Below, piece after piece: positions 1 through 64,000 of a stretch of 64,000 nucleotides of DNA (position 1 is the stretch's first letter; each line of letters begins with the position of its first letter). The notes beneath the pieces are model-generated. The model made no database searches. It saw nothing but the letters and a program-made list of their open reading frames with translations, and was not told where the DNA came from. The position numbers and the translations under genes were made by a program. This stretch comes from Knoellia koreensis (GTDB taxonomy: Bacteria; Actinomycetota; Actinomycetes; Actinomycetales; Dermatophilaceae): positions 62,001 through 126,000 of the forward strand of contig NZ_JABEPQ010000003.1 in the NCBI RefSeq assembly GCF_013041615.1, in the 5' to 3' direction.

Positions 1-534
<534 letters not shown>

Positions 535-878
535 AGCTCTACCTGCCGTCCTGCTCCCATGTGCAGCGGATTCGTCGCTACTCGGACATGGCAACGCCAC
601 AGACGGTAACCCAAGGCGTCAAGTGCGCCGCCATCGGGAGCCGGCCACGCGGCATACCCGTCTTGTCGCCCTGACCGTCCGCCACGGTATGCCGCGCTCT
701 GACGACTTCGTGACCAACGCCGGGGGCGTTGTTCTCCCGGCATTCACCCCCGGCCGGTGACCGCGCCAATGTTCCGAGTCCGTTTCCTCCCCGTTTGCCG
801 GTTGGGCGACACCTCGTGGCCGGCCCGCTCGTAGGTTCCTGACGCGGTTTTCACCTGGTCAGGAGGCGGGAGACGGAC
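535..878. other. Divergent intergenic region topA / ABC exporter
   Basis: These 344 bases lie between the divergent topA and ABC exporter genes and should hold both promoters, but no convincing -35/-10 pair stands out. Two copies of the window-wide word are present, GGCATACC around 651 and GGTATGCC around 687; the first belongs to the longer form CCACGCGGCATA. A strong ribosome-binding site (AGGAGG near 860) precedes the ATG at 879. No open frame here looks like a gene. Confidence 0.6.
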
Positions 879-1904
879 ATGGGACGAAGCACGGCAGTCC
901 GTGCGCGCGCGGTGACCAAGACGTTCGGGGACGTGGTCGCCCTCGATGCCCTCGACCTCGATGTCGAGGCCGGCCAGATCCACGGCCTGGTCGGACCGAA
1001 CGGGGCCGGCAAGACGACGCTGCTCGGGCTGCTGCTCGGCCTCGTCTCGGCGGACTCGGGCAGCCTCGAGGTGCTGGGCACGTCGCTCGACTCCGGCCTG
1101 GCCACGGCCGACGGGGTCGCGGGCTTCGTCGACGGCCCCGGGCTCTATCCCTCGCTCACCGCACGCCAGAACCTGCGCTCGGTGGTCCAGCTGCGCGGGC
1201 AGCGCGACCGACACGGCGACGTCGACGACGCCCTGGCGCGGGTCGGCCTGCAGGAGGTCGCCGACGATCCCGTGCGTGGCTTCTCGCTCGGCATGCGCCA
1301 GCGGCTCGGCCTGGCCGCGGCGCTGTTGAGCGACCCGCGGCTGCTCGTGCTCGACGAACCCGCCAACGGGCTCGACCCGGCCGGCAAGCGCCAGGTCCAC
1401 CGCGTGCTGACCGACCTCGCCGAGGCGGGCACCACGGTCGTGCTGTCCAGCCACCGGATGGACGACCTCGCCGCACTGTGCACCGACGTCACGCTGCTGG
1501 CGACCGGACGCATGGTGTTCTCCGGACCGCCGAGCAAGCTGGCGGTCGAGGGAGGCCTCCTCGACTACCGCCTCCTCACCTCCGACCAGGAGGGCGCCCG
1601 CCGGGTCGCGGAGGCGACGGCCGGCCTGCGGGTGGTCAACGCCCGGGAGACGTTGGGACTGGCCGACCTCCGCTCACTCGTCGTCCGGGGTCACGAGTCG
1701 GCGCTCGACACCCTCATCGTCGGCCTCGTCAACCAGGGCATCGCGATCCGCGAGCTGGCGCCGACCATCCCGCCGCTCGAGGCGGCCTTCCTCGCCCTCA
1801 CCGGTGCGGACACCAGCGACTACTTCCCCGAGGACGACCCCGCCGGCGCCGCCGACGCCACCGGTTCCCCGAGCACCAGGACCCTCGAAGGGGCTGCCCG
1901 ATGA
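879..1904 (+). CDS. ABC-2 type exporter, ATP-binding protein
   Basis: A 341-residue nucleotide-binding protein of the DrrA/CcmA-like class that energises the permease encoded next. Walker A is GPNGAGKTT (about 39-47), the signature is FSLGMRQRLGLA, and Walker B is LLVLDEPANGLDP, followed by a SSH switch motif. After about residue 220 comes a C-terminal extension typical of ABC-2 drug or lipid exporters. The ATG at 879 has AGGAGG about 12 nt upstream. The stop overlaps the permease ATG in an ATGA junction, so the two are translationally coupled. The substrate is unknown; the third operon gene encodes a secreted protein. Confidence 0.93.
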   Translation: MGRSTAVRARAVTKTFGDVVALDALDLDVEAGQIHGLVGPNGAGKTTLLGLLLGLVSADSGSLEVLGTSLDSGLATADGVAGFVDGPGLYPSLTARQNLRSVVQLRGQRDRHGDVDDALARVGLQEVADDPVRGFSLGMRQRLGLAAALLSDPRLLVLDEPANGLDPAGKRQVHRVLTDLAEAGTTVVLSSHRMDDLAALCTDVTLLATGRMVFSGPPSKLAVEGGLLDYRLLTSDQEGARRVAEATAGLRVVNARETLGLADLRSLVVRGHESALDTLIVGLVNQGIAIRELAPTIPPLEAAFLALTGADTSDYFPEDDPAGAADATGSPSTRTLEGAAR

Positions 1905-3274
1905 CGACCACCCTCGACAACCGCACCACCAGCAGCGGGGGCGGCAGTCTCCCGCCCGCGCGGGTGGCCCACGTCACCCTCGCGCAGGTCTACCGGTTCG
2001 AGTTGGTCAAGCTGCTCGCCCAGTGGCGGCTGCGCGCGGTCTTTCTGGCCTGCCTGGTCGCGCCCGCGCTCTACACCGCCGTCGTGAGCAGCCAGACGTC
2101 GCTGCCCGCCGACTTCGTCTTCGGGCGGTGGATGAACCAGACCGGCTGGGCCGGGTCGCTCGTGGTGCTGGTGTTCACCGGCACGCTGGCCCTGCCATTG
2201 GTCACCTGCGTCATCTCCGGGGACATCTTCGCCGTGGAGGACCGGCTCGGCACTTGGCGGCACCTGCTCGTGACGGTGCGCTCGCCGCGGCTCATCTTCG
2301 CCGGCAAGGCGCTGGCGGCCCTGACCGTGACCCTGGCGCTGTTCGTGCCGCTGGTGCTCTCGTCGGTCGCGGGCGGGCTGCTCGTGGTCGGCAGCCACCC
2401 GATGCCCGGGCTCGACGGCCACCTCATCGGCTCCGGCGAGCTGGCCCGGCTCGTCGCACTCTCGTGGGTCAGTGTGGTCCCTCCGACCCTGGCCTTCTCC
2501 GCGATCGGACTGCTCGGCTCGGTCGCCTTCGGCCGCTCACCGCTGGGCCTGCTCATGCCGGTGGCGTTCGCCCTGGTGCTCGAGCTCGTGCACATGCTGC
2601 CGGTCCCCGTCGCGCTGCGTGCGGCCACCCCGACGAGCCCGTTCACGACCTACCGCGGGTTCTTCACCGACCCGCCCCAGCTGGGGATGTTCGGCATCGG
2701 GCTCGTCGTGAGCGCGGCCTGGATCGCGCTCGCGACCTACCTCGCCCAGCGCATGTTCGTCCGGCGCGACTTCACCGACCTCGGTGGTGACGGGTCGAGC
2801 CGGCGGTTCGCCCTCACCGGGCTGCTGCCGCTCGTCGCCCTGCTGGCTGTCACGACGGCCGTCGTGGCCGCGGTCACCGGCGTGACCGGCACGGGTGTCG
2901 ACCGCGCGAAGGTCGAGCGTTCCCTCGCGACGTCCTTCTCCCACCTCTACGTCCTGCAGACGAGGGAGCTGAACCGCCCGGCGGTCACCGAGTCGCAGCT
3001 GAGGACCACGGCCGAGTGCGACAAGGGCGGCAGCCGGGTCGAGGACGTCGGCCCCGGCAACGACTGGCGCTGCGTCGTCACGTGGACCGTGCCCGGAGCC
3101 GACGGTTCCGCCAACGCCATCTACCAGCTCGATGTCCTGCCGGACGGCCGCTACACGGCCGACGGCGACGGACCCAAGGAGGTCAACGGCTACTTCCTGG
3201 TCCGCACCAAGACCGGGGACGCACCCAATCCCCTGTGGCAGTTCGACGGTCTCGTCGACCTGCTCACCCAGTAG
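1901..3274 (+). CDS. ABC-2 type exporter, permease with C-terminal exported domain
   Basis: The 457-residue protein starts at the ATG overlapping the ATPase stop. It has a cytoplasmic N-terminus, six or so hydrophobic segments between about residues 45 and 290, and one more near 300-325. After the last segment comes a polar stretch of roughly 130 residues with a Cys pair (TAECDK, WRCVV), which I place outside the membrane. ABC-2 permeases usually end shortly after their last helix, so this tail is extra and may bind substrate or the secreted protein encoded 63 bp downstream. There is no match I can name for the tail. Confidence 0.88.
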   Translation: MTTTLDNRTTSSGGGSLPPARVAHVTLAQVYRFELVKLLAQWRLRAVFLACLVAPALYTAVVSSQTSLPADFVFGRWMNQTGWAGSLVVLVFTGTLALPLVTCVISGDIFAVEDRLGTWRHLLVTVRSPRLIFAGKALAALTVTLALFVPLVLSSVAGGLLVVGSHPMPGLDGHLIGSGELARLVALSWVSVVPPTLAFSAIGLLGSVAFGRSPLGLLMPVAFALVLELVHMLPVPVALRAATPTSPFTTYRGFFTDPPQLGMFGIGLVVSAAWIALATYLAQRMFVRRDFTDLGGDGSSRRFALTGLLPLVALLAVTTAVVAAVTGVTGTGVDRAKVERSLATSFSHLYVLQTRELNRPAVTESQLRTTAECDKGGSRVEDVGPGNDWRCVVTWTVPGADGSANAIYQLDVLPDGRYTADGDGPKEVNGYFLVRTKTGDAPNPLWQFDGLVDLLTQ

Positions 3275-3337
3275 TACCCGCACGAAGTCGCATCGCCTGA
3301 ACACACAACTGCACAGACAACTCAAGAAGGGGTAACC

Positions 3338-6109
3338 ATGCACGTCACCCGCAACCGCGTGGGCACACCGGTACGCCGCCGGGTCCCACGCCGCACCACC
3401 GCCGTCGTGGCCGGGTCGCTCGCCCTGGTCGTCACCGGCGGCGTCGCCTACGCGAACACCGGCGTCTTCGGGGAGAACCTCGTCGGGACCGAGTACGCCG
3501 ACGGCCTGCAGATCTCCTCGAACCAGATGATCAAGCCCCTCGGTGAGCGCCTCGTCACCGAGTACGGCAAGTTCATGGGTTCCACCGTGAGCCCCGACGG
3601 CCGCTACCTCGCCACCACGGCCAACGACCGCTCCATCTCGCTGCAGATCTTCGACCTGCAGACCTACAAGCTGATCTTCCGCGCCGGGACCGCGGCCGGC
3701 GCCAACCTGCGCCCGACGGACAACACGGTCGGCCAGGAGGGACCGGCATACTCCCCCGACGGCAAGTTCCTCTTCATGCCCAACGCGACCGGCTTCACGC
3801 GCTTCCCGGTCAACGCCGACGGGACGCTGTCGGCCGGCACCAAGGTCACCATCGCGACCCTGCCCTCGCCGAACCGCCAGGCGCTCACCGCGGGCATGGT
3901 CTTCTCCCGCGACGGCAAGACGATGTATGCCGCCGTGAACGGCCAGAACACGGTCGTCGCCATCGACCCGATGACGGGCACGGTCCAGCGCACCTGGGAG
4001 GTGGGCATCGCACCGCGCCAGCTCGAGCTGGTCGGCACCAAGCTGTACGTCTCCGACGAGGGCGGCCGCCGCGCCAGGGCGGGCGAGACGACGATGGAGT
4101 CCTACGGGACCCAGGTCCCGGCGGACCCGGTGCTCGGCAACTCGACGAACGGCATACTCAGCGTCATCGACACCGCGTCGGACGCCGCGCCCGCCACCGT
4201 CGAGGTGGGGCTGCACCCCACCGCGATGTACGTCGACGGCACCGTCCTCTACGTCGCGAACACCAACGACGACACCATCTCCGTCGTCGACACCAGGACG
4301 GACAAGGTCGTGCAGACCATCGAGACGCGCCCCTGGGCGAGCTCGAAGGTCGGCTACGAGCCCACCGGCATGACCGTCAAGGACGGCCGGCTCCTCGTGA
4401 CGCTCGGCCGCGCGAACGCGGTCGCGGTCTACAAGCTGGGCGCCAGCCCGATCGAGCCGGTGAGCTACATCGGGCTCGTACCAACGGATTTCTACCCCGA
4501 GGACGTGTTCGACGTCGACGGCAGGCTGGTGGTCGCCAACCGTCGCGGCATCGACGCCCGCGGGCCGGAGATCACCTACAACATGGGCTATGGCACGACG
4601 CCGGCCAAGGGACATGGCACGCACTCGACGACGGCGTCACTGACGCGGTTCTCGCTGCCGAATGACCTGGAGATCCGGGAGACCTACACGCCACAGGTCT
4701 TCAAGCAGAACGGCTGGGGCGGCGCGGACTCCGACGTCAAGCGTTCCGACGGCGACCGGAACGTGCCGGCGGTGGCGGTGCCGAAGCGCATCGGCGACCC
4801 GTCGACGATCAAGTACGTCTGGTTGCTGGTCAAGGAGAACCGCACCTACGACCAGATCCACGGTGACATGCCGGAGGGCAACGGCGATCCGTCGCTGGCG
4901 CAGTTCGGTGAGCAGGTCACGCCCAACACCCACGCGCTGGCGCGGCAGTTCGGCCTCTACGACAACACCTACGACGTCGGCACCAACTCCGCCGAGGGTC
5001 ACAACTGGCTGATGCAGGGCGACAACCCGGAGTACACCGAGTCCAGTGCGGGCGAGTACGTCCGTTCGTACGACACGGAGAACGACGTGCTGGGACACCA
5101 GCGCTCGGGCTTCCTGTGGACCGCGGTTCAGGCCGCCGGCAACACGGCGCGCAACTTCGGCGAGTTCTCCTACTTCGAGAACAAGCCGGCCGGCGCGACC
5201 TGGCAGAAGTACTACTGCGCGGTGAAGGACGTGTGGGCTGGCGGCGACCCCGCCCAGCTCACCGACCCGTCGCTGCGCGTCAACCAGGTCTCGCCGATCC
5301 CGTCGCTCAACGCGATCAGCAACCACGACGCCCCGATGTTCGACACGAACATCCCGGACATCTACCGGTACGAGATCTGGAAGAAGGAGTTCCAGGAGAA
5401 GGGCCCGGCCAACCTCAACATGATGTGGCTGTCCAGCGACCACACCGGTGGAGCACCCGACCCGCGGGCCCAGGTGGCCGACGGTGACCTCGCGGTCGGC
5501 AAGGTCGTGGAGACGATCAGCAAGAGCAAGTACTGGAAGGAGTCGGCGATCTTCGTGGTCGAGGACGACAGCCAGAACGGGCCCGACCACGTGGACGGCC
5601 ACCGGGCGCCGATCCAGGTGATCAGCCCGTATGCCGTCCACGGCAAGACGGTCTCGACGTACTACTCGCAGATCAGCATGATCCGGACCATCGAGCAGAT
5701 CCTCGGTGCCGAGCCGCTCAACCAGAAGGTGGCTGCTGCGACGCCCATGTTCAAGGCGTTCCAGACCAAGCCCGACCTGACGCCGTACACCGCCAAGCCG
5801 AACCGAATTCCCTTGACGGAGAACCTGAAGACGCAGCCGGCGTGTGGCCCCGACCAGGTGGCGAATGCTCCCGCAGCCCCCACCGTGGCGCCGGCTCAGG
5901 TGTCCGCGGCGGCCGAGTGGGAACAGTGGGCGCAAAAGCAGCACTTCAGCGGCAAGACTCCCCGGGCCGACTTCGCCCACCCGGAGCAGATGAACCGGTA
6001 CACGTGGTACCAGACCCACAACTGGACCGTTCCCTACCCCGGCGACTCGAAGATCTACACCCCGGACCAGGTGCCGGGCGCGGCCCTGCCGGGCAAGGAC
6101 ACCGACTGA
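3338..6109 (+). CDS. Secreted bifunctional YncE-type beta-propeller / phosphoesterase
   Basis: A 923-residue exported protein. The N-terminus has arginines followed by a hydrophobic stretch (about 20-38) ending in VAYANTG, a signal peptide. Residues from about 60 to 440 hold propeller blades of the YVTN/YncE kind (SPDGRYLATT, VLYVANTNDDTISVVDT). From about 490 comes an alkaline-phosphatase-fold phosphoesterase: KENRTYDQIHGD near 499-510 resembles the ENRSFDH motif of the phospholipase C/acid phosphatase family, and DDSQNGPDHVDGHRAP supplies later metal ligands. The domain pairing matches proteins called bifunctional YncE/alkaline phosphatase family. The start follows AGAAGGGG. It is the last gene of the exporter operon; substrate unknown. 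Confidence 0.87.
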   Translation: MHVTRNRVGTPVRRRVPRRTTAVVAGSLALVVTGGVAYANTGVFGENLVGTEYADGLQISSNQMIKPLGERLVTEYGKFMGSTVSPDGRYLATTANDRSISLQIFDLQTYKLIFRAGTAAGANLRPTDNTVGQEGPAYSPDGKFLFMPNATGFTRFPVNADGTLSAGTKVTIATLPSPNRQALTAGMVFSRDGKTMYAAVNGQNTVVAIDPMTGTVQRTWEVGIAPRQLELVGTKLYVSDEGGRRARAGETTMESYGTQVPADPVLGNSTNGILSVIDTASDAAPATVEVGLHPTAMYVDGTVLYVANTNDDTISVVDTRTDKVVQTIETRPWASSKVGYEPTGMTVKDGRLLVTLGRANAVAVYKLGASPIEPVSYIGLVPTDFYPEDVFDVDGRLVVANRRGIDARGPEITYNMGYGTTPAKGHGTHSTTASLTRFSLPNDLEIRETYTPQVFKQNGWGGADSDVKRSDGDRNVPAVAVPKRIGDPSTIKYVWLLVKENRTYDQIHGDMPEGNGDPSLAQFGEQVTPNTHALARQFGLYDNTYDVGTNSAEGHNWLMQGDNPEYTESSAGEYVRSYDTENDVLGHQRSGFLWTAVQAAGNTARNFGEFSYFENKPAGATWQKYYCAVKDVWAGGDPAQLTDPSLRVNQVSPIPSLNAISNHDAPMFDTNIPDIYRYEIWKKEFQEKGPANLNMMWLSSDHTGGAPDPRAQVADGDLAVGKVVETISKSKYWKESAIFVVEDDSQNGPDHVDGHRAPIQVISPYAVHGKTVSTYYSQISMIRTIEQILGAEPLNQKVAAATPMFKAFQTKPDLTPYTAKPNRIPLTENLKTQPACGPDQVANAPAAPTVAPAQVSAAAEWEQWAQKQHFSGKTPRADFAHPEQMNRYTWYQTHNWTVPYPGDSKIYTPDQVPGAALPGKDTD

Positions 6110-6156
6110 CCGCCCTGACCCAGTTGGCCTGAGCGCCAACGAGATTCGCCAGTGGC

Positions 6157-6186
6157 GGCGGCCCACCGAGCAGTCGGTGGGCCGCC
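6157..6186 (+). terminator. Perfect 13-bp hairpin after the phosphoesterase
   Basis: GGCGGCCCACCGA and its exact complement are separated by a 4-nt loop, 47 bp after the phosphoesterase stop. There is no U-tract, as is common for actinobacterial terminators. It closes the 879-6109 operon and isolates it from the DODA promoter. Confidence 0.85.
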
Positions 6187-6225
6187 GTCGCGTGTCTCCC
6201 CGCGGCATACCTCGGCGACATTTTA

Positions 6226-6255
6226 TTGAATGTTCAACTCTCCGCCGCGTATGCT
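6226..6255 (+). promoter_or_regulatory. Promoter of the DODA-type dioxygenase gene, leaderless
   Basis: TTGAAT (6226-6231), an 18-bp spacer and TATGCT (6250-6255) form a near-consensus sigma-70 promoter. The -10 ends six bases before the ATG at 6262, so the transcript should begin at or next to the start codon. The -35 lies in a small palindrome, TTGAATGTTCAA (6226-6237), which could be an operator. The -10 is itself a copy of the over-represented GTATGC word. Confidence 0.6.
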
Positions 6256-6261
6256 CTCGGC

Positions 6262-7059
6262 ATGGACGCGAGCGATACCCGGCAGCCGGTGCTCTACCTG
6301 AGCCATGGCGCCCCGCCGCTCGCCGACGACCCGGTGTGGACCGCCCAGCTCGCCGACTGGTCGAGCCGGTTCGGCAAGCCCCGCAACATCCTCATGGTGT
6401 CGGCGCACTGGGAGGAGGCGCCGCTGTCGCTGTCGGCCACCTCGGGGGACGTCCCGCTCGTCTACGACTTCTGGGGCTTTCCGCAGCGCTACTACGACGT
6501 GACGTATGCCGCCCCGGGGGCGCCCGAGCTCGCCGCCACGGTCGAGCGGCTGGTCGCCACCGGTGAGACGCCCGTGCATCGCGACGAGACGCGCGGCCTC
6601 GACCACGGTGCCTACGTGCCGCTGGTCGAGATGTACCCCGACGCGGACGTGCCGGTGCTGCAGATGTCGATGCCGACCCTGGACCCGCGGACGCTTTTCG
6701 ACCTCGGCCGACGACTCGCGCCGCTGCGCGATGAAGGCACGCTCATCGTCGGGTCAGGCTTCACGACCCACAACCTGCGGTGGTTCAACCCCTCGGGCGG
6801 CGCGGACGGCGAGCCACCGGCCGCGTCGAGCGAGTTCGACCACTGGGCGGCGGAGGCCCTGGCGCGCGGTGACGTCGACGCGGTCCTCGACTTCGAGCAC
6901 AAGGCGCCGGCCGCGCACGAGGCGCACCCGCGCACCGAGCACTGGGCGCCGCTCTACGTCAGCCTCGGCGCGGCACACGAGTCCGGGTCGCTCGACAACG
7001 AGTCGGTGATCGACGGCTTCTGGTACGGCCTGAGCAAGCGCTCCTGGCAGTTCGCCTGA
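6262..7059 (+). CDS. DODA-type extradiol aromatic ring-opening dioxygenase
   Basis: A 265-residue member of the class III extradiol dioxygenase family that includes plant 4,5-DOPA dioxygenase and E. coli YgiD. Candidate metal and active-site His residues are in SHGAPPL near the start, SAHWEE, LDHGAY and TTHNLRW. I chose the ATG at 6262 over an upstream TTG at 6226 because the TTG falls inside the -35 hexamer and the family starts just before the SHG motif. It is a single-gene unit with its own promoter. The natural substrate of bacterial members is often unknown, so only the family assignment is firm. Confidence 0.85.
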   Translation: MDASDTRQPVLYLSHGAPPLADDPVWTAQLADWSSRFGKPRNILMVSAHWEEAPLSLSATSGDVPLVYDFWGFPQRYYDVTYAAPGAPELAATVERLVATGETPVHRDETRGLDHGAYVPLVEMYPDADVPVLQMSMPTLDPRTLFDLGRRLAPLRDEGTLIVGSGFTTHNLRWFNPSGGADGEPPAASSEFDHWAAEALARGDVDAVLDFEHKAPAAHEAHPRTEHWAPLYVSLGAAHESGSLDNESVIDGFWYGLSKRSWQFA

Positions 7060-7065
7060 CCGGGC

Positions 7066-7083
7066 GCCCCCGCGTTTGGGGGC
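7066..7083. terminator. Short hairpin between convergent genes
   Basis: GCCCCC and GGGGGC pair across GCGTTT in the 53 bp between two convergent stops. A larger pairing (CCGGGCGCCC with GGGCGCCCGG further on) may include it. It could serve both strands. Confidence 0.4.
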
Positions 7084-7112
7084 ACAAAGGTGCGCGATAC
7101 GGCACCCTTGGG

Positions 7113-7517
7113 TCAGTGGGCGCCCGGGCGACGGCTGGGGCCCGGTCGAGTGGGGTCGTCCTCGACGAGGTCGACGTGCTCGGGCACCACGATGGGCCGC
7201 AGCCTGGCCCAGGCGAGGAAGAGCACCGACCCCACCACGAGGGCCAGCCCGGCCCAGAGGTTGGCATTGATGCCACCGGTCTTGGCCTTCTCCGGGTCGA
7301 GGAAGAGACCGGCGAGGACGAGCACGACGCCATAGATCCCGAGCAGCAGCCCGATGATGTTGCGGATGTCGAAGGCGCCGGCGGTGTGCCGGGCACCTCC
7401 GGTGCCGTTGGCACGCGTGTCTGCATCGGGCAGGTCATCTCCGGGCCGGTTGTCGCCGGGGACGCGGTCGTCGGGCACGCGGTCGTCGGGCTGGTTGGGG
7501 TGCGGGTGGTCGGTCAT
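7113..7517 (-). CDS. Small two-helix membrane protein next to SSS symporter
   Basis: A 134-residue protein with a polar, Asp/Pro-rich N-terminus containing the repeat DDRVPDDRVPGD, then two hydrophobic segments (IIGLLLGIYGVVLVLAGLF and LWAGLALVVGSVLFLAW) and a short polar tail. The ATG has GAGGAG seven bases upstream and lies 10 bp after the symporter stop, so the two are co-transcribed. Such small membrane proteins often accompany solute symporters. I do not recognise a family beyond that. Confidence 0.75.
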   Translation of the reverse strand: MTDHPHPNQPDDRVPDDRVPGDNRPGDDLPDADTRANGTGGARHTAGAFDIRNIIGLLLGIYGVVLVLAGLFLDPEKAKTGGINANLWAGLALVVGSVLFLAWARLRPIVVPEHVDLVEDDPTRPGPSRRPGAH

Positions 7518-7527
7518 GACTGGCTCC

Positions 7528-9288
7528 TCAGAAGCTCACGTTGAGGATGATGACGAGGACAAGGGCGATCCCGGCGAGTGGCAGGGTGCGCTGGTACCAC
7601 GGCTGGCTGGCCTCCTCCGGGTCGACGAGGTCCTCCTTGGGTGTCTCGGAGTAGACGAGACCCTTGAGCTCGCTCGCCGGTTTCGGCACCGTCGCGAGTG
7701 ACACCACGATGCTCAGGACGATGTCGACGACGAACGCGGTCGAGGCGGCGACGAAGCTCGCGCCCTGGCCCGACAACGGGATCACGCCAAGGCTGGCCGA
7801 GCCGAACGCGTCCTCGGACAGGAACGCGACGGCGACCGCCGACAGCGTGCCCGCGACGAGACCGACCCAACCGGCGGTCGGGGTCATCCGCTTCCAGAAC
7901 ATGCCGAGGATGAACGTCGCGAACAGCGGTGCGTTGAAGAACCCGAACAGCGTCTGCAGGTAGTTCATGATGTTCGAGAAGCTGCTGGCGAACCCGGCGG
8001 TGAAGATCGCGATGAGGGTCGCGGCCACGGTGGCCAGGCGGCCGATCCGCAGGTAGTAGTCGTCGGTGTGGTTCTTGCGGATGTACCGCTGCCACAGGTC
8101 GTAGCTGAAGACGGTGTTGAACGCGGAGATGTTGGCGGCCATCCCGGCCATGAACGCCGCGAGCAGGCCCGCGATCGCCAAGCCCAGCAACCCGTTCGGG
8201 AGGATGTCGCGCATCAGGTAGAGCAGGGCGTCGTTGTAGGCCACACCTTCACCGGACGCACCACCGGGCACCTTCTCGCCCGCCTTGATCCGCTGGATCT
8301 CGGTGACGAGGACGGCCGCGATCATGCCCGGCAGGATCACGATGAACGGTACGAACATCTTCGGGAAGGCACCGATGATCGGCGTCTTGCGGGCCGCCGA
8401 GATCGACTTGGACGCCATGGCGCGCTGCACCTCGACGAAGTTGGTAGTCCAGTAGCCGAACGACAGCACGAACCCGAGCCCGAACACGATGCCGATCACC
8501 GACAGCACCGGTGAGCTGAACCCGGTGAGCGCCTGCCCCGGCCACGAGTTGAGCTGGTCCTGTGCCGAGGGCACCTTGTCGGAGTGCTGCTCGGCGAAGG
8601 CGGTGAGCTTCTGCTCGACGCCACTCCACCCACCGGCCTTGTGCAGCCCGATGAGCGTCAACGGCAGCAGCGAGGCGACGATCACGAAGAACTGCAGCAC
8701 CTCGTTGTAGATCGCCGCCGACAGGCCACCGAGGGTGATGTAGGACAGCACGATCGCCGCGGCGACGATGAGCGCGACCCAGAGCGGCCAACCCAGCAGT
8801 GCGCGGACGATCGAGCCGAGCAAGAAGAGGTTGACGCCCGCGATGAGCAGCTGGGCGATGGCGAACGAGATGGCGTTGACGAGGTGGGCGCCCTGACCGA
8901 ACCGGCGGAACATGAACTCGGGGACCGAGCGCACCTTGGAGCCGTAGTAGAACGGCATCATCACGACGCCGAGGAACAGCATCGCCGGGATCGCGCCGAC
9001 CCAGAAGTAGTGCACCGTGGGGATGCCGAACTGGGCACCGCTCGCGGACATGCCCATGATCTCGACCGCGCCGAGGTTGGCCGAGATGAAGGCCAGGCCG
9101 GTCACCCAGGCGGGTAGCGAGCGACCGGACAGGAAGAAGTCGATCGAGTCGGACACCTGCCGCCGGGCGAGGAAGCCGATGCCGAGGACAAAGGCGAAGT
9201 ACACGGCCACGAGCACGTAGTCGAGCCAGTTGGCGTCGATCAGCGTGTCCGCCGCGGGGACGAGCACGGGTGCGGCTGCTAGGGACAT
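7528..9288 (-). CDS. Sodium:solute symporter (SSS family, SGLT-like)
   Basis: A 586-residue transporter with about 14 hydrophobic segments. Features typical of the SSS/SGLT group include FFLSGRSLPAWVTGLAFISANLGA near residues 50-75, GGLSAAIYNEVLQ, and GYWTTNFVEVQRAM. Such proteins couple Na+ entry to uptake of sugars, vitamins or organic acids; the sequence does not tell me which. The start chosen is the ATG at 9288 because GAGGAG lies seven bases before it; an earlier in-frame codon 15 residues upstream would place MGCTKC in front and lacks a good ribosome site. No catabolic gene lies beside it. Confidence 0.88.
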   Translation of the reverse strand: MSLAAAPVLVPAADTLIDANWLDYVLVAVYFAFVLGIGFLARRQVSDSIDFFLSGRSLPAWVTGLAFISANLGAVEIMGMSASGAQFGIPTVHYFWVGAIPAMLFLGVVMMPFYYGSKVRSVPEFMFRRFGQGAHLVNAISFAIAQLLIAGVNLFLLGSIVRALLGWPLWVALIVAAAIVLSYITLGGLSAAIYNEVLQFFVIVASLLPLTLIGLHKAGGWSGVEQKLTAFAEQHSDKVPSAQDQLNSWPGQALTGFSSPVLSVIGIVFGLGFVLSFGYWTTNFVEVQRAMASKSISAARKTPIIGAFPKMFVPFIVILPGMIAAVLVTEIQRIKAGEKVPGGASGEGVAYNDALLYLMRDILPNGLLGLAIAGLLAAFMAGMAANISAFNTVFSYDLWQRYIRKNHTDDYYLRIGRLATVAATLIAIFTAGFASSFSNIMNYLQTLFGFFNAPLFATFILGMFWKRMTPTAGWVGLVAGTLSAVAVAFLSEDAFGSASLGVIPLSGQGASFVAASTAFVVDIVLSIVVSLATVPKPASELKGLVYSETPKEDLVDPEEASQPWYQRTLPLAGIALVLVIILNVSF

Positions 9289-9400
9289 CGGCGGCTCCTC
9301 GGTCGGGGCGGGCGCGCACTTCGTGCACCCCAAGCCAACCTAGGACGTATGCCGCGTTTCAGCACCCGGACGTCTCGGCGGTCGGTGCCGGCACACGATC

Positions 9401-9437
9401 GGTATGCCGCGTGGCCAGCTCGGCCACGCGGCATACC
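9401..9437. terminator. Perfect 16-bp hairpin made from the repeated word
   Basis: GGTATGCCGCGTGGCC (9401-9416) and its exact reverse complement (9422-9437) flank the 5-nt loop AGCTC. It sits 12 bp past the stop of the ABC exporter gene ending at 9450, so it probably terminates that operon. Both arms are copies of the word that recurs through the window. Confidence 0.75.
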
Positions 9438-9449
9438 CGAGGTTGGGGG

Positions 9450-11501
9450 TCAGCTCCCGGCGGTCGCCATCTCGGGCACCGGCGCCTCACCGGTGTCGAC
9501 ATCGACCGCCGCACCGCGGAACTGCGCCTGGTAGAGCTCGGCGTAGGCACCGCCCCGGGCCAGCAGCTCCTCGTGCGACCCCTGCTCGACGATCGAGCCG
9601 TCACGCATCACGAGGATGACGTCGGCGTCGCGGATCGTTGACAGCCGGTGCGCGATGACGAAGCTCGTGCGGTCCTGCCGCAGCGCCGACATCGCCTGCT
9701 GCACCAGCAGCTCGGTGCGCGTGTCGACCGACGAGGTGGCCTCGTCGAGGATGAGCAGCGCGGGGTCGGACAGGAACGCCCGGGCGATGGTGATGAGCTG
9801 CTTCTCGCCCGCGCTGATGTTGCCACCCTCGGCGTCCAGCTTGGTGTCGTAACCGTCGGGCAGGGAGTGCACGAACCGGTCGACATAGGTGGCCTGCGCC
9901 GCCTCGAGGACCTGCTCGTCCGTCGCGTCCGGGTTGCCGTAGGCGATGTTCTCGCGGATCGTCCCGCCGAACAGCCACGTGTCCTGCAGGACCATTCCGA
10001 TCTCGCTGCGCAGGTCGTGTCGGCTCAGGTCGGTGATGTCGACCCCGTCGAGGGTGATGCGGCCGCCGTTCAGCTCGTAGAACCGCATGATGAGGTTGAC
10101 CAGGGTGGTCTTGCCCGCCCCGGTGGGCCCGACGATGGCGACGGTCTGGCCCGGCTCGACGGTGAGGTCGAGGTGCTCGATCAGTGGCTTGTCCGGGCTG
10201 TAGGAGAACGACACGTCCTCGAACTCGACGCGGCCGTGCGGATCCTCCAGGCGCACCGGGCTGGCGGCCTCAGGCTCCTGCTCGGGCGCGTCGAGCACCT
10301 CGAACACCCGCTCCGCGGAGGCAACACCGGACTGCAACAGGTTGGCCATCGACGCCACCTGGGTGAGCGGCTGGGTGAACTGACGCGAGTACTGGATGAA
10401 CGCCTGCACGTCACCGAGGCTCATCGAGCCGTTCGCCACCCGGAGACCACCGACGACGGCCACGATGACGTAGTTGAGGTTTCCGATGAACATCATCGTC
10501 GGCATGATGATGCCGCTGATGAACTGGGCGCCGAAGCCGGCCGAGAAGAGGTCGTCGTTCTTCGCCTTGAATGCGGCCCGCGACTCCTGCTGACGACCGA
10601 ACACCTTGACCAGCTGATGACCCGTGAACGTCTCCTCGACGATCGAGTTGAGCTCACCGGTGCTCTTCCACTGCTGGATGAAGTGCTTCTGCGACCGCTT
10701 GCCGATGGCGGCGGTGACGAACATCGTCACCGGGATCGTGACCAGCGCGATGAGCGCCAGCAGCGGCGAGATGTAGATCATCATCGCCACCATCGCCACC
10801 ACCGTGAGCAGCGAGTTGAGCATCTGGCTCAGGGTCTGCTGCATGCTCTGGGCGACGTTGTCGATGTCGTTGGTGACACGGGAGAGCAGCTCGCCGCGCG
10901 GCTGGTTGTCGAAGTACGGCAACGGCAGGCGGTTGAGCTTGTCCTCGACGTCGCGACGCAGGGTGAAGATGGTGCGGTTGACGGCGCCGGTGAGGATCCA
11001 TCCCATCGCCCACGACAGCAGGCTCGCCACGACGTAGATGGCGAGCACCCACAACAGCACCTGGCTCACCGCGCCGAAGTCGATGCCCTGGCCGGGCACC
11101 AGGTGGTCCATCTTCGCCACCATGTCGGCGAGCTGGTCCTGCCCGCGCGCCCGCAGGCCCTGAGCCAGCTGCTCGGCCGTGGTGCCTGCAGGCACCTGCC
11201 CACCGACGCTCTTGCCGATCACGCCGGCGAAGATCAGGTCGGTCGCCCGGCCGAGGATCTTCGGCCCGACGGCGTTGAGGGCCACGCTCGCCACGGCGAG
11301 CGCCAGCACGGCATACAGCTGGGTGCGCTCGGGGCGCAGCAGGCCGAGCAGTCGCTTCGCGGACGGCACGAAGTTCTGCGACTTCTCGGCCGGCACGCCC
11401 ACCCCGGCCATCGGGCCGTGCCGCTGCCCCGCCCGGGAGCCGGGCCCGCGGCGCGCCTCGGCGGCCTTCTCCTCCTCGGTCTTCACACCTTCGGCGCTCA
11501 T
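9450..11501 (-). CDS. Heterodimeric ABC exporter, subunit B
   Basis: A 683-residue half-transporter: a polar N-terminal 55 residues, six transmembrane helices, then an ATPase domain. Walker A is GPTGAGKTT (about 455), Walker B is LLILDEATSS with the catalytic Glu intact (about 579), but the signature reads NISAGEKQL instead of LSGGQ-type. The partner has the opposite pattern, as in heterodimers with one consensus and one degenerate ATP site such as TM287/288. The ATG at 11501 overlaps the partner's stop (ATGA) and is chosen over an in-frame codon at 11558 inside the partner gene. Probable multidrug or lipid exporter, under the adjacent TetR. Confidence 0.92.
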   Translation of the reverse strand: MSAEGVKTEEEKAAEARRGPGSRAGQRHGPMAGVGVPAEKSQNFVPSAKRLLGLLRPERTQLYAVLALAVASVALNAVGPKILGRATDLIFAGVIGKSVGGQVPAGTTAEQLAQGLRARGQDQLADMVAKMDHLVPGQGIDFGAVSQVLLWVLAIYVVASLLSWAMGWILTGAVNRTIFTLRRDVEDKLNRLPLPYFDNQPRGELLSRVTNDIDNVAQSMQQTLSQMLNSLLTVVAMVAMMIYISPLLALIALVTIPVTMFVTAAIGKRSQKHFIQQWKSTGELNSIVEETFTGHQLVKVFGRQQESRAAFKAKNDDLFSAGFGAQFISGIIMPTMMFIGNLNYVIVAVVGGLRVANGSMSLGDVQAFIQYSRQFTQPLTQVASMANLLQSGVASAERVFEVLDAPEQEPEAASPVRLEDPHGRVEFEDVSFSYSPDKPLIEHLDLTVEPGQTVAIVGPTGAGKTTLVNLIMRFYELNGGRITLDGVDITDLSRHDLRSEIGMVLQDTWLFGGTIRENIAYGNPDATDEQVLEAAQATYVDRFVHSLPDGYDTKLDAEGGNISAGEKQLITIARAFLSDPALLILDEATSSVDTRTELLVQQAMSALRQDRTSFVIAHRLSTIRDADVILVMRDGSIVEQGSHEELLARGGAYAELYQAQFRGAAVDVDTGEAPVPEMATAGS

Positions 11502-13234
11502 GCTGCCGCCTCCTCTGCACTGCGCTGCGACTCGACGATCTCGACGTACGTCGGACACGTCTCCAGCAGCTCGTCATGGGTTCCTGTGCCGACGACCTTC
11601 CCGTCGTCCAGCACGATGATCTGGTCGGCGTCGACGATCGTCGAAACTCGTTGCGCCACAACGATCACCGTCGCGTTGCGGGTCACTGGCCGCAGCGCTG
11701 CGCGCAGCCGCGCGTCGGTCGACAGGTCGAGCGCCGAGAAGCTGTCGTCGAACAGGTAGATCTCCGGCTTGGCCACCAACGCCCGTGCGATCGCGAGCCG
11801 CTGCCGCTGCCCGCCGGACACGTTGGTGCCACCCTGGGCGATCGGCGAGTCCAGCCCGTCGGGCATGGCCCGCACGAAGTCCTCGGCCTGTGCGATGCGC
11901 AGCGCCTCCCACAGGCCCTCGTCGGTGGCTTCCGCGTCGCCGTAACGCAGGTTCGAGGCCACCGTGCCGGTGAAGAGGTAGGGCTTCTGCGGCACGAGGC
12001 CGATCCGGTCCCAGACGTCCTCGAGCGCAGCGTCTCGCACGTCGACGCCGCCGATGCGCACCGCACCACCCGTCACGTCGTAGAGGCGCGGGATCAGCGA
12101 CAGCAGCGTCGACTTGCCCGCACCCGTGCTGCCGATGATCGCCGTCGTGCGACCCGGCTGCGCGACGAGTGAGACATCTTGCAACACAGGCACATCGGCA
12201 CCCGGGTAGGTGAACTCGACATGGTCGAGCGTGACCGCGTCCTCGGTGCTCGGCAGCGAGACCGGAGTGGACGGCTCGACCACGGTGGAGTCGGTGTCGA
12301 GCACCTCGACGATGCGTCCGGCGGACACAGTGGCCCGCGGGATCATCATCGACATGAAGGTCGCCATCATGACCGACATGAGGATCTGCATCAGGTAGCT
12401 CATGAACGCCGTCAGCTCGCCGATCTGCATCTGGCCGCTCTCGACCCGGTGCGACCCGAACCACAGCACCGCGACGGTCGAGGCGTTGAAGATCAGCATG
12501 ACGATGGGAAACACCATGGCCATGAGCCGGCCGACGGCCAGGGCGGTACCGGTGTACTGCGTGTTGGCCTCGGCGAACCGTGCCTCCTCGCGCTCCTCGC
12601 GCACGAAGGCCCGCACCACCCGGATGCCCGTGATCTGTTCGCGCAGAACGCGGTTCACCCAGTCAACCGATTCCTGCATGAGCCGGAACTGCGGGATCAT
12701 CTTGCGGATCACCAACGCCACCGACAGGGCCAGGAGCGGCACGGCCACGGCGACCAGCCACGACAGCCCCACGTCCTCGCGCAGCGCCATGATGATGCCG
12801 CCGACCATCATGATCGGAGCGGACACCATCATGGCCGCCCCCATGAACGTCACCGTCTGCACCTGCGTGACGTCGTTGGTGTTGCGCGAGATCAGCGTCG
12901 GCGCACCGAACCGGGACACCTCCTGGGCGGAGAAGTCACCGACGCGGGCAAAGATGCCGGCCCGCAGGTCACGACCGAGGCCGGCCGCCGCCTTGGCACC
13001 GAGGTAGGTCGCCGCGATGGTGGCGACGATCTGCACGAACGAGATGGCCAGCATCCAGCCACCGGTGCGCAGGATGTACCCGGTGTCGCCGCGAGCGACC
13101 CCCTGGTCGATGATGCGACCGTTGAGGCTGGGCAGGTAGAGCGAGGCGATCGTGCCGGCGAGCTGAAGCAGCACGAGCAGGGCGATGAGCCCGCGGTAGG
13201 GCCGCAGGTACTCGCGCAGGATCCGGATGAGCAC
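11498..13234 (-). CDS. Heterodimeric ABC exporter, subunit A
   Basis: A 578-residue half-transporter with six helices and a C-terminal ATPase. Walker A is GSTGAGKST (about 366), the signature NVSGGQRQRLAIARA is canonical (about 470), but Walker B reads IYLFDDSF: the catalytic Glu is Asp. Combined with the abnormal signature of subunit B, all defects fall in the same composite nucleotide site. The start is a GTG placed directly after the TAA of tetR with no gap, giving MLIRILREYLRPYRG, the normal beginning for this family. Confidence 0.92.
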   Translation of the reverse strand: MLIRILREYLRPYRGLIALLVLLQLAGTIASLYLPSLNGRIIDQGVARGDTGYILRTGGWMLAISFVQIVATIAATYLGAKAAAGLGRDLRAGIFARVGDFSAQEVSRFGAPTLISRNTNDVTQVQTVTFMGAAMMVSAPIMMVGGIIMALREDVGLSWLVAVAVPLLALSVALVIRKMIPQFRLMQESVDWVNRVLREQITGIRVVRAFVREEREEARFAEANTQYTGTALAVGRLMAMVFPIVMLIFNASTVAVLWFGSHRVESGQMQIGELTAFMSYLMQILMSVMMATFMSMMIPRATVSAGRIVEVLDTDSTVVEPSTPVSLPSTEDAVTLDHVEFTYPGADVPVLQDVSLVAQPGRTTAIIGSTGAGKSTLLSLIPRLYDVTGGAVRIGGVDVRDAALEDVWDRIGLVPQKPYLFTGTVASNLRYGDAEATDEGLWEALRIAQAEDFVRAMPDGLDSPIAQGGTNVSGGQRQRLAIARALVAKPEIYLFDDSFSALDLSTDARLRAALRPVTRNATVIVVAQRVSTIVDADQIIVLDDGKVVGTGTHDELLETCPTYVEIVESQRSAEEAAA

Positions 13235-13843
13235 TTACTTCTTCCCCCTCGGGTTGGACGGGTTCTTCAGGGCACCCTCGAGGAGGATGGCGACGAGCTC
13301 CTCCGCGCTGGCGTTGGTGCCCTCGAGCATCGGGTGGACGCTGGAGAGCGTGAGCATGCGCAGGTAGGCGAGGAAGTCCTTGGCCGGGATGCGCAGCTGC
13401 GAGGCGTCGGACCCGATCAGGTCGACGAACGCGGCGTCGAGCTCGGCCGAGGCCTCCTTGCGACGCCGCTCGGCTTCGGCGTGGTCGTGCCGCTGGAACG
13501 GCCGCCCGCTGGACTGGAGCACCACCATGAGGTTGAACAGCTCCTTGAGGTGGTCCTGCATGATGCCGACCGCCACGGCGAGCCGGTCACGCAGCGCGAG
13601 ACCGCGGTCGACCTCGCCGATCTCGACCACGAGCGCCTTGTTGTCGAGCACCTCCCGCAGGCACGCATGGACGATCTCCTCCTTGTTGTCGAAGACGCGG
13701 AAGATCGTCCCCTCGGCGATACCGGCCGCCTTGGCGATCTCCTTGGTGCTGACCGCCATTCCCTTCTCGCGCAACAGCGGCAGGGTGGCCGCGACGATCG
13801 AGGCCCGCCGGTCGGCGGGTGACATGGGGCGTGCGCGTGACAT
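13235..13843 (-). CDS. TetR-family repressor of the ABC exporter
   Basis: A 202-residue regulator. The helix-turn-helix is in the first 60 residues (VSTKEIAKAAGIAEGTIFRVF), followed by a helical ligand-binding domain without a nameable subfamily. It is the first gene of a three-gene unit with the two exporter genes. I take the ATG at 13843 because a -10 hexamer ends seven bases upstream, implying a leaderless message; an upstream in-frame codon at 13873 would lie inside the operator. Expected role: autorepression and derepression of the exporter when its ligand binds. Confidence 0.93.
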   Translation of the reverse strand: MSRARPMSPADRRASIVAATLPLLREKGMAVSTKEIAKAAGIAEGTIFRVFDNKEEIVHACLREVLDNKALVVEIGEVDRGLALRDRLAVAVGIMQDHLKELFNLMVVLQSSGRPFQRHDHAEAERRRKEASAELDAAFVDLIGSDASQLRIPAKDFLAYLRMLTLSSVHPMLEGTNASAEELVAILLEGALKNPSNPRGKK

Positions 13844-13850
13844 GCCCTCA

Positions 13851-13879
13851 AGATTAAGTGAGTGAGCACTCACTCACAA
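13851..13879 (-). promoter_or_regulatory. Promoter with TetR-type operator in the spacer
   Basis: On the minus strand TTGTGA (13879-13874), a 17-bp spacer and TAATCT (13856-13851) form the promoter of the tetR-exporter operon. The perfect palindrome GTGAGTG-AG-CACTCAC (13858-13873) sits wholly within the spacer, an ideal place for a repressor to block RNA polymerase. The -10 lies seven bases before the tetR ATG. Confidence 0.75.
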
Positions 13880-14009
13880 ACGGGTTTTCGACGTGCGCAA
13901 ATGCGCCCCGAGATGACATCCGTCCTGCCCGTCACTCACTCGCCGCCTGCCCGGGAGCGCGCCCACAGCGGGGTATGCCGCCGGCGGCCGAGCGCGCGCG
14001 GGTGGACTC

Positions 14010-15509
14010 TCAGACGAGGAAGCCGTCGGCCACGAGGGCACGCAACAGGGGCACCAGCTCGGCGCGCAGCGACTCCTCGTCGACCTCGAGGATCGACCCG
14101 ATCGCGGTCACTGCGGCCGCCGCCGGGAGCGACCCGTCGCAGACGCTCGCCAGCGCCGCCCCAGCCGTGCCGACCCGCACCACCCGACGCAAGCCACCAC
14201 CCTGGCGCAGCAGGATCACCTGCGGGTCCGCCTCACCCGGACGCCCGTGGCGCTCCTCGGTCACGTCGTCGGCGAGGCTCCACGCGACCGAGAGCAGCTC
14301 GTCGTCGGTGTGCTCGGCCAGCCACGTCCGCGCGCGCAGGCCGGCCAGCACCGCCGGGCCCATGGGCGTCTGCACCGGCCCGGAGGCCTCGGACAGGTCG
14401 AGGAACGGCTCGCGCTCCCCCACCGGCTTCTGCAACGTGATGACGCCGAAGCCGATGGCGCTCACCCCGCGGGAGGCGAAGTCGTCGAGCCACGCGGCAT
14501 ACATCGTCGCGAACTCCCTTGTGGCACTGTGGTGCCCACCATCGCGAGCCCACGTCTCGGCATACTGTGCCGGGTCCTGCACCTCGCGCTGCACGACCCA
14601 CGCATCGAGCCCTGAGCCGGCCACCCACTCGCTCACGCGGTCGCGCCAGTCGGCGTCGCCCACGACCTCCCAGTTGCCGAGGAACTGGGCAATGCCGCCG
14701 GGTTCGAGGTGCTCACCGATCGACCGCACCAGGTCGGCGACGAGGGCGTCGCCCGCCTGCCCGCCGTCGCGGTACTCGAAGAGCGGGACCTCGGGCGAGC
14801 GCGGAGTGATGACGAACGGGGGGTTGCTCACGATGAGCTGGAACTGTTGTCCCGCAACGGGTTCCAGCATCGAACCCTGCAACAGCTCCCAGTCCGACCC
14901 GTTCAGCTCGGCGTTGAACGCGGCATACGCGAGCGCCCGCTCGGAGATGTCGGTCGCCGTGACGGACGACGCGTGGCTGGCGAGGTGGAGGGCCTGCACG
15001 CCACACCCGGTGCCCACGTCGAGGGCGCGCTCGACGCGGGGCCGCGGCGTCCACGACGCGAGGGTCGTGGAGGCGCCGCCGATGCCGAGGACGTGGTCGG
15101 GCGAGAGGGGCGCGCGGGTCGCGAGCTCGGACAGGTCGGAGGCGACCCACCACTGGTGGTCCTCGTCGGCATACGGCCGCAGGTCGCACGTCGCGACCAC
15201 CCCCGGCCCCTCCTGACGCACGAGACCGAGCCGCCCGGCACCCTCGACCCCCAGCTCCGGCAGCGCGGTGGCCGCCTCGCTCGCGTCGACCGGGTCACCG
15301 AGGGTGAAGAGGCGCACGAGCGTCGCGAGCGGCGTGCCCGCGGATGCCGTGACACGTTGCGCCGGAAGGACCTGCTCGCGTCCCAGGGCCGCGGAGGCGA
15401 GCGGGCCGAGCAGCTCCTCGACGGAGTCGACGGTGTATGCCGCGCGCTCCAGGTCGGCGCGCAGGCGCGCCACGAGCGCGGGTTCGGCGCTGGGAACCGA
15501 CAGGCTCAT
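14010..15509 (-). CDS. Class I SAM-dependent methyltransferase, DUF7059-type
   Basis: A 499-residue protein. The first 110 or so residues look like a helical, winged-helix-like module; the methyltransferase core follows, with motif I ALDVGTGCGVQALHLA (about 162-177) and NPPF (about 229-232), the signature of N-directed methyltransferases of the HemK/RsmC/TrmN6 type; then a further 180 residues. This layout matches the actinobacterial group labelled DUF7059 domain-containing methyltransferase. The target is not known; NPPF enzymes modify protein Gln or the exocyclic N of bases. The start at 15509 lies 10 bp after the AIM24 stop, so the two are likely co-transcribed. Confidence 0.85.
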   Translation of the reverse strand: MSLSVPSAEPALVARLRADLERAAYTVDSVEELLGPLASAALGREQVLPAQRVTASAGTPLATLVRLFTLGDPVDASEAATALPELGVEGAGRLGLVRQEGPGVVATCDLRPYADEDHQWWVASDLSELATRAPLSPDHVLGIGGASTTLASWTPRPRVERALDVGTGCGVQALHLASHASSVTATDISERALAYAAFNAELNGSDWELLQGSMLEPVAGQQFQLIVSNPPFVITPRSPEVPLFEYRDGGQAGDALVADLVRSIGEHLEPGGIAQFLGNWEVVGDADWRDRVSEWVAGSGLDAWVVQREVQDPAQYAETWARDGGHHSATREFATMYAAWLDDFASRGVSAIGFGVITLQKPVGEREPFLDLSEASGPVQTPMGPAVLAGLRARTWLAEHTDDELLSVAWSLADDVTEERHGRPGEADPQVILLRQGGGLRRVVRVGTAGAALASVCDGSLPAAAAVTAIGSILEVDEESLRAELVPLLRALVADGFLV

Positions 15510-15519
15510 CGGGGCCCGG

Positions 15520-16230
15520 TCACCCGTCGAGGAGCCCGCCGAGGTTGAAACCGCCGCCGCCCCCACCCTGTGTCTGCGCCGGCGTCCACTCGCTCGGCTG
15601 GACGATGACGAAGCCGGGGCCGTGGAAGGCGTACTGGAACGCCTCGCCGGTGCCCCCACGCAGCATCGACTTCATGTTCATGCTGGAGACGACCTGTGGC
15701 ACGAGGTTCGCCGACCAGCCGACGCACGCCTGCACGTCGACATAGGTCGGCTGGTGGCTGCAGTCGAGGACGACCGGCTGCCCGACGGTGTGGATCGCGA
15801 CGGTGCCGGTGCCCTGGAGCATGGTGTTGAACAGGCCGCCGCTCATCATGCCCGCGCCCTGCACCCGCCGGATGTCCCACTCGATGCTGGAGTCGAACGC
15901 CAGCAGGTTGCGCGCGTTGATCGACAGCGCGTCACCGGCCAGGTCGACGAGGTAGACGAACCCGGCATCGGTCGCGAAGAACACGTCGCCCTCGCCCGAG
16001 ACGCGCATCAGCGCGACGTCCTCGCCGGTGACGACCTTCTTGAACAGCTTGCCGACCGACCCGGCCTTCTCGTGGTCGAACCGGATCTGCCCCTGGAACG
16101 CCACCATCGCGCCCTTGACGGCCAGCACGTCGCCGCCGAGGTGGACGCGCAGCATCTGCGGGTTCTGCAGCGCGAACCGCTGCGTCACCTCGACCTCGAG
16201 GTTGGACTGCTCGAACAACGGACTCTGCAT
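15520..16230 (-). CDS. AIM24 family protein
   Basis: A 236-residue all-beta protein of the AIM24/DUF124 family: repeated hydrophobic strands, FVYLVDLAGDALSINARNLLAFD, the internal GTGTVAIHTVGQPVVLD strand, and a Gly-rich C-terminus (GGGGGGFNLGGL). AIM24 proteins form beta-solenoid or trimeric folds; the bacterial role is unclear. The ATG at 16230 (MQSPLFEQSNLEVE) is chosen because the family alignment starts at the strand just after it. It is followed closely by the methyltransferase gene. Confidence 0.82.
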   Translation of the reverse strand: MQSPLFEQSNLEVEVTQRFALQNPQMLRVHLGGDVLAVKGAMVAFQGQIRFDHEKAGSVGKLFKKVVTGEDVALMRVSGEGDVFFATDAGFVYLVDLAGDALSINARNLLAFDSSIEWDIRRVQGAGMMSGGLFNTMLQGTGTVAIHTVGQPVVLDCSHQPTYVDVQACVGWSANLVPQVVSSMNMKSMLRGGTGEAFQYAFHGPGFVIVQPSEWTPAQTQGGGGGGFNLGGLLDG

Positions 16231-16270
16231 GCCGCCAGCGTAGGCCCAAGGCAGGGCGACATCCCACGCG

Positions 16271-16308
16271 CGAGGGCCCGCGCACCTTGGCTGGTGCACG
16301 GGCCCTCG
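16271..16308 (-). terminator. Terminator of hppA
   Basis: Two 16-nt arms (16271-16286 and 16293-16308) pair with a single mismatch around the loop TTGGCT. It lies 34 bp downstream of the hppA stop. A copy of the repeated word follows at 16311-16324. Confidence 0.8.
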
Positions 16309-16341
16309 TGGGTATGCCGCGTGGTTGCGCGGGCGGTCGGC

Positions 16342-18807
16342 CTACCGCTGGGTGGGCCGTACCTCCTCGACCTCGATGACCTCGACCTCCTCGACGACGA
16401 CGGTGTCGTCACGGTCGACCGCACCCGAGTCGGGTGCGGAGGCACCGAGCGGCGTGGCGCCCTCGCCGTCGTCGTCGCCACCGATGGCCAGGTCGCGCGA
16501 CTTGGAGACGGCCACGGCCGCGACCACGATGACCAGCGCGGCGGCGGCGATGCCGTAGCGGATGGCCTTGTTCTCGTCGGGCCCGATCGACAGGGTCACG
16601 ATGGCCGGGGCGATGAGCACCGACACGAGGTTCATGACCTTGATGAGCGGGTTGATGGCGGGGCCGGCGGTGTCCTTGAACGGGTCACCGACGGTGTCAC
16701 CGATGACGGTCGCGGCGTGGGCGTCGGTGCCCTTGCCGCCGTGGGTGCCGTCCTCGACGATCTTCTTCGCGTTGTCCCACGCACCACCGGAGTTGGCGAG
16801 GAACACGGCCATCAGCGCGCCGGAGCCGATCGCGCCGGCGAGGAAGCCGGCGAGCGGGCCGATGCCGAGACCGAAGCCGACGGCCACCGGCGTGAGTGCC
16901 GCCAGCAGACCCGGCGTCGCGAGCTCACGCAGCGAGTCCTTGGTGCAGATGTCGACGACACGGCCGTACTCGGGGCGTGCGGTGCCCTCCATGATCCCGG
17001 GGATCTCGCGGAACTGGCGACGCACCTCGAAGACGATCGCGCCCGCGGCCCGGGTCACGGCGTTGATCGCCAGACCGGAGAAGAGGAACACGACCGAGGC
17101 ACCCAGCAGCACGCCGACGAGCACACTCGGCGTGACGATCTGCAGGTCGAAGCTCGTGGCGAGCTGCTTCTGGATCCGCTCGATCTCGGCCTGGCCGATG
17201 GCGCCGGTCTGCGCCTGCTGCTGGAGTCCGTCGATGATCGGGTTGAGCTTGGCCTTCCAGGCGTCGGAGTAGGACCCGAACAGGGCGGTCGCGGCGAGCA
17301 CGGCCGTCGCGATCGCGATGCCCTTGGTGATGGCCTTGGTGGTGTTGCCGACCGCGTCGAGGTCGGTGAGGATCTGCGCGCCCTCCTCGTCGACGTCGCC
17401 CGACATCTCGGCGATGCCCTGCGCGTTGTCGGAGACCGGCCCGAAGGTGTCCATGGCCACGATGACGCCCACCGTCGTCAGCAGGCCACAGCCGGCCAGC
17501 GCGATGAGGAACAGCGACAGCACGACCGACCCGCCACCGAGCAGGAACGCCAGGTAGACGGCGCCACCGATGATGACGGCGGTGTAGACGGCCGACTCGA
17601 AGCCGACACCGATGCCGGACAGGACCACAGTGGCCGGACCGGTCAGCGACGTGCGGGCCACGTCGCGCGTGGGCCGCTTGTCGGTGCCGGTGAAGTAGCC
17701 GGTGAGCCACAGGATGATCGCGGCCAGGACGATGCCGATGACGACGGCAGCGATGGCGATCCAGCGCGGGTTGCCGTCGAGACCGGCGATGGTCTGGTCC
17801 TCGACGCCGAGGCCGCCGAAGGTGTCGGGCAGGTAGAGCCACGCAGCGACGCCCGAGAGCACGGCCGCGATGGCGGCCGAGATGTAGAAGCCCCGGTTGA
17901 TGGCGGACAGGGCGTTCTCGCCCGGCTTGACCCGGGTGATGAACACACCGAGCAACGCGGTGACCGCGCCGATCGCCGGAACGATGAGCGGGAAGACGAG
18001 GCCGTAGGTGCCGAGGGCCGCGGAGCCGAGGATGAGCGCGGCGACGAGCATCACGGCATACGACTCGAAGAGGTCGGCGGCCATGCCGGCGCAGTCACCC
18101 ACGTTGTCGCCCACGTTGTCAGCGATGGTCGCCGCGTTGCGCGGGTCGTCCTCGGGGATGCCCGCCTCGACCTTGCCGACGAGGTCGGCGCCCACGTCGG
18201 CGGCCTTGGTGAAGATGCCGCCGCCGACCCGCATGAACATCGCGAGCAGCGCGGCACCGAAGCCGAAGCCCTCCAGCACCTTGGGCGCGTCACCCTTGTA
18301 GATGAGCACTACGACCGCGGCACCGAGCAGGCCCAGGCCCACGGTGGCCATGCCGACGGTGCCGCCGGTGCGGAACGCGATCCGCATACCGCCGTCGCGG
18401 TCACCCTCGCGGGCAGCGGAGGCGACACGCACGTTGGCCTTCACCGCCAGGCTCATGCCGAGGTAGCCGATCGCCGCCGAGAACAGGGCGCCCACCACGA
18501 AGAAGCCGGAGCGGCCCCACCGGATGCCGGTGGTGTCGGCCGGAAGCAGCAGCAGGAGGAAGAAGACCAGCACCACGAAGATGCCGAGCGTCTTGAACTG
18601 CCGGGCGAGGTAGGCCTGCGCCCCTTCCTCCACTGCGGCGCCGATCTCCTGCATCTTCTCGGTGCCGGCGTCGTGCTTGAGCACCTGCTGGCGGAAGAAC
18701 ACACCCATGACGAGCGCGATGACCGCGATCACGGCCACCACGATCACCAGGGTGAGATTGGAGCCTTCCAGCGGGATATCGCTGGCGGCTGGCGCAACGC
18801 GCAACAT
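16342..18807 (-). CDS. hppA: K+-independent H+-translocating pyrophosphatase
   Basis: An 821-residue membrane pyrophosphatase that pumps H+ with the energy of PPi hydrolysis. About 16 helices; the PPi-binding loops are visible as DVGADLVGKVE and GIPEDDPRNAATIADNVGDN (about 205-240), with matching acidic loops at the C-terminal half (GDTVGDPFKDTAGPA). The position that distinguishes subfamilies reads GNTTKA (about 484), with Lys rather than Ala, which marks the K+-independent class. The ATG has AGGAGG seven to eight bases upstream. It is monocistronic with its own terminator, and two Crp-like boxes lie 84-130 bp upstream. Confidence 0.97.
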   Translation of the reverse strand: MLRVAPAASDIPLEGSNLTLVIVVAVIAVIALVMGVFFRQQVLKHDAGTEKMQEIGAAVEEGAQAYLARQFKTLGIFVVLVFFLLLLLPADTTGIRWGRSGFFVVGALFSAAIGYLGMSLAVKANVRVASAAREGDRDGGMRIAFRTGGTVGMATVGLGLLGAAVVVLIYKGDAPKVLEGFGFGAALLAMFMRVGGGIFTKAADVGADLVGKVEAGIPEDDPRNAATIADNVGDNVGDCAGMAADLFESYAVMLVAALILGSAALGTYGLVFPLIVPAIGAVTALLGVFITRVKPGENALSAINRGFYISAAIAAVLSGVAAWLYLPDTFGGLGVEDQTIAGLDGNPRWIAIAAVVIGIVLAAIILWLTGYFTGTDKRPTRDVARTSLTGPATVVLSGIGVGFESAVYTAVIIGGAVYLAFLLGGGSVVLSLFLIALAGCGLLTTVGVIVAMDTFGPVSDNAQGIAEMSGDVDEEGAQILTDLDAVGNTTKAITKGIAIATAVLAATALFGSYSDAWKAKLNPIIDGLQQQAQTGAIGQAEIERIQKQLATSFDLQIVTPSVLVGVLLGASVVFLFSGLAINAVTRAAGAIVFEVRRQFREIPGIMEGTARPEYGRVVDICTKDSLRELATPGLLAALTPVAVGFGLGIGPLAGFLAGAIGSGALMAVFLANSGGAWDNAKKIVEDGTHGGKGTDAHAATVIGDTVGDPFKDTAGPAINPLIKVMNLVSVLIAPAIVTLSIGPDENKAIRYGIAAAALVIVVAAVAVSKSRDLAIGGDDDGEGATPLGASAPDSGAVDRDDTVVVEEVEVIEVEEVRPTQR

Positions 18808-18890
18808 TCCATCCTCCTCGATGGGAACCTAGGAAAACCGCCCACGGGCACACGCGACCGTGCGCCGCACGAGGGGACGATGCTGGCGAG

Positions 18891-18937
18891 GGTAATGCAC
18901 GTCACACCGATATGCGTCGCGGGTGAGCATCGTCACA
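18891..18937 (-). promoter_or_regulatory. Two Crp-family-like boxes upstream of hppA
   Basis: GGTAA-TGCACG-TCACA (18891-18906) and GGTGA-GCATCG-TCACA (18922-18937) both resemble the TGTGA-N6-TCACA operator of the Crp family. They begin exactly 31 bp apart, about three helical turns, and lie between the STAS gene and hppA, 84-130 bp before the hppA ATG. Confidence 0.5.
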
Positions 18938-18980
18938 GCGAATTGCCGCCGAATCCCCGGTGGCTGGCGACCGGCCGCCG

Positions 18981-19325
18981 TCAGGCGGTGGTGCCCGCCG
19001 TGGCCTCCTCGACCGTGGGGAAGATGTGGAACACCTTGTCCAGTCCGGTGATCTTGAAGACCTTGAGGATGCGGTCCTGGGCGCTGACGATGCGCAGGCT
19101 GCCGTTCTGGCCGCGGACCAGCTTGAGCCGGCCGACGAGGACCCCGAGGCCGGTGCTGTCCATGAACGTCACCTGCTCGAGGTCGACGACGAGGTCGGTG
19201 CGCCCGGCGGCGATTTGCTTGTCCAGCACCTCACGCAGCAGGGGCGCGGTGTAGACGTCGATCTCACCGGCGACGTGCACGACGGTCGACGCGCCGCGCT
19301 CAGTGCTCGAGACCGACAGATCCAC
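18981..19325 (-). CDS. STAS-domain anti-sigma factor antagonist, BldG-like
   Basis: A 114-residue single-domain STAS protein. It closely resembles Streptomyces BldG in length and sequence: [15 protein letters not shown], then [15 protein letters not shown] with the phosphorylatable Ser at residue 57, and [10 protein letters not shown]. Its role would be to bind an RsbW-type kinase in its unphosphorylated form and free a sigma factor. I start it at the GTG at 19325 (AGGAAGGG seven bases upstream), which gives the BldG-like N-terminus; an earlier codon at 19388 would add 21 residues without family support. No anti-sigma or sigma gene is adjacent. It is divergent from the helicase. Confidence 0.9.
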
Positions 19326-19432
19326 GAGGGTGCCCTTCCTTGCTGCGTCACGATGTGCGGGCGCGGATGCCGGGACATTGCTGGACATTGCTGCAGACCA
19401 CGGCGTCAGCGCTCGGCATTACCGTAGCGGCA

Positions 19433-21847
19433 ATGTCCATCCCCAACCCCACCGGTCCCGTCGCCGGGGCGCCGGACGGCGGTCCCGGTGCCGCGTTCGA
19501 CCCGGTGGCGGTGCTCGACGCACTCGCCGCCGCCCAGCCGGGCCGGCTGCGGCACGTGCACGAGGTGCCCGCACGAGAAGCGTCGCTCACGCCGTGGCCG
19601 CAGTGGGTCCACCCGAGCGTGTATGCCGCGTGCACCGGGGCCGGGATCACCTCGCTGTGGTCGCACCAGCGCGAGGTGGCCGACCTCGCGTGGTCCGGTC
19701 GCCATGCGGTGGTGTCGACGGGCACGGCCTCGGGCAAGAGCCTGGGCTACCTCCTCCCCGTTCTCTCCGCGGTGTCCGACGGCCTCGAGGCGCCGACCGG
19801 CCGTGGCGCCACGGCGCTCTACCTGTCCCCCACCAAGGCGCTGGCCGCCGACCAGCTGGCCCGGATCGAGTCCTGGGCGCTGCCGGGCGTGCGCGCGGCC
19901 ACCTACGACGGGGACACCCCGACCGACGAGCGCCGGTGGATCCGCGACCACGCGCAGGTCGTGCTCACCAACCCCGACCTCGTGCACCACTCGCTGCTGC
20001 CGGGTCACGAGCGCTGGGCGCCGTTCCTGCGGGCGCTGCGCTACGTCGTCATCGACGAGTGCCACGTCTACCGCGGGGTCTTCGGGTCGCATCTGGCCGC
20101 GTTGCTGCGGCGGTTGCGGCGGGTCTGCGCCCGATACGGGGCAGCACCGACGTTCGTGCTCGCCTCGGCGACCGTGCGCGACCCGGGCGCCCACGCCGAG
20201 CGCCTCGTGGGTATGCCGGTCACGGCAGTCACGCGCGACGGTTCGCCACGCGAGGCCATGACCTTCGCCCTGTGGGAGCCGGGTGAGCTGCCCGACGGTT
20301 CCGGCCGGCGCAGCGCCACGTCGGAGGCGGCCGACCTGCTGGTCGAGCTGGTCGAGCGACGCGTCCAGAGCGTGGCCTTCGCCCGGTCGCGTGCAGGGGT
20401 CGAGGCGCTGGCGACGAGCGCGCGGCGCGCACTGCGCGAGGTGAGCCCCGCGCTCGAGGCGAGCGTCGCGGCATACCGGGGCGGTTATCTGCCCGAGGAG
20501 AGACGGGCACTCGAACACTCGCTGCGCACCGGCGAGATCGTCGGGCTCGCGGCGACCAACGCGCTCGAGCTCGGGGTCGACGTGACCGGGCTCGACGCCG
20601 TGCTCCTGGCCGGGTGGCCGGGCACACGGGCGTCGCTGTGGCAGCAGGCCGGGCGGGCCGGGCGGGCCGGCACCCGCTCGCTCGCGGTCTTCGTGGCGGC
20701 CGACGACCCGCTCGACACCTACGTGGTGGGACACCCGGAGGTGGTCTTCGGCCAGCCGGTCGAGGCCGCCGTGCTCGACCCCGGCAACCCGTATGTCCTC
20801 GGACCCCACCTCGCCGCGGCGGCGGCCGAGCTGCCGGTGCGCGAGGACGACCTCGAGCTGTTCGGGCCGGGTAGCCGCGGGTTGCTCGATGCCCTTGTGG
20901 CCCAAGGGATCCTGCGACGTCGACCCAACGGAGGCTGGTACTGGGCGCGGTCGGACCGCCCCGGCGACCACCTGTCGCTGCGGGGGATCGGCGAGGTCAT
21001 CGGCATCGTGGAGCGCTCGACGGGGCGGGTGCTCGGCACCATCGACGAGGCGAGCGCCCACACGCAGGTGCACACGGGCGCGGTCCACGTGCACCAGGGC
21101 GAGACGTGGGTCGTGACCGAGCTCGACCTCGAGTCGGCCACGGCCACGGCGGTGCGGGGCGACCCGGGCTGGAGCACGTTCGCACAGTCGGTGAGCGCGT
21201 TCGACATCGTGGGGGCGCAGCGGTCCCGGCGGTTCGGGGAGGTCGAGCTGTCGTTCGGGTCGGTGAAGGTGCACACGCAGGTGACGTCGTTCCTGCGCCG
21301 CCTGCCCGGTGGCGAGGTGCTCGGCACGCACCCGCTGGACCTGCCCCCACGGACCCTGGCCACCAAGGCCGTCTGGTGGACCGTTCCCGAGCAGTGGCTG
21401 ACGGACATCGGGGTGGCCGAGGCGGACGTGCCCGGCGCGCTCCACGCTGCCGAGCATGCCGCGATCGGCATGCTGCCCCTCGTCGCGACGGCCGACCGGT
21501 GGGACATCGGCGGGGTGTCGACGGCACTGCACCCCGACACCGGGCTGCCGACGGTCATGGTCTACGACGGGCACCCGGGCGGGGCGGGTTTCGCCGAGCG
21601 CGGCTACGAACGCATCGGTGAGTGGCTGTCCGCCACGCTCGACACCGTGCGGCGCTGCCGCTGCGACGACGGCTGCCCTGCGTGCGTGCAGTCGCCCAAG
21701 TGCGGCAACGGCAACGAACCGCTGGACAAGCACGCGGCAGCGGCCGTGCTGCACCGGCTCGTGACCCAGCTGCCGAGGTCTGAAGACGGTGCCGCGCGTG
21801 GTGCGGAACACGGGGGCGAAAGCCGCGAAACGGGCGAGGTCGCCTAG
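19433..21847 (+). CDS. DEAD/DEAH helicase with DUF1998 zinc module (MrfA/YprA type)
   Basis: An 804-residue superfamily 2 helicase. Motif I is STGTASGKS (about 95-103), motif II is DECH (about 208-211), SAT is within LASATVRDP, and the second RecA domain ends in QQAGRAGRAG. The C-terminus has the four-Cys cluster CRCDDGCPACVQSPKC of the DUF1998/MZB module found in Bacillus MrfA, a mitomycin-repair helicase. In M. tuberculosis the relative Rv3649 also lies beside the Tad genes. The ATG at 19433 is preferred because upstream codons fall in the divergent STAS promoter region. Confidence 0.92.
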   Translation: MSIPNPTGPVAGAPDGGPGAAFDPVAVLDALAAAQPGRLRHVHEVPAREASLTPWPQWVHPSVYAACTGAGITSLWSHQREVADLAWSGRHAVVSTGTASGKSLGYLLPVLSAVSDGLEAPTGRGATALYLSPTKALAADQLARIESWALPGVRAATYDGDTPTDERRWIRDHAQVVLTNPDLVHHSLLPGHERWAPFLRALRYVVIDECHVYRGVFGSHLAALLRRLRRVCARYGAAPTFVLASATVRDPGAHAERLVGMPVTAVTRDGSPREAMTFALWEPGELPDGSGRRSATSEAADLLVELVERRVQSVAFARSRAGVEALATSARRALREVSPALEASVAAYRGGYLPEERRALEHSLRTGEIVGLAATNALELGVDVTGLDAVLLAGWPGTRASLWQQAGRAGRAGTRSLAVFVAADDPLDTYVVGHPEVVFGQPVEAAVLDPGNPYVLGPHLAAAAAELPVREDDLELFGPGSRGLLDALVAQGILRRRPNGGWYWARSDRPGDHLSLRGIGEVIGIVERSTGRVLGTIDEASAHTQVHTGAVHVHQGETWVVTELDLESATATAVRGDPGWSTFAQSVSAFDIVGAQRSRRFGEVELSFGSVKVHTQVTSFLRRLPGGEVLGTHPLDLPPRTLATKAVWWTVPEQWLTDIGVAEADVPGALHAAEHAAIGMLPLVATADRWDIGGVSTALHPDTGLPTVMVYDGHPGGAGFAERGYERIGEWLSATLDTVRRCRCDDGCPACVQSPKCGNGNEPLDKHAAAAVLHRLVTQLPRSEDGAARGAEHGGESRETGEVA

Positions 21848-21908
21848 GCGCGACTAGGGTCGGAGGGCAAGGCGCACACGGCGCCCCCTCACTTGGGAGG
21901 TCTTCCTC

Positions 21909-22907
21909 GTGATCGTGCTCGGACTCATCCTGGTGGTCGTGGCCATCGCAGCCGGCGTGCTGCTGTTCCTCGCCACCCAGTCCATCACCACGTCCACGCC
22001 CCTCGAGACGTCGATGGTCGACATCGGTCTCACCCCACTCGGCTTCCTCATCGCCGGTGCTGCGGTGATGCTGCTGCTCTGGCTCGGTCTGGCCCTGCTG
22101 CGCGGCAGCGCCAAGCGCCGCGCCCGGCCCCGCCGCGAGGCCAAGGAGGCACAGCGCCAGGCCGAGTTCGAGGAGAACATCAGGGCCGACGAGCGGGCCC
22201 GCGCCGACGAGACGCACCAGCAGGCCATCGCCGACCGCGACCGCGTGCGGGACGAGGAGTTCGAGTCGCGCTGGCAGGAGCGCGAGCGTGAGCGCGAGAA
22301 CGAGTGGCGCGCCAAGGAAGACGAGTGGAAGACGCGCCTCGCCGATGACGAGAAGCGGATCCGCGCCGACGAGCGCAGCGTCGTCGAGCGTGAGCAGCGC
22401 GAGCACGCCGAGCGGCTGCGCACCCAGCAGGTGCAGGACGACTCGCAGCCGGGGCGTCAGGCCGACGCCGCGGTGGCTGGCGGGGCCGGCGCGGCAGCAG
22501 GCGTGGCCGGTTCCCACGCGGGCAGCTCCGAGCCCTACGACCGCACCCAGGACGAGTTCAGCGACACCACCCGGCAGCGGCAGGGTGCGGGGTACGACTC
22601 GGGCCAGGAGACCGGCCGAGACTCTGGGCAGTACGCGGGCGCCCACGAGGGCCACGCGACGACCGACCAGGGCTACGACCAGCGCGGCGACGCGACCGGG
22701 GACGGCTACCGGGGCGACGCGACCGCGAGCAACCAGGGCTACGACCAGCGCGGCGACGGCTACGACCAGCGTGGCGACGCGACCGGCGACGGCACGCACG
22801 CCGACCAGCGCGGCGATGGCCAGCCCGGTGATGGCAACACCGACGAGCGCGGCGACCGCGAGCAGTCCGGTTTCCGCACCGTCGCCGACAAGCTCATGGG
22901 TCGCTAG
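21909..22907 (+). CDS. Membrane-anchored coiled-coil protein with RGD-rich repeat tail
   Basis: A 332-residue protein I cannot assign to a characterised family. Two hydrophobic segments (about 2-22 and 40-66) are followed by a highly charged, Arg/Glu-rich helix (about 68-178) likely to form a coiled coil, then a low-complexity tail with repeats of GYDQRGDATGDG. The tail has six RGD tripeptides between about residues 258 and 322. The GTG start at 21909 follows GGGAGG. It ends 14 nt inside the converging TadE-like gene. The tail sequence is unusual; whether it lies inside or outside the cell cannot be told. Confidence 0.8.
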   Translation: MIVLGLILVVVAIAAGVLLFLATQSITTSTPLETSMVDIGLTPLGFLIAGAAVMLLLWLGLALLRGSAKRRARPRREAKEAQRQAEFEENIRADERARADETHQQAIADRDRVRDEEFESRWQERERERENEWRAKEDEWKTRLADDEKRIRADERSVVEREQREHAERLRTQQVQDDSQPGRQADAAVAGGAGAAAGVAGSHAGSSEPYDRTQDEFSDTTRQRQGAGYDSGQETGRDSGQYAGAHEGHATTDQGYDQRGDATGDGYRGDATASNQGYDQRGDGYDQRGDATGDGTHADQRGDGQPGDGNTDERGDREQSGFRTVADKLMGR

Positions 22908-23301
22908 GCCCAGCCCGGGCCCGAGCCACCGCACCACCACCGCTCCCCAGGAGCGGCACCCGCACCGGCACCGTCGTCGTCACGATGACGGTGCCGAGTG
23001 CGTTCGCGCTACAGTCCGTCAGCACACCACCGTTGCGCCGCGCCAGGTCCGCCGACCGCGCGCAGGCCGAGGCCGGGCTCGCGCCTTGCGCCCATGAGCT
23101 CGCACCCGCCAGGGCCGCCAGGTCTGCGGCCGCCCGTGACCGGTGCATCGCCGACACGACCGCGGTCAGGGTGAGCCCACCCCAGGTGAGGACGAGCAGC
23201 ACCGCGACGGCCGCGGTGACCAGCACGGTGGCGGACCCCCGCTCCCTGCGCGAGTTGCTCCGCCTGCGCCGCAGACTCCGAGGACGACAGCCGTAGCTCA
23301 T
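22894..23301 (-). CDS. TadE/TadG-like pseudopilin, Rv3654c type
   Basis: A 135-residue protein of the kind encoded at the end of actinobacterial Tad loci. It has a basic leader, then RGSATVLVTAAVAVLLVLTW, a helix that fits the pseudopilin-like N-terminus, and a Cys/Ala-rich exported part (ADLAALAGASSWAQG) resembling helicase/secretion neighbourhood TadE-like proteins. The ATG overlaps the tadE stop (ATGA). The stop overlaps the converging gene by 14 nt. Probably a minor pilin or secreted factor. Confidence 0.78.
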   Translation of the reverse strand: MSYGCRPRSLRRRRSNSRRERGSATVLVTAAVAVLLVLTWGGLTLTAVVSAMHRSRAAADLAALAGASSWAQGASPASACARSADLARRNGGVLTDCSANALGTVIVTTTVPVRVPLLGSGGGAVARARAGPSDP

Positions 23302-23666
23302 GGCTGCGCGGCCTGGCCCGAGGCGTCGAGCTCGACCTGCGCGACCGCGCGACCACGGGGGACCGCCCGCTCCCCCAGCCACCGCAAGGCGGGGGCTGGT
23401 GAACCTCGCACCTCGACCTCGACCAGCTCCATTCCTCGTCGGATGTCGATGCCTGCGCCCGGTGGAGCGAGCCGACCCCCGACCATCCGGGCCGCACTGG
23501 TGTCGTCACCGCGGGCGACCGCCCGGGCAGCGGCACGGGCGGCATCGACGCACCGGACCTGGTCGAGCACCGTCATGACGGCCGACAGGGACAACACCAG
23601 CACCAGGGCCACGGCTGGGATGGCGACCGCGAACTCCGCGGTCGCCATCCCACGGTCACGTCTCAC
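23298..23666 (-). CDS. TadE-like minor pseudopilin
   Basis: A 122-residue TadE-family protein. The leader MRRDRG is followed by MATAEFAVAIPAVALVLVL, the prepilin-peptidase cleavage site with Glu+5-type residue and the N-terminal hydrophobic helix. The start is a GTG overlapping the stop of the DUF4244 gene. TadE acts as a priming minor pilin in Flp/Tad pili. It is the second gene of a three-gene unit. Confidence 0.85.
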   Translation of the reverse strand: MRRDRGMATAEFAVAIPAVALVLVLSLSAVMTVLDQVRCVDAARAAARAVARGDDTSAARMVGGRLAPPGAGIDIRRGMELVEVEVRGSPAPALRWLGERAVPRGRAVAQVELDASGQAAQP

Positions 23667-23857
23667 CCCGCGGTGCCGAGCGCCGTGGTGATGATCGACG
23701 CGAGCGCCGACTTCACCCCACCGGACCGGACCACGGCGAGCAGCACCGCGGCGAACGCGCACGCCGCGAGCGTGCCCACGGCATACTCCGCAGTCGTCAT
23801 GCCCCGCTCGCAGCCGTGCCTCACGCCGCGCGTAAACCGTCGCATCGTCTTGACCAT
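23663..23857 (-). CDS. DUF4244 Flp-type pilin
   Basis: A 64-residue small pilin. The basic leader (MVKTMRRFTRGVRHGCERG) precedes MTTAEYAVGTLAACAFAAVLL, a class IVb-like cleavage and assembly motif with the Glu and Tyr of Flp pilins. It is the likely major pilin of the Tad system in the window. The ATG at 23857 has GGAGGTGACGGC upstream. It is the first gene of the second Tad unit; DnaA-box-like elements lie 84-123 bp upstream. Confidence 0.85.
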   Translation of the reverse strand: MVKTMRRFTRGVRHGCERGMTTAEYAVGTLAACAFAAVLLAVVRSGGVKSALASIITTALGTAG

Positions 23858-23940
23858 GCCGTCACCTCCCGTGCAGGACCTTCCTGCGCGAGACCAGCGA
23901 ATCGCGTTCAACACCAAGGCATCCAGCCCGCCACCACAGC

Positions 23941-23980
23941 CTGTGGACAACCCCTCCGGTCGGGGCGGCTGTGGACGAAC
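23941..23980 (-). promoter_or_regulatory. Pair of DnaA-box-like elements before the DUF4244 gene
   Basis: On the plus strand CTGTGGACAAC (23941-23951) and CTGTGGACGAAC (23969-23980) begin 28 bp apart. Read with the genes, the proximal one is GTTGTCCACAG, containing the actinobacterial DnaA box TTGTCCACA. An equivalent pair stands before the other Tad unit at 29082-29121. A role as operator is an inference. Confidence 0.5.
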
Positions 23981-23990
23981 GGCGGTACGG

Positions 23991-25001
23991 TCAGGCCGGT
24001 TCGTACCAGGCGGGCAGCTCCGACGGCTGGAGTGCGGTGTCGTCGCCGGGGCGCGTGAGCGTCAGGACGGCCCGCACGATCGTGGGTGACGACTCGAGGT
24101 CGTCGGAGATCGCTGCCAGCCGGGCCGCGACGTCGGACTCGATGGCGTCGCCGACGAGGTCGACGGCGACGACCACGTACATCTGGTCGGCGCCCACCCA
24201 CTCCATGCGCAGGTAGCTCACCCGCTCGACGTCGCGGTGGTCGAGGATCGCCTGCAGGACGCGGTTGCGGGCCAGCGGGGTCACCGCCTCGCCGGTGAGG
24301 AAGTCCATGTTGCGGCCGATGAGGAACAGGGCCACCGCGGCGAGGATGACGCCGACGACGATCGAGCCGATGGCGTCCCACATCGGGTTGCCGGTGGCCT
24401 GGTGCAGGCCGATCCCGAGCGCCGCGACGATGATGCCGATGAGGGCGGAGAGGTCCTCGGCGAAGACCGCACGCAACATCGGGTTCGACGTCAGCTTGAT
24501 GTAGCGCAAGGGGCGCAGCCGGCGCTCGACGGCTGCGGCCCGCGCCTGCCGGGTCGCCTGGAGGAACGAGATGCCCTCAAGCACGAACGACACGGCCAGC
24601 ACGGCATACGCCCAGACGTAGTTGGGTGTCTCGGTCTCCTGCGCGGACAGCGAGGTGATGCCGTGCCAGATCGACACGGCGGCCCCGACGGTGAAGAGTC
24701 CGAAGGCGGCGAACATCGACCAGATGTAGCCGGCCCGTCCGTAGCCGAGGGCGCGCTCGTCGTCCGGCGGCCGCGCGCTGCGGCGGGCACCGATGAGCAG
24801 GAACACCTCGTTGCCAGTGTCGGCCCACGAGTGCGCGGCCTCGGCGGTCATCGATGCCGAGCCGGTCACGAACGCGGCGATGCTCTTGGCGACGGCGATG
24901 AGCAGGTTGGCCGAGAAGGCGACGATGACGGTGAGCAGGCTCTCGCCTCCGGCGTTGCTCTCGTCGCCGGCGGCAGGTGCGGTCTGGTCAGCGGCGGCCA
25001 C
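23991..25001 (-). CDS. Cation diffusion facilitator transporter
   Basis: A 336-residue CDF efflux protein with six helices. Helix 2 carries [13 protein letters not shown] with the HxxxD metal pair; helix 5 carries [10 protein letters not shown], where Glu-Asp replaces the usual His, as in the ZnT9-like branch. The cytoplasmic ferredoxin-like domain follows (about 240-325). Likely substrates are Zn2+, Fe2+ or similar. The start is a GTG at 25001. With the next gene upstream it interrupts the Tad locus, which is contiguous in most actinobacteria. Confidence 0.88.
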
Positions 25002-25042
25002 AGGCGAAGACTAGTCGCGGCGAGGCGGCTCGGCCCGCCGGC

Positions 25043-25675
25043 TCAGGCCCGGGTGAAGACGCCCGCCACGAGGTTGATGGTGGCCGCCAGGATGACGGTG
25101 CCGAAGACCCACGAGAGCAGGCAGTGGCGCAGCACCACGGCGCGGATCGCCGTGCTCGACACGTTGGTGTCGGACACCTGGTAGGTCATGCCGAGGTTGT
25201 AGCTGAAGTAGAAGAAGTCGCGGTAGGCCGGCCGCTCGTGGGGGTCGTTGAAGTCGATGCCACCCACCGGGTCGATGTAGTAGAGGTGGGCGTACCGGGC
25301 GGCATACATCAGCTGGAGCATCGCCCAGTTGAGGAATACGCCGATCAGGCCGATCGCGGCGGCGGCGACCCTGGCCACGCTGCCGCCCATGACCTGCAGC
25401 AGGATGATGCCGGCGAGGCTGCCGATGGCCACGCCGATCACGAGCACCTCTTCGAACTGGGGGCGAAAGTCCTCCCGGTTGGATCGCGACCGGGTGGCCT
25501 CGGCGTCCATGGGCCACAGCACCCAGACCCCGCCGAACACGAACATGGCGGGCAGGACCGCGAGTCCGCACAACAGGCCCAGGGGGACGCTGGTCGTGAG
25601 TCCGACGACGGCGCCCACGAGGACGGCGACCGCGATGGAGACCGCAAGGCGGATCTGCGCGGACCACGCCACCAT
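25043..25675 (-). CDS. DUF1345 integral membrane protein
   Basis: A 210-residue protein with about five hydrophobic segments. [17 protein letters not shown] near the C-terminal half and the final hydrophobic segment are the recognisable DUF1345 features. No function is known for the family. The ATG at 25675 has GGGAGC five to six bases upstream; an upstream extension of 24 residues has no support. It lies 41 bp before the CDF gene in the same direction, so they may form one unit inserted between tadC and the pilin genes. Confidence 0.85.
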
Positions 25676-25756
25676 GCCGAGCTCCCGTCGTTGCCGTGTG
25701 CGGCACACGTTAGGGCACCGGAACGCCGGACTCGGCGCAAGCCACACGGGCGACGG

Positions 25757-26413
25757 TCAGCCCTTCGCCAGCACGTCGCCGGCGAGCGCGAGCACCACCG
25801 GGATGACGGCCGTGCAGGCGAAGGCCGGGAGGAAACCCAGTCCCAACGGCAGGACGAGCAGCACCCCCGCCCTTGCCGCTCGACGGCTGCGGTCGGCCTC
25901 GTGCTGCTCGCGAACCCGGCGCGCTGCCGCCTCCAGCAGCGACGACGGTGACGCCCCGGTTTCGGCCGCCATGGTGAAGGCCAGCGCCGCCGGCCGCCAG
26001 ACATCCCCGAGCCCGGCCCACGCATCGACTGCCGACGCGCCCCACGCCAGCGCCGCTACGACCTGCGACAGGTCACGGCGCACGGCACCCGACGACGACT
26101 CGGCCACCCGGCTCACCGACTCGGTCACCGACGCCCCCGAACGAAGCGCCAGCACGAGCAACACCAGTGCATCCGCCACGGCCTGGGCCGACGGCGCCGG
26201 ACCGCCGTCGCGCATCGCGACCGGCCCCAGGTGTGCGTCTGCGTTGGCGGGGCGCCCGCTCGGTCCCGCCCAGGGGGCACCGGCCGGGTCGCGCCCGGCT
26301 GGAATGCGCCCGGCCGGAATGCGCCCGGCTGGGATGCGCCGGAGTCGGCGGGGCCACAGCAGGACCGCGGCGGCGACCGACACCAACACCACCCACCCAG
26401 CCACGCCGGTCAC
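25757..26413 (-). CDS. tadC: TadC-like type II secretion F-domain protein
   Basis: A 218-residue inner-membrane protein of the GspF/TadC family that forms the Tad assembly platform with TadB. A first hydrophobic segment (about 5-20) is followed by a polar linker holding a short tandem repeat (RIPAG three times), a GspF-like helical region (LALRSGASVTESVSRVA), and two C-terminal helices. It starts with GTG at 26413, 10 bp after tadB. Confidence 0.85.
   Translation of the reverse strand: MTGVAGWVVLVSVAAAVLLWPRRLRRIPAGRIPAGRIPAGRDPAGAPWAGPSGRPANADAHLGPVAMRDGGPAPSAQAVADALVLLVLALRSGASVTESVSRVAESSSGAVRRDLSQVVAALAWGASAVDAWAGLGDVWRPAALAFTMAAETGASPSSLLEAAARRVREQHEADRSRRAARAGVLLVLPLGLGFLPAFACTAVIPVVLALAGDVLAKG
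26286..26345. repeat. 15-bp tandem repeat inside tadC
   Basis: Four consecutive 15-bp units based on GGAATGCGCCCGGCT (26286, 26301, 26316, 26331); the outer two are diverged. They encode the RIPAG repeats on the minus strand, in the linker after the first membrane segment. A multiple of three keeps the frame, so copy number could vary without loss of TadC. Confidence 0.8.
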
Positions 26414-26423
26414 GGCTGCACGC

Positions 26424-27089
26424 TCATGCCGCGCCGCGCAGGATCCGGCGGCTCCACCACAGCGCGAACCCGGCCAGCACCAGCCCGGTGACCAGGCTCA
26501 GGGCGGCTGCCGGCGTGCCGAGGTACAGCTCGCGTACCCCGATGCCGCAGGCCAGCCCGACCAGTGGTCCGGACAGGGGCAGCAGGCACAGCACCGCCAT
26601 GGACGCCCGCGGACCAGCCACCGCCGCCGCCAGCCGTTCGCGGGACCGGCGCCGCGCCTCGAGCACGGCGACGGCGCTGTCGAGGGCATCGGCGAGGGGC
26701 GCGCCGGTGCGTTCGCTGAGACCCCAGGCCTGCCCCACGAAGGACAGCTCGGCGCTGCCGAGGCGCTCGCTCCAGCGTGACCACACCGGCGCCAGCGGCG
26801 CTCCAGCCAGGGCCTGCTCGACGAGCTCGGCCAGCAGCGCACCCCAGGCGCCGTCGCGCACCGTGGTCCTGGCGGCCTGCAGCGCCCGGCCCGGCGGCAC
26901 CCCGGCGCGCACCGGTGCGCTCACCAGGGACAGCACATGGACCAGGGCCGCATCCTGCGCACTCCGTCGGCGCCCGGACCACGCGGGGACCCGGCTCTGG
27001 AGACCGTCCGTATGCGCCGGCCAGCCCGCGGGCGCCCGCGGCCACAGCAGCACCGCGAGCGCGACACCCAGCAACAGCACCGTCAGCAT
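26424..27089 (-). CDS. tadB: TadB-like type II secretion F-domain protein
   Basis: A 221-residue partner of TadC. A hydrophobic N-terminus (MLTVLLLGVALAVLLW), a cytoplasmic GspF-type helical domain (SLVSAPVRAGVPPGRALQAA; ALDSAVAVLEARRRSRE) and two C-terminal helices. The ATG at 27089 overlaps the end of the ATPase gene by 7 nt, which I prefer to an in-frame codon 20 residues earlier. Confidence 0.85.
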   Translation of the reverse strand: MLTVLLLGVALAVLLWPRAPAGWPAHTDGLQSRVPAWSGRRRSAQDAALVHVLSLVSAPVRAGVPPGRALQAARTTVRDGAWGALLAELVEQALAGAPLAPVWSRWSERLGSAELSFVGQAWGLSERTGAPLADALDSAVAVLEARRRSRERLAAAVAGPRASMAVLCLLPLSGPLVGLACGIGVRELYLGTPAAALSLVTGLVLAGFALWWSRRILRGAA

Positions 27090-28240
27090 GCCGGCGCACC
27101 CGTCAACTGCCCGTGCTCGAGCCCCAGCAGCTTGCTCAGGGAGTCCCACCCCGGACCGGTCCGGCCGGTGCGGCAGTCGAGCGCCAGCTCCGCCGCAGGT
27201 TCCCCACCCGAGCGGGTCGACAGCACCGAGACCGAGGCCGCGCGGCGCCGGCCAGGCACCCGTTCGACGTGCACCACGACCCGCACCGCACTGGCGAGCT
27301 GGGCGCGCACGGCCTCACGCGGCATACCGGCCAGCGCGCCGAGCGCCTCGAACCGCACGGGGACATCGGTCGCAGCATTGGCGTGGATCGTGCCCGCGCC
27401 GCCCTCGTGACCGGTGTTGAGGGCGGCGAGCATCTCGCGCACCTCCGCCCCGCGCACCTCGCCGACGACGAGGCGGTCGGGACGCATCCGCAGGGCCTGG
27501 CGCACCAGGTCGACCAGACCGACGGCACCCTGCCCCTCGACGTTGGCCCCGCGCCCCTGCAACCGCACGACGTGCGGGTGCACCACGACGAGCTCGCGCA
27601 CGTCCTCGACGAGGACGAGGCGTTCGGCCCGCGACACCTCGGCCAACATGGCCGCGAGCAACGTCGTCTTGCCGCACCCCGTGCCACCGGAGACCACGAA
27701 CGACTGCCGTGCCCGCACGAGAGCGCGCAGCACCTCCTCGGTGTGGGCGTCGACCATCCCGACCCGGCGCAGTGCCGCCAGCCCGTCGGCCCGCACCCGC
27801 GGGATGCGCAGGCTCACGTGGGCACCGTCATCGACCAGCGGCGGCAGGATGGCGTGCAACCGCACGCCGCCGGGCAGAAGTCCGTCGACCCATGGCTGGC
27901 TCTCGTCGAGCCGGCGTCCCGCGAGGCCCGCGAGCCGCACCGCCAGCCGGCGGGCCGCATCGACGCCCTCGAGCCGCAGGCCCGCGTCGACCACTCCGTC
28001 GCCGCGGTCGACCCACACCGAGGCGTCACCGTTGACGAGCACGTCGGTCACGGAGTCGTCGGCGACCAGCGACTCCAACGGGCCGAAACCCAGCACCTCC
28101 GCGGCCAGCCGGTGGCGCGCCTCGTCGACACCACCGGTGCCGAGCACCGCCACGTCGGCCCGGGCGGCGTCCGCGACGCCACGCCGGTCCGGCAACCGTC
28201 CCTGCCTGATCTGCGCATCGATGACCGCCTCCCGCCTCAT
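27083..28240 (-). CDS. cpaF: TadA/CpaF secretion ATPase
   Basis: A 385-residue hexameric ATPase that powers pilus assembly. N-terminal region to about 150; Walker A is GGTGCGKTT (about 184-192), an Asp box lies in LVLVEDVRELVVVH, Walker B is RPDRLVVGEVRG, and the His box region includes TGHEGGAGTIHAN. The ATG at 28240 is 31 bp after the TadZ-like gene. Only one such ATPase is seen in the window, so it must serve both halves of the split locus. Confidence 0.93.
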   Translation of the reverse strand: MRREAVIDAQIRQGRLPDRRGVADAARADVAVLGTGGVDEARHRLAAEVLGFGPLESLVADDSVTDVLVNGDASVWVDRGDGVVDAGLRLEGVDAARRLAVRLAGLAGRRLDESQPWVDGLLPGGVRLHAILPPLVDDGAHVSLRIPRVRADGLAALRRVGMVDAHTEEVLRALVRARQSFVVSGGTGCGKTTLLAAMLAEVSRAERLVLVEDVRELVVVHPHVVRLQGRGANVEGQGAVGLVDLVRQALRMRPDRLVVGEVRGAEVREMLAALNTGHEGGAGTIHANAATDVPVRFEALGALAGMPREAVRAQLASAVRVVVHVERVPGRRRAASVSVLSTRSGGEPAAELALDCRTGRTGPGWDSLSKLLGLEHGQLTGAPAC

Positions 28241-28271
28241 CGCCCCTCACCCCTCATGGCGTGTCACTCCG

Positions 28272-29030
28272 TCACGCCCCGACCCCGTATGCCGCGTGGC
28301 CCCGTCCCGCGACCAGGTCGAGCAGGCGGTCGGCGGCGCCGGCCACGACGCCACGGGCCCGCGACCCCGGCATCACGGCCCGCACCTCGTCACGGCGCAC
28401 CCGAGGGTCGTCGCCGAGCACGCCCGCCAGCGGCAGGCCGAGGTGGTCGGCCACCTCCCGGGCGGGAATGCCCTCGCGTCCGGTGGTCCGCAGCACCACC
28501 AGGGACCGGCCGAGGTCGAGCACGCCGCCGCGGCACAGCGCGGTCGCGTCTGCCAGCTGACGGGCCGTGGTGCCGCTGACCACGACGACGTCGGTGCACA
28601 GGTCGACGAGGTCGAGGTGACGCCCCAGGTCGAGCACGGTGAGCGCACACACCTCCGCGAGAGCAGCCACCACCTGTCGCCGGGTCGCCGCCGGCGCCTC
28701 AGCGAGCGCGCCACGCTCCAGCCCGCTCTCCACCGACCCCGGCGCGCGGGCCACTCCACCACCGGACAGAACCCGCACCGAGTCCTGCCCGGGAAGGTCG
28801 GCCAGCAGCGCCGCGCCGTCGACGCCGCCCCGGGACGCGGCGAGGTCTGGCCAGCGCAGCCCCGGAAGGTGCTCCACGCCGGCGGTGACGTCGAGCCCAC
28901 CGTCCGGTTCCGCATCGACCGCCACGCACAGCCCCGACCGCAGCGACGCCCGCACCGCGAGCGCGACCGCCAGGGTCGACGCCCCCAACCCGCCGGACGC
29001 GCCGACCACTCCCACCACCGTGTGCACCAT
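28272..29030 (-). CDS. TadZ/CpaE-like localisation ATPase (Ssd type)
   Basis: A 252-residue MinD-like protein. VVGVVGASGGLGASTLAVAL near the N-terminus is a deviant Walker A without the usual Lys, as in septum-site-determining Ssd (Rv3660c) and other actinobacterial TadZ proteins. LTVLDLGRHLD matches the switch II region. It probably places the pilus machine in the cell. The ATG at 29030 is the first codon giving the family N-terminus (MVHTVVG). It is first in the unit ssd-cpaF-tadB-tadC. Confidence 0.85.
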   Translation of the reverse strand: MVHTVVGVVGASGGLGASTLAVALAVRASLRSGLCVAVDAEPDGGLDVTAGVEHLPGLRWPDLAASRGGVDGAALLADLPGQDSVRVLSGGGVARAPGSVESGLERGALAEAPAATRRQVVAALAEVCALTVLDLGRHLDLVDLCTDVVVVSGTTARQLADATALCRGGVLDLGRSLVVLRTTGREGIPAREVADHLGLPLAGVLGDDPRVRRDEVRAVMPGSRARGVVAGAADRLLDLVAGRGHAAYGVGA

Positions 29031-29081
29031 GACGCCACTGTCGCGACCCGACCGGACAGCCCGCGAGGGCCCAGGCGCACC

Positions 29082-29121
29082 CTGTGGACAACACGGCATA
29101 CCGGCGCCGCCTGTGGAAAAC
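29082..29121 (-). promoter_or_regulatory. Pair of DnaA-box-like elements before the TadZ gene
   Basis: CTGTGGACAAC (29082-29092) and CTGTGGAAAAC (29111-29121) begin 29 bp apart, 52-91 bp upstream of the TadZ-like start. The first is identical to the element at 23941. The spacing matches that pair to one base. Confidence 0.5.
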
Positions 29122-29154
29122 CGCTGGTCACGGCCCCACGGCGGGGAGAAAGGG

Positions 29155-29188
29155 GACGGCCCCGGTCGGGGGGACAACCGGGGCCGTC
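29155..29188 (-). terminator. GC-rich hairpin
   Basis: GACGGCCCCGG (29155-29165) pairs exactly with CCGGGGCCGTC (29178-29188) around a 12-nt loop. Confidence 0.65.
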
Positions 29189-29357
29189 GACGCGCCATGC
29201 TCCGGGGGGGGAGGAGCCGGTGCGCCGATCCGCTCGACCCCGAAGGGGAGCGGACTTCTTCATCGTGGACTATTCACTCTTCAATCGCAACTCGCCTCCG
29301 GTGTGTCGCAGGCGACATGCCCTGATTGGGGCAGGTTTTTCCCCGCCGGCTCAGGGT

Positions 29358-29393
29358 GATGGCACCCCGCACCGTGGGGCGCGGGGTGCCATC
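29358..29393 (-). terminator. Perfect 13-bp hairpin
   Basis: GATGGCACCCCGC (29358-29370) pairs exactly with GCGGGGTGCCATC (29381-29393) around a 10-nt loop, 212 bp downstream of the Fic-like stop. Confidence 0.65.
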
Positions 29394-29604
29394 TGCCGCG
29401 GCCCGCCTCGGGTGACCAGGCGTGCATTCGTGTTGTCGCAGTGGGGCCAGCCCGCCACGATCGGTCCATACGTGGACTGCCCGCGCGTGGGTGCCCGATG
29501 GGGTCACGGTGGTCGTCGGACTCGCGTACGTCGACTTGCCTTCATGTGTACTCCCCCCGGGCGGCCAAGTGAACCCTTGACTTTGGCGCCGACGAGGGGG
29601 TGGC

Positions 29605-30447
29605 TCAGGTGAGCCGGCCCGCGCGGACCGCGTCGCAGACCTGCTCACCGGCGCGGGCGGCCGCGACGAGGGAGTCGGCGCAGTGCTCCAGCCAGAGGCC
29701 GAGCCCCTGCGGGGAGCCGGTCGAGTATGCCGCGAGCGCACCGAGGTACGCCGGCCCGCCCTGGGCGGCGTGGCCGGCTTCGAGGACCGCCACTCCGGTG
29801 GGGTCCAGACCACGCGCCTGGACGACCGCACGGGCCAGGGCGCGGGCCACGATTCCGTTGCCGCGCAAGAACGGTCGCACCGTCGCAACCTCGGCGTGGG
29901 CGATGGCTGCGACGACGAGGGCGGGCACGGCGGGGTCGGCCGTGAGCACCTGCGAGAGGGCGTCGAGGCGGGCGCTCACCTCTGCCGGAGCGGGGGCGGG
30001 GCCGAGGTCGGTGAACTCGGCGCTGCCCTCCTCGTCCCTGCGGGGGCGACCGACCTGCTCTGTCTCCAGCAGGTGGCCGGCGGCCGCGACGTGGAGCCGG
30101 GCGAGGGCCTGCAGCGGCGCGGTGCCGACGAGGCCGCGCACGTGCTCGGACTCGGCAGTCGCCTGCACCGCTCCTCGCGCAACCAGCTCGACCGGGTCGG
30201 GGTCGGTCGGCCACTGGGCCGCGCCGCGCATCACGTCGCGGACGACCTCGACCGGGATGTTGGCCCCCTCCAGCGCCGCGCTCGCCTGGGCTCCGCGGAC
30301 CCGCGACTCGGCGGCCGCCTCGGGGATGCGGCGGCGCAGCGCCTCGTGCCAGCGCAGCTGGGTCAGCGCCGCCCGCGCGGCATCGATCTTCTCCGGTATG
30401 CCGGGCAGCTCACCGAGCGCGAATAGCGAGGAGTCGACGTCGGGCAC
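29605..30447 (-). CDS. Fic-domain protein with altered active site
   Basis: A 280-residue Fic-fold protein. The N-terminal ASAALEGANI fits the inhibitory helix motif (S/T)xxxE(G/N) that blocks ATP binding. The Fic signature, normally HPFxDGNGRxxR, reads RPFLRGNGIVAR: the catalytic His is Arg, the Asp is Arg and the first conserved Arg is Ile, while GNG and the last Arg remain. AMP transfer by the usual mechanism is therefore unlikely. Starts at GTG 30447, six bases after a -10 shared symmetrically with the divergent histidine kinase gene. It may bind a nucleotide or partner instead. Confidence 0.8.
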   Translation of the reverse strand: MPDVDSSLFALGELPGIPEKIDAARAALTQLRWHEALRRRIPEAAAESRVRGAQASAALEGANIPVEVVRDVMRGAAQWPTDPDPVELVARGAVQATAESEHVRGLVGTAPLQALARLHVAAAGHLLETEQVGRPRRDEEGSAEFTDLGPAPAPAEVSARLDALSQVLTADPAVPALVVAAIAHAEVATVRPFLRGNGIVARALARAVVQARGLDPTGVAVLEAGHAAQGGPAYLGALAAYSTGSPQGLGLWLEHCADSLVAAARAGEQVCDAVRAGRLT

Positions 30448-30453
30448 GCCGCA

Positions 30454-30479
30454 ACTCTAGGGAACCCGGCATCTAGAGT
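30454..30479. promoter_or_regulatory. Symmetric divergent -10 elements, both leaderless
   Basis: ACTCTAG (30454-30460) and CTAGAGT (30473-30479) form a perfect inverted repeat. Each arm contains a TAGAGT -10 pointing outward, and each ends exactly six bases before a start codon (GTG 30447 on the minus strand, ATG 30486 on the plus strand). The -35 regions would overlap the opposite promoter; no consensus -35 is seen. Confidence 0.55.
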
Positions 30480-30485
30480 GCGCAC

Positions 30486-31688
30486 ATGTCGGGCAGCTTC
30501 CACCTCCCCACGGCGATCGTCGTGGCGGGCGGCATGGTGCTGCTGTGGGTGCTGCTGCGGCTGGTCCGCCACGGCCGCAGCGCCCGCCGCGGGTTCGTCT
30601 CCGACGTCGACGAGGCGACGTACCGCACCCTGCACACCGCATCCCTGGCGGCCCGGCACCTCCAGGGCGGCCTCTCCCCCGACAGCACGGCCCGCGCGGC
30701 CCGGCACCTGCGCGGGCTGCTCGGGTCGCCGGCCCTGGCGGTCACCGACAGCACCGGGCTGGTGGCCTCGGACGGGCTGCCGGACGTGCACGTGCGGCAG
30801 GCGCACGACCACGCGGCCGAGGTGCTGCGCACCGGCCGGACGATCGTCCTGGGCCCGGACAAGGTGCAGTGCTCCGACCCGGACTGCCCGGTGCGCACGG
30901 CCGTCGTCGCACCGGTGGTGACCGACGAACGCGTCGTCGCGGCCCTCGCGGCCTACGGACCGCAGGCGAGCGCCGGGCTCGCCCGGGCCACCGAGGAGGT
31001 GGCCGGCTGGATGGCGACCCAGGGCGAGCTGGCCGAGCTGGGGCAGCAACGCAGCCGCGCGATGGAGGCCGAGCTGCGGGCCCTGCGTGCGCAGATCAGC
31101 CCGCACTTCATCTACAACGCGCTGGCGGCGATCGCGTCGTTCGTGCGCACCGACCCGGACCGGGCCCGGGAGCTGCTGCTCGAGTTCGCCGACTTCACCC
31201 GGTACGCCCTGCGTCGTGGTGGGGCGTTCACGACCCTGGCCGAGGAGCTGCGCAACGTCGAGCGCTACCTGGTGCTGGAACAGGCGCGGTTCGGTGAGCG
31301 GCTGCGGATCTCGCTGCTCATCGCGCCGGAGGTGCTGCCGGTGACCGTGCCCTACCTCGCGATCCAACCGTTGGTGGAGAACGCCGTTCGGCACGGGCTG
31401 GCCGGCAAGGAGCACGGCGGGACGGTGCGGATCGTCGCCACTGACGACGGCGCCACCGCCACCATCACCATCGAGGATGACGGTGTCGGTTCGGACCCGA
31501 CGGTGGTCCGGGCGGCCCTCGACGGCCGCCCGGACGCCGACAGCGTGGGGCTCGGCAACGTCGACGCCCGGCTGCGGCAGGTCTACGGCGACGACTTCGG
31601 GCTCGTGGTCGAGACGGAGGTGGGGGCGGGCACCAAGGTCACGTTCCGGGTGCCGAAGTACGCGCCAGGGGTGCACGTCTCGACGTAG
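30486..31688 (+). CDS. LytS/YehU-type sensor histidine kinase
   Basis: A 400-residue kinase. One N-terminal membrane helix (about 8-27), a GAF-like sensor region (about 40-180) with the Cys pair CSDPDC at 129-134, a His-kinase dimerisation segment with QISPHFIYNAL (His207), and an ATPase domain with N box ENAVRH, then EDDGVG and GLGNVDARL. The class is that of BtsS and YpdA, which sense pyruvate and drive LytTR regulators. The genes after it are symporters for small organic acids, which suggests a similar stimulus. Leaderless start at 30486. Confidence 0.9.
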   Translation: MSGSFHLPTAIVVAGGMVLLWVLLRLVRHGRSARRGFVSDVDEATYRTLHTASLAARHLQGGLSPDSTARAARHLRGLLGSPALAVTDSTGLVASDGLPDVHVRQAHDHAAEVLRTGRTIVLGPDKVQCSDPDCPVRTAVVAPVVTDERVVAALAAYGPQASAGLARATEEVAGWMATQGELAELGQQRSRAMEAELRALRAQISPHFIYNALAAIASFVRTDPDRARELLLEFADFTRYALRRGGAFTTLAEELRNVERYLVLEQARFGERLRISLLIAPEVLPVTVPYLAIQPLVENAVRHGLAGKEHGGTVRIVATDDGATATITIEDDGVGSDPTVVRAALDGRPDADSVGLGNVDARLRQVYGDDFGLVVETEVGAGTKVTFRVPKYAPGVHVST

Positions 31689-31699
31689 GCTCAGACCTG

Positions 31700-32517
31700 A
31701 TGGTTGGTGCCCCGCCGGACGTACCCGGATCCGTGGGCCCGCAGGACAACGCCAACGACGGTGCCGCGGGCCGTCCGCTGCGTGCGCTCGTCGTCGACGA
31801 CGAGCCACCCGCCCTCGAGGAGCTGAGCTGGCTGCTGCGCCAGGACCCACGGGTGGGTGAGGTGCGCACCGCCGGGTCCGGTGCAGATGCGTTGCGGGCG
31901 TTGGACGCCGGACCGGTCGACGTGGTGTTCTCCGACATCTCGATGCCGGGGCTCGACGGCATGGAGCTGGCGCGCGTCATCGCCCGGTTCAGCGAGCGCC
32001 CCCAGGTCGTGTTCGTCACCGCCCACGACCAGCACGCCGTCGACGCGTTCGCGGTGGAGGCCACCGACTACGTCATGAAGCCGGTCCGCGCCGACCGGTT
32101 GGGCGAGGCGGTACGCCGCGTGGTCACCGCCCGCGAACCGGCCACTTCGACCCGATCGTCGCCCGCATCGGAGGAGACGGCGGACGAGACGATCCCGGTC
32201 GAGCTCGGCGGCGTCACCCGCTTCATCAGCCGCAGCCAGATCCGTTACGCCCAGGCCCAGGGCGACTACGCCCGGCTGCACACGGACAAGGGTTCCCACC
32301 TCGTGCGCACCCCCTGTCGACCCTCGAGGAGCGTTGGGCCGCAGCGGGATTCGTGCGGATCCACCGCAGCACGCTGGTCTCGCTGGGTCACGTCAAAGAG
32401 GTCCGGATGGAGCACGGGCGGTGCACCGTCGTCCTCGACGACGTCGAGCTCCAGGTGAGCCGGCGCCACACCCGCGAGCTGCGCGACCGGCTGCTGCGCG
32501 CCGCCCCGCGGTCGTGA
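31700..32517 (+). pseudogene. LytTR response regulator, broken by a one-base frameshift
   Basis: The receiver domain is intact (VVDDEPPALEE; phospho-acceptor Asp79 in FSDISMPG; Lys in YVMKPV). A LytTR DNA-binding domain begins near 32190 (ISRSQIRYAQAQGDYARLH). At the C-run 32310-32314 the frame shifts: as read, the protein ends with 50 unrelated residues at 32458. Adding one C gives ACC CCC CTG and continues with the expected LytTR end (STLEERWAAAGFVRIHRST, then LVSLGHVKEVRMEHG) to a TGA at 32517. The tail coding is well preserved, so the change is recent, a homopolymer sequencing error, or a phase-variable tract. Confidence 0.85.
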
Positions 32518-32538
32518 GCCACGGGTGATCGAGCGGCC

Positions 32539-32931
32539 ATGAGTGACAGCCCGCAGGAGTCGCCGCCCGCGCGGGTCCGGGTGACCTCCACCCGCCGCGA
32601 CGCACCGACACGGCGCGCGGTCCGGCCACTCACCCGCGATCTCGACGAACAGAGCACCCTCGGTGAGGTCTACCTGTCCGGGCTGATGGGCGCCCAGCTG
32701 CGACTGGGTTTGCAGGTGCTCGCGTTCGGCGCCGTCGGACTGGGCGGGCTGCCACTGCTGTTCCTGCTCGTACCGGCCACGCGAGTGCTGACCATCGCCG
32801 GGGTGCCGCTGGCATGGCTGGTGCTGGCGGTCGTCGTCTACCCGGTGGCCCTGGTCGTCTCGCGCTTCTACGTCCGGGCGTCCGAGCGGATCGAGGCGGA
32901 GTTCAGCCGAGCCGTGGAGCGCAGCCCGTGA
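32539..32931 (+). CDS. Small DUF485-like membrane partner of SSS symporter
   Basis: A 130-residue protein with a basic N-terminal 50 residues and two hydrophobic segments (about 55-80 and 88-110), ending in a charged tail (FYVRASERIEAEF). Its size, topology and position match the DUF485-like small subunits that precede SSS symporters in actinobacteria. The stop overlaps the GTG of the symporter. It follows the response-regulator gene by 21 bp. Confidence 0.75.
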   Translation: MSDSPQESPPARVRVTSTRRDAPTRRAVRPLTRDLDEQSTLGEVYLSGLMGAQLRLGLQVLAFGAVGLGGLPLLFLLVPATRVLTIAGVPLAWLVLAVVVYPVALVVSRFYVRASERIEAEFSRAVERSP

Positions 32932-34508
32932 ACACGGCATACGGTCTCGTCGCGATCGTCATCGTCTGCGTGCTCACCCTCGCCGTCGGCGCTTTCGGCC
33001 TGCGCCTGTCCCGCACGACGAGTGACTTCTACGTGGCCGGGCGCACCGTCACGCCGTACCGAAACGCGAGCGCCATCGGCGGCGAATACCTTTCTGCTGC
33101 AAGCTTTCTCGGCATCGCCGGACTCATCTACACCGGCGGCCTCGACATGCTCTGGTTCCCGGTGGGATACACCGTGGGCTACGTCGTGCTGCTGGTCCTG
33201 GTTGCCGCACCACTACGCCGCTCCGGCGCCTACACCCTGGCCGACTTCGCCGAGGCACGGCTCGAGTCACGCGCGATCCGGCGCATGTGCTCGTTCCTCG
33301 TGGTGGGCATCGGCTGGCTCTACCTGCTGCCGCAGCTCCAGGGCGCAGGGTTGGCGCTGCGGGCGGTCACCGGCTCCCCGTCCTGGCTCGGCGGGCTCGT
33401 CGTCGCGGCCGTCGTCGTCGCCAACGTCGCCGCCGGTGGGATGCGGTCGATCACCCTGGTGCAGGCCGTGCAGTACTGGCTCAAGCTGACGGCGATCGCC
33501 GTGCCGGCGTTCGTGCTGCTGGCCTTCTGGGCCGGTGACGGCGCGCCCGGTCCGGCCGTCCTGACGACCGACCCCGGGTGGGCGCAGCCGTTGCATGGCC
33601 TTGGAGGACAAGGACATCCGGTCTACGCCACCTACAGCCTGCTGCTCGCCCTCGCCCTCGGCACGATGGGCCTGCCGCACGTCCTCGTCCGCTTCTACAC
33701 CAACCCCGACGGGCGGGCGGCTCGGCGCACGACCCTCACCGTCATCGCCCTGCTCGGCACCTTCTACCTGTTCCCGCCGGTCTACGGCTTCCTCGGTCGC
33801 ACCTACCTGCCCGAGCTGCCCCACGGCACCGCCCCGGACACGGTGATGCTGAGCCTCCCGGGGCTCATGGCCGGGGGCACGCTCGGCGACATCCTCTCAG
33901 CCGTGCTCGCCGGTGGCGCCTTCGCGGCATTCCTCTCGACTGCGTCCGGCCTCACCATCTCGGTTGCCGGAGTCCTCGACCAGGACGTCCTGCGTGGCTG
34001 GCTCGCGCGGCTGACGGCGCAGGACGCGACGGCCGTCCAGGGCTTTCGGCTCGCCTCCGTGCCTGCAGTGCTCGTCCCGTATGCCGTGTCGCTCGTCGTC
34101 GAGCCCGTCGGCCTCGCGACCATGGTGAGCCTCGCGTTCGCCGTGGCGGCCTCGACGTTCTGCCCGCTGCTCGTCCTCGGTGCGTGGTGGCGTGGGCTGT
34201 CGACGGTTGGTGCGGGGGCCGGGCTGGTCGTGGGCGGGTTGCTGGCTGCGATCGCGGTCGCGGCCACGGTGCTGGCCGGGCCGATCGACGGCTGGCCGGG
34301 CGCGCTCTTGGGTCAGCCGGCCGCCTGGACGGTGCCGATCGCCTTCGCCACCGCCGTCGTCGTGTCGCTCGCGACCCCCGGCCGGATCCCCCGCAACACC
34401 AGCCGCACCCTGGTGCGGCTGCACTCCCCCGAGGACCTCGCCCTCGAAGGCCGTGCGGATCAGCCCGCGCCGCCGCGCAACCGCTCGACGATCTCCGGCA
34501 GGTCGTAA
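32928..34508 (+). CDS. SSS-family symporter, acetate/organic acid type
   Basis: A 526-residue symporter starting at a GTG that overlaps the previous stop. About 13 helices; TSDFYVAGRTVTPYRNASAI and GEYLSAASFLGIAGLIY are the conserved ActP/MctC-type segments, and GLPHVLVRFYTNPDGRAAR is the hallmark cytoplasmic loop. It resembles the actP product encoded 1 kb further on, so the window has two paralogues. The last 49 nt overlap the converging doc gene. Likely substrate: a short monocarboxylate such as pyruvate, lactate or acetate. Confidence 0.88.
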   Translation: MNTAYGLVAIVIVCVLTLAVGAFGLRLSRTTSDFYVAGRTVTPYRNASAIGGEYLSAASFLGIAGLIYTGGLDMLWFPVGYTVGYVVLLVLVAAPLRRSGAYTLADFAEARLESRAIRRMCSFLVVGIGWLYLLPQLQGAGLALRAVTGSPSWLGGLVVAAVVVANVAAGGMRSITLVQAVQYWLKLTAIAVPAFVLLAFWAGDGAPGPAVLTTDPGWAQPLHGLGGQGHPVYATYSLLLALALGTMGLPHVLVRFYTNPDGRAARRTTLTVIALLGTFYLFPPVYGFLGRTYLPELPHGTAPDTVMLSLPGLMAGGTLGDILSAVLAGGAFAAFLSTASGLTISVAGVLDQDVLRGWLARLTAQDATAVQGFRLASVPAVLVPYAVSLVVEPVGLATMVSLAFAVAASTFCPLLVLGAWWRGLSTVGAGAGLVVGGLLAAIAVAATVLAGPIDGWPGALLGQPAAWTVPIAFATAVVVSLATPGRIPRNTSRTLVRLHSPEDLALEGRADQPAPPRNRSTISGRS

Positions 34509-34831
34509 CGGCCCTCGGCCACCGCCATCACGAGGTCGAAGGCGTCGTCGTCGGAGAGGTCGACGTCGACGCCGTTGACGTCGAGGAAGACCACCCAAGT
34601 GAGCCAGCCAAGGCGCTTGTTGCCGTCGACGAGCGCGTGGTTGCGCACGATCGAGTGCAGCAGGGCGGCCGCCTTGGTGTGCAGGTCGGGGTAGGCGTCT
34701 TCGCCGAAGACGCTGGACCGTGGGCGGGCTGCGGCCGCATCCAGCAGGCCGATGTCACGCACCGGGCCGGCGCCGAGGTCACGGGTGAGGGTCAGCAGGT
34801 CCTCGAGCGTGAGGTAGCGGACCTGCGCCAT
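34460..34831 (-). CDS. Doc-type toxin (Fic/DOC fold)
   Basis: A 123-residue single-domain Doc protein. The active-site motif reads NHALVDGNKRLGW (Doc consensus HxFx(D/N)(A/G)NKR), and YPDLHTKAAALLHSIV is the preceding conserved helix. Doc toxins phosphorylate EF-Tu. The ATG shares its A with the antitoxin stop (TGATG). The 3' end overlaps the converging symporter gene by 49 nt. Together with the next gene it forms a type II toxin-antitoxin pair. Confidence 0.88.
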   Translation of the reverse strand: MAQVRYLTLEDLLTLTRDLGAGPVRDIGLLDAAAARPRSSVFGEDAYPDLHTKAAALLHSIVRNHALVDGNKRLGWLTWVVFLDVNGVDVDLSDDDAFDLVMAVAEGRYDLPEIVERLRGGAG

Positions 34832-35037
34832 CAGACCGTGCCGAGGCGGTCGAGGACATCGGCCCACTTCTCGCGCAGGCGGGAGCTGCTCTCACCCACG
34901 ATCTCGACGTGGACCATCTGCTCGTGCCGATCGATCACGGCACGACGGATGACCTCCTGCCGAGAGGTGCCCTCCGCCTTGACCAGGGCGTCCAGGGCTG
35001 CCTCGAGCTCGCTGTCGGTGCGCAGAGTGAGTGCCAT
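34831..35037 (-). CDS. Ribbon-helix-helix antitoxin
   Basis: A 68-residue protein: MALTLRTDSELEAALDALVKAEG is the ribbon and first helix, and TSRQEVIRRAVIDRH the second helix of an RHH fold. The acidic/basic C-terminus would bind the toxin. RHH antitoxins paired with Doc are common in actinobacteria. It starts six bases after a -10 (TACCAT), with a palindromic operator overlapping the promoter. Confidence 0.87.
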   Translation of the reverse strand: MALTLRTDSELEAALDALVKAEGTSRQEVIRRAVIDRHEQMVHVEIVGESSSRLREKWADVLDRLGTV

Positions 35038-35043
35038 GCGTCG

Positions 35044-35062
35044 ATGGTATCACCGTGATACC
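35044..35062 (-). promoter_or_regulatory. Autoregulatory operator and -10 of the toxin-antitoxin pair
   Basis: GGTATCAC-C-GTGATACC (35046-35062) is a perfect 8-bp inverted repeat. On the minus strand TACCAT (35049-35044) ends six bases before the antitoxin ATG and overlaps the repeat, so binding by the RHH protein would block transcription. Confidence 0.7.
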
Positions 35063-35261
35063 GGACGAGCTCGGCCGTTCGGCGCGGCACAGCGACCGCT
35101 CGGCGCACCGACGGTCACCACCCGCCGAGCGGCGCCGCCGTACGGCGCGCACCCGCGCGGCATACCTGCCCCTGCGGCCCACCACGCACGACAGTGACTG
35201 GCGGCAGCGGGTCCACCCGCCGCCTGCTTGGCCCGTCCCCTCATCCCCGGAGGTGCCCGAC

Positions 35262-35600
35262 GTGAGCAACGACGCTCGCACGGACCGCGACCCATACGTC
35301 GAGCTGCAGAGCTCGACGGAGTTCGCCGAGCTGCGAAGCCGGTTCCGCAGGTTCGTCTTCCCCATGACCGCGCTGTTCCTGGCGTGGTACTTCCTCTACG
35401 TGCTGCTGTCGACCTACGCGCACGACTTCATGTCGACCAAGGTCTTCGGCAACATCAACGTCGGCCTGATCTTCGGCCTCGGCCAGTTCGTGTCGACGTT
35501 CGTCATCACGATGCTCTACGCCCGGTGGGCCGACCGTGAGTTCGACCCGCGCGCGGAGGCGTTGCACGCCAAACTCGAGTCGCAGGGGGTGGACGACTGA
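35262..35600 (+). CDS. DUF485 membrane protein, ActP partner
   Basis: A 112-residue DUF485 protein. A polar start with SSTEFAELRSRFRRFVFPMT is followed by two helices (FLAWYFLYVLLSTYA and NVGLIFGLGQFVSTFVITM) and the end YARWADREFDPRAEAL, all typical of the YjcH family found next to acetate permeases. The GTG at 35262 follows GGAGGTG. The stop overlaps the actP start as TGATG. Confidence 0.92.
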   Translation: MSNDARTDRDPYVELQSSTEFAELRSRFRRFVFPMTALFLAWYFLYVLLSTYAHDFMSTKVFGNINVGLIFGLGQFVSTFVITMLYARWADREFDPRAEALHAKLESQGVDD

Positions 35601-37243
35601 TGGCAGCAAACCTGGCCCCCACGCTCGTCCCGGCCGCCACCGACGTCGGCAGCCCGGCGCTCAACATCACCATCTTCGGCATCTTCGTCGTGATCACGCT
35701 GGCGATCGTCATCCGCGCTTCCCGCAACAACCGCAGCGCTGCTGACTTCTACGCCGGCGGCCGCGCCTTCACCGGCCGGCAGAACGGCATCGCCATCGCC
35801 GGTGACTACCTGTCGGCGGCAAGCTTCCTCGGCATCGCCGGCGCCATCGCCCTCAACGGCTACGACGGCTTCCTCTACTCCATCGGCTTCCTCGTGGCCT
35901 GGCTCGTCGCGCTCCTGCTCGTCGCGGAGCTGCTGCGCAACTCGGGCAAGTTCACGATGGCCGACGTCCTGTCGTTCCGGCTCAAGCAGCGCCCGGTGCG
36001 GATGGCGGCGGCGATCTCGACGCTCGCGGTCTGCTTCTTCTACCTGCTGGCCCAGATGGCCGGTGCCGGCGGCCTCGTCGCTCTCCTGCTCGGCATCGAG
36101 AGCAAGAGCGGGCAGTCGCTGGTCATCGCCGTCGTCGGCGTGCTGATGATCGCCTACGTGCTCATCGGCGGCATGAAGGGCACCACCTGGGTGCAGATCA
36201 TCAAGGCGGTGCTGCTCATCATTGGCGCCGCGGTGATGTTCCTGTGGGTGCTCGGCAAGGCGGGCGTGAACCTCAGTGCCCTGCTGGGCGATGCGGTGAC
36301 GGCCTCGGGTGGCAAGCCCGTGCTCGACCCCGGTCTCCAGTACGGCAAGACCGGCACGACGAAGCTGGACTTCATCTCGCTGTCGCTGGCCCTGGTGCTC
36401 GGCACCGCCGGCCTGCCGCACGTGCTGATGCGGTTCTACACGGTGCCCTCGTCCAAGGAGGCCCGCAGGTCCGTCGTGTGGGCCATCTGGCTGATCGGCA
36501 TCTTCTACCTGTTCACCCTCGTCCTCGGCTACGGCGCGGCCTGGCTCGTCGGGCCGAAGGCCATCGCCGCGGCACCCGGAAAGGCCAACTCGGCGGCGCC
36601 ACTGTTGGCGTTCGAGCTGGGTGGCACCCTGCTGCTCGGCATCATCTCCGCCGTCGCCTTCGCGACGATCCTCGCCGTCGTGGCGGGCCTGACCATCACG
36701 GCCAGCGCCAGCCTGTCGCACGACATCTACAACTCGGTGGTCAAGGAGGGTAAGGCGTCCCAGGCCGACGAGGTGCGGGTCGCGCGGATCACCGCGGTCG
36801 TGATCGGGCTGGTCGCCATCGTCGGCGGCATCATCGCCAACGGCCAGAACATCGCGTTCCTCGTCGCCCTCGCGTTCGCCATCGCGGCCAGCGCGAACCT
36901 GCCGACGATCCTCTACTCGTTGTTCTGGAAGCGGTTCAACACCCGCGGCGCCCTGTGGTCGATCTACGGCGGCCTCGCCACCGCCCTGGTGCTGATCATC
37001 TTCAGCCCCGTGGTGTCCGGCAAGCCCGTCGACCCGGCCACCGGGAAGTCGCTGTCGATGCTGCAGGGCGTCGACTTCCACTGGTTCCCGCTCGACAACC
37101 CCGGGATCATCTCGATCCCGATCGGGTTCCTGCTCGGCTGGATCGGGACCGTGACGAGCAAGGAGTACAACGCGGCGAAGTTCGCCGAGATGGAGGTCCG
37201 GTCGCTGACCGGTCACGGGGCGGAGAAGGCGGTCGCGCACTAG
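35600..37243 (+). CDS. actP: Cation/acetate symporter ActP
   Basis: A 547-residue SSS symporter for acetate. Characteristic segments are SAADFYAGGRAFTGRQNG, GDYLSAASFLGIAGAIA, GLPHVLMRFYTVPSSKEARRS and SASLSHDIYNSVVK, with about 13 helices. Position after a DUF485 gene and upstream of acs fits uptake followed by activation of acetate. It ends at 37243 and is followed by a strong terminator. Confidence 0.94.
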   Translation: MAANLAPTLVPAATDVGSPALNITIFGIFVVITLAIVIRASRNNRSAADFYAGGRAFTGRQNGIAIAGDYLSAASFLGIAGAIALNGYDGFLYSIGFLVAWLVALLLVAELLRNSGKFTMADVLSFRLKQRPVRMAAAISTLAVCFFYLLAQMAGAGGLVALLLGIESKSGQSLVIAVVGVLMIAYVLIGGMKGTTWVQIIKAVLLIIGAAVMFLWVLGKAGVNLSALLGDAVTASGGKPVLDPGLQYGKTGTTKLDFISLSLALVLGTAGLPHVLMRFYTVPSSKEARRSVVWAIWLIGIFYLFTLVLGYGAAWLVGPKAIAAAPGKANSAAPLLAFELGGTLLLGIISAVAFATILAVVAGLTITASASLSHDIYNSVVKEGKASQADEVRVARITAVVIGLVAIVGGIIANGQNIAFLVALAFAIAASANLPTILYSLFWKRFNTRGALWSIYGGLATALVLIIFSPVVSGKPVDPATGKSLSMLQGVDFHWFPLDNPGIISIPIGFLLGWIGTVTSKEYNAAKFAEMEVRSLTGHGAEKAVAH

Positions 37244-37275
37244 CAGGGGATGCACGAACGCCTCACCGAACCACG

Positions 37276-37306
37276 GTGCCGCGTCCCCGCAGAGGGGACG
37301 CGGCAC
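37276..37306 (+). terminator. Terminator of the DUF485-actP operon
   Basis: GTGCCGCGTCCCC (37276-37288) pairs exactly with GGGGACGCGGCAC (37294-37306) around GCAGA, 32 bp after actP. Confidence 0.88.
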
Positions 37307-37428
37307 TGTGTCGTCTCCGGGCCGTTCAGGCCCCCAGGTCTGCCGCCTTCGGCGACTCGTCGGTATGCCGTCGTGTCAACCCAGGTGCCCAGCCTCGCGT
37401 CAACGTGGTGTCCGGGAAGGAGGACACC

Positions 37429-37995
37429 ATGAACACCAACGCAATTCGTCCCAAAGCGGCCATCCGCTCGCTCGTCGTCGCACTGGCGGCCGGGGTGCTC
37501 CCCGTCGCTGCCGCCACCACCTCTGCCGACGCCGCGTCGTCCTGCGGCATCCGGTGGGGCTCCACCCCCAAGAGCGCCGCACCCATGGTCGCCGGCCCGG
37601 TCACGGGTGTCCGCGCCGGACGCCACGCGTGCTACGACCGGCTGGTCATCGACCTGCGTGGCCGGGCGCCCGGCTACTCGGTCCGCTACGTCGACGCGGT
37701 CCGCACCGAAGGCGCCGGCACGGTCGTCCCGTTGCGCGGTGGCGCCCGATTGCAGCTCGTGGTGAAGGCGCCGGTGACCACGGCAACCGGCCAGGCGGCA
37801 TACCGGCCGGCGAACCCCCGTGAGGTGGTGCCGGTGACCGGGTGGACGACGTTCCGTCAGGTCGCGAATGCCGGGTCGTTCGAGGGCCAGACGACGTTCG
37901 GCGTCGGCGTGCGGGCACGACTTCCGTTCCGCGCGTTCACGATCCAGGACGCCACGGGCACCCGGCTCGTGGTCGACGTCGCCCACCGGTGGTGA
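37429..37995 (+). CDS. Secreted AMIN-like domain protein
   Basis: A 188-residue exported protein. The signal peptide is clear (RSLVVALAAGVLPVAAATTSADA, cleavage near 35). The mature part has two Cys (SCGIRWG and ACYDR) and the strand pattern CYDRLVIDLRGRAPGYSVRY, ending ATGTRLVVDVAHRW, which matches actinobacterial AMIN-like proteins. The AMIN fold binds cell-wall components in other bacteria; here the role is unknown. AAGGAGG precedes the ATG. It converges with the next gene across 15 bp. Confidence 0.78.
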   Translation: MNTNAIRPKAAIRSLVVALAAGVLPVAAATTSADAASSCGIRWGSTPKSAAPMVAGPVTGVRAGRHACYDRLVIDLRGRAPGYSVRYVDAVRTEGAGTVVPLRGGARLQLVVKAPVTTATGQAAYRPANPREVVPVTGWTTFRQVANAGSFEGQTTFGVGVRARLPFRAFTIQDATGTRLVVDVAHRW

Positions 37996-38010
37996 TGAGC
38001 GGGGTGGTGG

Positions 38011-38844
38011 TCAGCGGCGGCTGCGCGCCACCCGCACGACAACGATGACGATGGCGACGACCACCGTCAGCCACAGCCAGGAGGCGACGTCACCCAGCAA
38101 GTCTGTGGTGACGTCGCCGGCGTGGGCCTGCAGGTGGTCCCACGCCCGGGTGAAGAAGGCACGGAGCTGTTCGCGAAAGGACGGGCCACCCGACCGGGCC
38201 GGAACCGCGTTCCAGCCCTGGTCGACCGCGGCCGCGAGAAGACCAGCCACCAGGTAGGTGGCGACGACGCGCAGCAGGCCGATCACCGTGGGCGCCACCC
38301 GCTGCCAGCTGGCCACGGTGAACGGGAGCGCGAGGGCCACGGCGGCGAGGGCACCGTGCGGCCAGGTCGCGGGTGTGAGGCCGGCGACGACGGCGAGGGT
38401 GCCGGCCGTGGCCGTGGTGGCGCGCGCACCCCGCTCACCGAGCCATGTGCCGATGATGGCGCCGACCACGAGGGCGGTGATGACGATCGCCCGGCCGCGG
38501 CTGTCGGTCACCGCAGGCGAGCTCGTGAGCCAGGCGAGCACGGGGAAGCCGGCGACGATCGCGAACCGGGGCCACGGCGAGCGCACGAGCAGCCCGGTGA
38601 CGGCCGCGGCGGCGAGCGACCCGAGCAGCAGGACGTCCGCCGTGGGCACGCTGATGGGCAGGCGCAGCCAGTCGTCGCGCCCCCAGAACCCGGCCGGCCA
38701 CCACAGCACGGCCGCGAGGAAGATCGCCAGTGGGGGCCACCCTCGACGGAGCAGGGATAGCACGGTCGGGGTCGACTCGGGTGCCGCCTCGGCGGCGCTG
38801 CTGGACGCGGCCGAGGCGCCTGACTTGGTGGTGCTGGGGCTCAC
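38011..38844 (-). CDS. Polytopic membrane protein of unknown function
   Basis: A 277-residue protein. The Ser/Ala-rich N-terminus (about 30 residues) is followed by about eight hydrophobic segments; between the last two is a polar loop of about 45 residues (VDQGWNAVPARSGGPSFREQ). The basic end is RVARSRR. I do not recognise the family. It starts with GTG at 38844, with GGGTAG close upstream, and is divergent from acs. Confidence 0.7.
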   Translation of the reverse strand: MSPSTTKSGASAASSSAAEAAPESTPTVLSLLRRGWPPLAIFLAAVLWWPAGFWGRDDWLRLPISVPTADVLLLGSLAAAAVTGLLVRSPWPRFAIVAGFPVLAWLTSSPAVTDSRGRAIVITALVVGAIIGTWLGERGARATTATAGTLAVVAGLTPATWPHGALAAVALALPFTVASWQRVAPTVIGLLRVVATYLVAGLLAAAVDQGWNAVPARSGGPSFREQLRAFFTRAWDHLQAHAGDVTTDLLGDVASWLWLTVVVAIVIVVVRVARSRR

Positions 38845-39047
38845 CTACCCGAGAGTAGCCTTCGGCGCCGCCCCTGTCGCCGGTCCGCGTCGGCCGATCC
38901 CGGCAACCGCCCGTCTCTGCGGGCCGTCCGCCGGTCGACGCACCCGCCCGCTCACCTTGAAGGCCGACCCCGAAGGGGGTTGGCTGTTAACCACCAGCGC
39001 GTCTCGCTGCCGAGCGCGCCTTGCCGATGCCGCCAGGAGGTCCATCC

Positions 39048-40982
<1,935 letters not shown>

Positions 40983-40992
40983 GCCGGCTCTG

Positions 40993-41601
40993 TTGTTGGA
41001 CCCAAATCCGTTGCGGCCGTATGTCGCCGGTGACCGGGACGCGCTCTACGACGTGTGCCTGCGCACCGGCGACAGCGGCGGCGACGCGACATCGTTGTAT
41101 GCCGACGGGAGACTTCCCGGCGAGGTCTGGGTCGGCCCGTACGTCGAGTTCGAGCCGTCGCTGGCAGCGGTGCTCGACGACGGCTCGGGCGTCGGCGGCT
41201 ACGTGCTGGGCGCGTTGGACACGCGCGTCTTCGAGGCGCGGTGCGAGCGTGAGTGGTGGCCGGCGTTGCGGCGGCGGTATGCCGCGGGGTCGGCTCCTGA
41301 GGGCGCGCGCGACGCGCGCGTCATCGCCCTGATCCACGACCCCCCGGTGGCGCCGGACCACGTGGTCGCCGAGCACCCGTCGCACCTGCACATCGACCTG
41401 CTGCCGAAGTGGCAGGGCGGCGGCTGGGGGCGGCGCCTGCTCGAGGGGCTCTTCGCACGGCTGGCCGCAGCCGGGTCGCCAGGCGTGCACCTGGGGGTCG
41501 GCCGGGCGAACACGAACGCCATCGGGTTCTACGAGCGGATGGGGTTCACGGTGCTCGACGACAGCTCAGCCGACGCCCTGTTCCTCGGCCGCCGGCTCTG
41601 A
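40993..41601 (+). CDS. GNAT family N-acetyltransferase
   Basis: A 202-residue acetyltransferase. The acetyl-CoA motif is LLPKWQGGGWGRRLLEGLF (about 137-155), followed by VGRANTNAIGFYERMGF, typical of GNAT. It begins with TTG at 40993 or 40996, 10 bp after acs, so it is likely coupled to it. Its target is unknown; it could be a small molecule or protein, and modification of Acs itself is only a possibility from position. Confidence 0.85.
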   Translation: MLDPNPLRPYVAGDRDALYDVCLRTGDSGGDATSLYADGRLPGEVWVGPYVEFEPSLAAVLDDGSGVGGYVLGALDTRVFEARCEREWWPALRRRYAAGSAPEGARDARVIALIHDPPVAPDHVVAEHPSHLHIDLLPKWQGGGWGRRLLEGLFARLAAAGSPGVHLGVGRANTNAIGFYERMGFTVLDDSSADALFLGRRL

Positions 41602-41611
41602 GGTCTCGGCA

Positions 41612-41700
41612 CCAGACGCGGGCGGACGACCACGGTCGGCGTGGTCCAGCCACCGCTGAGCACGAACAGGGCCTCAGGTCAGCGATCGTGGTCGTCCGTC
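41612..41700. repeat. 89-bp repeat, left copy
   Basis: It matches 42325-42413 at 83 of 89 positions in the same orientation. Its ends can pair (GGACGACCACG with CGTGGTCGTCC), so each copy could fold as a long stem-loop. It starts 11 bp after the GNAT stop. Confidence 0.85.
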
Positions 41701-41728
41701 CACCGAGGCCGCGCAGGCCTGTTCGCCC

Positions 41729-42271
41729 TCAGTCAAAGGGAATGCCGTGCTCGACGGCCACGGCGCGAACACTGGCTGCCGACGATGCCGAAGCTCGCCT
41801 CGATATCAGCATCGGTCCAAGGCCTCCCACGATGGCCATTGGCGGCTCTATGTTCAGTGCGGGCGTGGGAAAGGCTTCGAACCACGCCCCGTTCCGCGAC
41901 CATTCCGGCAGGAGCGTCGACCGTGTCACTGTAAGGCGCTGGATTGCCGACCAACGTATCCATCGCCGTGGGCGCCCGTGCTGACACAGCACCAGGTGGG
42001 TCGGTGTGCTCACGATCGAGCGGGCAGCCATTCCCCTGTCCCAGAACGCGACACGGAGCAACGAAAGTACGAGCAACACCCCACCGGACACCAACCCGGG
42101 CAACGGCTTGTCTGAGTTCACTCCGGCCCACCAGAGCACCAGGCCGATCACGCCTGACGGCAGCGCCGCGCGCCACAAGAGATGTCGTTGTGCCCGGACG
42201 ACCAGCACTGCGTCGTCGAGCGAGGGTGGAGCGACCGCGTGCTGCCCCCATCGGTTGCCATCGTCGGTCAC
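41729..42271 (-). CDS. Two-helix membrane protein, possibly with PH-like domain
   Basis: A 180-residue protein of unknown function. A soluble N-terminus is followed by two hydrophobic segments (PSGVIGLVLWWAGV and LVSGGVLLVLSLLRVAF) and then a beta-rich region (STPTHLVLCQHGRPRRWIRW) that resembles small membrane PH-domain proteins. The gene is visibly lower in GC than its neighbours and lacks the GTATGC word. It lies exactly between two 89-bp direct repeats. The start (GTG 42271) is uncertain; an upstream codon at 42376 would enter the repeat. Confidence 0.6.
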   Translation of the reverse strand: MTDDGNRWGQHAVAPPSLDDAVLVVRAQRHLLWRAALPSGVIGLVLWWAGVNSDKPLPGLVSGGVLLVLSLLRVAFWDRGMAARSIVSTPTHLVLCQHGRPRRWIRWSAIQRLTVTRSTLLPEWSRNGAWFEAFPTPALNIEPPMAIVGGLGPMLISRRASASSAASVRAVAVEHGIPFD

Positions 42272-42324
42272 GCCCCAAGACTTCCACGGCGTGAACCCTG
42301 GTTGTGCAGGTGCGTCGCGGGGAG

Positions 42325-42413
42325 CCAGACGTGGGCGGACGACCAAGGTCGGCGTGGTCCAGCCACCGCTGAGCACGAACCGGGTCTCAGGTCAGTGACC
42401 GTGGTCGTCCGTC
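42325..42413. repeat. 89-bp repeat, right copy
   Basis: Right-hand partner of 41612-41700, 713 bp away. Its last 27 bases are inside the 3' end of the glycerophosphodiesterase gene and encode its last residues (GRPRSLT). Confidence 0.85.
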
Positions 42414-43205
42414 GACCTCATGGTCCGGTGGTAGTGGCCGGGTGCCGGTGGTCATCGGGAGCCATTGGTCGCGGGACACGAGTACCTCGCGCAGCACGTC
42501 CGGCCGGTCGGTGATGATGCCGTCGACACCGGCATCGAGCAGGCGGGTGATCTCAACCGGGTCGTCGACGGTCCACACGATGACGCGCACGCCGATGCGG
42601 TGCGCGCCTGCCACCAGCCGCTCGACGAACACCGGGAACCGCCCCAGTCGCAACGGCACGTGCGCGAACTCGGCGGTCGCGAACCGGCGGGCACACGGCA
42701 TACCGGCCCGCGCAGAGGTGATGAGCGCGGTCAGGGACCGCCACCCCAGGGCCGTGCGCACGCCCGGCGCGTGACCCCGCAGCTCGGCGAGCCAGCCGTC
42801 CCAAGCCCCCGCGACACAGACCCGGTCGCGAAAGCCAGGGTCCTGCAACAGGTCAGCCAACGGGGCTATGGCGTCGCGGTCCTTGAGGTCGACCGTGAAG
42901 TTGGCCCCGGGGAACGCCTCGAGGGCCTCACGCAACGTCGCAACCGGCTCGCCGCCGACCCGCGTGCGACGCAGCGAGGCGAGGGTATGCCGCCGCACGG
43001 GCCCTCGCAGGCCGGTCACCCGGTCGAGCGTGGCGTCGTGGAAGCAGACCAACTGTCCGTCAGCGGTGAGGCGGACGTCGGTCTCGAGGTAGCGGTAGCC
43101 CAGGGCCACCGACCGGCCGAACGCCGCGAGGGTGTTCTCGGGCGCGAGCGCCGCCCCGCCGCGGTGGGCGAGGGCCAGCGGCTCGGTCTGCGCTCCGTAG
43201 GCCAT
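42387..43205 (-). CDS. Glycerophosphodiester phosphodiesterase
   Basis: A 272-residue GDPD-family protein. The active-site His and Glu are in LALAHRGGAALAPENT (about 10-25) and LETDVRLTADG, with the second His in LVCFHDATLDR; the TIM barrel ends with VWTVDDPVEITRLLDAGVDGIITDRP. It hydrolyses deacylated phospholipids to glycerol 3-phosphate and an alcohol. No signal peptide is seen, so it acts in the cytoplasm. The C-terminal tail derives from the right 89-bp repeat. Start at ATG 43205. Confidence 0.92.
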   Translation of the reverse strand: MAYGAQTEPLALAHRGGAALAPENTLAAFGRSVALGYRYLETDVRLTADGQLVCFHDATLDRVTGLRGPVRRHTLASLRRTRVGGEPVATLREALEAFPGANFTVDLKDRDAIAPLADLLQDPGFRDRVCVAGAWDGWLAELRGHAPGVRTALGWRSLTALITSARAGMPCARRFATAEFAHVPLRLGRFPVFVERLVAGAHRIGVRVIVWTVDDPVEITRLLDAGVDGIITDRPDVLREVLVSRDQWLPMTTGTRPLPPDHEVDGRPRSLT

Positions 43206-43220
43206 GGCACCAGCGTGCCC

Positions 43221-43239
43221 GTCCGGCAACTCGCCGGAC
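43221..43239 (-). terminator. Short hairpin after iclR
   Basis: GTCCGGC and GCCGGAC pair exactly around AACTC, 50 bp downstream of the iclR stop and just before the GDPD start. Confidence 0.5.
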
Positions 43240-43288
43240 GACGAAAGCCGCTGGCATCACGGACAGTTCACGTGAGGTGCCCCGATTG

Positions 43289-44068
43289 TTAGTCCCCAGC
43301 TCGCAGCTGCGCGGCAATCGCCGCCGCAGCCTTGTGCAGCGGTCCGACCGCGCGCTCGATGAAGTCGTCGGTCATGCGCGGCAGCGGACCGCTCACCGAC
43401 AGGGCGAGCTGTTGCGGCACGTCCGGCACCGCGACCGCGACGCAGCGGACCCCTACCTCCTGCTCGCCCTCGTCGAGCGCGTAGCCACGCTTGCGGGTGG
43501 TCGCCAGCTCCTTGGCCAGCGCGTCGGGCGTGGTGATGGTGTGCTCGGTGCGGGCCGGCATACCGGTGCGCTCGACGATCGCCCGCACCTCGGCCGGGTC
43601 CATCTCGGCGAGGACGGCCTTGCCCACGCCGGTCGAGTGCGGCAGGACGCGACGCCCGACCTCGGTGAACATGCGCATCGAGTTCTGCGAGGCCATGACC
43701 TGGCCGACATAGACGACCTGGTCGCCGTCGAGCATGGCGAGGTTGACCGACTCACCGAGCTCGCGGGCCAGCGCCTCCATCTGCGGGCGGGCCCAGCGCC
43801 CGACCATCCGCGAGGTGGTCTCGCCGAGGCGAATCAGCCTGGGCCCCAACGAGTACTGACGCGACGCCTCCTGCCGGACGTAGCCAAGGTCGACCAACGT
43901 CCGGATCAGCCGGTGGATCGTCGGCAGCGGCAGCTGGGCGTCGGACGCGAGCTGCGACAGGCTGATGACACCGCCCGCGTCGGCCATCGTCTCGAGCAGC
44001 ATGAACGCCCGCTCGAGCGACTGGACGCCACCGGTGCGCCCGGCGGCTGCGTTGGCCTCGGCGCTCAT
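43289..44068 (-). CDS. IclR-family regulator of purine/glyoxylate genes (AllR-like)
   Basis: A 259-residue IclR regulator. The winged helix is in SLERAFMLLETMADAGG, SQLASDAQLPLPTIHRLIRTL; the effector domain includes STGVGKAVLAEM and RGYALDEGEQEVGVRCVAV. It is divergent from aceB, and a TTCC-N7-GGAA palindrome lies between them; the same palindrome recurs before hyi. AllR-type IclR proteins respond to allantoin-pathway intermediates such as glyoxylate or allantoate, which fits this neighbourhood. The ligand itself is an inference. Confidence 0.9.
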   Translation of the reverse strand: MSAEANAAAGRTGGVQSLERAFMLLETMADAGGVISLSQLASDAQLPLPTIHRLIRTLVDLGYVRQEASRQYSLGPRLIRLGETTSRMVGRWARPQMEALARELGESVNLAMLDGDQVVYVGQVMASQNSMRMFTEVGRRVLPHSTGVGKAVLAEMDPAEVRAIVERTGMPARTEHTITTPDALAKELATTRKRGYALDEGEQEVGVRCVAVAVPDVPQQLALSVSGPLPRMTDDFIERAVGPLHKAAAAIAAQLRAGD

Positions 44069-44104
44069 ATATCTCCCCGTCCGGGATTACGAATGAGAAG
44101 ACAA

Positions 44105-44119
44105 TTCCGTATCATGGAA
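44105..44119. promoter_or_regulatory. Putative IclR operator between iclR and aceB
   Basis: TTCCGTATCATGGAA is an inverted repeat (TTCC/GGAA) identical in 14 of 15 positions to the site before hyi. It lies 37 bp before the iclR ATG and 71 bp before the aceB ATG, so one protein could control both. Confidence 0.65.
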
Positions 44120-44189
44120 CTATCGTAGCCACGCGGAGCGCACTTCCGCGACCGCCCCGCCGACATCCGACCACCGATCCGAGGACGAC

Positions 44190-45806
44190 ATGCCTGACCC
44201 GACCGTGACCGTGGACGCCCCGCACGACGTGGAGCGCAGCGAGGAGATCCTCACGCCGGAGGCGCTGGCGTTCCTAGGCGAGCTCCAGCAGCGGTTCGGG
44301 TCGACCCGCGACGAGCTGCTCGAGGCGCGCCGCACCCGTCGCGCCGAGGTCTCCCGCACGGGCCGGCTCGACTTCCTCGCCGAAACGGCAAAGGTGCGCG
44401 GCAGTGAGTGGCAGGTCGCGCCGGCGCCCGCCGACTTCCAGGACCGGCGGGTCGAGATCACTGGACCGACCACCCGCAAGATGGCGATCAACGCCCTCAA
44501 CTCCGGCGCCAAGGTCTGGCTCGCCGACCTCGAGGACGCCAACACTCCCCACTGGGACAACGTGATCGGCGGTCAGGTCAACCTCTACGACGCCGTCCGC
44601 CGCACCATCGAGCTCACCACCCCCGAGGGCAAGCACTACGCCCTCAAGGACCCGAACGGCATACCCGTCATCGTCCCCCGCCCCCGCGGCTGGCACTTCG
44701 ACGAGGCCCACCTCACCCTCGACGGCACGCCGCTCGTCGGCGCGCTCGTCGACTTCGGGCTCTACTTCTTCCACAACGCCGCCGAGCTGCTTGAGCGCGG
44801 CAGCGGCCCCTACTTCTACCTGCCCAAGATGGAGAGCCACCTCGAGGCGCGGCTCTGGAACGACGTCTTCACGTATGCCGAGGAGCGGCTCGGCATCGCG
44901 CCGGGCACGGTGCGCGCGACGGTGCTGATCGAGACGATCCCGGCGGCGTTCGAGATGGAGGAGATCCTCTACGAGCTGCGCGACCACGCGGCCGGGCTGA
45001 ACGCCGGGCGCTGGGACTACCTGTTCTCGATCATCAAGTACTTCAGGGACTCCGGGCCGCAGTTCACGCTGCCCGACCGCAACGCGGTGACGATGAACGC
45101 GCCCATGATGAAGGCCTACTCCGACCTGCTCGTGTCCACCTGCCACCGCCGGGGAGCATTCGCGATCGGCGGCATGGCGGCGTTCATCCCGAGCAAGGAC
45201 GAGGCGGCCAACGAGGCGGCGTTCGCCAAGGTGCGCGCCGACAAGGAGCGTGAGGCCAAGGCCGGTTTCGACGGGTCGTGGGTCGCGCACCCGGGCATGG
45301 TCGAGCTGTGCAAGGAGGTCTTCACCTCGGTGCTCGGGGACCGCCCCAACCAGCTCGACGTGTTGCGTGAGGATGTCGACGTCGAAGCCGAGGACCTGCT
45401 CGACGCGGGCGCGACGCCCGGCGAGCGCACGCTCGACGGACTGCGCGGCAACGTCGACGTGGGCATCCGCTACCTGCAGGCGTGGCTCGCGGGCAACGGC
45501 GCCGCGGCGATCCACAACCTGATGGAGGACGCCGCGACCGCCGAGATCTCACGCAGCCAGATCTGGCAGTGGCTCAACTCGAGCGCCACCCTGTCGTCGG
45601 GTGAGACCGTCACCCGCGAGCTCGTCGACCAGGTCGTGGACGAGGCGTATGCCGCGTTGCTGGCCGAGGCGGGCGACAACCAGACCGCGCGCGAGTCGTT
45701 GGAGACGGCGCGAAAGCTGTTCGTGGAGTGCGCGATCGACCCCGACTTCCCCGACTTCCTGACTCTGCCGGCCTACGAAGAGGTGCTGCGCGCCGAACGC
45801 GCCTGA
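44190..45806 (+). CDS. aceB: Malate synthase A
   Basis: A 538-residue enzyme joining glyoxylate and acetyl-CoA to malate. Family segments include EITGPTTRKMAINALNSGA, VWLADLEDANTP, the catalytic region TVRATVLIETIPAAFEMEEI, and RRGAFAIGGMAAFIPS, with the C-terminal NGAAAIHNLMEDAATAEISR. No isocitrate lyase is near; position beside the AllR-like gene suggests that its glyoxylate comes from purine breakdown. Length is normal. It converges with guaD across 18 bp. Confidence 0.96.
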   Translation: MPDPTVTVDAPHDVERSEEILTPEALAFLGELQQRFGSTRDELLEARRTRRAEVSRTGRLDFLAETAKVRGSEWQVAPAPADFQDRRVEITGPTTRKMAINALNSGAKVWLADLEDANTPHWDNVIGGQVNLYDAVRRTIELTTPEGKHYALKDPNGIPVIVPRPRGWHFDEAHLTLDGTPLVGALVDFGLYFFHNAAELLERGSGPYFYLPKMESHLEARLWNDVFTYAEERLGIAPGTVRATVLIETIPAAFEMEEILYELRDHAAGLNAGRWDYLFSIIKYFRDSGPQFTLPDRNAVTMNAPMMKAYSDLLVSTCHRRGAFAIGGMAAFIPSKDEAANEAAFAKVRADKEREAKAGFDGSWVAHPGMVELCKEVFTSVLGDRPNQLDVLREDVDVEAEDLLDAGATPGERTLDGLRGNVDVGIRYLQAWLAGNGAAAIHNLMEDAATAEISRSQIWQWLNSSATLSSGETVTRELVDQVVDEAYAALLAEAGDNQTARESLETARKLFVECAIDPDFPDFLTLPAYEEVLRAERA

Positions 45807-45824
45807 TCGCCTCGGCGTAGTCGG

Positions 45825-47135
45825 TCAGTGGCTGGGCGGCATGCGCCAGCGGCCGGCGGCGATCTGGTCACCGCCGACCCACACGCCACCGATGTCCGAG
45901 CTGGTGCCGAGCGCGAACACCTTCGAAAGCGCATCCTCGGGTGACTTGGCGTTGCCGAGGCCGACAGCCAACGGGTCGCCGGCCTCGGGCAGCAGCCAGA
46001 TCGCGTCGAACGCCTTGCCCACCGACAGGTCACCGACCTCGTCGCCGAGCCCGAGCGCCTGGGCGCCCGCCGACGTGCACAGCCACAGCAGGTGGGTCGA
46101 CGTCAGCGGCAGGCCTTCGTCGCCGAGAAGACGCTGCATGAAGTAGGCCTGCAGCCCCTCCTTGAGCATCGAAAAGCCTGTCCCCGCACCGACATCCGAT
46201 CCCATGGCAACGTGGACGCCCGCCTCGTGGTGCCGGCGCAGGGGGAAGAGTCCGGACCCGAGTGCGGAGTTCGACGTGGGGCAGTGGGCGACCGAGGTAT
46301 GCCGCGTGGCCAGGGTCGCGAGCTCGGCGTCAGTGGGGTGGACGTCATGGGCGAGGACGGACCGCTCGGTCAGCAGGCCGAACTTGTCGTAGGTGTCGAC
46401 ATAGGAGGATCCACCGAAGAGGTCGCGCACCTCCTGCACCTCGCGGAGGTTCTCGTTGACGTGCGAGGTGAAGAACGCCCCGTCGACCTCCGTGAACGTC
46501 TGGCCACAGGACTCGAGGATCGCCTCGCTGGCGGACAACGAGAAGCGCGGCGTCACGGCATACCGAAGGCGGCCCTTGCCGTGCCAGCGGGCGGCGAGCT
46601 CGGCCTGCTCCTTGAGGGCACGCTCGGGCGTGGTGAGCAGCGGCTCGGGCAGGATGCGGTCGGAGGTGACGAGGCCGGTGGTGACGCGCAGGCCCCACCG
46701 GTCGGCGGCCTCGAACATCACGTCGACGGCCGACGCGAAGTGCGAGCCGAAGACGAGTGCGGTGGTGGTGCCAGAGTCGACGAGGCCGGTGACGAAGTCG
46801 CGCGCGACCCCGCGGGCGTAGTCGACCTCGCCCATCCGCACCTCCTCGGGGAGGGCGCACTGGTCGAGCCAGTCGAGCAGCGGCATGCCGAGCCCGCCGA
46901 TGACGCGCACCTGCGGGAAGTGCACGTGGGTGTCGACGAGGCCGGGCAGGACGATGCCGTCACGCAGGTCGAGCACCGGCTCGTCGGGGTTGGCGGCACG
47001 CACCGTCTCGAACGGGCCGCGGGCAGCGATCAGACCGCCCTGGACGAGGATGCCGCAGTCGTCGTCGGACCGGAGCTCACCGCCCGTGAACGGGTCGGCG
47101 GGCGTGTCCATGACCCGCGCGCGAAAGAGCGTCAT
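45825..47135 (-). CDS. guaD: Guanine deaminase
   Basis: A 436-residue amidohydrolase converting guanine to xanthine. Zinc ligands are seen in VDTHVHFPQ, SHVNEN, AHDVHPTD and GSDVGAG; the first motif with FPQ and the following GMPLLDWLDQ are diagnostic of GuaD. The ATG overlaps the xdhC stop (ATGA). It is last in the operon xdhA-xdhB-xdhC-guaD, supplying xanthine to the dehydrogenase encoded upstream. Confidence 0.94.
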   Translation of the reverse strand: MTLFRARVMDTPADPFTGGELRSDDDCGILVQGGLIAARGPFETVRAANPDEPVLDLRDGIVLPGLVDTHVHFPQVRVIGGLGMPLLDWLDQCALPEEVRMGEVDYARGVARDFVTGLVDSGTTTALVFGSHFASAVDVMFEAADRWGLRVTTGLVTSDRILPEPLLTTPERALKEQAELAARWHGKGRLRYAVTPRFSLSASEAILESCGQTFTEVDGAFFTSHVNENLREVQEVRDLFGGSSYVDTYDKFGLLTERSVLAHDVHPTDAELATLATRHTSVAHCPTSNSALGSGLFPLRRHHEAGVHVAMGSDVGAGTGFSMLKEGLQAYFMQRLLGDEGLPLTSTHLLWLCTSAGAQALGLGDEVGDLSVGKAFDAIWLLPEAGDPLAVGLGNAKSPEDALSKVFALGTSSDIGGVWVGGDQIAAGRWRMPPSH

Positions 47136-47950
47136 CGCGAGACCTCGGGTGCGGACTCGGTCTGGAACACGCGCAGCAGGTCGGCGGCGACGGCCACGGC
47201 GATGGTCGCGGGTTTCTTGCCCGCGATGTCGGAGAGGCCGATGGGGGTCTGGATCCGGTTCAACACCTCGGGCGAATGTCCTTCTGCCGCAAGGCGTTTC
47301 TCAAAGCGGCGCCACTTTGCACTCGACCCGATCAGCCCGATCGACCCGAGGTGGCCACACCGGAGTGCGGCGTCGCAGAGCGCTGCGTCCTCCGCGTGGT
47401 CGTGGGTCATGACGAGCACGTGGGTGCCGGCGGGCACCTGGCCGAGGACGAGCTCGGGGACGGGGGCGTGGTGGACGTGGATGCCGGCGACCGCGTCGTC
47501 GAGCACTCCGAGCCGGTCGCGGCCGAGCTGGTCGGCGCGAGAGTCAACGAGGTGGAGCTCGACGTCGTGGCGGGCGAGCACACGGGCGAGCTCGAGGCCG
47601 ACATGACCCATGCCGAAGATGGCGACGGCCGGCACGACGCGCAGGGGCTCGAGAAGCAGCCGCACCTCACCACCGCAGCACTGCTGCCCGTGCTCGGCAG
47701 GCGCCTTGTCGTTGAGCGCGAGCTCGAGGTCGACGGGGTCGGCCGAGCCGCTCTCGAGCAGCCTCCGCGCGCGATCGACCGCGGTCGCCTCGAGGTTGCC
47801 GCCGCCGACGCTGCCCCAGGTCGCGTCGGCCGACACGACCATCTTGGCCCCGGCCTCACGGGGCGAGTGCCCGCGGACGGACACCAGCGTCACGAGGACG
47901 CCCGGCTCACGTCGCTCGCGCAGCCGCTCGACAGCGGTGATCCAGCGCAT
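47132..47950 (-). CDS. xdhC: Xanthine dehydrogenase accessory protein XdhC
   Basis: A 272-residue XdhC: it carries and sulfurates the molybdenum cofactor for insertion into XdhB. Features: RGHSPREAGAKMVVS, GSVGGGNLE, the conserved QQCCGGEV Cys pair, and a Rossmann fold (VAIFGMGHVGLELARVL). ATG at 47950, 2 bp after xdhB; an upstream reading-frame extension is unsupported. Confidence 0.92.
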   Translation of the reverse strand: MRWITAVERLRERREPGVLVTLVSVRGHSPREAGAKMVVSADATWGSVGGGNLEATAVDRARRLLESGSADPVDLELALNDKAPAEHGQQCCGGEVRLLLEPLRVVPAVAIFGMGHVGLELARVLARHDVELHLVDSRADQLGRDRLGVLDDAVAGIHVHHAPVPELVLGQVPAGTHVLVMTHDHAEDAALCDAALRCGHLGSIGLIGSSAKWRRFEKRLAAEGHSPEVLNRIQTPIGLSDIAGKKPATIAVAVAADLLRVFQTESAPEVSR

Positions 47951-47952
47951 CG

Positions 47953-51863
<3,911 letters not shown>

Positions 51864-51987
51864 GGCGACCTCCTCACCCCGACGTTGGGGCTCCCATCAT
51901 CCACCAGCGGCGACCGCAGTGGGCATGGTTCGCGTTGCACGACACCGCCGGTTATCCATGCGAACGACGGGGCGCGAGGTTCGGACC

Positions 51988-52049
51988 ACGGTAGCCCTCA
52001 ACAAACTGTTGAAGCAAGGGTTTCGGATAAGAAGTTTCGCGATGTGGAA
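51988..52049 (-). promoter_or_regulatory. Promoter and operators of xdhA-xdhB-xdhC-guaD
   Basis: On the minus strand TTGCTT (52017-52012), an 18-bp spacer and TACCGT (51993-51988) look like a promoter. The perfect palindrome TCAACA-AAC-TGTTGA (51998-52012) fills most of the spacer. Upstream, TTTCGCGATGTGGAA (52035-52049) shares 10 of 15 positions with the IclR sites, with only one half-site preserved. The leader to the ATG is about 120 nt. Confidence 0.5.
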
Positions 52050-52056
52050 TACAGGG

Positions 52057-52896
52057 TCAGACGAGCTGCCGCGACAGCACGGCGTGCCGGTTGACGTCCT
52101 TGTAGAGCAGGTAGCGGAACCGGCCCGGTCCGCCGGCGTAGCAGGCCTGCGGGCAGAACGCGCGCAGCCACATGAAGTCACCTTCCTGCACCTCGACCCA
52201 GTCGTTGTTGAGCAGGTAGACCGCCTTGCCCTCCAGGACGTAGAGGCCGTGCTCCATCACGTGGGTCTCAGGGAACGGGATCGCCCCGCCGGGCTCAAAG
52301 TTGACGATGTTGACGTGCATGTCGTGCCGCACGTCGGTGGGGTCGACGAACCGCTGCGTCGTCCACGCCCCCTTGGTGCCGGGCATCTCGATCCCGGGGA
52401 CGTCGGACTCGTGGGTGACCAGCGGCTCGGGCAGGTCGATGCCGTCGACCCGTTGGTAGGACTTGCGGATCCAGTGGAACGACGCCGGTTCGCCGCCGCG
52501 GTTGTGCAGTTTCCAGCGCTGCCCGCAGGGCAGGTAGGCGTAGCTGCCGGCGGTCAGCTGGTGCACCTCGCCGTCGAGGTCGAGCTCGAGGCTGCCGCCG
52601 ACGACGAACAGAACGCCCTCGGCCAGCTGGTCGATCTCCGGCTTGTCGGATCCGCCACCCGGTGTCACCTGGACGATGTACTGCGAGAAGGTCTCCGCGA
52701 AGCCCGACAGTGGCCGGGCGATGACCCACATCCGCATGCCCTCCCAGAACGGCAGGGCGCTCGTGACGATGTCGGTCATGGTGCCGCGCGGCAGGACGGC
52801 ATACGCCTCGGTGAAGGTCGCCCGGTCGGTGGTCAGCTGCGTCTGCGGAGGCAGTCCACCCTTGGGGGCGTAGTAGCGGGTCTCGTTGTCGCTCAT
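52057..52896 (-). CDS. allE: (S)-ureidoglycine aminohydrolase
   Basis: A 279-residue bicupin enzyme. Two cupin modules are seen; the second contains the metal-binding ETHVMEHGLYVLEGKAVY, ending with CYAGGPGRFRYLLYKDVNRH, the typical AllE C-terminus. It converts ureidoglycine to ureidoglycolate and ammonia. Its substrate comes from allantoate amidohydrolase, which is not in the window. The ATG overlaps the allB stop (ATGA). Confidence 0.93.
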   Translation of the reverse strand: MSDNETRYYAPKGGLPPQTQLTTDRATFTEAYAVLPRGTMTDIVTSALPFWEGMRMWVIARPLSGFAETFSQYIVQVTPGGGSDKPEIDQLAEGVLFVVGGSLELDLDGEVHQLTAGSYAYLPCGQRWKLHNRGGEPASFHWIRKSYQRVDGIDLPEPLVTHESDVPGIEMPGTKGAWTTQRFVDPTDVRHDMHVNIVNFEPGGAIPFPETHVMEHGLYVLEGKAVYLLNNDWVEVQEGDFMWLRAFCPQACYAGGPGRFRYLLYKDVNRHAVLSRQLV

Positions 52897-54230
52897 GGGT
52901 TTCCTCTCCTGATGAGCTGCCCCCGCGGGGCCGCCTCGAGGTCGACGGGTATGCCGTGGAGCCAGGTCTGGCGGACGACTCCGGTCAGCGTTCGGCCGGC
53001 ATAGGCCGACACGGGGTTCTTGTGGCGCAGGTGGGCGACGTCGACGGTGAACTCCTCGTCCGGAGCCAGCACGGCGAGGTCGGCCTGCGCACCGACCTCG
53101 ATGCGCCCGCGGTCGGAGAGCCCGACCTGGTCGGCGGTGTTGGTCGCCATCCAGCGCACGACGTCGGCGAGCGTCAGCCCGCGTGAACGAGCCTCGGTCC
53201 ACACGGCCGGCAGGCCGAGCTGCACACCTGCGATGCCGCCCCACGCGAGCCCGAACTCGCCCACGTCCAGCCGCTTGAGGTCCTCGGTGCAGGGGCTGTG
53301 GTCGGTGACGATGGTGCCGATCGTCCCGTCCCGCAACGCATCCCAGAGGTGGTCGCGGTTGTCGGCCTCGCGGATCGGCGGGCAGCACTTGAACTGGGTC
53401 GCCCCGTCGGGGATCTCCTCGGCCGTGATCGTGAGGTAGTGCGGGCACGTCTCGGCCGTGACCCGGAGTCCCTCGGCCTGTGCCTTGGCGACCAGCGGCG
53501 CGGCGTCGGCGTCGGACAGGTGCAGGATGTGCGCCCGGCCCCCAGTCTCGCGGACTGCGTCGACGACGGCAGTGATCGCCACCTCCTCGGCCGCGCGCGG
53601 TCGCGAACCCAGGTACGCGGCATACGAACGCCCCTCCGGTTCCGGGGCGGAGTCGATGGCCTCGGCATCCTCGGCGTGGACGATGACCAGGGCGTCGAAC
53701 TTCGTTGTCTCAGTGAGTGCTTCGCGCAGCTCGTCAGCCGTGAGCGGGGGGAACTCGTCGACCCCGGAGTGGATCAGGAAGCACTTGAACCCGAAGACGC
53801 CCGCGTCGTGCAGCGGCTGCAGGTCGAGGACGTTGCCGGGCACCGCGCCACCCCAGAAGCCCACGTCGACGAACGCCTGGTCGCGGGCGATGGCGCGCTT
53901 CTCCTCAAGCGCCGCCACGGAAACCGTGGCAGGGATCGAGTTGAGCGGCATGTCGATGATCGTGGTCACGCCGCCAGCTGCCGCAGCACGGGTCGCGCTG
54001 GCGAAGCCCTCCCACTCGGTGCGACCGGGCTCGTTGACGTGGACGTGCGTGTCGACGAGCCCGGGCAGCAGCACCTCGTCGTCGGCCAGCTCGACCACCC
54101 GGGTGTCACCAGTGGGCGCGTCGTAGGTCTCGATGGCGGCGATGCGACCGTCGGCGACGAAGACCGTCGCCGCGACCTCCTCACCGTCCACGACTGCGCG
54201 CCGCGCGCGCAGCACGACGTCAGCGTCCAC
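52893..54230 (-). CDS. allB: Allantoinase
   Basis: A 445-residue cyclic amidohydrolase opening allantoin to allantoate. Zinc ligands: VDTHVHVNEPGR, the carboxylated Lys in GFKCFLIHSG, HILHLSD and TDHSPCTEDLK. TTIIDMPLNSIPATVS is diagnostic of AllB. The start is the GTG at 54230 with GGAGG upstream; it overlaps the glxK 3' end by 11 nt. The HGIP near the C-terminus uses the rare ATA codon within the repeated word. Confidence 0.95.
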   Translation of the reverse strand: MDADVVLRARRAVVDGEEVAATVFVADGRIAAIETYDAPTGDTRVVELADDEVLLPGLVDTHVHVNEPGRTEWEGFASATRAAAAGGVTTIIDMPLNSIPATVSVAALEEKRAIARDQAFVDVGFWGGAVPGNVLDLQPLHDAGVFGFKCFLIHSGVDEFPPLTADELREALTETTKFDALVIVHAEDAEAIDSAPEPEGRSYAAYLGSRPRAAEEVAITAVVDAVRETGGRAHILHLSDADAAPLVAKAQAEGLRVTAETCPHYLTITAEEIPDGATQFKCCPPIREADNRDHLWDALRDGTIGTIVTDHSPCTEDLKRLDVGEFGLAWGGIAGVQLGLPAVWTEARSRGLTLADVVRWMATNTADQVGLSDRGRIEVGAQADLAVLAPDEEFTVDVAHLRHKNPVSAYAGRTLTGVVRQTWLHGIPVDLEAAPRGQLIRRGNP

Positions 54231-55395
54231 GTGCCACCTCCACTTCGACGCGACCGGTCGCCGGTGCGTCCAGGACCTCACGGTACTCGCGCGCGATGCG
54301 CGCGCCGATGCGTTCGAGGAGAGGCCCCGGGGCGGTGAACGCCTCGTCCCGGCTACCCGCCTCGTCGATGAGTCCGTATGCCGCGTCGAAGCCGGCCTCG
54401 CGCAGCGTCGCCTCGTCGAGGGCGACCCGACCGGCCACGGCCACGACCGGGATGCTGTGTCGGGCAGCCAGGGCAGCCACGGCCGCTGGGGCCTTGCCGT
54501 GCAAGGTCTGCGCGTCGAGCGACCCCTCACCGGTGACCACGAGGTCGGCCGCGGCGACGGCCTCGGGGAGCCCGGACAGCTCGCCGACGAGCTCCGCGCC
54601 CGGGCGCATCGTGGCGCCCAGCACGGCGAGCAGTGCAAAGCCGACACCGCCAGCGGCGCCCGCGCCAGGCGTGTCGCGCAGGTCGCGCCCGGTGGCTTCG
54701 GCCACGACGTCGGCCCAGGCGGAGAGCCCGATGTCGAGCGCCTCCACCTCGTCGGGGCCAGCGCCCTTCTGCGGGCCGTAGACCGCCGCTGCACCAGTCG
54801 GCCCGGTCAGCGGGTTGTCGACGTCGCTGGCCACGACGAGCTCGGCATCGGCCAGGCGGGGGTGGAGCTCGGCGAGGTCGAGCCCGACGATGTCGACGAG
54901 GGAGCCGCCGCCGTCGCGCAGGGCCCTCCCGCGCCGCCCGCTCACGCGGGCCCCCAGTGCCCGCAGCAGTCCGACACCGCCGTCGGTGCTCGCACTGCCG
55001 CCGATTCCCACGACGATGCGCCGGCAGCCCGCGTCGAGAGCCGCCGCAATGAGGTCACCCGTGCCGCGGCTGGTGGCGCCCAACGGATCCGGCCGCCCGT
55101 CGGGCAACCTCGACAGACCGCTCACCTCCGCCAGCTCGACCACCGCCTCGGTGCCACGGCGCGCGAAACTGGCCGTGAGCGGCATACCCGTGGGTCCCGC
55201 CGCACGGACCGCCACCAGGTCGAAGCCGGCGGCCTCGGCCGCCGCCAGCGTGCCGTCGCCGCCATCGGCGACGGGCACGGTGGCGACCTCGACCTTGGTC
55301 AGCACCGACCGCAGCCCGACCTCCAGGTGCGCCGCCACCTCGGCGGCGGTCAGCGTGCCCTTGAACTTGTCGGGGGCGAGCAGCACACGGGGCAT
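54220..55395 (-). CDS. glxK: Glycerate kinase, GlxK family
   Basis: A 391-residue type I glycerate kinase. It begins with the family motif LLAPDKFKGTLTAAEVA; VADGGDGT, GGSASTDGGVGLLRALG and VTGEGSLDAQTLHGK are the binding-loop signatures. It makes phosphoglycerate from the glycerate produced by GlxR. The ATG at 55395 lies 11 bp after gcl. Confidence 0.94.
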   Translation of the reverse strand: MPRVLLAPDKFKGTLTAAEVAAHLEVGLRSVLTKVEVATVPVADGGDGTLAAAEAAGFDLVAVRAAGPTGMPLTASFARRGTEAVVELAEVSGLSRLPDGRPDPLGATSRGTGDLIAAALDAGCRRIVVGIGGSASTDGGVGLLRALGARVSGRRGRALRDGGGSLVDIVGLDLAELHPRLADAELVVASDVDNPLTGPTGAAAVYGPQKGAGPDEVEALDIGLSAWADVVAEATGRDLRDTPGAGAAGGVGFALLAVLGATMRPGAELVGELSGLPEAVAAADLVVTGEGSLDAQTLHGKAPAAVAALAARHSIPVVAVAGRVALDEATLREAGFDAAYGLIDEAGSRDEAFTAPGPLLERIGARIAREYREVLDAPATGRVEVEVARGR

Positions 55396-55406
55396 GGGCG
55401 CAGACC

Positions 55407-57185
<1,779 letters not shown>

Positions 57186-57210
57186 GGTTCCTTCTCCTGA
57201 AACGAATGCA

Positions 57211-57268
57211 GGTCTGCGGGTTGCTTGCGTCTGCGTGAGTGGTGGCTATGGCCACCGCCGGCGCAGAC
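57211..57268 (-). ncRNA. Repeated structured leader before gcl
   Basis: GTCTGCG (57229-57235) pairs with CGCAGAC (57262-57268), enclosing GGTGGC-TATG-GCCACC (57241-57256). Seventeen bases (57222-57238) are identical to the leader before glxR, where different bases still pair. It lies at a nearly constant distance from the start codon. Candidate cis-acting RNA or processing element; the strand is that of the operon. Confidence 0.5.
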
Positions 57269-57289
57269 GTTGTGGGTATGCCGCGTGGC

Positions 57290-58174
57290 TCAGTCGGTCT
57301 TCTGGCCGGACAGGCGCTGGACGCCGCGCAACAGCGCGGAGTGGTCGAGGCTGCCGTCGCCGTTCGCGCGGGCGGAGGCCATGAGCTGGGCGACGAGGCC
57401 GCCCAGCGGGACGACGACGCCGGCCTCGCGCGCGGCGCTGGTGACGATGCCCATGTCCTTGTGGTGCAAGTCGATCCGGAACCCGGGCTGGAACGTCTTG
57501 TTGGCCATGTTGTCGCGCTTCTGGTCGAGCACCTTCGACCCGGCGAGCCCGCCGCCGAGCACGTCGAGAGCAGCGCCGAGGTCGACGCCATAGGCCTCGA
57601 GGAAGACGACTCCCTCGGCCAGCGCCTGGATGTTGGCGGCGACGATGAGCTGGTTGGCGGCCTTGACCGTCTGCCCCGCTCCGCTGCCACCGACGTGGAC
57701 GATGGTCTTGCCGACCGCGTCGAACACAGGCTTGGCGGCCTCGAAGTCAGCCGCGTCGCCGCCGACCATGATCGACAGCGCGGCGTTCTTGGCGCCAGCC
57801 TCGCCGCCGGACACGGGGGCGTCGAGCAGTCGGAATCCCTTGTCCTTGGCCGCCTTCGCGAGCTCGACGGTGACGTCGGGACGAATGCTGGAGAAGTCGA
57901 TGACGAGCGTGCCCTCCTTGGCGGAGGCGAAGACACCCTCCTCGCCGAGCAGCACCTCCTGCACGTCCGGGCTGTCCGGCACCATGACCGCGACGATCTC
58001 CGCGTCACGGACCGCGTCGGCCACCGAGTCGGCCGCGCGCCCGCCCGCGTCCACGAGCGGCTGGGTCTTCTCGGGCGAGAGGTTGTAGCCGACGACGTCA
58101 TGGCCGGCGTTCTGCAGGTGGACGGCCATCGGGCTGCCCATGATGCCGAGGCCGATGAAGGCGATGGTGCTCAT
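57290..58174 (-). CDS. glxR: 2-hydroxy-3-oxopropionate reductase (tartronate semialdehyde reductase)
   Basis: A 294-residue beta-hydroxyacid dehydrogenase. The NAD(P) motif is FIGLGIMGSPMAVHL; substrate motif DAPVSGGEAGAKNAALSIM; catalytic Lys in GGSGAGQTVKAANQ. It reduces tartronate semialdehyde to glycerate. ATG at 58174 with AAGGAG upstream. A copy of the long word follows the stop at 57276. Confidence 0.95.
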   Translation of the reverse strand: MSTIAFIGLGIMGSPMAVHLQNAGHDVVGYNLSPEKTQPLVDAGGRAADSVADAVRDAEIVAVMVPDSPDVQEVLLGEEGVFASAKEGTLVIDFSSIRPDVTVELAKAAKDKGFRLLDAPVSGGEAGAKNAALSIMVGGDAADFEAAKPVFDAVGKTIVHVGGSGAGQTVKAANQLIVAANIQALAEGVVFLEAYGVDLGAALDVLGGGLAGSKVLDQKRDNMANKTFQPGFRIDLHHKDMGIVTSAAREAGVVVPLGGLVAQLMASARANGDGSLDHSALLRGVQRLSGQKTD

Positions 58175-58200
58175 GTCGTTCTCCTTGCTGCGGTACTGCG

Positions 58201-58256
58201 GGTCTGGTGACTGCTTGCGTCTGCGTGAATGGCTGCCATAGCCACCGTTCCCGCAG
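58201..58256 (-). ncRNA. Repeated structured leader before glxR
   Basis: CTGCG (58221-58225) pairs with CGCAG (58252-58256), enclosing TGGCT-GCCAT-AGCCA (58230-58244). It shares 17 identical bases (58212-58228) with the element before gcl and starts 27 nt upstream of the glxR ATG, against 26 for gcl. Confidence 0.5.
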
Positions 58257-58285
58257 CCGCAAACAAGCCGGGGGCTGGGGTGACG

Positions 58286-59095
58286 TCAGGCGTGGAGCCA
58301 GCCGAGGCTCTCGGGGGTGGTCGCGGTGGTGGGCTTGTACTCCAGGCCGACCCACCCGGCATACCCGCGGGCCGCGAGGTCGGCGAGGTGCCGGTCGAGG
58401 TCGAGCGAGCCGCTGCCGGGCTCGCCGCGGCCGGGCGCGTCCGCGATCTGCACGTGCGCCACGCGGTCGACGTATGCCGCGATGGCGGCGTCGATGTCGT
58501 CGCCGTTGTTCGCGAGGTGGAAGAGGTCGAGGAGGAACCCGACATTCGCGTTCCCCGTGGCGCGGACGTCGTCGACCACGGCGACCGAGTCGGCGGCGGT
58601 GCGCAACGGGTAGGGCTTGGGCCCGCTGACCGACTCGACCAGCACCGTGGCACCGATGCGGTCGGCAGCCTTGGCCGCGGCCGCGATCGACTCGCGGCCG
58701 AGCTCGTCCTGTTCCTGCGGGCTGGCGTCGTCGACACGGTTGCCGAACAGGGCGTTGAACCCACTCACGCCGAGCCGCTCGCCGATGCCGACGGTGACGT
58801 CGATGTTGTCGCGGAACTCCTGCACCCGTGCGGGGATCGAGAGGACCCCGCAGTCCGGACCGGCCAGGTCGCCGGCGAAGAAGTTGAGACCGACGAGCTG
58901 CACCCCGGCGTCCTGCACAGCGCCGACGAAGGCGTCGACGTCGCGGTCACCCGGGACCGGCTGGTCCGGCCAGGGCCACCAGAACTCGACGGCATCGAAG
59001 CCGGCCGCCTTCGCGGCGGCGGGGCGCTCGAGCAGGGGCAGCTCGGTGAACAGGATCGAGCAGTTGGCCTCGTACCGCAGTCCGTGGTCGCTCAT
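58286..59095 (-). CDS. hyi: Hydroxypyruvate isomerase
   Basis: A 269-residue TIM-barrel protein of the Hyi family, interconverting hydroxypyruvate and tartronate semialdehyde. YEANCSILFTELPLLERPAAAKAAGFDAVEFWWPWP is spread over the N-terminus (positions about 8-42); Glu and metal ligands lie in VLVESVSG, FLLDLFHLANNG, HVQIADAPGRGEPGSG and GLEYKP. The ATG at 59095 has AAGGAG eight bases upstream; an IclR-type palindrome lies just before. First gene of hyi-glxR-gcl-glxK-allB-allE. Confidence 0.92.
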   Translation of the reverse strand: MSDHGLRYEANCSILFTELPLLERPAAAKAAGFDAVEFWWPWPDQPVPGDRDVDAFVGAVQDAGVQLVGLNFFAGDLAGPDCGVLSIPARVQEFRDNIDVTVGIGERLGVSGFNALFGNRVDDASPQEQDELGRESIAAAAKAADRIGATVLVESVSGPKPYPLRTAADSVAVVDDVRATGNANVGFLLDLFHLANNGDDIDAAIAAYVDRVAHVQIADAPGRGEPGSGSLDLDRHLADLAARGYAGWVGLEYKPTTATTPESLGWLHA

Positions 59096-59112
59096 GGGTA
59101 TCGCTCCTTGAT

Positions 59113-59131
59113 GTTTCCGTATCGTGGAAAC
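59113..59131 (-). promoter_or_regulatory. Putative IclR operator before hyi
   Basis: GTTTCC-GTATCGT-GGAAAC is a perfect inverted repeat of 6-bp arms. Its core TTCCGTATCGTGGAA differs from the iclR/aceB site by a single base. It lies 18-36 bp before the hyi ATG. A further GTTTCC half-site follows at 59134-59139. Confidence 0.7.
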
Positions 59132-59160
59132 TTGTTTCCAATATGAAGAAGAGTAGAGGC

Positions 59161-59177
59161 GACCCCGAGTTGGGGTC
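59161..59177 (-). terminator. Hairpin after the urate-degradation operon
   Basis: GACCCC and GGGGTC pair around GAGTT, 20 bp after the stop of the deaminase gene, separating this operon from the hyi promoter. Confidence 0.5.
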
Positions 59178-59197
59178 AATGCGATCCGCCGTCCGTC

Positions 59198-60604
59198 TCA
59201 GTGGGTGGCGGCGATATATCTGCCGCGGCCGGCCCGCTCGAGCAGCGCGCTCGACGCGGTCATCGCCGCGCGGGCCAGCTCGGCCTCGTCGCGCGTCACG
59301 AGGCGGTCGCCCTCGACCACCGGGCGACCGGCGACGAGCAGCAGCTCCAGCGGGGGCCGGTCACCGAGCACCAGCCCGGCCACCGGGTCGGCGAGCCCGG
59401 CGTGCGCCAGCGTGTCCATGCGCCAGACGGCGATGTCGGCCTGCTTGCCGGGCTCCAGCGACCCGATCTGGTCGTCCCAGCCCAGCACCCGAGCGCCGCC
59501 GATCGTGGCAAGCGCCAACGCATCCCGCACACCCATCGCCGTCGGGCCGCCCTTCGCGCGCGCGAAGAGGAGTGCGTGCCGAGCCTCCTCGATGAGTGAG
59601 GTCGCCTCGTTGGAGGCGGCGCCGTCAACCCCGAGACCCACCGGCACGCCGGCGTCCACGAGGTCACGGGTGCCGCAGATCCCGGCGCCCAGCCGGGCGT
59701 TCGACGACGGGCAGTGGGCGACGCCGGTGCCCGTCGCACCGAGCACCGCGAGCGAGGCGTCGTCGAAGTGGATGCCGTGGGCAAACCACACATCCGGCCC
59801 TACCCAGCCCACCGACTCCATGAACTCGACCGGCGTCATGCCGAGCCGCTCACGGCAGTCATCGAGCTCGTCGACCGTCTCGGCCAGGTGGGTGTGCAGC
59901 CGAACTCCCTTGTCCCGAGCCAGGATCGCCGCATGCTCGAGCAGGTCGCGGGTGACCGAGAAGGGGGAGCACGGGGCGACACCGATGCGCAGCATCGAGT
60001 CGTCCGACGCGTCGTGGTGGGTGTCGATGGCCTCGGCCGTGGCTACAAGGATGGCGTCGAGGTGCTCGACGACGTGGTCCGGCGGCAGGCCGCCGGAACT
60101 CTGTCCCAGGTCCATCGACCCACGGGTGGCGAGGAACCGCAGCCCCACTCCCCCGACCGCGTCGATCTCCGCACCGAGCACGTCACCGCCGTCGGCGGGA
60201 AAGACGTAGTGGTGGTCCATCAGCGTGGTGCACCCGGTGCGCGCCAGCCACCCCGCACCAGCCGCGGCCGCAGCGCCGACGACGTCCTCGTCGATGCCGC
60301 CCCAGACCGGGTACAGCTCGGTCAGCCAACCGAAAAGCGTTGCGTCGACTGCGAGTCCGCGCGTCGCCCACTGGTAGAGGTGGTGGTGCGTGTTGACCAG
60401 GCCGGGCGTCGCGACGCAACCGGTGGCGTCGACGATGCGAGCCTCCCCGCGGTCGCCCGACGCGGCTGACGCGGCATACCGACCCTCGCCGACCGAGGCG
60501 ATGCGTCCGCCCTCGACGACGACGTGTCCGACCGCGTGCTCGGTGCGCGCCGGGTCCATCGTGACGACGGTGCAGCCGTCGAGCACGAGCCGTTCGGCGG
60601 GCAC
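59198..60604 (-). CDS. 8-oxoguanine deaminase-type amidohydrolase
   Basis: A 468-residue amidohydrolase. Metal ligands: VNTHHHLYQWATRG, HTHLAETVDE, AHGIHFDD and GVDGAASNE. The THHHLYQ motif and CTTLMDHHYVFP match the 8-oxoguanine deaminase/hydroxydechloroatrazine group, which removes damaged or modified guanine by conversion to urate or similar. Its place in a urate operon fits 8-oxoguanine to urate. Substrate preference is an inference. GTG start one base after the uraH stop. Confidence 0.85.
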   Translation of the reverse strand: MPAERLVLDGCTVVTMDPARTEHAVGHVVVEGGRIASVGEGRYAASAASGDRGEARIVDATGCVATPGLVNTHHHLYQWATRGLAVDATLFGWLTELYPVWGGIDEDVVGAAAAAGAGWLARTGCTTLMDHHYVFPADGGDVLGAEIDAVGGVGLRFLATRGSMDLGQSSGGLPPDHVVEHLDAILVATAEAIDTHHDASDDSMLRIGVAPCSPFSVTRDLLEHAAILARDKGVRLHTHLAETVDELDDCRERLGMTPVEFMESVGWVGPDVWFAHGIHFDDASLAVLGATGTGVAHCPSSNARLGAGICGTRDLVDAGVPVGLGVDGAASNEATSLIEEARHALLFARAKGGPTAMGVRDALALATIGGARVLGWDDQIGSLEPGKQADIAVWRMDTLAHAGLADPVAGLVLGDRPPLELLLVAGRPVVEGDRLVTRDEAELARAAMTASSALLERAGRGRYIAATH

Positions 60605-60605
60605 G

Positions 60606-60932
60606 TCAGCTCCCGCGGTAGGTCGAGTAGCCGTACGGGTTGAGCAGCACCGGCACGTGGTAGTGCTCCTCGCCGTCGCTGACCGTGAAGACGATGACCA
60701 CCTCCGGGTAGAAACCGTCCACCCCCGACGCCTCGAAGTAAGCGCCCGAGGCGAACCGCAGCCGGTAGTCGCCGGGGCTCAGCCGGGACGGACCGATCGA
60801 CCCGACGCGACCGTCGGCATCGGTGACTCCGGAACCAATGCCTTCTCCTGCAACGGTTTCCAGCGTGACCTCGATGCCCTGCGCCGGGCGACCGACGGAG
60901 GTGTCGAGGACGTGGGTGCTGAGCGTGCTCAT
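60606..60932 (-). CDS. uraH: 5-hydroxyisourate hydrolase
   Basis: A 108-residue transthyretin-like enzyme. THVLDTSVGRPAQGIEV at the start supplies the His, and the end YHVPVLLNPYGYSTYRGS holds the diagnostic YRGS. It hydrolyses 5-hydroxyisourate to OHCU. The ATG overlaps the uraD stop (ATGA). Confidence 0.97.
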   Translation of the reverse strand: MSTLSTHVLDTSVGRPAQGIEVTLETVAGEGIGSGVTDADGRVGSIGPSRLSPGDYRLRFASGAYFEASGVDGFYPEVVIVFTVSDGEEHYHVPVLLNPYGYSTYRGS

Positions 60933-61438
60933 CGAACCGGCTCCTTCTCCCCCGCCAGGTCGCGCAGCCGCAGCAGCGCGATCTCGCGCAGCTGCGTCAC
61001 GGTCTCCTCGCGTTCGGTCGTGTCGTCGTTGCCGAGCCGCCGCCGGAGCTCGGCCAGGATCTCCGGCGCCGTCCGACCGGCCGCCCGGATGATGAACACC
61101 CGGTCGAACCTTTCCTCGTATGCCGCGTTGCCGGCGGCCAGTGCACGCGTCACCTCCGCGTCGCGCGGGTCCACGCCGGCCTGCTCCCGAGCACTCGCGG
61201 CGGCGTTGTGCCCCGCGCCCGCCCGCTCGCCGATCCGCGGGTGACCCGCGAGCGCGGCGACGAGCTCGTCGTCGGTGAGCTGTGCCGCCGCGGCAGCCGC
61301 CGCGGCCTCGAGAGCCGGCCACGCGGCATACGGGCGCCCGTCGCTCACCTCGGCCACCCACCGAGGCACGGGCAGGCACTCTGCGAGCGCCCGCTCGGCC
61401 TCGGCAGGAGGCAAGGCGTTGAAGGACTCGAGGCTCAC
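60929..61438 (-). CDS. uraD: OHCU decarboxylase
   Basis: A 169-residue enzyme converting OHCU to (S)-allantoin. The catalytic His and Glu are retained in AGHPRIGERAG and SAREQAGV. The N-terminus (FNALPPAEAERAL, CLPVPRWVAEVSDGRPY) and the segment AAYEERFDRVFIIRAAGR follow the family. GTG start overlaps the permease stop. A second, altered copy of the domain is fused to that permease. Confidence 0.93.
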   Translation of the reverse strand: MSLESFNALPPAEAERALAECLPVPRWVAEVSDGRPYAAWPALEAAAAAAAAQLTDDELVAALAGHPRIGERAGAGHNAAASAREQAGVDPRDAEVTRALAAGNAAYEERFDRVFIIRAAGRTAPEILAELRRRLGNDDTTEREETVTQLREIALLRLRDLAGEKEPVR

Positions 61439-63393
61439 GACCCCTCCAGGAACCGCGAGCGCGCGGACAGGATCGGGTTGGCGTCGGCCACGAGGTCATC
61501 AAACCGGTAGCCGGCGATCTTCGCGATCTCGACCAGCGCGGCAGCGTGCTCCTGGGTAGGCGAGTTGTTGAGCCTGTCCCACCCGGTGCGCAGCATCTCG
61601 TCGAAGGAGTCGCGGTCGCGCACGCACAGCACGAGGGGGAAGCCGAACCGGTCCCGGTACTGCGAGGTGAGCTCGGCGAGCTCGTCGTGCTGGGCGTTGT
61701 CGAGCCGGGTCAGGCCGAGCGCCGACTGGTCCTTGAGCGAGTCCTCGCCCTCCTCGCCCTGGGCGACGCTGTCGGCGCCGAGGGTCGGGTAGGTGTCGAT
61801 GAGCTGCTTCTGCTCCTCCTCGGTGGCCGAGAAGAGCGCCTCCTGGAACGCCCGTCGGAGGTCGATCGTGTCGGTGAAAGGCCTTGAGTCGTAAGCCCTT
61901 TCGACCACCCACTGCGAGCCCTGGAACAGGCTGCCGAAGGTCTCCACGAACTGCTCGCGCGACATGTCGTTGACCTCTGCCAGGCGCACGAGGCCAGCGC
62001 CCGGGGCGCCCGCCACGGCCGGACCGCGGCTGCGGCCCACGTGGTGGAAGAGGAAGTTGAGCACGATCGCGGTGATCGAGCCGAGGGTGATGCCGGACCC
62101 GAGGATGATCTGCGCCCAGTCGGGGACGGCCTTGGCGACGTCGGGCTGCGCGGTGACGTACATCGCCAGGCCGACCGAGGTCGCGACGATGACGACGTTG
62201 CGGTGGTCGTGGAAGTCGACCCGCGACAGCGTCTGGAAGCCCACGACCGCGACGGTGGCGAACATCGCGAGCGCCGCACCGCCGAGCACCGGGTGCGGGA
62301 TGCCCGCGACGATCGCGCCCGCCTTGGGGATGAGGCCGATGACGATCATGATCGCGCCGGCGGCCGCCACGACGTAGCGGCTCTTGACCCGGGTGAGGCG
62401 GACGAGGCCGACGTTCTCGGCGAAGCAGGTGTAGGGGAAGGAGTTGAGGACGCCGCCGATGGTGGTGGCGAGGCCGTCGGCGCGCAGTGCGCGGGCGATG
62501 TCCTCCCGACCGACCCGCTTCTCGACGATCTCACCGGTGGCGAACACGTCACCGGTCGTCTCGACGGCGGTGATGAGCATGACCACGATCATCGAGATGA
62601 TCGCCGCGATCGAGAACTTCGGCCAGCCGAAGAAGAACGGCGTCGTCACGCCGAGCCAGCTCGAGTCACCCACGCTGTCGAAGTGCGCGTCACCGAGCAC
62701 CCACGCCACCAGGGTCCCGACGACCAGGCCGACGAGCACGGCCACCGTGGCCATGAATCCCTTGAACACCCGCTGGATCGCGACGATGAGGAAGAGCGTG
62801 CCGAGGGCGTAGGCGAGGTTCTTGCCGCTGCTCGGGTCGAGGTCGGGCCCGGCGCCGCCCGCCGCGTCGGCGGCCGCCACGGGCAGCAGCGCGAGGCCGA
62901 TGATCGAGATCACCGAGCCGGTCACGACCGGCGGGAAGAACCGGATCAGCTTGCTGAAGTAGGGCGCGATGAAGAAGGTGAACAGACCCGCGACGATGAC
63001 CGCGCCATAGATGACGAGCAGGCCGTCGGTGCCGCCGCCGGCCGCGAGGCCGATCGCGATCATCGGCGACACGGCGGTGAAGGTGACGCCCTGGAGCAGC
63101 GGCAGCCGCACCCCCACCTTCCAGAAGCCGACCGACTGGATGATCGAGGCGATGCCGCAGGTGAACAGGTCGGCGTTGATGAGGTGGATCAGCTGCTGGG
63201 TGTTGAGCCCGATCGCGCTGGCGAGCAGGATCGGCACGATGACCGCGCCGGCGTAGAACGCCAGCACGTGCTGGAAGCCGTAGATCGCGAGCTTCGGTGC
63301 GGGCAGTACCTCGTCGACGGGGTGCTTGGAGGCACGCTTCGACGCGGGCTTGGGCGAGGGCGAAGGGGCGGTGTTCTCGGTGGTGGCGCTCAT
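61435..63393 (-). CDS. NCS2 urate/xanthine permease fused to a degenerate OHCU decarboxylase domain
   Basis: A 652-residue fusion. Residues about 30-460 form an NCS2/NAT nucleobase transporter with about 14 helices (QHVLAFYAGAVIVPILLASA; the NAT signature region ETTGDVFATGEIV and NSFPYTCFAENVGLV). Residues about 480-645 are homologous to UraD: MSREQFVETFGSLFQGSQWV, then RDRFGFPLVLCVRDRDS. The catalytic His motif HPxLG reads YPTLG, and the Glu in REQ reads KDQ, so the domain is probably inactive. It lies between the uricase and uraD genes, so urate is the likely substrate. ATG follows AGGAAGGGG. Confidence 0.9.
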   Translation of the reverse strand: MSATTENTAPSPSPKPASKRASKHPVDEVLPAPKLAIYGFQHVLAFYAGAVIVPILLASAIGLNTQQLIHLINADLFTCGIASIIQSVGFWKVGVRLPLLQGVTFTAVSPMIAIGLAAGGGTDGLLVIYGAVIVAGLFTFFIAPYFSKLIRFFPPVVTGSVISIIGLALLPVAAADAAGGAGPDLDPSSGKNLAYALGTLFLIVAIQRVFKGFMATVAVLVGLVVGTLVAWVLGDAHFDSVGDSSWLGVTTPFFFGWPKFSIAAIISMIVVMLITAVETTGDVFATGEIVEKRVGREDIARALRADGLATTIGGVLNSFPYTCFAENVGLVRLTRVKSRYVVAAAGAIMIVIGLIPKAGAIVAGIPHPVLGGAALAMFATVAVVGFQTLSRVDFHDHRNVVIVATSVGLAMYVTAQPDVAKAVPDWAQIILGSGITLGSITAIVLNFLFHHVGRSRGPAVAGAPGAGLVRLAEVNDMSREQFVETFGSLFQGSQWVVERAYDSRPFTDTIDLRRAFQEALFSATEEEQKQLIDTYPTLGADSVAQGEEGEDSLKDQSALGLTRLDNAQHDELAELTSQYRDRFGFPLVLCVRDRDSFDEMLRTGWDRLNNSPTQEHAAALVEIAKIAGYRFDDLVADANPILSARSRFLEGS

Positions 63394-63409
63394 GATGTCG
63401 TCCCCTTCC

Positions 63410-64000
63410 TCAGCAGAAACCCGGGACGGTCAGCCAGGCATCGCCGGCGTCGGAGCCGCCGTCGCGCTGCACGGTGGCCTCGATGAGGCCGTAGGGCCGG
63501 TCGGCCGCGATGAAGACCTCGCCGTTGTTCTCGGTGCCGAACGGCGAGAGGTCGACGAGGAAGTGGTGCTTGTTCGGCGCCGAGAACTTGATCTCGGCGA
63601 CCTCGGGGTGGGCGTCGAGGACGGCCGACCCCATGGCGTAGAGCGTCTCCTGCAGCGCGCGGCTGTAGGTCGTGGCGAACGCCTCGAGCATGACCCGTTT
63701 GATGTCGTCGTAGGACTTGTTCCAGTCGACACCGTCAGTGCTCTCGTACCGCCAGCGCGCGACGAGCGAGGTCGCGAGAATCCGGTCGTCGGTCTCCTGG
63801 AGCGTCGTGTACTCGTCCTTGAGGTAGCCCTTGAACTCCGAGCCGGTCGACTTGAGGACGACGAGGTCCTTCAGGCCGGACACGACCCACGCCTGGCCGC
63901 TCGCGCGGTCACGGGTGACGACGGTGGTGCGCACTTCGCCGCCCCGACGGGCGAACGCGTGGTCGTGGCCCTGGCCGTCGACCTCGATGCGGTCCCACGC
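63410..64000 (-). CDS. uaZ: Urate oxidase, C-terminal part
   Basis: The last 196 residues of uricase; the first 100 or so lie beyond the right edge. Family segments: VVSGLKDLVVLKSTGSEF, GYLKDEYTTLQETDDRILAT, APNKHHFLVDLSPFG with the active-site Asn-His, and the end PYGLIEATVQRDG. It oxidises urate to 5-hydroxyisourate. It is upstream of the permease by 16 bp and probably first or early in the operon. Confidence 0.96.
   Translation of the reverse strand, partial: AWDRIEVDGQGHDHAFARRGGEVRTTVVTRDRASGQAWVVSGLKDLVVLKSTGSEFKGYLKDEYTTLQETDDRILATSLVARWRYESTDGVDWNKSYDDIKRVMLEAFATTYSRALQETLYAMGSAVLDAHPEVAEIKFSAPNKHHFLVDLSPFGTENNGEVFIAADRPYGLIEATVQRDGGSDAGDAWLTVPGFC

Follow-up and report, generated by a model that had tools for sequence, protein, structure and literature searches.

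An abundant octamer with strand-alternating sites and lineage dialects in Knoellia koreensis and its family, a possible DNA-uptake word

Over-representation of the octamer GTATGCCG was found in the genome of Knoellia koreensis and in many members of its actinobacterial family, where sister lineages use single-base variants of the word. The best explanation that we can offer, still a tentative one, is that GTATGCCG acts directionally as a DNA-uptake-sequence-like word with dialects. It is drawn from sequence comparison.

Results

Over-represented octamer in K. koreensis

The window, i.e., the whole 64-kb stretch of K. koreensis DNA that was analyzed, contains exactly 33 copies of GTATGC and 35 of GCATAC, as the initial annotation had estimated by eye, and 8 and 5 copies of GTACGC and GCGTAC, respectively, for which it had given about a dozen. 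The enrichment is therefore real, but the hexamer is not its full extent: the recurrent unit is the non-palindromic octamer GTATGCCG, which covers 65 of the 68 copies (the exceptions begin at positions 6249, 18384 and 27010). All sites listed below are exact matches, searched on both strands, with conservation called from aligned relatives and hairpin arms from folding; the coordinates reported previously were correct to within a few bases.

650..657, -, site, close inverted neighbour of 687
687..694, +, site
3744..3751, -, site
3925..3932, +, site
4150..4157, -, site
5629..5636, +, site
6203..6210, -, site
6504..6511, +, site
9347..9354, +, site
9401..9437, no strand, hairpin from two inverted GTATGCCG sites, 16-bp perfect stem, 5-base loop
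9402..9409, +, site, hairpin arm
9429..9436, -, site, hairpin arm
11309..11316, -, site
13973..13980, +, site
14495..14502, -, site
14558..14565, -, site
14921..14928, -, site
15167..15174, -, site
15435..15442, +, site
16312..16319, +, site
18054..18061, -, site
19621..19628, +, site
20211..20218, +, site
20469..20476, -, site
23779..23786, -, site
24602..24609, -, site
25300..25307, -, site
27320..27327, -, site
28287..28294, +, site
29094..29101, -, site
29725..29732, +, site, kept in 7/7 aligned relatives
30396..30403, +, site
32935..32942, -, site
34079..34086, +, site
35158..35165, -, site
37363..37370, +, site
37796..37803, -, site
39253..39260, -, site
39350..39357, +, site
39766..39773, -, site in acetyl-CoA-synthetase-like gene, present in 0/8 aligned relatives
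41097..41104, +, site
41277..41284, +, site
42696..42703, -, site
42985..42992, +, site
43556..43563, -, site
44657..44664, -, site within malate synthase gene
44873..44880, +, site, present in 0/9 aligned relatives
45647..45654, +, site
46297..46304, +, site, present in 0/9 aligned relatives
46556..46563, -, site, kept in 9/9 aligned relatives
49120..49127, +, site
49656..49663, -, site, kept in 8/9 relatives
50200..50207, +, site, present in 0/9 aligned relatives
50478..50485, +, site
51308..51315, -, site
52797..52804, -, site
52949..52956, +, site
53618..53625, -, site
54376..54383, +, site
55180..55187, -, site
57276..57283, +, site within short repeated stretch
58357..58364, -, site, kept in 8/9 relatives
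58472..58479, +, site
60472..60479, -, site
61118..61125, +, site
61324..61331, -, site, kept in 8/9 relatives

Four window stretches were folded, two of them with a site pair, and one of the two pairs clearly beat its shuffles: the hairpin stretch 9390-9450 reached -39.6 kcal/mol (z -4.85; 0/200 shuffles equally good), the second pair at 640-706 gave z -1.34, and the two stretches without a pair gave z 0.64 and -0.47. A search against Rfam returned zero matches at gathering thresholds.

A k-mer count against a Markov background, which the initial annotation had suggested, placed GTATGCCG far beyond chance. Among 376,743 bases of the genome it is the top 8-mer, with 300 copies versus 8.3 expected from an order-2 model trained on the same sample, a surplus of about 292 copies and an enrichment of about 36-fold for one exact octamer, at a density of about one per 1.07 kb. 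The whole 4.28-Mb genome holds 3,986 copies, 1,983 on one strand and 2,003 on the other, versus 114 copies of the reversed word used as a control. Near-matches are not over-represented in K. koreensis (261 versus 286 expected), and the largest deficit among the 24 one-mismatch neighbours is that of GTCTGCCG (19 versus 33.5). The proposal that GTATGC replaces GTACGC through a C-to-T bias specific to the latter fails at this point, since GTACGCCG matches expectation (29 versus 28.6) and nothing is thus being converted.

Five genome blocks, 344 kb together, give a T:C ratio of 324:26 at GTAYGCCG versus 6:33 at CTAYGCCG and 19:50 at GTAYGC where the next base is not C, so that the excess survives a comparison with similar words through which the initial annotation had itself allowed for refutation. 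Its remark that CTACGC is kept was also borne out (20 copies of CTACGC/GCGTAG and one of CTATGC/GCATAG in the window). The word occupies all six reading frames and occurs between genes, with genes called by our own GC-frame heuristic, which missed comEA. These frames, the T:C context counts and a comparison with 22 other common 8-mers led us to reject an artefact of codon or word use. The signal lies at the DNA level, as had been proposed, and behaves as a recognised word; it is only the conversion of GTACGC that drops out of that earlier interpretation.

Distribution and dialects in the family

The family is represented by 149 genomes, 82 of which are rich in GTATGCCG; the enrichment is restricted to this family, the maximum seen outside it being 386 copies in 7.5 Mb. 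Thirty of the 82 rich genomes also carry many GTATGDCG words; these "relaxed" genomes are defined by ratio only, uncorrected for background, and one of them, G119, is doubtful (1,155 copies versus 959 of the reversed control). By tallies made by eye, GTACGRCG is enriched in eleven family genomes, ten of which are not rich in GTATGCCG. Genera related to Knoellia have GTACGNCG as their own enriched word. Dialects differ at positions 4 and 6, also within Knoellia and within genus g26 (one dialect analysis omits the repeat-rich G033), and a near-match excess is present in some other family genomes, mostly at position 6. Because the related genera enrich GTACGNCG itself, T versus C at position 4 represents dialects of separate lineages, not an exchange inside one genome. 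Eight of twelve sampled GTATGCCG-poor genomes have no 8-mer with z of at least 10 in samples of 20-60 kb each (G012, G018 and G023, with only 0.3-5.7 kb, were left out); the K. koreensis genome reaches an 8-mer z of 20 in 40 kb.

Strand layout and spacing

A second copy of GTATGCCG on the same strand is avoided within about 1 kb, and the strands tend to alternate. Only 92 of 319 adjacent pairs lie on the same strand, a result matched in 0 of 20,000 permutations, in the five blocks totalling 344 kb (contigs C2-C7, C9:1-20000 and C9:30001-42000 omitted). This avoidance is weaker outside the genus; pooled tests over genomes omit G100 and G152. Convergent pairs closer than 100 bp are in surplus, at 1.7-2.5 times expectation, in K. 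koreensis (19 versus 7.7), in strict genomes (20 versus 9.0) and in relaxed genomes (19 versus 10.9). The strict and relaxed groups of this test were made by hand, G002 lacking a GTATGDCG count and G159, G083 and G035 being put in the strict group despite D/C ratios of 0.31, 0.21 and 0.16. Among the nine congeners, the +- preference is absent from close pairs (5 convergent, 5 divergent).

The two strands are otherwise balanced, the forward-reverse z having a standard deviation of 0.77 across the 82 rich genomes. Within K. koreensis, 121 sites are sense and 121 antisense to transcription; neither a 200-kb stretch (186 sites, cumulative skew within -3 to +4) nor one of 84 kb showed a bias to one replication strand, the origin and terminus being unmapped in both. 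A replication- or transcription-oriented signal was rejected on this lack of polarity in the stretches examined.

Conservation between species and mobile DNA

Of 148 aligned GTATGCCG sites in nine congeners (28 unaligned sites and one with a gap omitted), 126 are also sites in K. koreensis. In the reverse comparison, which omits 12 window sites with alignment gaps, 126 of 278 K. koreensis sites are kept, versus 20-29% for all 8-mers. Single differences carry no single-substitution signature, with T/C at position 4 accounting for 6 of 44; non-conserved sites with at least four differences are in excess (51 of 152, uncorrected for the A/T-rich core). Two stretches of the K. koreensis genome with mobile-element genes hold one site in about 30 kb. 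It was the very lack of sites that drew attention to C1:130-140 kb, which is therefore not independent evidence.

Candidate machinery genes

The ComEC domain is present in 145 of the 149 family genomes, including K. koreensis. Three of the four genomes with no match are rich in GTATGCCG (G061, G064 and G065; 58, 81 and 95% complete, in 330-760 contigs). A ComEA-like motif adjoins comEC in 29 of 30 loci examined and is present in K. koreensis. T2SSF genes occur in 146 genomes, with at least two in each rich genome, and the three that lack them (G016, G116 and G121) are all GTATGCCG-poor; rich genomes have slightly more copies (Mann-Whitney p 0.03, uncorrected for kinship and too weak to use). 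Most poor genomes have ComEC, ComEA and T2SSF too, so that these genes do not explain the distribution of the word and their presence was rejected as its determinant. A PilM-type pilus was likewise rejected (PilM_2 in 5/149). K. koreensis has a Flp/Tad-like locus; comparison of one such locus between rich and poor genomes revealed no discriminating gene and no receptor candidate. RecC is commoner in poor genomes (29/54) than in rich ones (25/82; Fisher p 0.008, uncorrected for kinship), and the eight other congeners screened all have the word and all lack RecC.

Discussion

Under the uptake explanation, the machinery for natural transformation (ComEA/ComEC with a Flp/Tad pilus) would include a putative DNA receptor that prefers word-bearing DNA. 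Copies would build up across the genome because kin DNA with the word would be taken up and recombined more often. From each site, one strand may enter in one direction, in which case a nearby site of the same orientation would add little. That the reader of the word is an uptake receptor, and that GTAYGNCG is the family form of which GTATGCCG is the local dialect, are parts of this same tentative proposal. We consider it possible, with slightly less confidence, that the word is a DNA self-recognition code of a Gram-positive family, with dialects splitting even within genera. Uptake or processing of DNA strand by strand, in one direction, would then be the reason why each strand bears a regularly spaced set of sites.

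Similar to the DUS of Neisseriaceae and the USS of Pasteurellaceae, GTATGCCG is a short non-palindromic word found about once per kb, over-represented about equally on both strands, genic and intergenic, with a surplus of close convergent pairs, single-base dialects, competence genes in the host and some family genomes that lack the word. Uptake sequences are reportedly in use against mobile elements. Single-base DUS dialects are described in PMC3630211, and a preference of uptake-sequence pairs for the +- hairpin arrangement in PMC1852404. Among actinobacteria, Micrococcus luteus is reported to transform via ComEA/ComEC homologues and Flp pili (PMC6370729). Unlike DUS/USS, the host is a high-GC actinobacterium in whose family PilM is nearly absent, and same-strand copies avoid each other. 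The near-match surplus is missing in K. koreensis, whereas over-represented mismatched forms are reported for H. influenzae and N. gonorrhoeae (PMC1939737). The same source reports H. influenzae uptake as independent of site orientation, so same-strand avoidance is not predicted by the uptake explanation.

The main rival, which we regard as unlikely though worth serious consideration, is a Chi-like signal, read on one strand by a directional helicase-nuclease (AdnAB or similar) that switches from end resection to recombination. Such an enzyme would need no more than a single site on each strand per 1-2 kb, which would account for the same-strand avoidance. The 8-bp scale, lack of palindromy, exactness, strand-specific spacing, conservation between species and scarcity in mobile DNA all agree with a Chi-like signal. 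However, RecC is the Chi-reading subunit of RecBCD and does not track the word, which led us to reject RecBCD-Chi. Known Chi sites are strongly biased to one replication strand, unlike those of GTATGCCG along 200 kb, which are also denser; and most of the sampled poor genomes lack any strongly enriched 8-mer. If Chi-like, this would be, to our knowledge, the first such signal for actinobacterial end resection.

Somewhat less probable is a directional signal of the chromosome that serves neither uptake nor Chi activity, its reader being some strand-specific factor of the nucleoid, of replication restart or of segregation. Strand alternation would fit such a role, as would the lack of a clear correlate among the four gene families screened, but the sites show neither strand skew along 200 kb nor transcription polarity, and a candidate protein is absent.

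We find it improbable that the word is made or kept by an orphan DNA methyltransferase with methylation-dependent repair, in the manner of cyanobacterial HIP1. HIP words are similarly abundant octamers, specific to lineages, and alternates take their place in sister lineages (PMC4390886). HIP1 is, however, palindromic and methyltransferase-linked; GTATGCCG is no palindrome, the words one base away from it are not in overall surplus in K. koreensis, and a local repair process would probably not produce same-strand avoidance. A Vsr-like or deamination bias converting GTACGC to GTATGC would suit the T:C ratio at GTAYGCCG but can practically be dismissed, given the undepleted precursor, the few T/C differences between congeners, the near absence of the word from mobile-gene stretches of the same genome and the enrichment of GTACGNCG itself in sister genera.

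The literature cited here places abundant uptake words in two Gram-negative families and, so far as these sources go, treats their strand logic as poorly understood. If the uptake explanation is true, the family would offer a new, actinobacterial system with sharp dialects and alternating strands in which to test specificity, receptor co-evolution and directionality directly. The word itself is a simple design rule to try in transformation experiments with these bacteria.

Abundance and sequence of the word

The initial annotation had counted 33 copies of GTATGC and 35 of GCATAC in the window and reported GTACGC/GCGTAC as far rarer; both statements are correct, the latter words numbering 13. 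The full 8-letter unit GTATGCCG accounts for 65 of these 68 occurrences. Over 376,743 bases of the window's genome, GTATGCCG was observed 300 times versus 8.3 expected from an order-2 Markov background, so that the proposed excess is real, and it tops all 8-mers in over-representation by a large margin. Across all 4.28 Mb of the genome, in 15 contigs, there are 1,983 forward and 2,003 reverse copies, and the reversed word, used as a control, occurs 54 and 60 times on the two strands. Downstream (3') of the core there is a faint extension (C or T at position 9, G at position 10), which we suspect is partly due to codon positions and paired intergenic sites. GTATGC without a following CG was found only three times in the window, at 6249, 18384 and 27010, reading GTATGCTC, GTATGCGG and GTATGCGC.

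A C-to-T conversion of GTACGC, as suggested in the initial annotation, is contradicted by the one-base variant GTACGCCG, which stands at expectation (29 vs 28.6 in the 376,743 bases) rather than being depleted; we regard a mutational bias as a scarcely credible source of the word. Among all 24 one-mismatch neighbours of GTATGCCG, including GTATGGCG, observed/expected counts span 0/3.5 to 48/34.7, and in a slightly larger set from the same genome they show no overall excess (sum 261 vs 286 expected). T is preferred to C in the full word context alone: the T:C ratio is 324:26 at GTAYGCCG, 4:31 at GTAYGCC followed by non-G and 19:50 at GTAYGC followed by non-C. The CTATGC/CTACGC pair, named at the outset as a comparison that could refute the signal by giving the same ratio, behaves differently (6:33 at CTAYGCCG).

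Site placement and site-poor DNA

Sites occur both in genes and between them, as first described; our own gene calls place 242 within coding sequence, at 0.78 per kb, and 89 in intergenic DNA, at 1.08 per kb. The coding sites comprise 121 sense and 121 antisense copies, and Tyr-Ala and Ala-Tyr frames take 180 of the 242. Adjacent pairs at most 80 bp apart lie on opposite strands in 20 of 23 cases; the inverted pair 9402/9429 forms a perfect 16-bp stem (folding z -4.85), and the pair 650/687 folds weakly (z -1.34). Only one site was found in four stretches of the genome totalling ~52 kb.

Site-poor stretches (C-numbers are contigs of the genome)
Contig C3, 9.6 kb: mobile-element genes (ParB_N protein, integrase)
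C9:1-20000: kdp genes, Mutator transposase, ArdC-like protein; mobile-element genes present
Contig C2, 12.5 kb: metabolic enzymes; mobile marker in none of the four proteins searched
C1:130-140 kb: serine recombinase; picked out for its emptiness

The window also holds the following.

Other features of the window
47953-50565 and 61435-63393: genes of purine breakdown (molybdopterin-binding xanthine-dehydrogenase-like subunit; fusion of a permease with an OHCU decarboxylase domain)
32814-37243: a closely spaced pair of genes for sodium:solute symporters
~57221-57300 and 58206-58294: pieces of ~50-90 bases matching dozens of places in the genome on both strands, like a dispersed repeat; a GTATGCCG site sits inside the first

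Distribution and dialects

Among 58 genomes, including that of the window, enrichment is confined to the window's family, to which 36 of the 58 belong; the 22 genomes from other families of the order carry at most 167 copies, with 184 of the control in the top one. Within a phylum sample of 246 genomes, three family members stand out with at least 1,251 copies each. Outside the family, a genome of 7.5 Mb has the maximum, 386 copies (control 176); among the genomes there with more than 200 copies, the best word-to-control ratio is 238 vs 95. Eight genomes reached via loci of Cellulomonas, Isoptericola, Promicromonospora, Actinotalea and Aeromicrobium have 9-79 copies.

Of the 149 family genomes, 82 are rich, with 404-4,724 copies, 54 are poor and 13 fall between the two. 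The number of GTATGDCG per GTATGCCG is below 0.15 in 45 of the rich genomes, between 0.15 and 0.3 in seven, and at least 0.3 in 30, reaching 2.3 in genus g49. Genome G100 is poor in GTATGCCG yet rich in GTACGDCG, and two other members of its genus carry 1,062 and 3,681 GTATGCCG. GTACGRCG is enriched (1,000 copies or more and no less than double the control count, tallied by eye) in 11 of the 149: G010, G033, G071, G079, G085, G100, G107, G111, G131, G134 and G136. The top 8-mer of G071 is GTACGCCG (43 vs 5.5), and a 20-kb sample of G085 has four GTACGACG, five GTACGCCG and no GTACGGCG. G010, from the window's genus, is the only one of the 11 also rich in GTATGCCG; with 625 GTATGCCG, 246 GTATGDCG and 1,338 GTACGRCG (reversed control 537) in its whole genome, it looks to be in transition between dialects. 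One dialect or the other is thus strong in 92 of 149 genomes, and the family form of the word is GTAYGNCG.

Other words were seen in single samples. The word-poor genomes G020 (L029-L030) and G034 (L036-L037) are enriched in the palindrome GGACGTCC (24/2.2) and in CGTACGCC (26/3.5), possibly HIP-like words or further dialects. A 40-kb sample of G033 (L034-L035) is dominated by repeated words that overlap, CAGTTCGACG and TCGACGGTCA among them, as if derived from a longer repeat.

Conservation between congeners

Nine congeners align to the window at 79-83% identity. The word is identical in 126 of 278 aligned window sites, against a background identity of 20-29% for all 8-mers, and 126 of the congeners' own 148 aligned sites are sites in the window too. 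Well conserved genes hold sites missing from every aligned congener. One such site, 39766, falls within an acetyl-CoA-synthetase-like gene; the reading frame gives E-H-T-A-Y-P-H in the window and Q-H-E-A-V-A-H in congener G005, so gaining a site can alter amino acids.

Strand alternation

In the window's genome, only 92 of 319 pairs of adjacent sites share a strand, a value reached by none of 20,000 strand-label shuffles and the lowest share among the 23 non-palindromic 8-mers present in 200-500 copies, for which the median is 0.52. Against 153 expected of each kind, there are 86 same-strand and 188 opposite-strand pairs within 1 kb. The nine congeners give 53 of 168. Samples of 17 genomes with the strict word, including four congeners, give 190 of 489 (z -4.9); subtracting the four congeners leaves 157 of 366 (z about -2.7), and the avoidance is therefore weaker outside the genus. 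Some single samples show the reverse trend (G013, 18/30; G010, 10/11; GTATGCCG alone counted).

Among 11 samples of relaxed genomes, also rich in GTATGDCG, the effect is weak for GTATGCCG alone (98/221, z -1.7) and clear when GTATGNCG is counted (158/400, z -4.2; mixed pairs 69/164, pairs of other letters 36/93), which suggests that other letters at position 6 function as sites in these genomes. In the GTACG-dialect samples, excluding G033, same-strand neighbours number 54 of 129 for GTACGRCG (z -1.8) and 67 of 163 for GTACGDCG (z -2.3), G111 runs opposite (20/33), and opposite-strand pairs within 1 kb are likewise under expectation; the effect there is weaker and not clearly strand-specific.

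Competence and recombination genes

A ComEC domain was found in 145 of 149 family genomes. Three of the four without a match are word-rich (G061, G064, G065), each an assembly that is incomplete or split into 330-760 contigs. Next to comEC, a ComEA-like motif is present in 29 of 30 loci fetched from rich and poor genomes. T2SSF genes occur in 146 of 149 genomes, with at least two in each rich genome, and the three genomes lacking them are all word-poor. The window's genome has a Flp/Tad-like locus (genes named by sequence appearance and gene order), whose main genes are present in rich and poor genomes alike. PilM is nearly missing from the family genomes screened. RecC is patchy across the 149 and does not match the word's distribution; it is present in the window's genome (C10:305703-306716) and in none of the eight further congeners that were screened, which makes the occurrence of RecBCD uneven inside one genus. 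Competence genes are therefore available, yet no screened gene accounts for which genomes carry the word.

Possible function

Among the matches listed by text searches of open-licence papers in PubMed Central, none gives an account of GTATGCCG or of an actinobacterial uptake sequence, and a Micrococcus luteus transformation paper (PMC8467076) contains none of five uptake-specificity terms looked for. GTATGCCG resembles DNA uptake sequences (PMC1852404, PMC1939737, PMC2346458, PMC3630211) in its density, strand balance, convergent pairs and dialects (such as GTACGNCG), and in being absent from sister genera and scarce in mobile elements and their surroundings. By this analogy, GTATGCCG may be a signal akin to DNA uptake sequences, a reading we hold tentatively and at slightly less than an even chance. 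Two features fit it poorly, the missing excess of near-matches in the window's genome and the same-strand avoidance. The latter suits a directional reader and leaves room for a Chi-like role, which we regard as unlikely, though worth keeping in view; another directional machine, which the same avoidance would suit, seems doubtful, and a HIP-like word is improbable. In view of the quality of their assemblies, the three word-rich genomes that gave no ComEC match leave this weighting unchanged, as does the reduced avoidance beyond the genus. From the strand pattern we infer a reader restricted to a single strand or to one direction of action, its returns diminishing over ~1 kb.
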